A stretch of DNA of 64,000 bases from contig NC_088303.1 of assembly GCF_032854445.1 (NCBI RefSeq), positions 13,213,501-13,277,500 of the forward strand, read 5' to 3'. The position numbers and the translations under genes were made by a program. A model generated the notes under the pieces. The model did not search any database and was not told where the DNA came from. It was given only the letters and a program-made list of their open reading frames with translations. Each line of letters opens with the position of its first letter. Positions within the stretch are counted from its first letter, which is position 1. Positions 1-64,000 of the stretch are shown here, piece after piece. This stretch comes from Liolophura sinensis. Lineage: Eukaryota; Mollusca; Polyplacophora; Chitonida; Chitonidae.

Positions 1-1891
1 TTCTACAGCAAATTCGTAACCTTGAAATCAAAAGCCACGCTGCCGTGAGATCATATATGAATACCTGAGAAAGACAGTATATTTAGAAAAAACAGAGTAC
101 CTCATTGTTTGTCAGGCAGTGGCAATGGGCGTCTAGAGTAATTTGTTTTACAACTGGTGTACCAACATGCCGAAAATTCATTTCATCCACTATGTTACAG
201 CACATTCATCTTCACACCATGTATGTTTGTCCTAAAAGTTTAACAATGGCATCGTTTAAAACCCAATGTTTTCACAGATCCGCTGGTCCTTCTGTTTAGT
301 ACCACTAGTCAGTGTGCCTCAGTACTGCTCGTTACGTCAGTGCATCGTTAGATCAGTTCGTACGGCTAATGGCTTATAACCCTGTAATTGCACTGCACAA
401 CAACAAGACCTCTTTAAAACCATGGGATCTTTTTTGTTGTTATGGCTGTTTCCTCGGATATGCCAAAGTTGAAAGAATAAGATGGCTCAGTAATGTTTTT
501 TCTAGAGTGAATCAGACATATTGCGCAGAGAGGCGGGCTCATACATTTCCATGGCGTCCACCTCATTACCTGATAATCTTACCTGACCATCGTCTGCGTC
601 CATTTCGGGATTGTAAACTCCAGGCTACTCAAAACACTAAGATTCCCGTCGTCAAATGGCGAACTTTGACGGCTTGTGTTGCTCTTAGCCTGCCTCAATC
701 CTGGTCACATTGTTCCCCGACCCACCGTTGTTGTTGTTGTTGACGACGTCCTTGTGGCACAGTAATAGAGACAGAAAGACGGTCGGTTCGCCAGAGAGCA
801 CGCTGACAGTTGACTGACCAGCATGACTGTATTGACTATACGAGAAATACTTTACAATCTAAATGCCCAAACATTTGTGTCTTCTAGAAGATGTAAGATG
901 CCTTTCGAATAATCTTTTCGAAATGCCGTAACATTGTGTGACAAATATAGATCTCAACGACAATCTGAAACGTTATAGGCCTCCGGTTTGTTTACACCCA
1001 TTCAAGTATTATTTGGTTGAATTATGTTTAGACATTGTCGAAGGGTGCTATAAATCGTGAGTTATATGGCGTCCCTTATCTCACAAGACATGTAAGAGAA
1101 GATTTTGGGAGGGCCAACATAATAATTCGCCAGCTTTACAGCAGATTCTCAGTCGTAAAGGCATTAATGACCAGACAGTAATCCCCTGTGAAGATTCGAC
1201 TAGAGTAACCCTACAGCGTTATATGCGATTAGTCAATTAACTCGGGGCCCAATAATTTTTTTTCACCATGTCACTTTTGTGGCTCCGTATATAATTTACA
1301 CATTTACACATGAAAGCAAACTGGAGTGCGTGGAAGAGCAAACGGCCCGGAATAGAACGGTGCCAACTGAGAGGTCTACGTTCTTTGCCTGACATTGGAG
1401 TCAACAGCAGCGACGAACATATTAAAAGTACGCTGAAAAAATATGTGGAAATATACTAAGTCATCATTCATAAGGAAAAGATCTAGTACCAGAGAGCACG
1501 GAACTGACATCAGAGACGTACGATAGGAAGGCGAGAATTTCAAAATCTCAGCACTGTTCTGTAAATTTCCGAATCAGAAGCATAAAACTTGGAAGGGGTC
1601 CTTTTGAGAATACAGTACAGTGAATTAACGAAATCACTGTGGAGAACAGGTAGTACTTTTAGAAATAGTTTGAATCCTGTTGTTTTTTTCTTTGGAAACA
1701 TAATTTTGTTTGAGTAAAGATATACGCCAAATTGTATAAAGAAGTGTTGCCATGAATTATTGTAAAGCTATGCTCATACGTAATATGTGGAAGCTACTTG
1801 TGTATCGAAATCATACATGAATCTTGCTTTAGAGCACACATGGTAGTTTATCATTAATTTGTCATGCTATTGTCATGTACAGCATAATTAG
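1..1891. other. No supported gene
   Basis: I see no recognisable coding exon here. Open frames such as the one at about 312-743 have no ATG start, no family resemblance and a low-complexity Cys tail. No SINE or tandem repeat stands out. Confidence 0.5.
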
Positions 1892-2150
1892 ATGTATTTG
1901 ATTGGTGATGTTCGCCGTACTCAAGAATATTTCATTTATTCGACGGCAGCCAACATTGGGTGGGAGGAATCCGGGCAGAACCCGTGAGAAGCCCAGGACC
2001 ATCCACAGGTTGCTGGAAAACCTGCCCACGTAAAACCGGAGATCAAGCCAGCATGAACTGGACTTGAACTCACAGCGACTACATTACTGAAAGGTTACTG
2101 GGTCATGGCGACACACTGACACGCTAACCACTTCGCCCACGAGCGGAGTT
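1892..2150 (-). mobile_element. SINE family A, old near full-length copy
   Basis: This is the reverse complement of the commonest repeat in the window, here called SINE-A. Its 3' tail (ATTTG ATTGGTG) comes first, then the body with GGGCAGAACCC and CCATCCACAGG, then the tRNA-like head with a B-box-like GAGTTCAAGTCC on the minus strand. The sequence is diverged from other copies and no target duplication is visible. Confidence 0.8.
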
Positions 2151-5056
2151 ACATAAGGCTGAAAATAACATTTGTAATATATTTATTTTTTCATTCGTGT
2201 TTAAGGCCGTGCTCAAGAAGTTTTTAGAAAGACACATTTGTGCTATACAGTAATAGCCCCCACTCTGCAGTGATATTTCTGTGTGTGACTCGAGTAGGCT
2301 ATCATTTTTCTTTTTTTTTTTTTTGACCTAAACATCGCTAACGCGAATGTAGACTATCTTCAGTAAATGATTGGAGCTTTAAATCGCGCGAAAAAGAGGT
2401 GTGAAACGGAACTGAAAAAGAAATGGCCTTAGGACTGAGCGCAGCTGTCAATTACAGTATAGTCAGTTAGGCTTATTGAGGTGCAGATTTTCTTGCACTG
2501 GGGCCGAATCCTCGAATTACCATACCAGATATTTTCTTGACATATAAATGACACGAAAGCCAATCGATACAACCTCCTACAAAATGGCATCTTCATAGTA
2601 TTTTGCCACCTTGGTACCAGTCAAATGCAGTATTCTGATGTCTTTTAGTATGTTTCTACCAGTGCAATTTCCATCACCAGTGATCGGTGCTTAATTTCAG
2701 ATGAAGTTAACCTTAAGTGGTACATTCAAAGGCGAGAAGGTAAGAAATACGAGTAACTACAAAATTGTTACCTTGTAGACGTGTTTGATCGATAATTTAG
2801 TGCCCAAATGTCCTGATAAGTTGCACATAAAAGTGGCCCATATCTTTTAAGAGGCTATTCTAGTAATTTTCTCCAATCATTTACCAAGAACAGGCATTGG
2901 TATTGCTTTTCAGTAAATAATAGGCTTGTACATGTATTATTTATTGTTTTGAAATGATTTTTAAAAGTTATAATGCGACTCGCTTTATAAATGTTAGGAA
3001 CTTTATTTTACCAATGCTGAATGGTGACACGTACAAAGGCGGGACTGATATTTTATGAAAAGAAGTTAGATGGACTATTTTTAAATAAAAGGAAACATTC
3101 AGTTAGATTTGTTATTTTTGCTAATAATCTGCGGTATAGCCTCATTAAATAGCGCTTTCTGACGATGGTTTGGAGCATCCTTGGTCGAACTCAATTTTGT
3201 CACACCGATAATGTTAGGATCATCTCGTTCTGCTGTTTCATCGGCGACGATTAAATGATAGAAAACCAACCTTTCTAAAGCCAATCTTATGCGGATCAGA
3301 AGTCAGTATGAGCTGTGTAAAGGCATCACTATCGGAGAGAGAGAACTGGAAAGAAATGTCTTGTACAACTCCCAGACAGTGTTAATCCTCAAACAAGATC
3401 ACACAAAGAAACACGAATACTCCTATATCAAATCAATACAGAACCGAATACTCTAAACTATGTAGTACAACATATATAGAGTATACAAACCAATGTAAGC
3501 AAAAAACAAAATACATAGTCTCTTGGATTCTCAATGGCAAGTCTCAGAATTGGGTAAGAATGTCCAATATTGTGAATTCTTCAAGTGAAAATTAATACTG
3601 ACATCAGGTTACAGTCGATCTTACCCAAAGGCACTCTGACAATGGATTGTATTAAACCTCTATGCGAGCCACATCCGTTAGAAACTGGTATAACAAACCC
3701 TTAATCTTTCAAAATGGACTTTCCCGACAGGCGAAAATGACGACTGTAAACTGCAAACTAACACTCGCGAGCTGGGCTACATAATTACCCTCGAAAAACA
3801 TACCAGAAACTTCTAGTTTATATGGCCATGTTTACAACAATTACAGCTGATTCTATTAATGACAGCTTATTTACTCTACAGAGACAGCATATATCCACTG
3901 TCTATGAGCATCCAGAAAGATCGCAAAAGCTGAGTTTAAACTGTAAGCGGCATCAGATCTAGGTGAAACAATCCTGGGTGAGTTCATTCATAACGCATAA
4001 CAATGCAATATGCACAATGTATTATATACCGAGTCACAATAGTTGGACAGGCCCGTGAGGCATTGTGCTTTGCTATAGCTCGATAACCACTTGGCCACTT
4101 TTCCACTTTATACCTGAGGGTAGAGGGAGATATTTATGAAAGCCCGTAACTAGATCATCATGCACAAACTGTTTTGTCCTGTTTATCTTTTATTTTATTT
4201 TTTATGTCAGTATCATAAAGGCTCACAAATATTGATAAATAGTTTAAGCATGGTTTTATTAATTTATTTATTTGATTGTTGTTTCTCACCATCAGCTGTT
4301 TTATTTATTTATATATATGCAGTTAATTTGGTTGTTTCTTAGCTCCATACTGAACAATTAGTCACTTACAAGATGGTCGTCAGCTTTATAGGTCGATGAA
4401 ACCGGAGTGACAAACTTTGCCAGGTTAGGGATTGACTTTTCCACATGTGAGATGTCCACAACATCTGGCCTCAATCACTCACTGACTCAGTGTACAATTG
4501 ATTTTCAATTTACTTACATGTTAAGGATTGATCTCACAGCACTGTCCCAAATCTCCGAGCCCGGAAAGATTCGGGCATGATAATCCTCGTTCTCTGAGAC
4601 TACTCCAGTCAAATTCCTGATAGAGGCCGACCGATGAAACCAAACCCATCCAGACAGAGACCGATGGAACTTTGAAGCTTCTGCAAAATGATACCACTAA
4701 ACAAACAGAAGAAAAAATCGAAAAAAGTCAGCCCAAAGGAGGAGAAGAAAATATATCTAAATATAAGGGGGAGATCACATTCGTAGTTCCCGACCAGAAA
4801 ACTTTAATTGTTGTGTTTATCCGTATGAATGGTTCTCGAGGATCGCTACATAGCGCGCCAGGCCATACGGGTGTCGTCGGCCACTTTTGGTCACCATAAG
4901 GTCCTACGAGCAGTGAGAGGGGGAAATGTAAAAATTTGAGCTGTTGTAAATGACTATTTGTAATGATTATCATAACATTTACGTTTAGTTGTTGACATTG
5001 TGGCTCTGACAACGGTTGTGACGAGAGGGTATTTTATATTTCAACGCAGGCCCGCC
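2151..5056. other. No supported gene; old dispersed repeat remnant
   Basis: No convincing gene. A stretch near 2965-3160 (GCTTTATAAATGTTAGGAAC ... GCGGTATAGCCTC) resembles 54905-55045 (GCTTTATAAATTTTAGAAAC ... TCGGTATAGCCTC), so both are probably remnants of one old interspersed repeat. Confidence 0.4.
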
Positions 5057-5472
5057 ATGTTTAAGGAGCTGAGCGCCATCCTGATTCTCGGCCTGATTTC
5101 TCCAGGTACAAATGCTGTTATTGAGGCATGTCACACCATTTTTTCATAGACTTAACAACACCAAACAGAATATGTCGTAAATATTTTTCATTCGGCATTG
5201 GGAATATACTTACGTATTTCAACAATTTCTATTCAGTTGATTTATTCCTGTACTGTCTTGTAAGTTGTCAGGATAAAGTTTGAGTTATGTAACCGTGGGT
5301 TTACGACAACAATATAGGTGTCAGCACGATTTTTTACACGCTTCACGTACACAGTGTGCCCTAACAGAACTAACTGCTTCAACACTGCAAAGCTGGGCGT
5401 CTTACCATGCCATTCCGCAAAGCCATGAGGTAGTTTTAAGAGTGAGTCGGCTAATGTTGTGAACTATTACAT

Positions 5473-5535
<63 letters not shown>

Positions 5536-7584
5536 TTATGGTGGGTGATAGTTGTGCTCCACCCATACTTGCAATTATACTGAGTTTGCCACCAAATTCA
5601 CACACACACTCACTATTAGGAAGCGATCCCTGCCTTACTCGTTGAATGATGGACAGAACGTCGGTGGGAAATAATGTCTTCTAAACTTTAGTGAACGAAT
5701 AAGAACAGTGCATCTGGCAAAAACTGGACCCCAGCCACTTCTACTGCCAGAAAGTCACTGATAGTTGAGTATACGTCACTGATGGTCGTGTATACGTTAC
5801 TGGTGGTTGTGTATACGACACTGATGGTGTATACATATGGTATATTCATACGTCACTAATGGTTGTCACTAATGGTTGCGGGCTTTATTATAATCTGTAA
5901 CGTTCAGCTTCAGGAATTAAATAATGCCTATTTCAAATGAAATTTTCAGACATTTGTGCAGTGGCAAATGTAATGAATGGTTATTTCATAAACTGTCCTT
6001 CAAACGATTTAAGAAAAGAATTAACAGATTTTCCATTTGATCTTACTACCCAATTCAATCCAATAAAAAGGCATGGTAAGCCATTATTTGATGTAGTTTT
6101 CGTTCAGAGAAGTCTTTAGCTAGAAAATTTCTAAAGTTCCATCTTTTCCAGGGGTGGATTAAATTAAATCGAAAGTGAATAAATTAACTGCTCCACCAGT
6201 GACAGCACGTCGCATTGCCAGTTATATTTAATACTGGTATTAAAACCAGTCATTTCCGTTACAGTTGTCAATACATCAACAACTCTGCACACTTAACAGT
6301 TAACTTTATACAGATAATATGTCAGGGTTCAGACAAGGCTAATCACACAGCATGTCCCAATGAGTCAGAGAGAATTTTCACCAAACATGATGGGGATGCA
6401 GATCCATCTTTTCTGAAAATGACTCTCGACCACAATTGTACTTCATGTCTAGCTCATGCTGGCTTCCTTTCCGGCCTTACGTGGGAAGGTCTTGCAGCAA
6501 CCTGCGGATAGTCATGGGTTTTTCCTGGGCTCTGCCCGGTTCCTACCACCATAATGCTGACCGCCGTCGTACAAGTGAAACATTCTTCAGTACGGCGTAA
6601 AACACCAATCAGATAAATAAATAAATTTTTGGTTTTGTTTAAATACCTTCTGATATTTCTTATGGAACTTTTGCAGCAGTTGTCCTGAGAAAAATTAAAT
6701 GATAGAGTTTCACCGACAAACTTTCACACTTGTGACATTAAAGATGCGTAAACCAAACGGTGTCTAAGCAACTCCATGACATCACTCTGCCTGAGGTGCA
6801 GGTTACTGCGTCTGGTACGGGTGCGGTTACCGGCTAGCTCTGTCATGGGTGCGGTTTATCGTGTTTGTCAGGGGCGCGGTTTATCGTGTTTGTCAGGGGT
6901 GAGGATTACCGCAGCTGCCAGATGGGCGCTTATCCACTCTGCCTGAGGGGCGGTTACCCACTGTGCCTGAGGTGCGGTTACTCGCTGTGCTTGAGGTGCG
7001 GTTGCCCGCTCTGCCTGAATTGTGGTTTACCCAGTCTGCCTGAGGTGCGGTTTACCCTGTCAAAGATAAGGTTTACCAGTTCTGCCTGAGGTACGGATTT
7101 CCCGCTCTGCTTGAGGTGCGGATTACAAGTTCCCGTTCTGCCAAAGGAAAGTTTAACCGCTCTGTCAGAGGGAAGATTTCTGGCTCTACCAATTTTCGTT
7201 GATTATTATGTTATTAATCAAATAGCCTTGATAGAGCGACTTGATAATGACCCAGGAACCTCTCACCAATGCAGGCGCTGTGAGTTTGTCCAGCTCATGC
7301 TGGCTTCCTCTCCGGCCGTACGTCTGCCAGCAACCGTTGATTTCCCCAGGGCTCTGCACGGTTTCCTCCCACCATGATGCTGGTCGTCGTCGTATGAGTG
7401 AAATACCAATCAAATAAATAAATCATATAGTCTTGAATAATGGTAGTTGGAATTTGTTTGCAGGACTCGGGTACGGCCGGCAGTGCACTATTTCTGATAT
7501 GGAATTATTTATTTCATGTTTTGATTCCTTTGGTTTCGCAAATGCAAGTCTGCCTGATTTAGCAACGCTGGTGTCATATTGCAG
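5057..7584 (+). CDS. Partial ten-Cys secreted protein gene, exons 1-2 only (copy 0)
   Basis: Two exons match the first two exons of copies A and B downstream. Exon 1 is 5057-5105: a good start context (CCCGCCATG), a short signal-peptide-like segment MFKELSAILILGLISP, ending in phase 1 at G|GTACAA. Exon 2 is 7464-7584: acceptor TTTGTTTGCAG, 39 full codons, ending TCATATTGCAG|GTAGCT in phase 2. It keeps the family's three cysteines (RQC, SCF, SYC) and the SFGF motif. No exons 3-5 are visible before copy A begins. It is either a truncated duplicate, or an alternative 5' module that could splice in frame to exon 3 of copy A (15967). A possible extra symmetric phase 1-1 exon lies at 5950-6075. Function unknown. 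Confidence 0.55.
5470..5537. repeat. (ATTT)n microsatellite
   Basis: About 17 uninterrupted ATTT units, in the intron after exon 1 of the partial family copy. It may be the tail of a lost minus-strand SINE-A, since that family ends in this repeat. Confidence 0.9.
5757..5880. repeat. Short degenerate minisatellite
   Basis: Irregular tandem units of about 22-25 bp built on TATACGTCACTGATGGTTG, with five to six degenerate copies. Confidence 0.65.
6441..6628 (+). mobile_element. SINE family A, 5' truncated
   Basis: Starts within the body (AGCTCATGCTGGCTTCC) and runs to the family 3' end ACACCAATCAGATAAATAAA. The tRNA-like head is missing. Confidence 0.85.
6781..7180. repeat. 24-bp degenerate minisatellite
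   Basis: Tandem units around CTGCCTGAGGTGCGGTTACC, clearest at 6935-7070 with period 24 and degenerate at both ends. One frame reads as an eight-residue repeat (YPLCLRCG-like), but this follows from the period being a multiple of three. It lies 280 bp before exon 2 of the partial family copy. Confidence 0.75.
7240..7428 (+). mobile_element. SINE family A, internally deleted copy
   Basis: Contains ATGACCCAGGAACCTCTCAC, the body, and the AATCAAATAAATAAATC tail. Both the tRNA-like 5' end and part of the middle are missing. Confidence 0.85.
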
Positions 7585-7913
7585 GTAGCTCAACTGTTTG
7601 TTTGTCCGCATCTGTAGTCACACTCTTCTCACACACTGTGTTCTGTCTGTGCCACTGGTATCAACCCCCAAAAATACACGGACCGGTAACTGAAATGTTA
7701 AATGCTGAGATATGAAGTCATAATGAAGCGCAGTAATGCTACATGTGTATTATTTGAGCCGTGTGTTTAGTAGAAATTTGTTTAATTTTGTATAATATTA
7801 CGTGAGCAATAACAGCAGAGCAGTTCATGAGACACGTGTTTAAATACTGAAATACAGACACAAAACAAAACTTGTGAGAAAGAGAGTAATAAATAAATGT
7901 AAGAAGTAGGCCC

Positions 7914-7985
7914 TAAAGGGTTTCCTCCCAACATAATGCCGGTCATCGTATAAGTGAAATGTTCTCTAATAATGAAATAAATAAA
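7914..7985 (+). mobile_element. SINE family A, 3' fragment
   Basis: Only GGTTTCCTCCCAACATAATG ... GTATAAGTGAAATG remains, followed by an A/T-rich tail. Confidence 0.7.
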
Positions 7986-8217
7986 TATATAAATACAGTG
8001 TATATAGATAATTGATTATCGACTTTGTATATCAGGAGAATGTACCAATTGAAAAAAAGAATAATATCCCTTCACTCAAATGCTGCCACCTAAACAAAAA
8101 ATAAAACAGAGAGTAACTACTTTCAAACGGCATAGAATATCCATAAGATTTATAGTCTGTTTCTTTTAGCCCGTCGCCTATATTCAACCATCTGTAAATC
8201 ACACTCCTTACCAAAAT

Positions 8218-8222
8218 TGCTT

Positions 8223-8253
<31 letters not shown>

Positions 8254-8375
8254 TTTTAATTTTATTTGATTGGTGTTTTACGCCGCACTCACGAATATTT
8301 CACTCATACCACGGCGGTCAGCATTATTGTGGCAGGAAACCGGGCAGAGCCAGGAGGAAACCCACGACCGTGCAG
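8218..8375 (-). mobile_element. SINE family A, 3' half
   Basis: Begins with a long TTTA tail, then ATTGGTGTTTTACGCCGCAC, CGGGCAGAGCC and CCCACGACC. The head half is absent. Confidence 0.85.
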
Positions 8376-8698
8376 AGGTTCCAAAATTCAAAAACATCAC
8401 ATGCTTTACACATGGATATTTTGAAAGTTAATATTCTTGCACAGAAAATTAACTTCTAATTCATAGTGTTCAACTACATATGCTCGGTCTTGACTGCAAG
8501 AACTCATTGCCTTGGATGACGTCATAAGTAGTCAAACACCTTTTGGCATACTTGATATTGCGCGGAGTAAAATATGTTTTAACGAAGGGCGACAACAGTT
8601 ACCTAAACCGCCATCGACTTTGATCTACAAAAAGAAAACCTCTTTCTCATATTTGACAAGATTCGCACGTTTTAGTATAGTAAAAATCCATAAATGAA

Positions 8699-8924
8699 GG
8701 GGCCTCCGTGGCTCACCAATGAGGCCGCTGTGAGTTCAAGTCCAGCTCTTACTGGCTTCCTCTCCGGTCGTATGTTGGATGGTCTGGCAGCAACCTGCGG
8801 ATGGTCGTGGGTTTTCTCCGGGCTCTGCCCGGTTTCCTCCCAAAATAATGCTGGTCGTCGCCATATAAGTGAAATATTCTTGAGTGCGGCGAAAAACACC
8901 AATCAAATAAATCAATAAATAAGT
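8699..8924 (+). mobile_element. SINE family A with target duplication
   Basis: Starts GGGCCTCCGTGGCTCA (A-box side; part of the head is deleted) and ends ACACCAATCAAATAAATC. It is flanked by a perfect 10-bp duplication CATAAATGAA at 8689-8698 and 8925-8934, so both boundaries are firm. Confidence 0.9.
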
Positions 8925-9502
8925 CATAAATGAACTTTATTTTATCTCTTGTAGTATATGATCTCACGGCAGTATGATTTTAGAGTTGGATGTTAAAAAA
9001 TTCTGTTATAAAAAACAAGGAAGTCGATTCGTGGAAACAGTGTAGGCTGTGTCGCTGCGTGTAGTTTGCTCTAACCACGTGCTGGTGCAGATATTGTAAA
9101 ACAAATTACTCTCCAAGCTCATTGTCCAGTTTGTCCAGCTTGCCACTGATTGTTTTTTAATAACTGTGACATTATGGAGTTTAACATTATGAAATAGACA
9201 AAGTATTCAAGCTGCAGTTTGTTCGCAATAATATAGACGTACAACATATCAATGTGTAGGCCTACAGCTTGTGTTGTTACGTGTCACGAAAAGGAATTTT
9301 GCTGGCAAGTATGGCTGATTTTACAGACAGATGAATATAGGCGACTGGCTAAAAGAGGTAAACTATAATACACTTAGCTGACGCGGAACAAACAGTTAAG
9401 AAAATTTGTTAGGGCATTATTCCATGACCGAATAATGTCTACTAATAAAGTGTAGCATGGCCTCCCTGAGCAGCCATACACGCTGTGCGGCGGCGCTTGA
9501 GA

Positions 9503-10370
9503 GGTGAGTTGGTGTGTGTCTGGAAGAAACCCAGCTGGTTCCACTCCCTGAACAAGTTCAGCTTCCAGTCGATAAAGTTTGAGTAGTTGTCTTAATTCTG
9601 GTTCAAATCCGCCATCCGATCTCATCCCAAACACGTTCTGTTGTGTTGTGTTAAGAGAGACACAGGCCCATAACACGATATTGGTGCCGCCCCCAGAAAC
9701 TCCTCGGTAACATAGCTTGTGTGAGGGGGAGGGGCCTTGTTATCGCATGTTAAATGTGAAGATAACAAAGCATTTTGAGTACATGGACTCTTGAGCATCA
9801 TTATGAACTTTGTACAACATGTTGACTTTTGTACAGAACAAGTTGTAAATTACTATGGCCATGTTTTTCAGTGAATATATGAGGACATGGACTCCTCGAA
9901 TACCTGATGTATACAAAACAACTTGTGAAAGATAACGGTAATGTTCGTCAGGGAATATAGCTGTATGTGTTCTTGGGAAAAATTATGTATTTTAGAGAAA
10001 CCAATCTGGAGAGAGTGAGTGAGTGAGTGAGTGCTTGGGGTTTAGTCTCCTTGTTGCAGGACGGATTTTGACCGCTCTTTTGATCCTGGATCTACCCCTC
10101 CCGCGCGGTGAGTTGGTGTGTGTCTGGAAGACACCCAGCTGGTTCCACTCCCTGCACAAGTTCAGCTTCCAGTGGCAAAAGTGGCAGTAGTGGCCTTAAT
10201 TTTGGTTCAGATACACCACTTGATCTCAGATAACATGTGAAGATAACACAGCATTGGGAAAAATTATGTATTTTAGAGAAACAAATCTGGAGAGAGTGAG
10301 TGAGTGAGTGAGTGAGTGCTTGGGGTATAGTCTCCTTGTTGCAGGACAGATTTTGGCCGCTCTTTTATCT
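9503..10370. repeat. Tandemly duplicated repeat segment with SINE-B pieces
   Basis: GGTGAGTTGGTGTGTGTCTG and the following 120 bp occur at 9503-9626 and again at 10107-10229. The flanking piece AAAATTATGTATTTTAGAGA occurs at about 9980 and 10261, each time followed by (TGAG)n and CTCCTTGTTGCAGGAC, the 3' end of SINE-B. This is a local duplication with an internal deletion in the second unit. I see no gene. Confidence 0.65.
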
Positions 10371-10951
10371 AGTGGTACTTCACTGAGACGACTTACCGAA
10401 GGCAAGTAAATATACCAAACCGATACAGATTACAACGCAAATTTTGCAGGATCAATATTGGGTACATAACTTGATGAGGGCAGCAACGTGGACTGTTTGC
10501 AGTATCTCGTATGCCCTAGCATGGGAAGGTGTTTCTACAATCTCAGAACAACACGTGGCACGAAATGTCCTCATAAACTTGTACGATTATATATCCAAAG
10601 TAATAGACAAAGAACACACTAGATGCGAGTTCGAAACCGGCATTTGACAGGGAATTTCGCTGTCACTGCTTGTGGGGCCAACGTGGCAATACGGGGTCAC
10701 TCTCGTTTGGCCGTTTCCTCAGTGTAACGTTAGTTGAAGACCACTTGTCTTTCGCCAAAAAGGTATGCAAAAAGGTCTTTAACTTGCCAGAGGGAGATGG
10801 TTTACCATATGTAAAACAGATCGTTTTTATATAAGTTTAAAATCTTGAATATGGTGTTAAAGAGACAAATTTCCTACGGCGAAACAAGTGTGCTGTTATT
10901 TTAAACGTCACCGACATAAAGTTGAGACTTTCACATGCCTGCTGACATGTA

Positions 10952-11253
10952 TCTGGCTTTGAGTGATCAATCGAATGTTCAGTTTCATCCGGGCTTCCCT
11001 TCGACCAACAGGGCACTCAAGTCGCTATATTTAGAAACATGGCCGAGCATGGACTTTTTTGTACGGGTTGCCTCCCATTGTAGTGTAAATAACCTGAGAT
11101 GTTCTGGCTTTGAGTGATCAATCGAATGTTCAGTTTCATCCGGGCTTCCCTTCGACCAACAGGGCACTCAAGTCGCTATATTTAGAAACATGGCCGAGCA
11201 TGGACTTTTTTGTACGGGTTGCCTCCCATTGTAGTGTAAATAACCTGAGATGT
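10952..11253. repeat. Perfect 151-bp tandem duplication
   Basis: Two head-to-tail copies, 10952-11102 and 11103-11253, appear identical by eye. The unit starts TCTGGCTTTGAGTGATCAAT. Such identity means a very recent duplication or an assembly artefact. Confidence 0.9.
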
Positions 11254-11605
11254 TCTGAGAACTTCACATTTTACTTCCCGTGTCTGTTCTCCATGGTACA
11301 AACCAAATCTCTAGCTGAGTTACGTCCCAGTTGACATGTCCGAATCCAGCTGTGCAGAGCCATTGCAAACTTTAATAAGGGTATTTATCTTGGTGTTGAG
11401 GGATAAATTCGGTCCGCTTCGTATCAGAAAAATATCCTCGACGGTGTTATCAAATTACAAACGCACCAGTGAACAAAATACCAGTAAATATTTTCCTTTA
11501 CGTGAAAGGTGCCGTTTAAATAGCCGGGAACAGAACATCGTCCACAGTGTCAGCTGTACGACATTATGCTGCGTAAATTGGGCAGTTGTTTCCAATGTTT
11601 CCAGT

Positions 11606-12152
11606 TGTTTACATTTAAAGCCAATTTTTGTGTTGGAGTGGAGGACCATACGCACCGCTCTTCGGAAGGTACCTGACAGATCTCCTGACTCAAGGCTGCA
11701 ACCAAACCATCGAGATTTTATTAGACACAATTTTTGGGCGGTGGTGGCATCATATAAGCGAAAGTTCTTGACTATAGTGTTCAGCAATCATCAGTCAGTT
11801 AATCAACATATCAGTTCCACGTGTTTGGTGTACATGTACATATACTTCGTTGAGGAGAGTGTTGGGTATAAAACTGTTTTTGGAATACGGTACAAGCAAC
11901 GGTGTTATAGTTTAAAGGACAATGTAATACTTATACGCCCACTCATTTTGAGCATATACGTTCATTATACGTTTATAGCAATACGTTCCTTATTAACATT
12001 TATAACCTCGCATATTTGGATCTCTTTGAGAGGCAAATTATTTCCGATAGCTAGGACTAAGTGACCTGGCCTTTGCACTTACGCTGAATGCGCTCAGCTA
12101 TGTTTGGTCAACCACAAATTGTTACCACTCTCGCCTGGAAAAGACGTGTTCT
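11606..12152 (+). promoter_or_regulatory. Duplicated 5' flank of copy A (likely promoter region)
   Basis: This stretch is closely similar to 24580-25122, the sequence directly before copy B, so the A/B duplication carried about 0.5 kb of 5' flank. The flank probably includes the promoter. A weak TATA-like TTATAAC lies about 150 bp before each start. Open frames here are not conserved in frame between the two copies, so I read it as non-coding. It includes a worn SINE-A-like piece (CATCATATAAGCGAAAGTTC). Confidence 0.45.
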
Positions 12153-15100
12153 ATGTTTCTTAGTCAACTGCTTACAACCATGTTGAAGGGAGTGTTGATT
12201 ATCCTTATACTGGGCCTCGTGTATTCAGTTAAAGACATACAAGCAGGTAAGGTGTTATATAGGTGTAGAAATATTGGAGTCTCGAGTTCGAATTCGAGAT
12301 AAAACAGTCCTACAATATCATGTGGTCTGCCAGAAATGTTAGGCAGCTATTATTGAGCACATTTACTGTAACTTGAGCGTCTGGAAAAAGTTTCAGAAAA
12401 GTTATTTAGAGTAGACGAACGATGGTGAACATTGAAAAGCTGAACGTTTGTGAAGTTTAGAAGTTTTCTGTAAAAAGAGGTGGCCATTGAGCCTCTGGTA
12501 CACGATGAGACAGGTGATTGGTAAATTAATGTTAACAAATGTTGCCTAACATTTCTTAGAAGTCACATGAAACAGTAAAACAAAACAGTTCAAACTGGAA
12601 ACTCCCTTATTCTTGAGTTAAATGTTTCTTAGCGGAGAAACTACTTTCGATGAAGTGACAATAGATATCTTAACAATTCATTTAGGCCTGCACAGGCTGC
12701 AAGTATCAGCTCATTTCTCAGAGAACGCAAGGTTTAATGGCTTATCGCAGAAGTGTGTTATTCTAAGAATCTGGTCAGATACCTAACCTTTGACACATCA
12801 CTCACGAACTTTCTCACGTGTGACTTGCACATCATATTGGTGGAAGACAGGTGGCCCTCAACTTGCGCTTGCCTCCCAGCGTCGTCCCTCGCTTGTTGTA
12901 ATCAAGACCCCACTGTGAGGGAACAAATTTTGTGTCCAAGTCCAGATTTGAAACCGCATATCGTGTTTTAACGACAGAAAGGCATACACTGTAACCACTA
13001 GACCAGTGTATTTTGACTTTGTTTTGTCAAGAGGTTATATGACGTTGCTAATGCTTCATATAAAAACGGTTCCATGCAGGAGTATTTTAGCCTCATCTAA
13101 TATCTCAGATTCCCGGTTGCTTTCCATCATAATGCTGGTCACGGTCGTCAGACATTCTTGAGAACGGTACAGCGTAAAACACCAATCAAATAAATAAGTA
13201 AACAAATAATATCTCAGATTAAGCGCAATGTATGATATCAAAGTGGGACAGTCTACGTTATCATTGTGACGGTAGTAGCTCGTCATGTTCAAATGAAGGT
13301 GAGAGTTAAACGTATAATAGAAGTGTTCTTTTTTACTTCGTATCACGCAAGAATAAATTATAGTGCAATAAATTGTCCTCTGAATCAGGTTTGTTGTTTT
13401 ACTTTCCTGCGTAAATCTGAATGTGAATGGAAATCTGTCACTGGGAAAATGTGTATGGATTATCGTAGATTATCTACATTCAATTTATGTACGCTGTGCA
13501 ATACTTACATTTATCCCATGATTTGCTCGTGTCAGTGATATAACAACAGTAATGTAAATTTTCAGTATTCCACTTTGCCAAACCGAACTTTTGATTGGTC
13601 ACCCGAACTTTTATTGACAAGCTTATCCAATGAACAACAAAGGGCCAGGCTGGCGTTCACTTACTACATTGTGACAGCGGTTTCTTGGTACCAAGACGTA
13701 AATATTTTAGACATTGGATAGGGATTTAAAATTTATCTTCATGAAATGTGAAAGATAGCAAAGGTCGGTGAAAGGAAATGAAGCGTTTGACGCTGTATGC
13801 CTAAGAAAAGTTAGGCCTCCTCACAAACACAAGCTCTACAGTCACGAAATTTTAGTTTACTACTTCGTAGAGCACCAAAGAGTGACTGGGGTTCTACTTA
13901 GTATTCAACAACTTTTCCATCATATGACGACGAAGGAATATTTAGGTTGTACGTAATGTGCCTTCTTGTTGCAGGACGGATTTCCACCGTTCTTTTATCT
14001 AGTGCTGCTTCACCGAGACGACTTACCGAAGGCACGTAAGCCGAGCTATTATACTGATACGGGTCAGCCAGTCGTTGCACTATCCCCTTCATGCTGAACG
14101 CCAAGCGAGGAAGTCACAAATTTTCTTTAAAATCTCCGACTCGACCCAGGATTGACCCTGGATCTACCACTACCGAAGTGGACGCTCTACAAACTGTGCT
14201 ATCCGTGGCGGTGAGCACCAAAGAGTAGTGCATGAACTGGTCTGTAATTGATGTACCTCAAGATTATTGAATTAATCGGTATAGTCCATTCTATTTGCCG
14301 AATCGTGCACGATAAATGATCCCACCGTGACCTTTTGATCCAGCATCATGTCTACCATCACACGGAAAATCCAACACAGAACCAAAATCAAGCCCTTTGA
14401 AATATCGTATAGACACTGTTTTGTTGCACTCTCCAAGTTCCATGAGTCCAGTAAATAAGTTTTGAGCTGAGTTGTGCGCGCTAAAAGCCTAAATTCGAAT
14501 ATTTAGTTCAGTATGGTTTTCGAAATCACCGACCTGGATACATTTAGGTCACAATTTTGGAACAAACTGCTTCAATAATTGAGAAGTTATGAACGCTGAT
14601 ATTTTCGAAAAATATTAAAGCTCGCGATCTTATCGCAAACTAATGGATTGTGTTATGTTAAAACACAGATTTGCTCAATGTTTGTAGATCTATATTTAGT
14701 TAAATGTGTTGTTCGTGTTCATCCGTTTCACACATACAGAGATCAGCACAGATCTCATTTACATACTTGTCAGAAGAAACAGACGTTGTTTTCTCTATCA
14801 ACCACCTAAAACCGTTTAAAATAAATTATGGGATAAATAGGATATGTAATTCGTGACCCATTATATCAAATTTTTGAACTCGTGGTGCAATTTTAATTTT
14901 GTTTAGAATTAACGCCATTCGTTTAATACAGTTGATATAATAGGTCACTCATTATATATCCTCTATTTATACAATTAATATACTATGGCTATAGGAAATG
15001 AACTTTAGAAAGTTTTTGGGATAAGACTTGCCGTCAGTTATCTAATATTCTTCATTGTTGGTGTAGTAATATACAGGTGATATAAATAAAATGACTCGAA

Positions 15101-18100
15101 ATAAAAAAAAATGTACCTTGAAAAACACCTTGCTAAAATCTACAACAAACCTCCTTACTGAAATCTACAACAAAACTCTTCCATCTATGTCATGCCGTCA
15201 TGTCCATAAAGTCATGTAGATTTGAAGTTAAGAATCATTCACAAAGATTCTTCAAATCTTTGCCATTTTGTTTTCAGGATTTCTTAGCGAGCAACGATGT
15301 ACCTATCGGCTTGAAAGGTTCTTGTCGGATTGTTTTAGTTCCTTTGGCTTCTCAAGTACCAGCAGCTGGACACCTAACTTGGCCGCGCTTATACCATACT
15401 GCAGGTAAAGCAACGGTACACTGTGCATAAAGTTTATTCACGTCATGTAAGATGTATGCTTGATAACCAGGTTCAATTTTAATGCATTTTTTCATTTTTC
15501 ATTTATGTATTTATTTGATTCGCGTTTTACGTCGGACGTCGCAATATTTCACTATTACGACGACAGTCAGCATTATGGAGGGATGAAACCTGGCAAACCC
15601 TGGAGAAACCCAAGATCATCCGCAGTTGGCTGCTAGACCTTCTCACATACGGCATTTTTTGTTAAAATAGGTATACAAGTAAACTGCAATCTATATAAGG
15701 TCTGCAAATAAAATTTAGGCACAAATTTACAAAATTGTCTAATGGACACGGCAGACACTGAATTATTCGGAACTTTCTTCGCGAAGACTATTACAGCAGA
15801 ATTAGAAGCAGAAATCGTTTATTACCTGGTGTTTATCATTGAGCCCGTGTTCTTAGCTGCAAAGGTGCATATATCATGAAGCGAGATAGTTATCAAGATG
15901 CAAAGCGATATGTGCTTTGTTAACAAACTGTATAATACAAGTCATAATTTGTCTTTCATTTCCAAGCGCTCCAGGTCGCGCAAATGGCGACCACTGCGTG
16001 AATGAGTTTCCAGAAACTTGTTCGTTGGCCTTCCTCAGGTCTTCTACGTTCCGAAGACGACAGCAACTTATGTCTCGTGCCTTGGACTACATGTGCTCTA
16101 ACATAGACGGTAAGGCTGAGAGACTTAATAAGCATATCTGCATTCATTATTCCAGGGAGGCTTCACAGAGTATTCACTTTAGTCATGGAATTCAGGAAAT
16201 AATTATTACCTCTAACTCACAAAAATGGCTTAAAGGATACATGAAACGTTTGTGTTTTTATTTTTTAATATGCAGTTTACTATATGTATTATTTTACCCC
16301 GCTGTTAGTTGCGGGTCGTGTGCAATTATACATATTAAATAGAGATGACCTTTCAAACAACATCGAGTGTGTCACACAACACACCGACCCGTAGGTTTAC
16401 CCCACCCGAGTAATATCATTTCATGCTGTTTATGTTGACAGATAAAAGAATTTTAGTTCGCTTACTTGTTAGATTTGCTTCTCAATTTAAGTTCGCTTAC
16501 TTGTTAGATTTGCTTCTCAATTTATATAAAGGTAAACTATCGGAGTTTCCTTCAGTGATAAAAGTGTTACTTCGCACAGTTTATAAATATCGCTTTTGTT
16601 TTTACATGTTTTATGTTTAACACTTAGACGCCGTGACGTTAAAAAAGAAATATTTTTTCAAGACGTTCCAATCTGAGCTCAGCAGCTTAAGTATCGGAAT
16701 TTCCTTCCGTGATAAAAGTGTTATTTCGCACAGTTCATAGATATAAACCAGAATCTCAGCATTATATATGCAGTTTTTGCAACGTTTTCTTCATTTTGTA
16801 GGGGTTGAATGGACTTAACACCTTCGTCTTGGTGTTAGCTGTGTAACCCTATACCGCAAAACTTTGTATGGTACCTCGTCATTTTCAGAGAATGTGCGTT
16901 CAGCGATACTGAGTTAAGATGGGCTTATACACAACGATTTTGTTTTCGATTTATACGTCCGATTTTCGGTTTGATTAAGTTCAACGGGAACCATTCGATT
17001 ACCTTTCGATTTTCTTCGCGCAGACACAACGATATTACTTCCGATTTGTCGAATCGTTTCTATGTTTGTCTCGTGTATCTGCATAAACGAAATGGCGTCA
17101 AGTGATGTTTACAGCAGCGATGACGAAACTGAGCTCGCCCTCCCGTCAGCAACAGCGGCTACCGTTGTTTTCTCAAAGAGATAAGGAAAGCGAAAATGGG
17201 TGAGGGAGCCAAACTTGGGGTATATTCTTGCCTTTTAAAAGATTTAACTTTCGGAGATCCGTCAGCACTCAAAAATTTCCTGAGGATGGATGATGCGTTT
17301 GAGAACCCGCTGAGCCCTGTTGGGGATAAGATCCGGAAGGAGGACACCAGAATGAAAGAAACCATTCCACTTGGAGAGCGACTTGCCATCACTCGCAGGA
17401 TATTGCGGAAGGTATGCTATACCAGGATACACTAAACTTGCTGCAGCATATATCACCAGGATCACAAAAACAACTCAATGAGCAATTTCATTCATCGAAT
17501 ATTGTACTACAATTTTACATGATGAGGTAAAGAACCTAAAATCAAAATCAAACACAAATAAGCCAGCAGAACAAAAAATTGTCTGAGTTCTATTTGTTTT
17601 ATTACTAATAACATTTCTTCCAAGCTCAAAATACAGCTACAGTTAAGCTAATCTTCAAGGCATCATTCGTAATGTTGAATGTACTTCAGTTTTAAGAAGT
17701 AAAGGATATCAATATAGAGGATAATCTGTATTTTATACTTGGAATATTTATCATACATGTACAATATGGAAAACATAGCATTAATGAAGTTGCACAAAAG
17801 AACTTCGTTAACATAGGGTCAGCTTGTACAGTTATACAATTCACATAAGCTATTAACAAGAAGACATGTTACCATGTATCTTTACACCTCATATATTAGT
17901 ACAACTATATTTACGTATAACACATTGAATAAAATCTGTACATGTTCTTGGCAGAAGAACTAAATTAATTTTAGTATTATCGATGAATAAATTCGTTCTG
18001 GTATAGTAATAACAATTTAGTCATAACTGACACCTATGCGTTAATTACAATGGAGTATATTTAATTAATCCAATAAAGTAAGAATCGTAAGTTATACAAA

Positions 18101-19504
18101 GGAAATCCATAAATGCTAAACAAGATTGCATACGCACGTTCACACCATTCAGAAATTGATGATTTGTTTGCATCAAAGTACGCAGACATTGTAAAAACAA
18201 AAATAAACATTAGATACAAGTGGACTAAAAAGAATATTTTTATGACCCGTTCAGCATATGAATCATCTTCAGATGTTTTCATTGTATTTAAGGATGTATT
18301 TAAGGATGTACCTTCAAAAGAACTAATGTACTTGTGTGGAGTCCTGGACAATACTGTAAGCACCATTGTTCATGATACATGTCGTGTCATCCACAACGTT
18401 CTTCAACCCATTCACCTCAAGGTATATATTTATGTATACCACATACATTATACATAACAACAGCTTTTACGTTTTTACATGAAGGTCGTGAATACAGATT
18501 TAGATAAAAAAAATATCTGGGGTCTCTCCTGATGTAACTAGAACTGGATAAAATGAAATTCTTAATTATTTAGTTTGTATTGGTACTTGTTATGTAATTT
18601 CTTCACTACGCAGTGAGGCCAGGTTGAAGCTGGACCATATTAATTAAGGTTAGAGAGGTCAGTATGTTGCATCAGAAATGGATGAAAATAAACAATTAGC
18701 TGTTTTGTTGTTTGCTGGATTATCTTAACATATTTAAAGGTTTGTAGAACAAATCCAGATTGAAGTATATGAAATAATCATTGCCAAAGTCAGTCACTGT
18801 ATTTAATTAATTTATCAAGTATTTCTTTTTTTTTTTCTTTTTTTTTTTTTGCTATTTTGGCATTACTTGAATCCATTTTAGTCCTTTCTGAGGCAACATA
18901 CTTTCCGAAAGCCGAAAATGAATTTGTTTGACAGTGTTTTCTGTTTTAAATTGATGAACTAGTTGAAGACATAAGATTAATTGCTTCTTCACTGGTAGTA
19001 CGTTTGACTTTCTTCTTTGGTGTGTCATCGGTTGCATTCCTAATCGGGGTCTTATTTCTCTCCAAGATGAGCTGATCTTGTACTTCCACTTCAGGCATAC
19101 TATCAGCTTGCACACATAGGAGTAGTGTATCTATGCCCTGCGATTCCAGACTTTGGTCAAAATGAGGGACCTCTGTAGATAAAGTATCTATACTGGACTC
19201 CTGGAATATAAAATATGTATATTGAGCTATTAGGTAAAAAGTATGTTGTCATATAGGGTTAGTATGATAACATAGTGTGTATACAGAGTAGAGGTTAGAA
19301 AGCTGTCAACATAACTAATGCACGAATCAAAATTAAAATAATTGTTATCTTTTTTGCCAGGTACCACAGTCAGAGGATGAGTGGTTTAAAGAAGCCCAGG
19401 ACTTCGAGGAGAAGTGGAATTTTCCCCAATTGCCTCGGTGTCATTGATGGCAAACATGGTGCCATTGTTTTCCCTGAAGGTTCTACGTACTGGAACTATA
19501 ACAG

Positions 19505-19595
<91 letters not shown>

Positions 19596-22500
19596 GCTCT
19601 TGTAGATGCCAACTATAGGTTTCTAAATTTAAATGTTGGTGCAAATGATAGGGCTGGGGACACTGGTGTTTTTTGTTTGTTTGTTTGTTTTTGTTTTTTT
19701 TCTTTTTTGCAATTCCACCCTGTGTGAAGCCTTAGAGAGGAAGACTCTCAAAATTCTAAACTGAAAAAAACCCACCTGGAAGACATAAACAAGCTCCGTA
19801 TGTTATAGTTGGGGCTGATGCTTTTCCTCTGAGGGATTACTTACTCAAACCGTATCCCTCACATACAGATGTAGGAGGACATTTTAGTGTTAAACAGCAA
19901 GAAGAAGAAAGAAAGAAAGAAAATAAGAATTTTCGATATATAGACTCTCACGGACAAGAAGAGTTATCACAAATGCTTTTGGCGTTCGATCGCTTCGGCA
20001 TTTTTCGAAATGCTATTTACCTAAAGCCCGAAAGAGCAACCGAGGTAACTTCAACTGCCATTTGTCTACAAAAATACCTTTGCAACCGGAAAGATTCTTC
20101 ATACTACAAGTAGGATGAGTTGGAGGCTGTCACTTCCTCTTCCTTTGTATCACTTGCTAGATATCACGGTAACAGATCTACTACCGCATCCAGGGATCAC
20201 AGTGTAAACAGTGTATCATTCTGTGAGGAGGGACGAGTTTCATGGCAAAATAAATTACTGTTTAAATAGCTCGGATATATTTTGTTCTTAATGGCTTTAT
20301 TCTGCCAGCGGTAACGTATTTGCCTGGGACACTTTCTGTCAGTGTTATACTACTTAGTAATTATTATCAGGTACAGGAAAATGGGAGGTGGAGGCAAGAG
20401 GGAGTACGTTTACACCTGTGTATCTGTAGGCTTGCGTCAGGCAAAGCCGGTTTTCCGCAAGTTTTTTTAAAATTATTTGCTAATAATTTTAGATGAAGTC
20501 CGAGTAATTATTTCTTTCATTAATATTTTGGAGCTTATTTTGTATAGATGTACATTGCATATATTATTGCATAAATATATCAATGTTTTTCAAACAGTGA
20601 ATTAATACTGCTGGAATAACCTGATTGTTGCTCTATTCTGTCTTTAATGACATGTGAGATTCATGATGAAATAATTTGTTTACATCAGGAGTAATTTTTT
20701 GGACAAAAGTTAGGTTTTTCCTATAAATAACAAATACACCAAAGTCGAGAAAGAAATCAACTCAAGCCTGTAACAGACGCTGAAGTACAAACTGTATAGG
20801 TGATATTGCAAAATGTGTAATGCGGTGAGTCATGCAACACTTATTTCTTTTTTTAAATCTCAGAATCACATCTCTTCAATAAAATGTAAATTTTATTGAA
20901 CCTACCATGTTGCTTTTGTCTTTTGTTTGGGCGCAGTGTGGCCTGAGAAACTCCAGGTGTTGGAAGTATTTCCATATGCAAACATGTACATCATCCGATG
21001 CAGTGCCACTTTTTTGTGAAGCTCTCACTTTGTTCAGCTCTCTGCCGTATGTTGTGCGTAGTGAATTTATTTTTTTTATCTCATTATAATAATGGATTCG
21101 TCTAGAAAAAAGGAAAATAATGCTATAACAGTTTTTGCACAAGAAGTCAGTGCCTGAGACATTTATTTCACTATATATATGATTTATAATGCGTAATTGA
21201 GCCATGCACTATGAGCTTGTCACCCAAGATTCAGGGTAGGGTATATCATAGAAATATTAGAATTTTAAATACTGTACGTTAGGTTTTATGATAGTTATGG
21301 AAAGGTCAAGTTACCTATAACTTGGTATAAAAAAAGTTGTAATGCTGGTACAGGTTCATAACTACATAATTTGGATATCAGAAGTAAGAAAAAATGTTCC
21401 ATTGAGTTGACAGCTAGCCCTCGTCTTCACTCAAATTCCAGTTTTCGTTACCACACAATCGAGATCAAAACAGTTATAGTCAAGAAAAATAACAGTTGCG
21501 GTGAATATTCGTTGGCCGTTGTGTGTAAGCCCATCTTTACACAACAAACTACGGCTGCGCTACGGCGGTGATAAACCCTTAAACATATAACGAAAGAAAA
21601 TGATTCTCTGCTTCTTCGGGGACATAAAAATTAGATTAAGCTGCAGCTTTCCAATTAGCCCCATTGTAACCACCGGAAAGTAAGCTTTTTGTCGAATTTT
21701 GGGGTGCTAAGCTGGTCCTGCGTTCCCAGTAAGTTCAGTACCATTACGTCATGTCCAAAAACTTCGGAAGAGAGGCTATTAAGAGAAATAAAGTAGGAGA
21801 CAGAAGAAATTTTACCATTACTTTCTGGAGCATAACTTTTTTGTTTCCCTTAAAACCATAATCTTTTAGAGTTCCTTTTTATGGACCGTTTAATGTTATC
21901 GGGAAACGGTGTCATGATTTAGAACAACTTTTCTTTTTCAAAACTTTCTGTATTATTGATTTACCATGTACATCAACATTATTGATAATAAATCGTACAT
22001 TAGATTGTACATCTAATATCGGTCTGGAAAAGTAATCATCATTTAATGCAAATTGTATTTCATTTACTTGATGTTTATAAAATTATATTAAAAATTTTTC
22101 TTTGCAAACTTCGATTAATAGTGTTGGAGAACGACATGGATTGTGTGGTGGGCCAAATGACGGAAATACGTCGCTGTAGCGAGCAATATCCAGCACAAAT
22201 GGCTTCTATAGATCCGAACATCACCATGGAATACGTTCCAGACAACACGGAAAGGTAAACCTAATTGAATAGCTCGACTAAATAATTTATTTAAGCAAGG
22301 AATAAGTTCGTATAGTTTATCGTAAATTATGACGGGGCCTCCGTGGCTCAGTCGGTTAGCGCACTAGCGCAGCGTAATGACCCAGGAGTCTCTCACCAAT
22401 GCGGTCGCTGTGAGTTCAAGACCAGCTCATGCTGGCTTCCTCTCTGGCCGTAAGTGGGAATGTCTGCTAGCAACCTGCGGATGGTCGTGGGTTTCCCCCA

Positions 22501-23161
22501 GGCTCTGCCCGGTTACCTCCCACCATAATGCTGGCCGCCGTCGTATAAGTGAAATATTCTTGAGTACGGCGTAAAACACCAATCAAACAAACAAACAAAT
22601 GTAAATTATGACAAGACTTTGGCTAAAATCTCTAGCGGGTACTTCATCTCTTTTTGCTGTATGTTGAAACACTTGATATATCCGTTACTTTATCACTGAA
22701 AAGTTTGCATGTATTTATTTATTTATTTGATTGGTGTTTTACGCCGTACTTAAGAATATTTAACTTATACGACGGCGGCCAGCATTATGGTGAGAGGAAA
22801 CCGGGCAGAGCACGGGGGTTGCTGGGAGACCTTCCCACTTACGACCGGAGAGGAAGCCAGCATGAGCTGGACTTGAACTCACGGCGACCGCATTGGTGAG
22901 GGGCTCCTGTGTCATTACGCTGCGCGAGTGCGCTAATCAACTGAGCCACGGAGGCCCCAGTTTGCATTTAAGACACCGTAGGTTGAAGTATTGTGAGATA
23001 TTTGAGTGAACAAATAAAATGGGTTTTCTTTCTATTTCAGCCCTGAGCAGATATCTGCAAAGTGTTTTGTTGATACTCTGAAGGATAACTGTTCATCGGC
23101 CGTGGCAGAATTGATCGGAAACTTTTTGCACGGAATGGTGGTTTACCCGTACGAGAATTAA
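12153..23161 (+). CDS. Secreted ten-cysteine protein, copy A (five exons)
   Basis: Exons: 12153-12246, 15278-15404, 15967-16109, 22122-22254, 23041-23161. All junctions are GT/AG with phases 1, 2, 1, 2, giving an open frame of 205 residues ending in YPYEN. Residues 1-31 hold a signal peptide (core VLIILILGLVYS); the second Met, at 12180, is an equally good start. The mature part has ten cysteines at about 39, 50, 73, 84, 92, 117, 129, 140, 174 and 183, one NIT glycosylation site and no membrane anchor, so it is probably an extracellular disulfide-rich helical protein. I do not recognise the family. The cysteine spacing is loosely like DUF19/CPG4-type domains, which is only a guess. Copy B keeps every cysteine and junction. 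Intron 3 is 6 kb because it holds a Harbinger transposon. The exon 4 acceptor (TTAATAG) is weaker than in copy B. Confidence 0.8.
13109..13196 (+). mobile_element. SINE family A, 3' fragment
   Basis: CCATCATAATGCTGGTCACG through ACACCAATCAAATAAATAAG, in intron 1 of copy A. Confidence 0.75.
13884..14212 (-). mobile_element. SINE family B with 14-bp target duplication
   Basis: A second tRNA-derived family. Its 3' part (TTGTTGCAGGACGGATTTCC) comes first and its tRNA-like head last (GTGCTATCC, the complement of an A-box region). It is flanked by GAGCACCAAAGAGT at 13870-13883 and 14213-14226. Copy B has one copy of this string, at about 26479, and no insert, so the insertion postdates the gene duplication. 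Confidence 0.85.
15498..15655 (-). mobile_element. SINE family A, truncated, in intron 2 of copy A
   Basis: GTATTTATTTGATTCGCGTT ... TATGGAGGGATGAAACC ... CTTCTCACATACGGC. The matching position in copy B (about 27833) lacks it. Confidence 0.8.
17092..20113 (+). pseudogene. Harbinger DDE transposase (HARBI1-like), degenerate
   Basis: Recognisable blocks in order: N-terminal YSCLLKDLTFGDPSALKNFL and GERLAIT (17195-17412, donor AAG|GTATGC); a helical block with NTVSTIVHDTCRVIHNVLQP (about 18296-18420); EDEWFKEAQDFEEKWNFP (from 19362 after TTTGCCAG); IFPNCLGVIDGKHGAIVFP (first catalytic Asp); ALVDANYRFLNLNVGAN (second Asp); PYVIVGADAFPLRDYLLKPY; IFRNAIYLKPERATEVTSTA. Frameshifts occur near 17150, 19435 and 19930-20000, and in-frame stops near 19765-19790. 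In the block normally reading RRVVENAFG the sequence gives RRVITNAFG, so the catalytic Glu is replaced by Thr. A long ATT array has expanded between the GSTYWNYN and ALVDAN blocks. The protein would have been the element's nuclease; it is not functional here. Confidence 0.85.
18946..21101 (-). pseudogene. MADF/Myb-like accessory protein of the Harbinger element
   Basis: Two minus-strand exons share a phase. The upstream exon, 21101-20906 (acceptor TTTTTCTAG, donor ATG|GTAGGT), encodes a MADF-like block with LRTTYGRELNKVRASQKSG and an IWKYFQHLEFL motif. The downstream exon, 19200-18946 (acceptor TATATTCCAG), continues in phase 0, with TPKKKVKRTTSEEAINLM as a basic nuclear-localisation-like segment. 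Harbinger elements encode such DNA-binding proteins, which carry the transposase to the nucleus and to its TIRs. The frame stops at TAA (18946-18948), but the same frame then reads FSAFGKYVASERTKM, a typical C-terminal end of this family, so the stop is probably premature. The N-terminal start of the MADF domain was not found. It is transcribed towards the transposase. Confidence 0.65.
19508..19593. repeat. (ATT)n microsatellite inside the transposase frame
   Basis: About 28-29 ATT units. It keeps the reading frame, coding for a run of Ile, and sits where the family normally has a short hydrophobic strand before ALVDAN. Confidence 0.95.
20114..21536. other. 3' non-coding part of the Harbinger element
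   Basis: Apart from the minus-strand MADF exon at 20906-21101 I see only AT-rich filler up to the right TIR. Confidence 0.5.
22334..22600 (+). mobile_element. SINE family A, full length with 12-bp target duplication
   Basis: The best copy in the window. The tRNA-like head has an A-box TGGCTCAGTCGG and a B-box-like GTGAGTTCAAGACC, followed by the body and a CAAA-rich tail. GTAAATTATGAC flanks it at 22322-22333 and 22601-22612. Copy B carries the single unoccupied site at about 29980. Confidence 0.95.
22711..22958 (-). mobile_element. SINE family A, near full length with target duplication
   Basis: Minus-strand copy ending with GAGCCACGGAGGCCCC, flanked by AGTTTGCAT at 22702-22710 and 22959-22967. 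Copy B has one AGTTTGCAT and no insert (about 30074). A short internal deletion removes part of the GC-rich middle. Confidence 0.95.
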
Positions 23162-23218
23162 TTACAAACTTTTTGCCAAACGGCCACTTATTCCCTTAAT
23201 TGTCCAAGATCTGTTTGC

Positions 23219-23224
23219 AATAAA
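23219..23224 (+). terminator. Polyadenylation signal of copy A
   Basis: AATAAA lies 58 bp after the stop codon, in a stretch conserved with copy B (CTGTTTGCAATAAACA). Confidence 0.8.
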
Positions 23225-23433
23225 CACTTAACGTGGTGCATTCTTAGGTAGTGCCTCTTCTGTTACACAATGTCAGTGACTTCAAATTTTCTCATCTTAT
23301 GGAAGCCGGTAAGGCCATCGTTCCATCGTGATATCGCCGGTGATGGGAGGACGGGATGCGCTGTACCAAACTATACTTCCATCTGCAATTGCATGCACCC
23401 CAATATTTCCAATATGGAAATAGGTGAATAAAG

Positions 23434-24350
23434 TTTAAGTGATGTGACATTTACCATAATTGTTGTGTGACATATTCAATCTCAGGTTTCAATTTCAAAC
23501 ATTTTCACCTTTTTTTTCTCAAACCGGTCTTGAAATAACAAGGTTCGTCATCTCTTCAAAACAGCTGGTTATATTTATAATGAGTCTGATGTTTTTAGTT
23601 AAATGCATTTGTGAGGATATTAAGTTGACGTTGCGAGGTCTGAGTTTAGTATTCCACATCATTGTCATTTATATCGATAAGATTTATCTAATTATATACC
23701 TTTCTCCTTCGATTTTCTCCACAAACGTCAATTTTTTCCCGAAAATAAAGCTTTATCAGTTTATTTCATGTTTCTCCAACTTTCTCCTATTGAGTGCAGT
23801 CTTTAGGATACGTACTGGATGCAGTCTTTGGGATACGTATTGGGTACAGTCTTTGGGATACGTATTGGGTGCAGTCTTTGGGATATGTATTGGGTACAGT
23901 CCTTTGGCGTTTGACACATGGATCCCCCTCCCATCCGACCTACGTCTACAAAATACAGGCCTTTCAGAACCATGTAATTGTTTGTAATAAGTCAGACTGA
24001 TTTAAGTGATGTGATATTTACCATAATTGTTTTGTGACATATTCAGTCTCACGTACACTTTCACAATGTTTTTCTCAAACCGATCTTGAAATAACAAGGT
24101 TCGTCATCTCTTCAAAACAGCTGGTTATATTTATACTGAGGCTGATGTTTCCAGTTAAATGCACTTGTGAAGATATTAAGCTGACGTTGCGATTTCTCAG
24201 TTTAGTGTTCCATAGCAGTGTCATTTATATTGATAAGATTTCTCTAATTTTATCTCTTTCTCCTTGGAATTTCTCCACAAACCTCAATTTTTTTCGAAAA
24301 TAACGTTTTATCAATCTATTTCATGTTTCTCTAATTTTTTCCTAATAAGA
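23434..24350. repeat. Diverged tandem duplication of about 350 bp between copies A and B
   Basis: 23434-23795 and 24001-24350 are homologous; both contain CTTGAAATAACAAGGTTCGT and CTCTTCAAAACAGCTGG. Both copies stay open in the same frame for 70-80 codons, but there is no start, splice context or known domain, so I list it as a repeat. Confidence 0.75.
23796..23906. repeat. 25-bp minisatellite, about 4.4 units
   Basis: Unit GCAGTCTTTGGGATACGTAT plus TGGGT, period 25. It lies between the two copies of the 350-bp duplication. Confidence 0.9.
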
Positions 24351-24579
24351 TAGAGCGATGGAGGCTCATTAGATTTACTAACGTTACGAACACTATGCTG
24401 AAACCGCGGTCGTCATCCTGCCGTCATAGTTCAAAGTAAGGTAGTAAGCACCTAATCTCTTGTTGAGTTGATTTGTTGAAAATACACTTGCCGTATGTGA
24501 CGAAAAAAGCGCCAAATTTCATCGTTAAAGCTTTATGCCTGCTCATTAATATTGTGACCTAGTGCTTATACTTCCTTGG

Positions 24580-25122
24580 TCTACATTTAAAGCCAATTTT
24601 TGTGTTGGAGTGGAGAAACATACGCACCGCTCTTCAGAAGGTACCTGACAGATCTCCTGACTCAAGGCTGCAACCAAACCATCGAGACTGGATTAGAAAC
24701 AATTTTTGGGCGGTGGTGTCATCATATAAGCGAAAGTTCTTGACTATAGTTTTCAGCAATCATCAGTCAGTTAATCAACATATCAGTTCCTCGTGTTTGG
24801 TGTACATGTACATATACTTCGTTGAGGGGAGTGCTGAATATAAAACTGTTTTGGAATACGGTACAAGCAACGGTGTTACAACTTTAAAGGGCAGTGTGAT
24901 ATTTATACGTCCACTAGTTATGAGCATATACGTTCATTATCGCCGTTATCATAATACGTTCCTTATTAGCATTATAACTTCGCATATCGGGATCTCTTTG
25001 AGAGGCAAATTATTTCCGATAGCTGGGACTAAGTGACCTGGCCTTTACACTTACCGCGAATGCACTCAGCTATGTTTGGTCCACCTCAAGTTGTTACCAC
25101 TCTCGTGGAAAAGACGTGTTTT
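24580..25122 (+). promoter_or_regulatory. Duplicated 5' flank of copy B (likely promoter region)
   Basis: Homologous to 11606-12152 before copy A. Small insertions and deletions (for example CTCGTGG here against CTCGCCTGG in A) shift any reading frame, which argues against coding and supports translation starting at or after 25123. Confidence 0.45.
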
Positions 25123-28100
25123 ATGTTTCTTAGTCGACTTCTTACAACCATGTTGAAGGGAGTGTTGATTATCCTTACACTGGGCCTCGTGTATTCAGTT
25201 AAAGACATACAAGCAGGTAAGGTGTTATATAGGTGTAGAAATATTGGAGTCTCGAGTTCGAACTCGAGATGAAACAGTCCTACAATATCATGTGGTCTGC
25301 CAGAAATGTTAGGCAGCTATTATTGAGCACATTTACTGTAACTTGAGCGTCTGGAAAAAGTTTCAGAAAAGTTATGTAGAGTAGACGAACGATGGTGAAC
25401 ATTGAAAAGCTGAACGTTTGTGAAGTTTAGAAGTTTTCTGTAAAAAGAGGTGGCCATTGAGCCTCTGAAACACGATGAGACAGGTGATTGGTAAATTAAT
25501 GTTAACAAATGTTGCCTAATATTTCTTAGAAGTCACACGAAACAGTAGGACGAAATAGTTCAAACTGGAAACTCCTTTACTCTTCAGTTAAATGTTTCTT
25601 AGCGGAGAAACTACTTTCGATGAAGCTGACAACAGATATCTTAACAGTTCATTTAGGCCTGCACAGGCTGCAAGTGTCAGCTCATTTCTCAGAGAACGCA
25701 AGGTTTATTTGCTTATCGCAGAAGTGTGTTATTCTAAGAATCCGGTCAGATACCTAACCTTTGACAAATTACTCAGGAACTTTCTCACGTGTGACTTGCA
25801 TATCATATTTGTGGAAGCCATATAAGTGAAATATTCTTGAGTGCGGCGAAAAACACCAATCAAATAAATAAATAAATAACCATTGTCATGGTAGTAGTCA
25901 TGTTCAAATGAAGGTGGGAGTTATAATCGTATATCAGAAGTGATAACAGAAGCTTTTTTAACTTCGGACTCAAGGAAGAATAAATTATAGTGCAATAAAT
26001 TGTCCTCTGAATCAGGTTTGTTGTTTTACCTTCCCGTTTAAATCTGAAAGTATTTCTGAATGAAAATCTGTCATTGGAAAAATTTGTATGGATTATCGTA
26101 GATTATCTACATTCAATTTATGTACGCTGTGCAATACTTAAATTTATCCCATGATTTGCTCGTGTCGGTGATATAACAACAGTAATGTAAATTTTCAGTA
26201 TTCCACTTTGCCAAACCGGACATTTGATTGGTCACCCAAACTTTTATTGACAAGCTTGTCCAATGAAAAGGCCAGACTAGCGATCACTTACTACACCGTG
26301 ACAGCGGTTTCTTGGTACCAAGCCGTTAATATTTTAGACATTGGATAGGGATTTAAAATTTATCTTCATGAAATATGAAAACAGCAATGGTCCGTGAAAG
26401 GAAATGAAGCGTTTGAAGCTGTATGCGTAAAAGAAGGTAGGTCTACTCACAAACACAAGTTTACTTTACTACTTTGTGGAGCACCAAAGAGTTGTGTCGT
26501 ATGTATCAACTGGTAAGCAAGTAATGTACGTTAAGACTATTGAATTATTCGGTATAGTCCATTCTATTTGCCACATCGAACACGATAAATGATCCCACTG
26601 TGACCTTTTGATCCAGCATCATGTCTACCATCACACGGAAAGTCCAACACAGAACCAAAATCAAGCCCTTTAGAATATCGTATAGACACTGTTTTGTTGC
26701 ACTCTCCAAGTTCCACGATGGTTAGTAAGTCCAGCAAATAAGTTTTGAGGTTTTGAAGCCTAGATTTGAATATTTCGTTCAGCGTGGTTTTTGAAATTAC
26801 CTCTCCTCGCACCCTAAACTTCATCGCGTGACGCCAGTTGTCATAGAGACGTGACGTGGATACATTTAGGTCACAATTTTGAAACACACTGTTTCAATGA
26901 GCTATTATGAATGCTGATATTTTCGACAAATATTAAAGCTCGCGATCTTATCGCAAACTAAAGGATTGTGTTATGTTAAAACACAGATTTGCTCAATGTT
27001 TTTAAAACTATATTTAGTGAAATGTGTTGTTCAGTTGCATCCGTTTCACGCATATCGAGATCGGCTCAGATCTCATTTACATACTTGTTAGAACAAACAG
27101 CCGTTGTCATCTCTATCAACCACCTAAAACCCTTTAAAATAAATTATGGGATAAATAGGATATGCAAATCGTGACCCATTATATCAAATTTATTGAAGTT
27201 TATTTAATTTTGTTTAGAATTAACGCCATTCGTTTTATAAAATTGACATAATGGGTTACTCATTGTATATACTCTATTTATACAATTAATATACTATAGA
27301 CCCTAGCTCTAAGAACTTAACTTTAGAAAGACCGTGGGGTTACACTTGCCGCCAAGGATCTAATATTTTTTATTGTTAGTGTAATAATATACATGTGATA
27401 TAAATAAAATGATGAAGCTTTTAAAACACCTTACTGAAATCTACAACAAACCTCCTTACTGAAATCTACAACAAACCACCTTACTGAAATCTACAACATA
27501 CCTGCTTACTGAAATCTACAACAAAACACCTCCATCTATGTCATGCCGTCATGTAGACAAAGTAATGCAGATTTGAAGTGAAGAATCATTCACAAAGATT
27601 CTTCTAAGTTTTGCCATTTTGTTTTCAGGGTTTCTTACCGGGCAACAATGTACCCACCGGGATGTAAGGTTCTTTACGGGTTGTTTTGATTCGTTTGGCT
27701 TCTATAGTACGAGCAGCTTGACACCCAACGTGACCGCGCTTATACCATACTGCAGGTAAAGCAACGGTACACTATGCATAAAGTTTATTCACGTCATGTA
27801 AGATGTATGCTTGACAAGCAGGTTCAATTTTAATGATCTGCAAATAAAATTTAGGCACAAATTTACAAAATTGTCTAATGGACACGGCAGACACTGAATT
27901 ATTCGGAACTTTCTTCGCGAAAACTATTACAGCAGAATTAGAAGCAGAAATCATTCATTACCTGGTGTTTATCATCGAGCCTGTGTTCTTAGCTGCAAAG
28001 GTGCATATATCATAAAGCGAGATAGTTATCAAGATGCAAAGCGATATGTGCTTTGTTAACAAACTGTATAATACAAGTCATAATTTGTCTTTCATTTCCA

Positions 28101-30275
28101 AGCGCTCCAGGTCGCGCAAATGGCGACCACTGCGTGAATGAGTTTCCAGAAACATGCCCGTTGGCCTTCCTCGGATCTGACGCTCCTACGTTCCGAAGAC
28201 GACAGCAACTTACATCTCGTGCCTTGGACTACATGTGCTCTAACATAGACGGTAAGGCTGAGAGACTTAATAAGCATATCTGCATTCATTATTCCAGGGA
28301 GGCTTCACAGAGTATTCACTTTAGTCATGGAATTCAGGAAATAATTATTACCTCTAACTCACAAAAATGGCTTAAAGGATACATGAAACGTTTGTGTTTT
28401 TATTTTTTAATATGGAGTTATTCATATTAAATAGAGATGACCTTTCAAACAACATCGAGTGTGTCACGCAACACACCAACCCGTAGGTTTACCCCACCCG
28501 AGTAATATCATTTCATGCTGTTTATGTCGACAGATAAAAGAATTTATTTTATCGTTCGCTTACTTGTTAGATTTGCTTCTTAATTTATGTAAAGGTGAGC
28601 TATCGGAATTTCCTTCAGTGGTAAAAGTGTTATTTCGCAGTTTTTACATATCGCTTTTGTTTTTACTTGTTTTTATTTTAAAACGCCATGATGTTAAAAA
28701 AGAGACATTTGTTTCAAGACGTTCCAGTTTGAGCTCAGCAGTATGACGTCATAATATATGTACAGTGAACTTTTATGGTTCTACATCAAATAACACATGT
28801 AATAATGCATGTATGACACCACGTCATACATACGCAGCTTTGACCTATCTAGGTCAACTGCTATAGCCTAAACTTGCCATTGATTTATCTATTCTTCATG
28901 ACCTCTGTGGACGGGGTAAAATAATTTTTGCCACATTTTCTTCATTTTTAGAGGGTGTGGTGGGGGGGGGGATATAATAGACTTAACGCCTTCGTCTTGG
29001 TGTTTGCTGTGTAACCCGATACCGCTGAACCCTGTTTGGGACCTCGTCAATTCCCGAAAATGCGCCTACGGCGGTATTGGGTTACACAACAAACACCGTG
29101 ACGACGGTGTTAAACCCTTAATAAAAGAAAAAGATTCTATGCTTCTTCCTGGGAAGTAAAAATTACATTAAGCTACAGTTATCCGATTAGGCCCCATTGT
29201 TACTCCCGGAAAGTAAGCGTACGTAGCCACCATTCATGTCGTCATCAATGATAAACAACTCTTTTGCCATATAGCCCGAATTTTGGGCTTCAATAAGTTC
29301 AGTACGATTACGTCATTTCCAAAAACTTCGGGAAAGAGGCTATTAAGAGAAATAAAGTAGAAATCAGACGAAATTTTACCATTACTTTTGGAGCATAACT
29401 TTCTTTATTTCCCTTAAAAGCATAATCTTTTAGAGTTCCTTTTTATGTACCGTTTAATATTATCAGAAAACGGTGTCAGGATTTAGTACAACTTCTTTTC
29501 AAACCTGTTCAGAAATCTTTGTGGTCTGTTAGAGTACCGATATGTTCTTATTAGAAAGTAGGCTTACATTTTCTATATTATCGATTTATTGTACATCAAC
29601 ATTATATTGTTAATAAGTCGTAGATTGTACATCTTATATCTTGACATAATGTCATCCAAAAAAGTTATCATCATTTAATGCAAATTGTATTTCACTTACT
29701 TGATCAGATTGTTTCCAAAATTATATTAATTTTTTTTCTTTTCAAACTTCGATTTCCAGTGTTGGAGAACGACATAGACTGTGTGGAGGGCCAAATGACA
29801 GAACTGCGTCGCTGTGGCGAGCAAGGCCTTATGCAACATTCAACGCAATTGGCTTCTATAAATCTCAACGTCACCATGAAAAAGCTTCAAGACATCATGA
29901 AAAGGTAAGCCTAAATGAATAGCTTGACTGAGTAATTTACTTACCAATTATTACAATTATTTAATTTCGTATAGTTTATCGTAAATTAGAACAAGACGTT
30001 GGCTAAAATCTCTAGCGTGTACTTCATCTGTAGGTTGAAACACTTGATATCTCCATTACCTTGTCACTGAAAAGTTTGCATGTGAGACTCCGTAGGTTGT
30101 AGTTTTCTGAGATATTTGAATGAATAAATAAAATGTGTTTTCTCTTCGTTTTAGCGCTGGTGAGATATCTGTAAGGTGTTTTGTTGATACTCTGGGGAAT
30201 ACGTGCTCATCGGCCGTGACAGAATTGATTGGAAACTTTTTGTACGGGATGCTGGTTTACCCATACGAGAATTAA
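25123..30275 (+). CDS. Secreted ten-cysteine protein, copy B (five exons)
   Basis: Exons: 25123-25216, 27629-27755, 28103-28251, 29760-29904, 30155-30275, with phases 1, 2, 1, 2. They give 211 residues with a signal peptide (VLIILTLGLVYS core) and a C-terminal YPYEN. All ten cysteines of copy A are kept. Exon 3 is two codons longer (LGSDAPTF) and exon 4 four codons longer than in A, with an NVT glycosylation site. Exon 4 is open with clean splice sites (GATTTCCAG, AAAAG|GTAAGC). It lacks the transposon and most of the SINEs found in copy A, so it better represents the ancestral gene. Function and family are unknown. The hydrophobic N-terminus, even cysteine number and glycosylation site point to secretion. 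Changes relative to A are spread over the mature part, so the two may differ in binding properties. Confidence 0.82.
25818..25878 (+). mobile_element. SINE family A tail fragment
   Basis: CCATATAAGTGAAATATTCT ... ACACCAATCAAATAAATAAA in intron 1 of copy B. Confidence 0.8.
27430..27530. repeat. 25-bp tandem repeat, four units
   Basis: Unit CTTACTGAAATCTACAACAA plus ACCTC, four copies just before exon 2 of copy B. Copy A has only two, at about 15128-15176, so the array length changed after duplication. Confidence 0.9.
28982..29116. mobile_element. Foldback MITE in intron 3 of copy B
   Basis: About 135 bp, mostly palindromic. The left arm TTAACGCCTTCGTCTTGGTG ... TGTGTAACCCGATACCGC mirrors the right arm GCGGTATTGGGTTACACAAC ... 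GTTAAACC. The same element in copy A is interrupted by the Harbinger transposon, so it predates the gene duplication. Confidence 0.75.
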
Positions 30276-30332
30276 TTAGAAACTTTTTGGCAGACGGCCA
30301 TTTATTCCCTTAATTGTCCAAGATCTGTTTGC

Positions 30333-30338
30333 AATAAA
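30333..30338 (+). terminator. Polyadenylation signal of copy B
   Basis: AATAAA 58 bp after the stop, in the same conserved context as copy A. Confidence 0.8.
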
Positions 30339-32300
30339 CATATAAAGTGGTGCCTCTTCTGTTTTGTTCAGTTATTTTTGACAATGTTTATTTTCGTGAA
30401 CTAATTCAGGCATTGTATGTTACTGATTACGCCACCGAAACGTTTAGTTGTTATGATTAAGTGTATATCTGATTCCTTCAATGTCTGCAGGGAATTACAT
30501 GGTAAAACACTAAAAAATTATTCAGATATATTTTCTGTGAATGTATATATGCTTGGAAAACCTTGTCGCATCCTTTCAGATGTGTTCAACGTTGAATGAT
30601 TCAAATTTTAGTTTGTTATGTATGTATTTGTCTGATTGGTGTATTAAGCCATAGTTAAGAACAATTCATTTATACGACGGTGGCCAGCACTTTGGTCTAT
30701 GTGTGGGAGTTTGCCGTTGTTGTCTCCGTGAAATATTGTCGACTATTACTACAATCGTCTGTCAAACAGGTGAGTAAATATACCATTCACTTGAAATATA
30801 CCATCTCAAATGCCATTTGATGTTTGAGTGTTTACACAACTTACAGCCTAATTAAAACTTAAAACAAAAACACTAATTGCATGACGCTGGGATGTAGTTC
30901 TTCAAGATGATTTCACAGAAAAATCCATTTTCAAAATGGTCCATTAGCAAAAGAGCAATTTTAATGAAAAACTGAGGTGACTTAACGGAACTTAGATGTG
31001 GGCCGAAAAGTCAGCCGTATATTATTCCAATTTAAACGAGTATTTTGTCGGAATTTGTCATTTGTCCTCTTCCATCTTGTTGAACAAGAGCGCCATGTTA
31101 GATATATAAACAGTTGCAATGAAAGTGCATCTGATAACTGAACAATAGACGAAACAGTTTGTGTCCGAGTTACTTTGGGCGTGGACGCTTCCCCAGTACA
31201 TGTATAAAACAATATACATGTATATGCATATCGTCCTATGCATTCCAGAAAAAACAGCATATACTTTTTCTTCTCTTATTGTCAAATGATTTCTGGCATG
31301 CAATGATATTTTCATACGAGAACTATAAGCAGTTTATGATGAAGTCGTTTTTGCTTGATATGATTAACTGAATACAGGATTCATGGTCGTGGAAAGGAAA
31401 GGGGTTCGGTACCATATATTAGCGACATTAACCGTTGATGACTCTTTAGACGATTGTTTTCTTTGTGTTCTAAACAAAATGCACAAAAGCGGCCTTGTAG
31501 AGACCATTCCATACAGCAGGAGTGTCTTTCTAACCATATTCAATTGCACAGCTATCATAAGAGTTGCAGAGCTATATCAAGTTTTTAAAAGAATATTAAA
31601 TCCTTATTCATTCAATTGGTGATTTCATTTGGTTTGATTTTAAGTTATTACGAGTATATTAGAATCATAGCCATACCCAAATCGATGTTTGTCAGGTACT
31701 TGGCGAAAGTTACTGGACTTACTGTTTTTGCCGGAAATTTGGCGAAACTTTTTCAGTATACTGAACTTTCTGTTTTTTACTTCCTTAACTCATAAACCTG
31801 ATCACCATCACACAAATGAAAAATTCTAGAGTTCGACGTTAAACCTTATTCAACTAAATATATTATTTAATATCCTCAAGTGTTATATTGCCTCAAAACT
31901 TGATAGAACAAAACCCTGGAGGTCCGCCTTTATATAAAAACTATATATCAAAGGCATTGTAAATATTTCGGTGATTAAATATGTGAAGCGAAGCGAAATA
32001 AAATGCTCACCGAAATACCCAATTTAGTTTTATTTTACCTGGATATAAATTTGTTCAATTCCATACGGCACCTTTAATTCGCTTTATTAGTTGTCAGATA
32101 TGGGATTACAGTCGATGATACAATTTGCCCTCAGTTCCTGGCTTAAATCTAGTAGCTGACGTATGCTTTGTTTGAATATCAATTTTACCTACCAAACAAC
32201 TTTTAAATGGTAACCTTTATCATATATGCACATTATAGAAGCGAAATACTAATCACTTGCTCTAAAATCTGAATCTTTATGGCCAGGCATTTACAAGACC
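30339..32300. other. Spacer between copy B and copy C
   Basis: A minus-strand SINE-A fragment lies at 30618-30700 (GATTGGTGTATTAAGCC ... GACGGTGGCCAGCAC). A short imprecise duplication lies near 31695-31775 (GGCGAAA ... ACTGAACTTTCTG). No gene is supported. Confidence 0.5.
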
Positions 32301-32308
32301 GATAAAAG
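32301..32308 (+). promoter_or_regulatory. TATA-like box before copy C
   Basis: GATAAAAG 80 bp before the putative ATG of copy C. It is consistent with a once-functional promoter but unproven. Confidence 0.3.
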
Positions 32309-32940
32309 CAGTACAGACTCTCACGAGAGTTTATTGCAGGCTATATACAAGGAAGTGGAGTTTCACTAAGCTTTTCTAGCTCTAACCATGTTCAGTTTGA
32401 ATGGATTGACGGCACTCCTAATACTAGATCTGACGGGTTTTATTCAAAGACGTGCGTGGTGGTAAGATGAAGCACTGTGTACATGCATGTAACACATATG
32501 CATTTTATTATCTGTTACGGGAGAAATTTAGCTGCCTGTGTGACTTAGAGATATATTCAACTTTACATCAGTTGAAGTGTAGTGTTGACTGCTTCGACTG
32601 TAGGTTTCTCCTTGTGTGATAGACTTTCTTCCATACAAAACACTGGTAACCACCCCAGAAACGCATACCTTCTAAAGTAAATTACCTGCAATTTGATTTC
32701 TGGACACTTGGATTGGCAACACTGTACACTGGAAAGATCACAGCTCTTGAAGGACTTGTTTCGAAACATTTATTTTTGGAGGTGACCCTACAGATTGTTT
32801 CACACCCAGGATGAATGCGTTAATATCTTACTGCAGGTAAATCAAACGTATGTTTTTCGTTGTATGGATACAAATAAACAATAACCATTACCTGTCAAGT
32901 TTAATGGGCATTGATCTTTACATTCTGTACTATGTAAATG

Positions 32941-33160
32941 GCAAGAGCATGATTTGATAAGTCTAGAATGTCCTGTGTCTTGTACGTGTAAATGGCAAGA
33001 GTATGATTTGATAAGCCTAGAATACCCTCTGTCTTGCGCGTGTACATGGGGAAAGCATGATTTGATAAGTCTAGAATGTCCTGTATCTTGTGCGTGTAAA
33101 TGGCGAGAGCATGATTTGATAAGCCTAGAATGTCACGTGTCTTTCAAATGCCAAGAACAT
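32941..33160. repeat. 54-bp minisatellite, four units
   Basis: Period 54, unit containing ATGATTTGATAAGTCTAGAA. It stays open in one frame as an 18-residue repeat because 54 is a multiple of three. Intronic in copy C. Confidence 0.9.
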
Positions 33161-33329
33161 CCTTAAATATATTTAGAATGCCATGTGTCCTTGAAATGCC
33201 AAAAAAGTCTTGACTAAAGTATAAATGACAAGGATATTCATCCCTCTTGTAAATGTTAAGAAATGTGATGTAAATCTCATTTGAAACATCGAGAAGACCC
33301 TGTCTTATGTAAACAATGTGTAATGTAAA

Positions 33330-33850
33330 TATCAAGAACATCATTTGATACATCTAGAACGCCCTGTGCCATGTAAGGGCTTGGATACGTGATATGTAAA
33401 GAATTCAGAGAACATCATTCGATACATCTAGAACGCCCTGTGCCATGTAAGGGCGTGGACAAGAGCATCATTTGATACATCTATGACTATCTGTGCCACC
33501 TACGGGAGTGGACATGAACAGCATTTGATACATCTAGAACGCCCTGTGCCATATTAGGGCGAGGACAAGAACACCATTTGTAAGTGCCTCTGTGCCATGT
33601 AAGGGTTTGGACCCCCCCCCCCCCCTCCCTGTGATATGTAGAGAACTCAGAAAACATCATTTGATACATCTCTAGAACGCCCTGTGCCATGTAAGGGCGT
33701 GGAACGCCCCTGTGATATGTAGAGAACTCAGAGAACATCATTTGATACATCTATAACTATCTGTGCCATGTAAGGGCGTGGACAAGAACACCATTTGATA
33801 CATCTAGAACGCTCTGTGCCATGTAAGGTCGTAGATCCTTCTATGATATG
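33330..33850. repeat. Diverged continuation of the minisatellite, with poly-C
   Basis: Irregular units around CATTTGATACATCTAGAACG and CCATGTAAGGGCGTGGAC, including a C15-16 run near 33610. Related to the 54-bp array upstream (shared TTTGATA-CTAGAA core). Confidence 0.8.
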
Positions 33851-35596
33851 TAGAGAACATTCTTTGATATGTAGTTACCACAAACGTCATATGACGTCAT
33901 TAACAAGAATGTCTTTTGAACAAGAATGTTAAAATCAAACATATCCACTGAATAGTTGAAATGTAAAATGTCTTTTGACATGTAAGCCTCAAAAATGTTC
34001 TGAGATGCCCTTGTGTATATCAGGTGGCCATCGCCCATTACCTCATGCATCAGGTCTGCTGCCGTGAGGAAACGCTTTAACCCAACGCTGTTTGTCGTTT
34101 GTTATCGTACCTTTTCTTTTTCCCAGCGCTCCAGGTCGAACAAATGGGGAACTCTGTGTGAATGAGTTTTCGGACACTTGCCCCATGTTATTTGTTGCAT
34201 CCGACTCTTCCATATTCCGCAAACGACACCAATTTGCTTCTCAGACACTGGGCTATGTGTGCTGCAACATCGATGGTAAGGCTAATAGAAGATATGATAA
34301 CTATATCTGCATTCACCGCAGGGGCGATTCATAGAGAATGTCTTCAACTACCTGAACGAAAACCTTATTATACCAGTTCAACTACGAAATATTGTAACTT
34401 CAGGACATCGTTAAATTTTACATTAATCAGGGGGTTTACTACTTATTTTTAATTGAGCTATCACACAAATACCTATTTTATGTAAAACAAATCTTACACT
34501 GAGCAATTTGAAGGAAGTGAACATAAAACTAATATATTCCGACACTTAATGTGATCTGGAAACGATGTCATTAATTAATATAAATATTTTTTGATTAGCT
34601 AACCAGTTCAGAAAATCTGTTTTCGAAATTATATTTTTGATAAATCTTACAATGTGAAATTCCACTTCCAGTTCTGGAGAACAAAATAGATTGTGTGGAG
34701 GGGAGAATGAGAGGTGTGCGCAGATGTATCCAGGACTCTGTCACATCATTCACCATGGAGGTTGCTTCAGCCAACATCGCCATCGGCATAGAATTTCTTC
34801 AACACGCCATGCCGAAGTATGCTTAAAAAGTTACCATCTCGGTGAAATACTAACTTAAGAGCTAACTAAAAAATTAATCGCTATACGTTTCGAGAACATT
34901 GCCCACCTAAAACAAATCGGTCGAAAACCTCGCAGTGAATGAACGGTTATGGTTTTACGCCTCTTCAGCAATGTTGTAGTCATATTATGGCGAGAACATC
35001 TTTTCACCAGGAGACTGTAACGCATTTAAAAAGCAAAGAGTTCTCAATTATTGATTCGTGACAACAGAGAACGACGTGTTATTACGAGTCAATTGCAACG
35101 GGCGTATTCGACCGCATTAAACCCAGTTCTAAATAATATGACACCTTTATCCACTCTGGATTGGAACACTATAAATCTGACAGACAAGTCAATAATAATC
35201 TGTTGTCATGAAAAACGTTTTCCATACTATACTACAACATATCTGTCGAAAACTGTTTTGTTTTCTAGCAGCATCAAATAACAGCATAAAAATCAAAACC
35301 AAAACTATCAGTTATTTCCATAATTACGATAGTTATACACTTCCCCGAGTGATGTATAGACAAGGCCGACATATTGTTAGAAAATGTGCAGGATGCAAAC
35401 GACCACATGTATGAAAGTCGAATACCACTTATCGAATCCCACGGACAAGGCATTTCCCTGTCCCACGCATATGATGTGTCGTAGCCACTGAAAGGCACCC
35501 ACCACCCTACTAAACCACCCGCTTCTTGTGCCTGATGGAAATTCGCGAATTAAGTGTTAACACGAACACTATAAATTAGACAAAAACTTTTGTCTT

Positions 35597-35898
35597 CATT
35601 TTTCAGTCATATGACGAAGAAAGAGTACATATAGTGCATGTACGTGTAAAGTGCCTCCTCGTTGCGGGACGGATTTCCACCGCTCTTTCATCCAGTGCTG
35701 TAAGTAAGCAACCGCACCCGAGCCATTATACCGATACGGATCAACCAGTCGTTGCACTATCCCCTTAATGCCGAACACCAAGGGAGGAGCCTACAACTTA
35801 ATTTTTTAAGGTCTTGAGTGTGACCCGAACCAGGATTGACCCTAAATCCACCGTCCCCCCAGGCGGACGCTCTACTAACTGAGCTATCTGGACCGGTC
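35597..35898 (-). mobile_element. SINE family B, minus-strand copy
   Basis: From TTTTTCAGTCATATGACGAA through TCGTTGCGGGACGGATTTCC to the head GCTCTACTAACTGAGCTATC (complement of the A-box region). The middle is partly deleted. Confidence 0.85.
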
Positions 35899-35928
35899 AA
35901 AAAGTTTGAAATACCAAACATGACCTTA

Positions 35929-36065
35929 CATTTATATATTTATTTATTTACTCAAGAATATTTCACTTATACGACGGCAGCCAGCCTTACCGGGCAGATC
36001 GCGGAGGAAACCGGGCAGATCCCGGAGGAACCCCACGACCATCCGCAGATTGCTGACGGACGCAT
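35929..36065 (-). mobile_element. SINE family A fragment
   Basis: TATTTATTTACTCAAGAATA ... GGGCAGATCCCGGAGGAACC ... CCATCCGCAGATTGCTG. Both ends are truncated. Confidence 0.8.
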
Positions 36066-36811
36066 GACCTAATAGAGTACTTTAATTCACTTTCATCTGG
36101 CGTTTTCACAATGAAATGACTGGAATGGCGAGAAACATAAACGTGACAACGACTGCACGTGACAGTTATCGCCTGCTTTGCTCAATGGCTTTTCAAATTA
36201 CCGAATGATTTCAACTGGTCAATACATTACAGTTTTCTACCATCAGTGCGAAAGTTTCCATCGACTCGCATGTTAAGGCCTTTATTGAACATTGGGGTAA
36301 GAGGCGATTTTAAATCTTTTTCTTGGACATACTGTTCTTAAAAAATGGGAGGAATTTGTGATACGTTATAATAGAAATATACAATTTCTAGCTGTGATAT
36401 CTGTCTGTACAAACCACGGTTATAGTTCAATACGAGGCTACAAGGCAAGAAATCGTTTCTTTGTTTAATAGAGGCATAAGGCAATCAGTTTTTTTAATTT
36501 TCTCCGTTTCACCATCGGACGGTACACAATGGGTTGCTTTGTCGATTCTCTACAAGCAAACTGTGGGTCGGACGTGACGAACTTGATCGGAAGCTTTGTA
36601 AGACTAATTACAAAACCATTAGTTCAGCATGGTCACTTGTCTAGTTTAATTTGCAGGATTTCTGTGAAATTAACACTTCACTTGCTTTTTCACGATTCAA
36701 ACTTATTCAATGCACTGGACACTTTGCTGCTTATTACCATTAAAGATGTTTTCCTAATCAGCTGTTTGTTTTCGGCAGCATGAAGTTATATTGGCGTTTT
36801 CAGCTGGCACT

Positions 36812-37020
36812 ATTTATTTGATTTATTCATTTGGTCGGTGTTTTAAGCTGTATACTCAAGAGATTTCTTGCAGCTAGTACATTATGGCGAGAGTAAAGTG
36901 TACAAAGCCCGGGTGAAAACCCACGACCATCTGCTAGTTGCTTGCAGATCCTCAAATATACAGCTTGAGCGTAAGCAAACATGTGCAGCGTTAGCACCTT
37001 TACCCCTCGACCACTGGCAT
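36812..37020 (-). mobile_element. SINE family A, old degenerate copy
   Basis: TTTGGTCGGTGTTTTAAGC ... CCCACGACCATCTGCTAG ... CCACTGGC. Heavily diverged; it follows the end of copy C. Confidence 0.6.
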
Positions 37021-37105
37021 TATTTACAAGTGTTAATATAGCTAATCGCGTTTCGTGCCGATGTATAGCATAAATTCAGCATGTGTAGATCTTCACTACA
37101 GACTA

Positions 37106-37470
37106 CTTACCGGCCCGGATAGCACAGTTGGTAGAGCGTCCGCTTCGGGACCGGTAGATCCAGGATCAATCCTTGGTCGAGTCACACCTAAGACTTTAAA
37201 AGAGGAAGTTGTAACTTCCTCGCTTGGCGTTCAGCATGAAGGGGATAGTGCAACGACTGGTTGACCCGTATCAGTATAATGGCTCGGGCGGGGCGGCTTA
37301 CTTGCCTTCGGTAAGTCGTCTCAGTGATGCAGCACTAAATAAAAGAGCGGTGGAAATCCGTCCTGCAACAAGGAGGCACATTACACGTGCATGCACCCTA
37401 ATGATTCCTTCGTCGTCATATGACTGAAAAATTGTTGAGAACGACGTTAAACCCCAAGCACTCACTCACT
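37106..37470 (+). mobile_element. SINE family B, full length with 12-bp target duplication
   Basis: The tRNA-like head has A-box TAGCACAGTTGG and B-box-like GGATCAATCC, followed by a body with CTTCCTCGCTTGGCGTTCAG and a (CACT)n tail. It is flanked by CACTACAGACTA at 37094-37105 and 37471-37482. This copy defines the family in the window. Confidence 0.92.
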
Positions 37471-38446
37471 CACTACAGACTAAGGCACAAATTCCCTCTC
37501 TACAGAAAATGGTAGTACTTTTGTGTCGTACTTCGCATTCGTGAAGAATCGCTAAAAAACTCCTAAATCCGAATCAGTGATAGTTTCCATAAAATTTTAA
37601 ATTCTGGAATTTATATATACTATAAAACTTATATAAATTTCTTGTAATAAAACCTTTGCTTTGGGATTGCAGACATCAAAACTATTTTTTGTACGAAAAT
37701 GTTTTTACAAACATGAATGAGTATTTCTGTCTATTAGTTAAAGTGGAAATTTACCTCTAAATGTGAGTCTGTGAGATAGTGAAGTACTCTTTAAATACAT
37801 CGACAGCTATATAACACAGGAGAGTGTAACCTGTCTGCTCTCAAAATATTAATCTATTAATTTTAACAGGAAGTACATTGTCTGAGTCATGCTGGAATGT
37901 ATTCTGTCAATGCAGCAGATTATTCTGTTAAATGTAACAAACAGATTCTATTAATTCAAAATAAAGATTCTATTAGGCAAACAGGATATTATGTTGAATA
38001 TGACAGAATGTTGTGTTGTAATAACAGAATGCATGCTGGCATTACTCAGACAACAGACTTTTGGTTAACATTAACAGATTAAGTTTCTGGGTGTGTGAAA
38101 TCTGTGTCATCACGATTCAATATACTTTTGCTTTTAGACCATTCTCACGGCGATGGGACATATCACCGTAGACATTTTAGAAGTGCTTTTTTTCTTTCTT
38201 TTTTTTTTTTTTTTGGCAAATGATTGGTTGCAAAGGTTTCATGTATGCCCATTTGGAAAAAGCGTTAAATCTCCAAGGCAAAAATTTTGCAAAATAAGGG
38301 TATCCAGGAATCATTGGTTGAATTTATGTTTGTATGGCGGCTGAGGAAGGACATTCTTCTTCGTCGAAGTTACTACATACGTGATGTACATGTAAACTCT
38401 CCTATGAAGTTTGCTTGAGAATATTTGCTTTTCACTTTGTTTCTCT
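37471..38446. other. Intergenic; unclassified repeat at about 37880-38085
   Basis: 37880-38085 repeats short inverted words (ATTCTGT / ACAGAAT, TGTTAAATGTAACA, TTAACATTAACAG) in an irregular series. It may be a repeat family, but I cannot name it. The rest is AT-rich without a gene. Confidence 0.4.
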
Positions 38447-38678
38447 TTTGATTGTTGTTTAACGTTGGCCAGGATTATGCATGGTAGGAGAAAAAATGGC
38501 AGAACCTAATGAAAATCCACGACCATCCGTAGGTTGCTGATAGACCATCCCACGTATACGACCTGAGAGTTAGTTAGCATGAGCTGGACTTAAAACTCCC
38601 AGCCACCCCATTTGTGAAATGCTCCTAGGTCATTGGTTATGGGATAGCATCCTAACCACCAGACCACGCGGAGGCCCA
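38447..38678 (-). mobile_element. SINE family A, degenerate near full-length
   Basis: TTGATTGTTGTTTAACG ... CCACGACCATCCGTAGGTTG ... AGCATGAGCTGGACTTAAAA ... CACGCGGAGGCCC (head end). One segment of the 3' region is missing. Confidence 0.85.
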
Positions 38679-39009
38679 ATTTTTCATCATTGACAAGATA
38701 ACTGAAACTTCGCATATAAAGGTTATTTTGATACCCGCACTGTGCATTTCGGCGCACTCTGTAGACATCGTCAGAAATATACCGATAATAAGCTAGGAAT
38801 GGAAAAGCTATACACACACGATCAGATGTAATGGTAGAGATGAATAAAGGGACAGATAATATGCAGTGCAGTGTGAAAGGTGATTTACAAAGTTGTTAAA
38901 AGACTACATGAACAGAGAAGCCAGAACTGCTGAATCCTTACATCCACGCGGAGCTAGCTCTAACATCACCAACACCAGTGGTCGGCGGACTATATTTTCT
39001 TTTTTTTTT

Positions 39010-39345
39010 TTTGATTGATGGTTTACACCGTACTCAGGGCCCAGTTTTACAAAGATGTCGTACATGTACGATAATCACAAATACATGACAATGGTATGGG
39101 AACAGTGACGTACAAAATATCGTACGATAAATGTACGATAAAAGAAACGTCGTACGCCGCTTTATGAAAATGACCCCTGAGCCCGGGGAAAACCCACGAC
39201 AACCCACAGGCTATTGACAAACCTCCTCTCGCACAGCCAGAGAGGAAGCCAGCATGATGTGAACTCGTAGTCACCGCGACCGTATTGGTGAGAGGCTCTT
39301 GGGTCATTGCGCCGCGCTGACACTCTAGCCACCGCGGCCACAGAC
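39010..39345 (-). mobile_element. SINE family A carrying a nested MITE
   Basis: The 3' end is 39010-39036 and the head half about 39179-39345 (GAGAGGAAGCCAGCATGATG ... CACCGCGGCC). The middle is replaced by a foldback element at 39037-39178. Confidence 0.85.
39037..39178. mobile_element. Foldback MITE nested in SINE-A
   Basis: The ends are imperfect inverted repeats: GGGCCCAGTTTTACAAAG ... GTCGTAC at the left, and GTACGCCGCTTTATGAAAAT followed by GACCCC at the right. ATCGTACGATAAATGTACGA lies inside. About 142 bp. Confidence 0.6.
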
Positions 39346-41898
39346 GCCCTGGCTAGCTGTATGTATAGGCCTATCCCGTGGGATGACATTTCTCCAACCT
39401 CGTGAGAGCATCGAAAAGTACCTTGTGAAAACAAGAGCGAAAAAAAAACGCGACAATAACTTATCTTTTGTAACAACGAACACCTTGATTAATTTCATAA
39501 ATTGATCAAGTGTGTCACTGCCAGCTGCGGATGTTTGTAAAGTTACTGTGGAGCTTGGTCACATATGACGCGCAGATATGAATGCTACCGGCAGTATTGG
39601 TGGAAGGAAAGTGGTCTTTAACTAAGGTTAGACTGCACAAATATTTACGATGCATACTACAAGGCTAAATTGGCTTCTACGTGCTTCACGACCTGCCTCT
39701 GAGTTGCCGTTGCGCAATTTTGGAAGGACGTCAACGATCTGTATTAAGAAGCTTCAGTTATGTCACAGTCCCATTGCTTAGCCAATGTGAAGATGACGTC
39801 ACCGCAAAATTAAGCGATGCATGATGGGATATGTTTGCTAGTCGTGATTATGAGTTCTCAAGGATGATTCACAAGATTATATGACAGCCGTGACGTTGAA
39901 TGGGTGATGAAAGCAGAGGAGAACTCAGAGGAAACCACCGCACCTCACCTGTGTACCTCATAAACGTACTGATATAAAAACAAAACCCAAACCTTGTGTG
40001 AACTGAGATGTGACAAATTGCAGAGTGTGAACAAATGTGACAAGTATTCAGGTGATAGTCACAACTCTTCCTCTAGATACAACTACCTTTTAAATCGATA
40101 CTCGTGCAAGGCGTTCCGTGTGTGCGTATACATATTAGGGATGCGACACTGAAAGAGTTAAAGTGGCATGTATAATGTTGGATTGCTATAACAAAATAAG
40201 AACAAAACCGTACATTTGATTAAGTCCTGTTATAAAGTTTTGCAAAGATACGATGTGATTCAAGAATTTAAATCTCAGACAGAAAACAGGTTTTATGGAC
40301 TACACACAGACTACTCAATTACACCAGTTACCAAATCCTCTGATCTTTTCGCAAAGCGCTGATGTGGTTCAGGAATGTTTACTTCTCAGAGGCAACCAGT
40401 GTGTCTGTCAGTATCTCTCTGTATATAGCACAACATTGCTCTACAAAAATTTTATCCGCTGTCCACTTTGGCATTTATTTAATATTTGTTATGACTTTGA
40501 GAATGAATGCCGTACTCAAAATATGATGGTCGTGTATGTAAGGTTCGCAAGTGCAATGTGCGGTACCTGACAAACTCTCTGACTTAAAGCCGCAGCCGAA
40601 AGGCGAGATAGATTCCTGTTTTGACAGATTGATTGACTATTTAACTGATTGGTGTTTTATGGCATACTCAAGAATATTTCACTTATACGACGGCGTCCGT
40701 GACGAGATCGACGCTCCGATCGAAAGGCCTATCTCTGCGTTTTAAACCAATGTACCATAGTGTCGGTATTTTCTTTCATTTGCCCATTAATAAGAATATT
40801 ACCCCATCAATGTTACAAAATCACATTTTATGGAACCAAATTGTTCGAAGTTCATTTGGTTGTCTTAAGTTTTCTTACAAATCTTAAATTAAGCACAGAC
40901 AAGAAACATGGGCAAGACGGAAGGAAGTGAGACATTTGTGAAATTAGGCAAAAGAGATATGATTCTAACAGATTTTCTTGTATAGTTTAAAGCATAAACA
41001 TCTCTGCAAATGGACCTTGTTGCCTATATCAGAATGAATGAATAAACTAAACTAAACTAAACTGTACTAAACTCATCTTACACAGACTTTGAAATAAGTT
41101 TTGACAGGCTCTCAAGAGACAAATATTTAAGAACTGATTTATTTTACGAATAACACTAATGTTAAACGACACTTCTGAACACGATGCGTCGATTTCGCAT
41201 CGTGGTATATAGAACAGCTCTCTGGCATCTGGCCCTAAATGTATTTCAAATGAGACTTTGATCTAACTTATATACTTTTACCCCTTTTGTAGGTTATATG
41301 TACCTTAGTGTGCTTAAATCGGCAACTGTTCAGTAACAGATTAAAGCCTACATCCACATATGATTAAAACAAATACTTGCCCCTTCATTCATACAGGAAA
41401 ACTAGTCCGCGTAAACGTTTATAAGCTTTTTATTTGATTTTTGTTCAACGGCACACTCAGATATTTTCCACTTGTACCGTGACTGTCAATTTTTATGGGT
41501 GTTACATTTACATCTCACTACCGCACTGTTCACCGTAATCGGTACATGGCATAACACTGCATGTCCCGACACGTATAGCTGGCGTTAATACCACGTGACC
41601 TGTCATCGTCCTGGTGACACGCGCTAACAAGTACCCTCCATGATCGACCTGTGTTTTCACTGATTCGCCTACAGTTATGTTCACGGCGGCGTTATAATCA
41701 CACATAGAGTAGCCAGCTGAGCACTTGTTTCTCACCTGAGTTTGTGAATTCAATGTGTTGATGTCAGTATTACCCTGTGTTGTCTCAGGTAGGTGATATT
41801 ACAGATCTAAGGACAGGTAACACCTGATCATAACTACCAGGTTTATATGAGCTCAACGTAGGCCCGCTGTCTGGACACAGGTGTTAGTTGTCACGATC
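39346..41898. other. Gene-poor spacer with SINE-A scraps
   Basis: SINE-A fragments lie at 40640-40700 (GATTGGTGTTTTATGGCATA) and about 41430-41500. A short (AACTA)n run occurs at 41045-41065. No gene is convincing. Confidence 0.45.
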
Positions 41899-42366
41899 AT
41901 GGAATCGGCCGTGGCAGACCTAAAGGACGGCAGGGTACCCAGTGCTTTGTACTGGTCTATACCTCAAGTCGCTGATTGGATCGATGACCTCGGATTTCCC
42001 GCCTACAGGGAATGCTTCACAACAAACCTGATCGATGGTCGAAGACTCATCGCTCTGGAGGCCTCCGCTTTTCCTAAGATCGGGATCACAGACTTTAACC
42101 ATATCAAATCTATTTCCAAGAGCATCCGTGAGCTGTTATCGTTGGAAGAACCAGATTGGAAGCGAAGCATAAGTTTCCCGCCCCGTGAAGACCTGGGCAT
42201 GTTCTTAGAAAGAAAGATGACCAAGGGTGCTTCGCGAGACGCCATGACCTACAAAAAATTCCTGCTTGACAAGAACCCAAAATGGCGGCCGCCGTTAGCT
42301 AACATGTGCTTGATATTACCGCACGGTAGCCCCGCTCAGAGTTCTCAACAAGCTGTGGATCACTGA
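41899..42366 (+). CDS. SAM-domain protein, SAMD15-like, single exon
   Basis: An intronless frame of 155 residues from ATG at 41899 to TGA at 42364. Residues about 20-85 form a sterile alpha motif domain, with the core YWSIPQVADWIDDLGFPAY, LIDGRRLIAL and IGITDFNHIKSISKSIRELL. SAM domains mediate protein-protein oligomerisation. After the domain come EEPDWKRSISFP and LGMFLERKMTKGAS, a downstream block that I recall from vertebrate SAMD15 and related SAM proteins. This sets it apart from generic SAM domains. No signal peptide or membrane segment, so it is probably intracellular. The vertebrate family member is poorly characterised, so no function is assigned. ATTAAA at 42499-42504 could serve for polyadenylation. 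It could be a retrocopy or a naturally intronless gene; the GC content is clearly higher than in the flanks. Confidence 0.8.
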   Translation: MESAVADLKDGRVPSALYWSIPQVADWIDDLGFPAYRECFTTNLIDGRRLIALEASAFPKIGITDFNHIKSISKSIRELLSLEEPDWKRSISFPPREDLGMFLERKMTKGASRDAMTYKKFLLDKNPKWRPPLANMCLILPHGSPAQSSQQAVDH

Positions 42367-42498
42367 AGGTTTCAACCATGAGAAGACTGAATCGTAACAC
42401 ACTTAAATGACTGTCTTTTGAAATCTAAATATCGATGAGATGCATGAAAGATGTTTTCATATGAAAGACTTTTTGTAAAGTCATATATACACATGTAT

Positions 42499-42504
42499 AT
42501 TAAA
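42499..42504 (+). terminator. Possible polyadenylation signal of the SAM-domain gene
   Basis: ATTAAA 133 bp after the stop codon. Confidence 0.4.
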
Positions 42505-42956
42505 GTTATATATATCGAACATATATTGAACAAAATCAGTTTATCACTAATTTTTTAGATACACATGTAAATTTTGACCAGTGGATTAGTATATTCATGT
42601 AGCTATATCAAAAGTGAATGGAGACAAATTGGCCTTTGGTGTCGGCTAAAATGTACATTTAAACTTATGCAAAATATCTTTGAAATCAACAGAAACTACG
42701 GATAGAGTGATGTTGATACAAATCGGAATGACATTTTGTGTATCACATTGGATTACCATCCGCTTACATGAGGAATTTACCTATTTTATTTCTTTTGTTC
42801 CACAACTGGAGATATGAAAAGAAATGTTAACTGCAGCCACTATATTAAAGCAAATTCTGTGTTGTTACATTTTAGTGATTCCACTCTTTTAATGAGCATG
42901 CAGACAATTAAAGATGGAGTAGACTCAGGAATTGTCTCTGCCATACATAGAGACAG

Positions 42957-43545
42957 TGAGTACGAAATGTTAAACTGAACCCACCAGTTTGAGTATGAAA
43001 TGTTAAACTGAACCTACCAGTATGAGGATGAAATGTTAAACTGAACCCACCAGTATGTCTATGAAATGTTAAACTGAACCTACCAGTATGAGTATGAAAT
43101 GTTAAACTGAACCCACCAGTATGTCTATGAAATGTTAAACTGAACCTACCAGCATGAGGATGAAATGTTAAACTGAACCCACCAGTATGTCTATGAAATG
43201 TTAAACTGAACCTACCAGTATGAGTATGAAATGTTAAACTGAACCCACCAGTATGTCTATGAAATGTTAAACTGAACCTACCAGCATGAGGATGAAATGT
43301 TAAACTGAACCCATCAGTATGAGGATGAAATGTTAAACTGAACCCACAAGTTTGAGTATGAAATGTTAAACTGAACCGACCAGTATGAGGATGAAATGTT
43401 AAACTGAACCCACCAGTATGACTATGAAATGTTAAATTGAACCTACCAGCATGAGGATGAAATGTTAAACTGAACCCATCAGTATGACTATGAAATGTTA
43501 AAATGAACCCACTAGTATGACTATAAAATGTTAACTTGAACCGAC
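42957..43545. repeat. 33-bp minisatellite, about 18 units
   Basis: Unit ATGAAATGTTAAACTGAACC plus CACCAGTATGAGG, period 33. Variant units (GAGG, TCT, GAGT before ATGAAATG) alternate as two-unit blocks, so it probably grew by multi-unit duplication. Confidence 0.95.
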
Positions 43546-45255
43546 CACTTTAAGCTATTATCCTGGCCTCAAGGCGTTTTAAGCAAGTGCTTAAAAAGTC
43601 CAGCTGTGAACATGAAAGAGCTCAAATTGTAATTGGCACATTGTTCTAAATAAATAATCAAAAGGGTCGCATTTCAACTTTTTCAAACTTTAGAATCATT
43701 TTAACACCGTAAATAGCATAGGTATGTGTCTGATATTTAGTGAATGGCTATAGTTTGAGCCAAATTCAAAGTTAATACAGACAATTTGACTTCATTAACC
43801 AATATGGATTCTTTTTGCCATAAGTCTCCGATATATCCTCTTTAATTATTCTGGGTGACTGTAGCGGCCATCGCTGTCTCCTGCACTTAAGACCGTTTAC
43901 TAAATTGAAAAGCCAGAAATAATAACAATGAATCCATGCCCAAGTCGAATACATTTAAATTTTCTATTCCTAAATATAACCACCTAGTAAGTGAATCCTC
44001 AAGTCTGATACAATGCATATGAACAGAGCATTTTCGTTTTGTGCCCTACTAATATTACAGTTATTCAGGGGAGCTAACTCTAAACGCCTACCAGCAGCAG
44101 GTTTTAATATAGCAAATTTTCATATTCATATTTGGTTGTCTGCATTTGACTAAGAATACATTGATTGTTTTGTTACATTCTAGTGTCTCTTCAGTACTTC
44201 TCTAATCATCACTAAGTCAACTCCTATACAGTTTCTGTGCAATTTCTCTGACGGTGAAATTATGTAGGTCTATAAATGTAAATCTATGAATTTTAATAAG
44301 TGCCAACATATCTCTACAATACAAATATGAAGGGAAGATTCCACACCAAATATCATTGCTGTTTTTGATTTCAAATATAAAAGAATACAGCATAAAATGT
44401 AAAAGCAGAGTATTGACGATAGTCTCAGGCGGCCAGTGGTCACACATAGCAGGTGAAATCCATCCTGGGGCCAATTCACCTCAGTTACCTGAGTTCATAG
44501 TAGCGACGCTCTCTACCGCTTTGGCTGAAGCAAAATGAAGTACAAAATGCAGTGATGTTAAAAACGAATTATGAGACATCAATGATCTAGAATTACTCTA
44601 ACTCCTGTATCTAAATGTCTAAAAGACATAGAACAGAGCTTGAATTACTTAAGTAATTGAGTAACTCAAGCAACCGTCCTTTAGTCTGAAATCTGGACTT
44701 CAATCCCAATTACGGTCCAATATTCGTATATAGGTTTACATGTCCGTTGGATACGCATGTATGTATGCTTGAGGTTTTACGCCGTACTTTAAAATCTTTC
44801 ACTCATATGACGACGAGGAGTCACAAGCATGCATGTGTACAAATACCTTGCCGTCACTGAAGTATCATGCCAAAGACACCAGGCATGACACCCCATCAAG
44901 TCACATTATGTTGACTCCTGGTCAACAAGCTCTTTTACCTTGCCCTAACCTTTGATCGCCATTTGAGACAGCCACAAGTGCCATTTTTAAAGTCCTGGGC
45001 GTGACCGGAATCCAATTTGATCCGAGGTCCGCCGACATCGAGACAGAAGCTCTAACCGAAGCTGTCTCATGCCCTTTGGGCACCCAGGAAAACAGAACAG
45101 AAAACTGACTGATATTTTATGCAGTACATTCAGTTGCGCTTATCTGGCTGAAGCTTAAGTGTAAACCACTTTATTTCCTGTATATCAAGGCGACCAGGTT
45201 TTGGATAGAGAAAACAGAAATGCCGGGAGTAGTAAAATCAACTGAGGCATAACAT
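43546..45255. other. No supported gene
   Basis: A scrap of SINE-A tail lies near 44770-44815 (GTTTTACGCCGTACTTTAAA). A diverged tRNA-SINE-like piece lies at about 44975-45070 (GTCCTGGGCGTGACC ... GAAGCTCTAACCGAAG). Otherwise AT-rich. Confidence 0.4.
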
Positions 45256-45472
45256 TTATTTATTTATTTATTTATTTATTTATTTGATTGGTGTTTTACG
45301 CCGTACTCAAGAATATTTCACTCATACGACGGCGGCCAGCATTACGGTTAGGGGGAAAGGCCGGTAGAGCCCGGGGAAAACCCACGACCATCCGCAGGTT
45401 AGTGAGAGACCTTCCGAGTTACGGCCAGAATTACCCTGGGCTAGCGCGCGAACCAACTGAGCCACGGATTCG
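45256..45472 (-). mobile_element. SINE family A, minus-strand copy
   Basis: TTTATTTGATTGGTGTTTTA ... GGCGGCCAGCATTACGG ... CCATCCGCAGGTTAGTG ... GAACCAACTGAGCCACGGA. The middle of the head half is deleted. Confidence 0.92.
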
Positions 45473-45683
45473 TTGACTTGTGTGATCATGATTTGCTGGA
45501 GACCCATTATAATACTAAGCGTCTTTTGCAGACAATGAGCCAGTCAAGTGATATCGAAGAGCGTCACGTGAAACTGTAAGACTGATAACAGCGCTGAGAA
45601 TTGTCGCCAGTTAAGTAGTGCGTACATTCAAACCAACAAATTACTCAATGGAAGCAAGGCATAGAATTGCTTTATTTATCTTT

Positions 45684-45802
45684 GATATATATGTATAGGA
45701 TGTATGATATATATATAGGATATAGGATATTTGATATACATGTATAGGATGTATGATATATATAGGATATAGGATCTTTGATATATATGATATATGTAAA
45801 TA
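45684..45802. repeat. AT-rich minisatellite
   Basis: Repeated TTTGATATATATGTATAGGA and TGTATGATATATATAGGA units, about 55 bp long, in two to three copies. Confidence 0.8.
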
Positions 45803-46883
45803 TACATTATGTCTTAAGCGCCAAGAAGTATTCATTAGGAAAGGATAAGTTTCTGCCTGGCAGTCAGATGTTGCTGCTGCAGTGATTGAAAATGGAAGAC
45901 AATCACTTTCTGCTTATTATACGTTTTTGGAAAAATTGAATTCAAATTAAAGGACTGTCCTCGCAATCAAACTCAAAGCACTCTTTTGTGTCGCGAAGAT
46001 AGTGCTGCTATTTTATGTATATTAATAATTGGTGGATGTGTGCTTAGAGTGCTTGCCATTCATTCACCAGGTCATCCCAGAAAAGAGTTTAATTGCTTTC
46101 TCGGGCAGGGAATTTTCTCCACCTTCAAATGTTCCTACGACTATGGTGGCAGTGATGGTGGTATTTTTGTAGTCTTATGAGATGCCCTAAAGATACCTCT
46201 TGATTTACACCAATGTGTGAAAATAGTTAACTAGTAACTTAACAGTGAGCGCTTGTTTATTTCAAATCATATTTTAGGGGCATGGTGACACGGCAATAAA
46301 GCTGAAATGTTCTTATTTCCGACTTAATATTTTCATTGTTACATTTTCTCATATGAATGTTTCCAGTTGCGGCAACACGAGACGAAAACTGCACAATACA
46401 TGTCGGCTCAGTGACCGCACCCTCACGGTTGCATATAGAGAACTGAGTCTGTGGTATGTTTCCTGCCACAGAGTTTATACCGTTACGTTTCGGGCGGAGC
46501 AAAGCATTGTTCATTTTTCTAATTCACTTACAACAGCCTTTGATAAGTTTACTGTACATCCCTGCCATTCTTGCATGCGCATCTTATTGGTTAGTAATAT
46601 CCCATTCGCTGTCATGGTAATGATTGAAATCTGATATTTTCTGCCCTCTGCACACGTGGAATGCGTTCTACACAGGAGGTCACAGTGACATTAGAATTAA
46701 ACAAGTATTGTGGGTTTATACACTAAAAGTATACGTGTTTCCGCTGATACCACATGCGGACAATTGCTCATGTATATGTGCTTCTAATTAGAGTCATTGG
46801 AACTTCATAGTTTTGTTGACACTTAATGATGTTTCGTGTATACTGCGCAGTATATCATGATGTTTCTTACTGCGCTGCACAGG
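45803..46883. other. No supported gene
   Basis: Short open frames only; none has recognisable domains or splice-bounded exons. Confidence 0.4.
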
Positions 46884-47090
46884 GGCCTTCATGGTCGAGG
46901 GTTAAAAGTTCCTACTCCAACCCATGTTGACTTCCATTCCGGGAGGTCTTGCTGCAGCCTGCGGATGGTCGTGAGTTTCCCGCGGGCTCTGCCCGGTTTT
47001 CTCCCACCATAGTGCTGGCCACCACAGTAGAAGTGAAATATTCTAGAGTACAGCGTAAAACACCAATCAAATAGATACATAAATAAATAT
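46884..47090 (+). mobile_element. SINE family A, plus-strand copy
   Basis: GGGCCTTCATGGTCGAGG ... GCGGATGGTCGTGAGTTTCC ... AAACACCAATCAAATAGATA. The head is partly deleted. Confidence 0.88.
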
Positions 47091-47148
47091 AATGCTGTAT
47101 GATGTTTTTCGTTTCGGTGTATTCTGCTTGGTGATGTAATGTTTATGC

Positions 47149-48628
47149 ACGGCGGGGTAGGTATCATGATGGATGCACGGCGGGGTAGGTATCATGATGG
47201 ATGCACTGTGGGGTAGGTATCATGATGCATGCACTGTTGGGTAGGTATTATGATGCATGCACTGTGGGGTAGGTATCATGATGGATGCACTGTGGGGTAG
47301 GTATCATGATGGATGCACTGTGGGGTAGGTATCATGATGGATGTACTGTGGGGTAGGTATCATGATGTATGCACTGTGGGGTATGTATCATGATGGATGT
47401 ACTGTGGGGTAGGTATCATGATGGATGTACTGCGGGGTAGGTATCATGATGGATGCACTGTGGGGTAGGTATCATGATGGATGCACTGTGGGGTAGGTAT
47501 CATGATGGATGCACTGTGGGGTAGGTATCATGATAGATGTACTGCGGGGTAGGTATCATGATGGATGCACTGCGGGGTAGGTATCATGATGGATGCACTG
47601 TGGGGTAGGTATCATGATGGATGCACTGCGGGGTAGGTATCATGATGCATGCACTGCGGGGTAGGTATCATGATGGATGCACTGTGGGGTAGGTATCATG
47701 ATGGATGCACTGTGGGGTAGGTATCATGATGGATGCACTGTGTTGTTGGTATCATGATGGATGCACTGTGTTGTAGGTATCATGATGGATGTACTGCGGG
47801 GTAGGTATCATGATGGATGCACTGTGGGGTAGGTATCATGATGGATGTACTGCGGGGTAGGTATCATGATGGATGCACTGTGGGGTAGGTATCATGATGG
47901 ATGTACTGCGGGGTAGGTATCATGATGGATGCACTGCGGGGTAGGTATCATGATGGATGCACTGTGTGGTAGGTATCATGATGGATGCACTGTGTTGTAG
48001 GTATCATGATGGATGCACTGTGTGGTAGGCATTATGATGGATGCACTGTGTGGTAGGTATCATGATGGATGCACTGTGTTGTAGGTATCATGATGGATGT
48101 ACTGCGGGGTAGGTATCATGATGGATGCACTGCGGGGTAGGTATCATGATGGATGCACTGTGTGGTAGGTATCATGATGGATGCACTGTGTTGTAGGTAT
48201 CATGATGGATGCACTGTGTGGTAGGCATTATGATGGATGCACTGTGTGGTAGGTATCATGATGGATGCACTATGGGGTAGGTATCATGATGGATGTACTG
48301 CGGGGTAGGTATCATGATGAATGCACTGCGGGGTAGGTATCATGATGGATGCACTGTGTGGTAGGTATTATGATGGATGCACTGTGTGGTAGGTATTATG
48401 ATGGATGCACTGCGGGGTAGGTATCATGATGGATGCACTGTGTTGTAGGTATCATGATGGATGCACTGTGTGGTAGGTCTCATGACAGATGCACTGTGGG
48501 GTAGGTATCATGATGGATGTACTGCGGGGTAGGTATCATGATGCATGCACTGTGGGTAGGTATCATGATGGATGCACTGTGGGGTAGGTATCATGATGGA
48601 TGCACTGTGGGGTAGATTTCATGATTTA
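47149..48628. repeat. 28-bp minisatellite, about 53 units
   Basis: Unit GGATGCACTGTGGGGTAGGT plus ATCATGAT, period 28, about 1.48 kb. Units differ at a few positions (TGTGGGG, TGCGGGG, TGTGTGG, TGTGTTG; GCAC or GTAC), and these variants recur in blocks, showing a higher-order structure. No coding potential. Confidence 0.97.
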
Positions 48629-50440
48629 TACTGCGCACTATCATGCTTATTAGACGCATAGTGCGCGGTGTCATAATGTTTGTATTCTGTGTGTTACCAT
48701 ATGATGTTTAGACATATGCATTGTGCGATAAAATACTGGAGCTCCTGATACACAAAATACCTGCAATACATATTACTCTTACTACTCTTACAGCCAACAC
48801 CTACAAAAGTGTTACAAAGAACACTTTAATAATGTGAGCATTCTCCGAGACCTTTAAATGTTAAAAACGGCACTTTTATTTTAAGCCTGCATCAGTGCAG
48901 TTATGACAAACATAACAGAGAAAAGTACATTTTGTTTATCATCCAGATCTCGATTGAAAAGAAGTCCAGAGCCACACCCCATGGGCTAGTGGTGTACCAA
49001 AACCTCCCATGTTTCTGTATTTGATTGTTGTTAATATTAACGCCAGACTCAAGAAGTTTTCACTTATACCTTTGCTATCAGTTCTCCGGGAGGAGTGTCT
49101 GGATTAAAACAACGATCTTTGGTAAGTTACGGATAAAATGACCCCACATTTGACTTGCAGTTATGCGTACGAGGATAAGGGATCTTGCGCCAGCGATGGT
49201 GCCAGTGTCATGAAGCGTACTTCATGAAGTGTTAAGCATCCCTTAGCTAAGTGCGCTTTATATATCTACAGCATAAGTTGTCATGGTTATTAAGGGCTTA
49301 CTTAACTAAGTGCGATTCATGAAACGGGCCCCTGACTGCGAAAACGGCCACTCAAGCGTCACCGATCACCAAGGCACCAAAGGCAGTGAGATTGTGGCAT
49401 CCTACAAATTTCCTGTCCAAAGCCGGTTTTGAACGAGTACCTCATTTATCCTAGAGATTTATGAACATCAGATCAAAGCCCGCCCAGTCAGCTTTTAGGT
49501 GCAGTGTATTTACTACACATATTAACCAGAGCCTGACATCGTAACCTAGAACATCGGTAATACAACTTACGTGATTCCACGCAGTGGTAAGAACCAGCTC
49601 GTATAGTCTTATCTGAAGAATCTGGACGTTTTCGTCTATTTTTGTCTACCTTGTTTTCCCGCTCGTGTTTTCTGTTATGTTATTTCCTGTCCCGGTCACA
49701 ATGAGTCAGCATATAAACAATAACGCTGGGTATTTGCCCGGGACATAGCTGACCCGGTTATACATATTATAAATACGACAGTAAATGGGTAACTTCCACC
49801 GTGACTGCCCGGATGCTCATTAGCTGTACTTGTGTAGGTCACACCTGTTCGGCCAGGACTCGTGATCTCTGCCCAGGTATATACACATATTATCAGCGGA
49901 TTCGTGCATATATGTAAGAGATCGGAGAGTCGTCCACAGCGAGTACCAACCCAAACATACCCATTCGCAGTCCGGCCTACTTCGACATTCCATCCGAGAG
50001 CCATATACATGTATGTTATTTTGCTTATCTTGAGTGTAGAGCTTAGCCGGCTGATTCATTCACCAAAGCAACAAGTGAAACCGGCTGCTACACACATGCG
50101 CATTCCTGCGTGTCGGCTGACATTTGTGCCTTTGAGGTATATGAATTAATATGTGAAAAATACACTATGCTGTCAATAATGTGGTATCACACGTAGTATC
50201 AAATAATGGTTAATATACCTGAATGTGAAGAAAAGTAAAACTAGAAGAAAAAGGAAAAACAATGCAAATTTTTGATTGAGGTTTTTTTTTATCTTTTTTT
50301 TTTATAAAACGTTGTATAAAAGATCAAATATGAACGAAAAACAACAGAATGAAGGTCGAGATATTTTAGATAAAGTTCCGTAGTACGATACACTGAGTTT
50401 TGTATCACATGTGAAAGACAACAATGTTCAAGATAGCAGT
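48629..50440. other. Spacer 3' of the minus-strand actin gene; MITE-like piece at 49192-49333
   Basis: 49192-49333 is roughly palindromic: GTGTCATGAAGCGTACTTCA and TTAGCTAAGTGCGCTTTAT face TTAACTAAGTGCGATTCATG and AAACGGGCCCC, suggesting a foldback MITE. A worn SINE-A piece lies at 49018-49110. The end of the stretch, up to about 50300, should include the actin 3' UTR, but no canonical AATAAA is visible there. Confidence 0.45.
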
Positions 50441-52160
<1,720 letters not shown>

Positions 52161-52230
52161 CTGTTTTATCTTCCTTATGGGTGGCACAAACACTTCAGCA
52201 CTCACAGCCCACAGGCTGACATACACGTTA

Positions 52231-52240
52231 CCATATATGG
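52231..52240. promoter_or_regulatory. CArG box (SRF-type site), proximal
   Basis: CCATATATGG, a perfect CC(A/T)6GG palindrome, about 71 bp upstream of the TATA box. CArG boxes in actin promoters bind serum response factor in many animals. Confidence 0.7.
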
Positions 52241-52292
52241 TAAGGTTTTCAGACACCAGGCTTCGTGCGACTATTATGCTGTCATAGATTCT

Positions 52293-52302
52293 CCATATAT
52301 GG
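52293..52302. promoter_or_regulatory. CArG box (SRF-type site), distal
   Basis: A second CCATATATGG, 62 bp further upstream, in the same CCCATATATGG context (read on the minus strand) as the one before the plus-strand actin. Confidence 0.65.
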
Positions 52303-54039
52303 GCATCTGATTTATACATCCTTGTTCATATAGCGAGACTGTGATTATAATGCCCGAGGCGAGACCCGGCAAAATGACACCGGGGTTCAGTAGTGTGCAG
52401 GGATATAGACCCGAACAATGTACCGTGTAACACGAGCTATTGACGACTGACTGCACAGCGATATAGCGTGCATTTCGTAGGGCATTTACTATACCCGGAC
52501 ATGGTCGACACGGCGGCGACTCCGGACTGGTATACAGGCTTTAATAATGCTGGAAAGCAGACATAATATGTGTGCCAACCCTTGTCATGTTTGTGAAGCA
52601 TTTGTCGCGATCCAGTTTAGTGCCAAGGCTTATCTTATAGTTCTCGTTTTCTTATGTAAGCCTTTCTGTTAATCGACCAAGGACGATATCGCTATCATGT
52701 ATGCATATGTAATGGGGGCCTATATGAATCACCAGACAATATTGGGGGAAGGGTGTGGTAGGCGTGGCGAGAGGTCGGGGAGACAGGTCACACAGATCAA
52801 GCGGCAGTCACCCCACCTTCGCTCATGTGACCTCACGGGACGTGGACAACGATGTATGCATCCAACAGTAAAATATTTCTGCTTACTTTCATCGGTGGCT
52901 TGGCCAGGCAATATCAAAACAACAGCATCTGGCGCCTGGGAATGAAAACAAGGTTTTTCTTTGTTAATAATGGTCTCATTGTTTCACATGATCGCACGTT
53001 TTGTCAGTAGCCTACATACAATCATTTAAATGCTCTATGCATCTCCAAAAGTTGTACAGCAACATGTATATACGCTACTCTCACGCGACATAAAGCAAGT
53101 TCTGAATGCTTTGTTAATGCAAGCCGTCTGTAACGATAACGAAACTTTTGTGAGAGGTTCTTTGATGATGTAGGTTTCTCACTCTTTAAAGGCTGAAATT
53201 TACTTGTTTTTGTATGAGTTACCCCTGTATGAATACATTTGTATTTTTGAATCCGTGTCTTCGTGAGACATGACAAAAGAATATGTTTTCCGATTAGACA
53301 CGACATTTACAAGATACCACTATATTTAGCATACAACTCGTGTCTACAATAATAGTTTAAAGCGCTGCATTTTTGCAAATGTGCTCTTTGTTATATTCTA
53401 CGACGACTAACAACCTTATAAGGTAGTTGCTGTTAGAACATGGACACTCTTAATCCTTAAAGTCCTAAAAATAATTGTTATACCTATGCAAGGGCATTTC
53501 ACTTATATGAAAGTTCAAATCACGTCTAAAGTGACGGAAACCGGACAGAGCCTTCAGTGAACCACCTCTCCTAATCATACACCGGTACCTAACAATATCC
53601 CGAATTAAAAGCATCAGGCGATCAGGTAGGATCTGGATTTGAACATTCGACCTCATTAATCAAAATCCAGTTGTCTATCGACAGAACGCACGGTACCCAT
53701 TGGACAACGACTGTTTAAGCCTAAATGAATATCCTCCTGTAAAATGCGTATCGTTGGGTTTTACTCAGCTTGTTTGGAACCACCCTATGCAAGTTTCAAC
53801 ACACTGTAACAAATATTAGATAGTTCAGTTGACTCGGAATCTGTCTTACAAAGTAAGTATTAAACACACAAGTTTTTATGTTGAGATGTGCATGGTATGC
53901 ACTTACCCATGAGAAATTCATTTTGAGGGCTTGTGGACACGCTTTGAGTTAACAACAAATATACAGTAAAAGTGGGAGAGAATGAGCGGATGTCCATGTC
54001 CCACGCACCTCAATTCGCATTAGTTTTAGCATATATGGA
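52303..54039. other. Inter-actin spacer, proximal part
   Basis: No gene. A worn tRNA-SINE-like head (minus) is seen near 53620-53710 (GATTTGAACATTCGACCTC). Confidence 0.4.
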
Positions 54040-54463
54040 TCTATCTGCAATCGCATAAGAGCAAATTGCATGAATGTACACAATCATATACTACACCTAT
54101 ATGACTTAAAATGTGCATGCATTTACATCTATCTGCATTCATACCTCCGTGTATATTCACCATCGCATGTATATACATCTGCACAAATTTACACCAGCAC
54201 ATTAGTTTTCTTTCTGTCAGTTTTTCTTCACTAAAAAAATTGATTGTCATTGTATCTAAGTGAAAAATTCTTGAGTGTTGTGTTTAACAACAATCAAACA
54301 TATCAAAAAAATATTTGCACCTGTATGTATTTATACGTGTATATATTTACACCTGTGTGTCTTAACACCTGTATACATATGCACATGTATGTATTTACAC
54401 CTGTGTGTATTTATACCTGTAAGTATTCACACCTCGATGTATTTACATCTCTGTGTATTTACA
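54040..54463. repeat. 16-bp degenerate minisatellite in two blocks
   Basis: The clear block 54320-54463 has nine units of CCTGTGTGTATTTACA, period 16. A more degenerate stretch at 54110-54200 has the same period. The sequence between them is non-repetitive. Confidence 0.75.
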
Positions 54464-55715
54464 CGAAACCTTCAGCACAGCTAAATATATCCGATTATTT
54501 TCTACGTGAAATATTCCAGGAGGGTATACAATTGATCCTCCCCCTATAGTGTGTGATAGTCCCTTGAGATCTCGGCTGTGACGTCCCGTCTTCAATAACC
54601 TGGACTATATTTTTTATAACATTCGTTCAACTTATGTGTCGTATATTATTTCATCAATCGTCAGTACATAGAGTAACAAGATATGAAAGAATTGACATTC
54701 TGTTTTCATCATGGAGACAACTAAAGTTTCGGAATCGCTAGTATAGCTTCTGGGTCTACTCTTATCAAACGTCGAGAGGCTTTATCTGACATTGTTGGCC
54801 AAATAACCGCATCTGGCACCTTGCGTTTACCAAGGATAGTTTAAATCACTGAATTTTCAGTGAATGTCACACCTGTAGTATTTAGTGTTAAACTAATTCG
54901 AAAGTTAAAATGTGATCTGCTTTATAAATTTTAGAAACTTTATTACCGATTTTGAACGAGGCTGATATTTCTTGAAAGATAAAATTCGATGGGATTTACC
55001 CTTATCGACTTTTTGCCGAAAAAATTTTCGGTATAGCCTCCTAGGACTTGAGCCAGAATTCAAACATGTTTTGCTCTAAGAAGTTTAAAATTTGTACACT
55101 GTTCTCAGCAGCACGATGTACCCTCCACAATCTGGGTTCACACCTAATGACTCTTTGTCGTCGTATGACTGAAAAATCGTAGTGTACGACGTAAAAACCC
55201 AAGCGTACGTACAAAATTCGAGATCTTTCCTTTTCTGAGTTTGGCATTTTTTAAACACTTTTAATTTATTAGTTTAGTCTTAAGTTGCTTAATAAATACG
55301 GACGCTGGCTTATAGCTCATTTTCTTTTCCACGACACAAGGCATATGTTAAATATTTATACCAGTAGCTTGTAATGGATTCAGAAGGTAATTATACTCAT
55401 GTGTCGTGGTATTAATTATCGATTTAGAGAAAAACGAGAACCAGATGAGATTAAATTCGATCACTTGTTTCAGTCATAAAATCAACCGTAGTGATTTCTT
55501 GAAAGTGCCGGAAGGTGTAGCCACGTATACATTCAGTATACATGTCCGCCGTCATTTGCTCAGTCAGTCTCACTGTAATCACGGACTATCATATCATCTG
55601 CTAAAATCAATCTATAAATCACCCACGTCTTGTTCTCCAGTGACCCATGATAAACATGTTTACCTTCTGTCTAAATTAGACTACTTGGCATGTGCGGGCG
55701 TGCTCTAATATTCTT

Positions 55716-55966
55716 GTGTTTTGCTGGCAGACGGCCAGAGAGGAAGCCAGCATGAGCTGGACTTGAACTCAGAGCGACCGCATTGGTGAGAGGCTCCTGG
55801 GTCATTATGATGCGCTAGCGCGCTAACCACTGAGCCACTTAGTCCCCTAGCGTGTTAGTGGAGCGAATGACCCAGGACCCTCTTGCCAATGCCGTCGCTG
55901 TGAGTTCAAGTCCAGCCCATGCTGGTTTCCTCTCCGGTCGTTCTTGGGAAAGCCTTGCAGCAAATG
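55716..55966. mobile_element. Two SINE-A head halves in inverted, head-to-head order
   Basis: 55716-55848 is a minus-strand 5' half (ending GAGCCACTTAGTCCCC), followed directly by 55850-55966, a plus-strand 5' half (ATGACCCAGGACCC ... CTTGGGAAAGCC). Together they form an imperfect inverted repeat. A different tRNA-like head (minus) follows at about 55985-56070 (GAGCTGGATTCGAACACGCC). Confidence 0.8.
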
Positions 55967-56089
55967 CCTTACAAACCTCCCGACTTCGACGTCGGGACAC
56001 ATCGAGAGCTGGATTCGAACACGCCACCTTGTTAGCCGAGAGCCTGCATGAATGGCGAACTCGCTGAGGATCTTAGTAAAATTCATCAT

Positions 56090-58932
56090 ATAAAATTATT
56101 ACAAAGTTTGAACATGTTCCCTTGTCTTGTCCGATGTTATGATCTGCAACACAGTTTTTACCTTGACTTGAAATACTGATGTAATTGCAAACATACTGGT
56201 CGGGTTGAAAGAACCACTACTGGATTGAGAAGACGGCTGGATATATCATATAATAACACAATCTTGACTTGAAAACATTGATGACTCTGTGTTTTGGTAC
56301 ACATATTCAGTAAAATTCTGTCCATCTTCTTCATTAAATTCTGACCGATTTGCTTTAAGTTACTATCATTTACTATTCCCGCGCCACTACCGCTCCGCCT
56401 CTGCTTTTCCGCTCTACCACCCACCCCTGTTTGTAAGATGATCTGTGTATTTCGTGTGCCCCACTCCCAACCATGTTCGTAAGATGGTTTGTGTATTTTA
56501 AGTGTCCCTGTCTTAATTGTTTTGTGGTTCTTTAGATGCTCTAGCAAATAACGTAAAAAGATGTTTTATTGCACGAAACACAAACAGTATTATTTGTTTG
56601 TGCGCATGCGCAGATTACGATAAGCTACATTCTATGACACTATAACGCTATTGTAAATGGAGTAAAATGTGTTTTAGATTAACTCATTTTCATTCTGTGG
56701 TACAGCGTCACTCTTACTGTGTCATGCCGCAAGCATATGTACGAAGAGATAGAATTACCTTTATATTTCTGGGCCTGCATCCGCTGTGGTATTCCTATTA
56801 CATGGTTCCAATCCCAAGCCCTCACACCAGCAATTTGTCTGTACTAACATACATGTAACACCCTACTGGTTATTCGGCGATATACTTTGTTACGGAATCT
56901 GATGAGATTTCTCCATCGTTTGATGACAGCTTTGCTATTTATCGGTAAATATGCTTTGAACCACGCTAAAACGAATCACCATGCAGAGTGAAAAGACAAA
57001 CAATTATCTGTCATTCTGAAGTAGGCTACGTAAGAGAAAATATAAAAAAACAGCATTAAATCTGGTCAACTGGAGATTTACAAATGTTGGGTTGCCCACA
57101 TTGCGCCATTATCATGGCACCTACTTAAGAGTAAAGATGATTTTGTGCTTAGCGCATTTTGATTTTGTTGTAAGTGTTTATCCATGTTGTTTATGTTTTT
57201 CCCCTTTTGTACATTTTTGCGGATATTTTACTTCTGATTTCGATACTATGGACTTTCGGTAATCTATTACTGCTTTACGTTCGGCTCGGGAAGTTTCTCT
57301 CATAAGTAAATATGCCGAGCTGTGGTGGTTATCACTTTTCAAGTGATATCCTCACAAGTATTATCCTGTACAGTTACCAGGCAATTTGACTAGCAAATTA
57401 TTAAACTATGGTACATACTACCATGTTAAAATGGAAAACTGTTGTTATTAAACTCACTGATATTTCCTTGAATATTTCGTTATTTCCTGAATTGATAAGC
57501 TGTTTTATTTGATGAGTTCGTGATAAGATCTATACCAGTACTAGGGACAGGACGTTGTAATGGCTAATAACGTCAGAGAGTTCAGAAAATTGTATACGGG
57601 TACATCTGTTTTACACCGTGAAGCTATACATCCTTTATATATACTTATATACTTGTGCCATAGCTATCGTCAGCAGGTTCAACGTGCTATTATGGATGGT
57701 TTGACGCAATGTAAAGTGTTTGGTATCGTTTCACGCTAATATGATACGGTGTAACTGATACCAAGGTCAGTGAGACACCAAGGCCATTGACTTCATGGAC
57801 AATATTACATGATTAAAGTTCGATTAACCAGATGCACGTTTTTTGTGGAATGGAAAAGTTTATTGTTGGCTTGGTTTAACTGTCAAACTGGATGAGTTTA
57901 ACTGTTTCATAAAGTGTTCGTAAATGGTTAAAAAGCTATACATAAGCCCCACTGACCCAGTAGTTTGTCTTCAAGTCTCTCGTTTGAGGAGGCCACTTGT
58001 CGTTTAGCAAGTAATGGAATTCATCTTTTGCACCTTTAGCTCTCGGCATTTTCCAAGTATCTGCGTTCAGCTTTCTCGGATATGAACCATAATCATGCGC
58101 ACCATCTTCGAGGTCACAAGACTTGAATCTTACTGCGCCCGATGTTTATCTGATCTGTCCACGGATGAATGGTTGATATATGTCACTCGATGCCTTATAT
58201 AGATAGAACAGAATAGATGGAAATAATAGGAGTCTGTCTACAAACCTGTTGTAGGGGGTAAACTCTTGTTAACCTTTGTGATGTATTCCTTGTCATTGTA
58301 ATTTGTAGTTATGAGGAAACCTACAAACAGAAACCCGAGTATTTCCAGAAAAGCGAGTTCTGAGAGATTAGATTCCACATGATGATCCCTAACACGTCTC
58401 CACTGTACATCTGTTGAGTGTATATATATATATATATATCTTTTTTTACTCTTTTTCAAGACTTGTCCCGCAATGATCAAAGGTCTTTAATTTATAGACA
58501 ATTCCAATAAAGCGATGACTGAGGTAAAAATTTATTCGATTCATTTTTCTAATGCTCTGGACAATATGTTACCTTTAAGAAACGCCAATTATCCTATAAC
58601 GCACTTTTGATATGATACGGTCTGGCTTATTTCAAAGATTATAGCTGCCTGCATCACCGCTTAGATGGTGAAACGGAAGAAACTTTTCCTATTTTGGTTT
58701 TATTTTCAAAATGCAATCTGATAAACCTGCTAATGGTCGTGGGTTTCCTCACCCTGCTCTGCCAGCTTTCCGCTTTCCTCCCACTATAATGTTGGTCGCC
58801 ATAGTATAACTGAAATATACAACACAAATGAAATACTTCAGTCTAATAAACAGGTTTAATGTAATTTGTTTGTGTGTACATATGGAAATGTTGGCCTATT
58901 ATTGTTGTTGTCATATCACGGCTTAAATATAC
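56090..58932. other. Inter-actin spacer, central part
   Basis: A (TA)n run lies at 58421-58439 and a worn SINE-A piece at about 58730-58815 (GGTCGTGGGTTTCCTC ... CACTATAATGTTGGTCGCC). No supported gene. Confidence 0.4.
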
Positions 58933-58942
58933 CCATATATGG
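58933..58942. promoter_or_regulatory. Isolated CArG box between the actin genes
   Basis: CCATATATGG about 2.9 kb before the plus-strand actin start, with a near-match CCATATAGGG at 58972. A chance match is possible in AT-rich DNA. Confidence 0.25.
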
Positions 58943-59130
58943 CTTTAATTGCAGATAAGAGAGGATGTAGTTCCATATAGGGAAGAAATCTAATGCCGTT
59001 GTTTGTCCAAAGTCACATGACCTCGGGGCGACTTCACGTGCGAGTGGCTATTTATGGCATGTATGAGAGGACCAGTGGATTGCAACCTTTGATAAATCTG
59101 TATGTTGCCTCCAGAACGTAAAACACTTAC

Positions 59131-59241
59131 TGGGTCTTAGTTTTTCACTGACACATATCTCATATATGTAGTCTCCAGGAGAGCCATGGAGACGCCAGTA
59201 CACGTCATCGTTATTCATGTATGTAAAATCAATGAGAAACT
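59131..59241 (-). CDS. Candidate orphan exon, phase 1-1
   Basis: On the minus strand, acceptor CAACCGTCAG is followed by 111 bp that stay open and end at a strong donor A|GTAAGT. Both phases are 1, as in exons that encode extracellular modules. The reading includes FLIDFTYMNNDDVYWRLHGS and YIYEICVSEKLRP. I do not recognise it and found no partner exons, so this may be chance. Confidence 0.22.
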
Positions 59242-61602
59242 CTGACGGTTGATTAAAAGCCACGGTTTTGTTTTCACACTGCGCAGCAGTTCAGCTCTTG
59301 GCAGTAGAAAAGACTTTAAACATAGAATTTTTATATTCCTAGAAGCCAGTGTGAAGCCATGTACCATGCTGTACTACAATATCTAAATTTGAAAATGACT
59401 CAAAAAGTACAGCTATACATGTGCATGTTGACTCAGATTGCCCAAATGACCACAAGAGTGGCATCGACCGCTTGTCGTCACCAAGGATCCAGCTGCAGTG
59501 AGAGCAGGGGATACAAATTCACTGCCCAATCAAGCAAGCCATTAATTAATAAGTTTTGCTCTGTCAGAGCTGACATCGGGTGACGTTGGTCAATGTAATA
59601 CATGCTCAAATAAGAGAAGATGGCAGAGAAGTTTGTCACACACGAACATGGTCCACCACGCAGACACTTGTCGTTCAAAACAGTGGCAAGCAAAACATAA
59701 CTTTAATGATTGGACCTGCTTCCAAAACACTTACCGTTGATTATTAATTCCTGCTGTTAACAGAAACATGTTTTGGAAAACAGGCTATTTTATCATGTCC
59801 AAACAAATAATGCTGTGCAGGCCTGTAGATTATCTAATTAGATTGCACCATTGACGAGGTGAACAGAATATTTGCATAACAAAACCTTATTTCAGAAAGA
59901 ATTTTCTAACTTTCAAACTTGCTTCATTTATCACTATGTTATACTATTGAAGGTATTCACTTACTCGAGTTATAGTTTCCAAACTGGAAAAATCAGTTTC
60001 AAGAAAAAAAGGACCTGTTCTATACATGGAATAATCCGCTTCCTGAAGACTGGCCGCTGAAATGGTGTGCGGCTATGTAATTTAGACTTAGTCCATATAA
60101 ATACGTTAACAGTATCTATCACTTGTACTCTATCTCAGTAAATTATCAGGTTTTCATGAATTCATTATAGATAATCTCCAAGAATAAACTTAAGTGGCCT
60201 ATTCACGCAGCAGGCCACGTGTATAGTCTATAAATAGATAAAAGCATGTTAGTAATTAGTAAACCACTTTTCAAGTTAACATTAAATCACCACGGTGCCT
60301 TTTATACGCTTTCCTGTCACATTATAAAACCGTAAGGGAAACCTATGAACACTAAGGTATACCAGATAGTTGAACGTTGTACATGAAGTACTAGTATACT
60401 CAACCACCATCACCACCCCAACTCCCCCGACCCCGACCACAACCACCAGACAAACACACGTCTCTGTATACTTAACAATATCTAATATTGGAAAATGAAA
60501 TCCACATTTTCTTATCTATTTGAACAGTTCAGTTACATAACATCTGTTACATAATAATACAACCATATAAAGTAACAATTGCATTCCTGCTATTTCCGGT
60601 TCTCCCATTTCAATGGCTTTTCGCTTCAATGGTTTCGTGGCCTGTTCAGCAATATTGCCGCCATATTGTGGAAACTTTTAGAAAATGTAATCTCTATATT
60701 TTCACCAACATGGCGATCTGTTTACAGATGTAAGAAGCCCACTACAGTCTAAGAGAAACCAACGTATTTCGTCAGGTATCTCAAAAACCTCCAGACTTCA
60801 TCCTGCAGCCGAAACGGCGGGAAGTGGATTCGAACTCTCGATCTCATCTTTCTCCAGGACAAACCACAAGGCTTTTTCCAGGCCCTTTGCAGATAAGATC
60901 TCGTAATATTTACTTTCAGCTCTGAGTCGTTATTTACTCATCCTTATTTGGGCAGGTGGCATTTTACTGATACATGATGAAAGCGTCAGTAAAATATGGC
61001 GCTGCTCAGGTATATAGTGTATGTATATTAGATCTGATTTAGTGAGTCACAGCTGGGGTTAGATTTGTAGGTAAACAATGATCGCAGTACATGTACCAAT
61101 ATGGTCAAAAAGTTATAGTGAAGGATTTAGTAAGCGGTCAATATATGCCAGGCCTAGGGTAGTGAGTAAGATCTATATTAAGCTGTGGTGCATAGAATAT
61201 TGCAAATCCATAATCAATGATAAATGTAAAGTTAAGATGAGCGTTATTATACATGTATATGGTTCTACGCATGACTTTCTTAACTATATATGTAATGTAG
61301 AATGGCTGAAGAATAATGAGTTAATTACAATTTGTATAAGCCTTACGCCCCATTAGATTCCCCGGGGGTATATGTTCACGCATACGTAGTACACAAGGGT
61401 AGGACGAGATGAGGGTGAGGGGTGAGGTGTACTCTGAATAATTCACAGTTCTATGAAATATTTATCTGCCCAATCAGGTAAAACTTGGCCATACATACCA
61501 CAATCCACACGTTACAGGTGTAAAGTGAACGAGGTCAACCTGTCATAATTACAGGTGTGTTATAGAGTAACCCGTCATCCTGCCACGGGGGCTATGTTAT
61601 GC
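59242..61602. other. Spacer upstream of the plus-strand actin gene
   Basis: No gene. A tRNA-SINE-like head (minus) near 60775-60850 (GTGGATTCGAACTCTCGATC) is the only repeat I recognise. Confidence 0.4.
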
Positions 61603-61612
61603 CCATATATGG
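61603..61612. promoter_or_regulatory. CArG box of the plus-strand actin gene
   Basis: CCATATATGG, 71 bp upstream of a TATA-like box. The sequence and spacing are shared with the minus-strand actin promoter. Confidence 0.7.
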
Positions 61613-61682
61613 TCATATCTTCGTCTTTCCCTCGTAAGGCCACGTCATATGCTCTCGATCCGCTCCATTAACCTGAGCGGCA

Positions 61683-61690
61683 CATAAAAG
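61683..61690 (+). promoter_or_regulatory. TATA box of the plus-strand actin gene
   Basis: CATAAAAG, 116 bp before the ATG, followed by a GC-rich start region. Confidence 0.6.
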
Positions 61691-61805
61691 CGGGCTACCG
61701 CCCTACACCTGAGCATACCTGGATATCTTACCGAACAGAACACACCTGCTGTGAGACTGGAACTACCTGGCCTATTTGCCTGATACAAATTTAAGAAACT
61801 ACAAA

Positions 61806-63853
<2,048 letters not shown>

Positions 63854-63986
63854 ATCTCATGACAATATGGCTATATCTCATTCTCTCGTGACTGGAAAGA
63901 GTTTATTTTACAAAATAGAACCAAATGTTATTAAAGGACAATTGATTTATTTTTTTTTCTATTTTGATCATCTTTGTATATATGTG

Positions 63987-63992
63987 AATAAA
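63987..63992 (+). terminator. Polyadenylation signal of the plus-strand actin gene
   Basis: AATAAA 134 bp after the stop. The window ends 8 bp later, so the cleavage site may lie outside. Confidence 0.8.
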
Positions 63993-64000
63993 ACGTTGAA

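Follow-up and report, generated by a model that had tools for sequence, protein, structure and literature searches.

A ten-cysteine family of predicted secreted proteins in the chiton Liolophura sinensis, with DUF1397 as a remote lead

Gene organization in the window

The window, a stretch of 64,000 nucleotides from Liolophura sinensis (NC_088303.1, positions 13,213,501 to 13,277,500), carries two intact five-exon genes, A and B, which are contained in a segmental tandem duplication and flanked on the same strand by an incomplete copy (0) and a broken one (D) (Table 1). The joined exons give open frames of 205 (A) and 211 residues (B) that run until the stop after a common YPYEN end, all eight introns are of the GT-AG type with phases 1,2,1,2 in both genes, and an AATAAA motif lies 58 nt 3' of the stop in A and B alike. 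Ten cysteines are spaced 10,22,10,7,24,11,10,33,8 in A, exactly as the original prediction had it, and 10,22,10,7,26,11,10,37,8 in B, matching A. Both proteins begin with a hydrophobic leader (the core in A reaches 3.67 on the Kyte-Doolittle scale over 10 residues) from which secretion is predicted, and neither has a mucin-like tail or repeats in the proteins as read. Leader, glycosylation and GPI signals were assessed here by eye and by hydrophobicity.

Table 1. Exons and exon remnants of the five-exon family in the window.
Feature	Position	Strand	Description
Copy 0, exon 1	5057..5105	+	49 nt, encodes a hydrophobic leader; phase 1 with GT donor; matches A weakly (tblastn E 2.6)
Copy 0, exon 2	7464..7584	+	121 nt, cysteines 1-3, AG and GT both present
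Gene A, exon 1	12153..12246	+	94 nt, start codon and hydrophobic leader, ends in phase 1
Gene A, exon 2	15278..15404	+	127 nt, cysteines 1-3
Gene A, exon 3	15967..16109	+	143 nt, cysteines 4-6
Gene A, exon 4	22122..22254	+	133 nt, cysteines 7-8, N-glycosylation sequon NIT
Gene A, exon 5	23041..23161	+	121 nt, cysteines 9-10, YPYEN end and stop; AATAAA at 23219
Gene B, exon 1	25123..25216	+	94 nt, start codon and hydrophobic leader
Gene B, exon 2	27629..27755	+	127 nt, cysteines 1-3, the third preceded by sequon NVT
Gene B, exon 3	28103..28251	+	149 nt, cysteines 4-6
Gene B, exon 4	29760..29904	+	145 nt, cysteines 7-8, sequon NVT
Gene B, exon 5	30155..30275	+	121 nt, cysteines 9-10, YPYEN end and stop; AATAAA at 30333
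Copy D, exon 1	32388..32461	+	74 nt, one more than the 73 nt of its relative E, which changes the phase
Copy D, exon 2 remnant	32640..32836	+	acceptor lost, frame broken; end with cysteines 2-3 readable
Copy D, exon 3	34127..34275	+	149 nt, open, splice sites present
Copy D, exon 4	34672..34816	+	145 nt, open, splice sites present
Copy D, exon 5 remnant	36513..36780	+	acceptor lost; run-on frame in place of the usual C-terminal end

The original prediction, which had assembled A and B from five exons with identical phases and ascribed to them a signal peptide and a shared C-terminal end, is borne out on these points, secretion being predicted from the leaders. The two partial or broken copies that it placed beside them were likewise recovered: copy 0 has exons 1 and 2 in the expected phases and with their splice sites, exons 3-5 having been sought and not found in the stretch between its exon 2 and gene A, and D is broken.

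Selection on A and B

The identity of A and B is a mosaic, in which exon 1 and exon 3 with the adjoining introns 2 and 3 are 94–97% identical and the regions around exons 2, 4, and 5 are 79–85% identical. Purifying selection acts between B (dN/dS 0.34, p 4.5e-9), as well as A (dN/dS 0.38, p 3.2e-7), and E, a third full copy located on another contig. The comparison of A with B alone shows no constraint (dN/dS 0.73 overall, p 0.24), and the values by exon are 1.02 in exon 4 and 0.85 in exon 2; positive selection on this pair is unsupported, as these ratios are near 1 and not above it.

A reading of A and B as duplicates in decay that yield no product is very improbable. Their mutual dN/dS cannot be distinguished from 1, and of their neighbors one (D) is broken and the other (0) incomplete, as decay would have it, but in both genes the frame, every splice site and the ten cysteines are intact, and each gene shows constraint against E. 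When 77 random substitutions were introduced into B in a neutral simulation, the open frame and all ten cysteines were retained in 0.2% of 20,000 copies; because of this low survival and the purifying selection against E, chance is a poor explanation of the two genes. Since the full copy on the other contig shows purifying selection, A and B are, as judged from their sequences, real, working genes and belong to a large family, as yet without a name, of small predicted secreted proteins.

The five-exon branch across the genome

Ten five-exon loci were found, on contigs C7, C9, and C13; A, B, E, and H were read whole, exons 2-5 were read in G, I, K, and M, and exons 3-5 in N and J. The cluster of the window itself extends further upstream, outside the window. 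In the spliced models of the four complete genes, 16 of 16 introns are GT-AG and the phases are identical; the junction of exons 4 and 5 in gene I would require a GC donor. The subfamilies of five-exon genes are only 19–31% identical to each other and have the cysteine signature in common, which is present with its ten cysteines in all seven members compared, in M with shifted first spacings, and, in N and J, as the part covering cysteines 4-10 that exons 3-5 encode. The family is defined here by five exons in phases 1,2,1,2 and by spacings of 7, 24–26, 11, 10, 33–41, and 7–8 between cysteines 4 and 10, and the ten loci conform to this over the exons read. An N-x-S/T sequon precedes cysteine 3 in five of the seven members. 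The existence of a five-exon, ten-cysteine sequence family is held to be very probable.

The single-exon branch

A second branch, encoded by single exons and with twelve cysteines, occurs on contigs C1, C5, C10, and C12. For the second C12 gene and the C5 gene, the first matches to it were weak (E 0.03 and 0.65). It includes two-domain proteins, one of them with a mucin-like tail, and proteins with GPI-like tails, such hydrophobic tails being present in four of the five one-domain genes read (L056-L059, and not L053); one C12 gene has a threonine-rich tail.

Alignment of the five-exon and single-exon profiles with hhalign gave a probability of 93.9, a P-value of 1.5e-7 and a score of 52.7, compared with best scores of 19.8 among 60 column shuffles with the cysteines kept, 17.5 among 60 full shuffles and 15.4 for the reversed profile. 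Single domains point the same way: P1 and Q scored 32.4 and 31.1 against the five-exon profile, above all 900 shuffles (best shuffle 25.6). P2, the second domain of the C12 protein, is not established by its own score, as its 24.7 bits fall below that best shuffle. By these profile comparisons the two branches are homologous, and the family is an old one and not merely a small tandem set. The tandem cluster of the original prediction accordingly stands as regards tandem duplication, but not as a small set, given ten five-exon loci on three contigs and a single-exon branch on four others.

Searches for known families and structures

In Pfam scans of the ten five-exon members and the single-exon domains (E up to 10 for most scans, up to 1 for one scan of single-exon domains), no natural sequence scored over any cut-off; one scan of single-exon domains gave E-values alone for six of seven members, the best being 0.001. 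PAS_8 and DUF7023 were each returned by one single-exon domain. Prefoldin_3, an intracellular family, gave E-values of 0.1 with B and 0.0048 with E, but the match spans roughly one third of the profile, and it was rejected as the identity of B and E. TNFAIP8, matched only by an artificial consensus of the two branches, was rejected on the same ground. Searches of PDB sequences by sequence or profile gave no credible match (best E 0.26 for B and 0.28, 0.16, and 0.062 for profiles A1, A2, and A3; 0.044 for the consensus, to kinetochore protein Spc25). The failure of the original prediction to match the family to a named domain is therefore reproduced.

The same prediction had proposed a check of DUF19/CPG4-type profiles, which gave no support: neither DUF19 (PF01579) nor CPG4 (PF15481) came up when the members were scanned with Pfam within the E-value limits above, and a six-frame search of the genome with CPG4 returned none of the family loci, the sole weak match being elsewhere (C5:19075271, E 0.18, two stops). 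Among viral and prokaryotic collections, 55 and 54 pattern matches were obtained, of which tblastn confirmed none. Among the open-licence PMC papers listed on DUF1397, CPG4, DUF19, and ten-cysteine proteins, none describes the family as judged by titles and the starts of abstracts. Overall, the earlier interpretation is partly supported.

DUF1397 as a lead

The only Pfam family that recurs, in one register and always below its curated cut-off of 25.7 bits, is DUF1397 (PF07165, a profile of 207 positions). It was returned by two of the ten natural five-exon members, E (E-value 0.0093, 15.8 bits, profile positions 65-198), the best of them, and G (0.027, 14.3 bits, 71-195). The five-exon consensus reached 0.0047 and 16.8 bits (70-195) and the two-branch consensus, the best, 1e-4 and 22.2 bits (28-197). 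Consensus sequences also match unrelated helical families, among them TNFAIP8 at 5.6e-5 and over its own cut-off, and a reversed consensus matched PspA at 0.0057; the consensus E-values are therefore inflated. A six-frame search of the genome with DUF1397 gave two weak matches with several stops, off the family loci, which were judged noise.

An in-silico alanine scan of the five-exon consensus offers an indirect view of the cysteines of DUF1397. The match disappeared from the results when cysteine 4, 6, 7, or 8 was replaced, fell from 16.8 to 14.0 bits without cysteine 9, and rose to 18.6 without cysteine 5 and 19.0 without cysteine 10; the controls G104A and L156A gave 16.7 and 13.1 bits. 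Because the match is lost or weakened without cysteines 4 and 6-9, the scan suggests that these cysteines are shared between the family consensus and DUF1397.

The family could instead be an independent animal disulfide-rich secreted family, its matches to DUF1397 being explained by similar spacings of the cysteines and a common helical composition. Consistent with such an origin, every score lies below the cut-off, the match is unreported in eight of the ten five-exon members and in all seven single-exon domains in the Pfam scans, and unrelated helical families equal or outscore DUF1397 on consensus sequences. Chance resemblance of this kind accounts poorly, however, for the single register in which E and G match although they are just 23% identical, for the absence of any DUF1397 match among ten cysteine-kept shuffles of these two proteins, and for the dependence of the match on cysteines 4 and 6-9. 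Independence from DUF1397 is considered rather unlikely, and a remote kinship, as far as profile matches can indicate, is fairly probable. DUF1397 is a lead and not an assignment, all scores lying below its cut-off.

Proposed nature and role

The explanation preferred for the whole, held with somewhat better than even confidence, is that A and B are members of a family of extracellular, disulfide-braced glycoproteins for which DUF1397 is the lead. The leader peptide would route the protein into the secretory pathway, and the ten cysteines, whose spacings are nearly constant across the family, would lock a domain of about 170 residues that is probably helical and N-glycosylated, cysteine 5 possibly pairing with cysteine 10. 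As the core is conserved and exons 2 and 4 are more variable, the domain may be a stable extracellular scaffold with a surface that binds a changing partner. The soluble proteins of the five-exon branch would meet this partner in body fluid, mucus or matrix, and those of the single-exon branch on the cell surface or within mucin-like layers. A role as a body-fluid or matrix glycoprotein is put forward tentatively, at somewhat less than even odds.

Two more specific roles are each thought unlikely. The proteins might act in defense, as recognition proteins, secreted or GPI-held, that work in body fluid or mucus and owe their diversity to duplication, gene conversion and loss; tandem duplication, broken copies, the A/B identity mosaic and fast exons 2 and 4 are in keeping with this, yet in these exons dN/dS is near 1 and not above it. 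Infection data on possible relatives, reported in two articles, point in the same direction (14 of 51 DUF19 genes of C. elegans are infection-induced, PMC3534327; DUF1397 genes are moderately virus-induced in Drosophila and Anopheles, PMC8914287), but they count here only if the family is indeed related to DUF1397 or DUF19. A role in reproduction, egg coats, or shell or mucus matrix, at a similarly low probability, would agree with the mucin-like tail on the two-domain relative, as in matrix proteins, and less well with A and B, in which such tails and repeats are lacking. C. elegans CPG-4, named as a chondroitin proteoglycan, is a protein of the egg. It bears on this role through a published HHpred remark that relates it remotely to DUF1397 (passage in PMC8914287).

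A broader proposal is given slightly less than an even chance: one old domain, to which the scans here assigned no Pfam model, would be used in this genome as soluble five-exon, GPI-held single-exon and two-domain mucin-tailed proteins, and would form a wider family that takes in DUF1397 (the 'insect' 27-kDa hemolymph glycoprotein) and perhaps CPG4 of nematodes. If so, this secreted domain would extend across the protostomes, with particular disulfides gained or lost from member to member. Should the DUF1397 link hold, a family described as insect-specific becomes far older, and the positioned genes can be used for function tests. In many invertebrate genomes, secreted cysteine-rich families make up a large share of what lacks annotation. 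The domain described here, defined by its exon organization, its cysteine pattern and its two branches, can be put to the test and was not recognized by the version of Pfam searched.

Comparison with known systems

Proteoglycan-like tails, as in CPG-4, would resemble that of the mucin-tailed C12 protein; no family member matches the CPG4 profile in the Pfam scans. The likeness to CPG4 goes through DUF1397, which an HHpred remark in PMC8914287 reports as remotely similar to it. The nematode DUF19 (T20D4.11-like) proteins are comparable in forming a large multi-gene set, 42 of 51 having signal peptides and lengths being 140–220 residues according to a table of PMC3534327, but differ in that no member of the present family matches DUF19 in the Pfam scans. 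DUF1397 is termed insect-specific in a passage of PMC8914287 that nevertheless gives its occurrence in centipede venom, from which it is also reported in part of PMC4379518. The family described here differs from DUF1397 in lying below the curated cut-off and, as the alanine scan suggests, in cysteines 5 and 10, which the DUF1397 profile seems to lack. A possible likeness to this secreted glycoprotein (as PMC8914287 describes it), with its domain of 207 positions, lies in sub-threshold matches that keep one register across most of the domain and in a consensus match that hangs on five cysteines.

Gene Models and Local Duplication

Genes A and B were rebuilt from the sequence as five exons each, with phases 1,2,1,2 in both and GT-AG boundaries at all eight introns. 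Their products (205 and 211 residues) start with a hydrophobic leader, contain ten cysteines and end in YPYEN, and in both genes an AATAAA lies 58 nt past the stop (23219 in A, 30333 in B). The original prediction of two five-exon genes with identical phases is thus borne out by the joined frames, introns, leader and YPYEN end, and the ten-cysteine spacing proposed for A was exact on recount; relative to A, B has two more residues between cysteines 5 and 6 and four more between 8 and 9. The two flanking copies anticipated as partial or broken are indeed so: copy 0 is incomplete, no exons 3–5 having been found upstream of gene A, and in copy D the acceptors of exons 2 and 5 and the usual C-terminus are lost while exon 1 is one base longer than in copy E.

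Coordinates of family copies and other features of the window
Feature	Position (strand)	Description
Gene A	12153-23161	five exons
Gene B	25123-30275	five exons
Copy 0	5057-7584	exons 1 and 2, correct phases and splice sites
Copy D	32388-36780	exons 3 and 4 open
Copy E	contig C13	exons 73/127/149/145/124 nt; phases and cysteines as in A and B
Open frame	6203-6508 (+)	between exons 1 and 2 of copy 0; one piece faintly exon 3-like (tblastn E 8.3); no Pfam match; unassigned
Gene A intron 3	16110-22121	6,012 bases (1,508 in B); three open frames, no Pfam match at E 0.01
TTA run	19507-19594	perfect, ~29 units, inside gene A intron 3
SAM-domain open frame	41851-42363 (+)	PF00536, E 8.3e-13; downstream of cluster
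Tandem array	42957-43547	33-base unit, ~18 copies; unit open in one minus-strand frame
Tandem array	47145-48625	28-base unit, ~53 copies; strong GC skew (0.27 in 46001-48000)
Actin gene	50440-51448 (-)	Pfam Actin E 1.4e-131
Actin gene	62846-63854 (+)	Pfam Actin E 2.3e-133; inverted relative to the other, 94% identical in DNA
SINE-like dispersed repeats	8712-8920, 22392-22600, 6442-6626, 1891-2106, 45253-45430, 13880-14215 / 37463-37106	both orientations
tRNA-like stretch	37113-37184	within one SINE-like repeat; Rfam 29.2 bits, gathering 29

A and B lie within a segmental duplication whose aligned blocks are 72–94% identical. Identity varies along the two copies. Exon 1 and what was sampled of introns 1 (start), 2 and 3 (start) reach 95–97% and exon 3 reaches 94%, against 79–85% within and close to exons 2, 4 and 5. 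There are exceptions near these low-identity exons: the start of intron 2 directly after exon 2 is already at 96%, and the stretch past exon 5 is at 90%. Such a mosaic is compatible with gene conversion between neighbours, as it may be with other histories.

Selection

As evidence of function the comparison of A with B is weak by itself, dN/dS being 0.73, which does not differ from 1 (p 0.24); exon 4 has 1.02 and exon 2 has 0.85. The full third copy, E, was reached by searching all 609 Mb of the genome; against it dN/dS is 0.34 for B (p 4.5e-9) and 0.38 for A (p 3.2e-7). Frame and cysteines were both kept in 0.2% of 20,000 trials of a neutral simulation.

Extent of the Five-Exon Family

Distant exon-5 matches in the whole-genome search led to the divergent gene H, which lies some 40 kb upstream of the window, has five exons, the phases of A and B and all ten cysteines, and is 24% identical to B. 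Exon-profile searches added G, K and M on C9 (the contig of the window), J at C9:12.79 Mb, N at C9:0.03 Mb and I on contig C7. Exon 1 is not located in the models of G, I, K and M, nor exons 1 and 2 in those of N and J; in I, joining exons 4 and 5 would require a GC donor, and the last exon of M lies at 9691-9999 of the neighbouring genomic stretch L016. The C9 cluster (~13.171 to 13.250 Mb) comprises H, G, K, M, 0, A, B and D and occupies both strands, and partial copies occur on C13 near 6.36, 7.81 and 26.72 Mb. Over ten genes the spacings from cysteine 4 to 10 are 7, 24–26, 11, 10, 33–41 and 7–8, with 19–31% identity between subfamilies (A, B, E / G, H, I / K) and 23–30% between G and M, N or J. 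The survey covers this one animal genome, and the member counts are lower bounds because scoring is limited to the best candidates and reading covered part of the matched regions.

A Single-Exon Branch

With K as query, matches in long uninterrupted frames were obtained on C12 (E 7.7e-5 and 0.03) and C5 (E 0.65). Of the C12 genes, the first encodes a leader followed by two copies of the domain in tandem and a mucin-like tail rich in threonine; the gene next to it has two domains and a short run of threonines, and the C5 gene has a single domain. The two adjacent C12 genes lie on stretches L050 and L052 (C12:22.01 Mb), and their tandem domains have twelve cysteines each; in one of the genes, an alanine- and glycine-rich stretch follows the long threonine-rich tail. 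Used as query, the C5 protein matched 17 places with E no higher than 10; for 11 of these, on C5, C10, C1 and C12, E was below 1e-11, and the remaining six are weak, partial or contain stops. Four further single-exon loci were read; they show the family cysteine order with two cysteines added, and they end in a hydrophobic tail; this tail, present in four of the five one-domain genes and absent from the C5 query gene, would be of the type found in GPI-anchored proteins.

Comparison of a profile of ten five-exon members with one of seven single-exon domains gave a score of 52.7 (probability 93.9, P 1.5e-7), against maxima of 19.8 in 60 column shuffles with cysteine columns kept and 17.5 in 60 full shuffles, and 15.4 for the reversed alignment. 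In an earlier one-profile test the single-exon domains P1 and Q scored above all 900 cysteine-kept shuffles; P2, the second domain of the C12 protein, did not exceed all of them. The two branches fall on two sides of tree branches with 100/100 support, in a tree that, as a whole, has support under 80% at 9 of its 14 inner branches, which are counted as open, and that includes several long rows.

Possible Mode of Action

The leader would direct secretion of a compact, probably helical domain braced by disulphides and carrying N-glycans, for which five of seven members have a predicted site ahead of cysteine 3. The soluble proteins may act as stable scaffolds in body fluid, mucus or matrix, the variable exons 2 and 4 forming a putative binding surface, and in the single-exon branch this domain would be displayed on the surface of cells or on stalks of mucin. 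As the binding partner, a microbe, a matrix sugar, a lipid or a gamete would each be compatible with the sequence.

Relation to Known Families

That the family could not be matched to a named domain, as originally noted, agrees with the searches: with natural members no Pfam model reached its cut-off among the matches listed, and PDB sequences offered no credible match. One Pfam family, DUF1397 (PF07165), recurs; its 207-position profile matches E over positions 65-198 (E-value 0.0093), G over 71-195 (0.027), the five-exon consensus over 70-195 (0.0047) and a two-branch consensus over 28-197 (1e-4). None of ten cysteine-kept shuffles of E and G matched it. When consensus cysteines were replaced by alanine one at a time, the match was no longer reported for cysteines 4, 6, 7 and 8; from 16.8 bits unchanged it went to 14.0 for cysteine 9, 18.6 for 5 and 19.0 for 10, with control substitutions G104A and L156A at 16.7 and 13.1. 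On our reading DUF1397 would have cysteines 4, 6, 7, 8 and 9 and lack 5 and 10, so that these two would be partners. No DUF1397 match was reported for eight of ten five-exon members or any of the seven single-exon domains, a genome-wide DUF1397 search matched no family locus, and the consensus sequences also match unrelated helical families, TNFAIP8 better than DUF1397. Kinship with DUF1397 is a lead, not membership.

In PMC8914287 the Manduca 27-kDa hemolymph glycoprotein, which represents DUF1397, is termed an insect-specific fat-body product with a domain of unknown function; viruses induce it moderately in Drosophila and Anopheles, and it is also reported from a centipede venom. DUF1397 is likewise listed, with function unknown, among centipede venom components (PMC4379518) and among those of a peritrophic-matrix set from a mosquito (PMC5865745), and it is named in figure legends on centipede venom (PMC5869384). 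HHpred indicated remote similarity of the 27-kDa glycoprotein to Caenorhabditis elegans CPG4 (PMC8914287), and the DUF19 family of the same nematode is tabulated in PMC3534327 as comprising 51 genes, 14 of which are up-regulated on infection.
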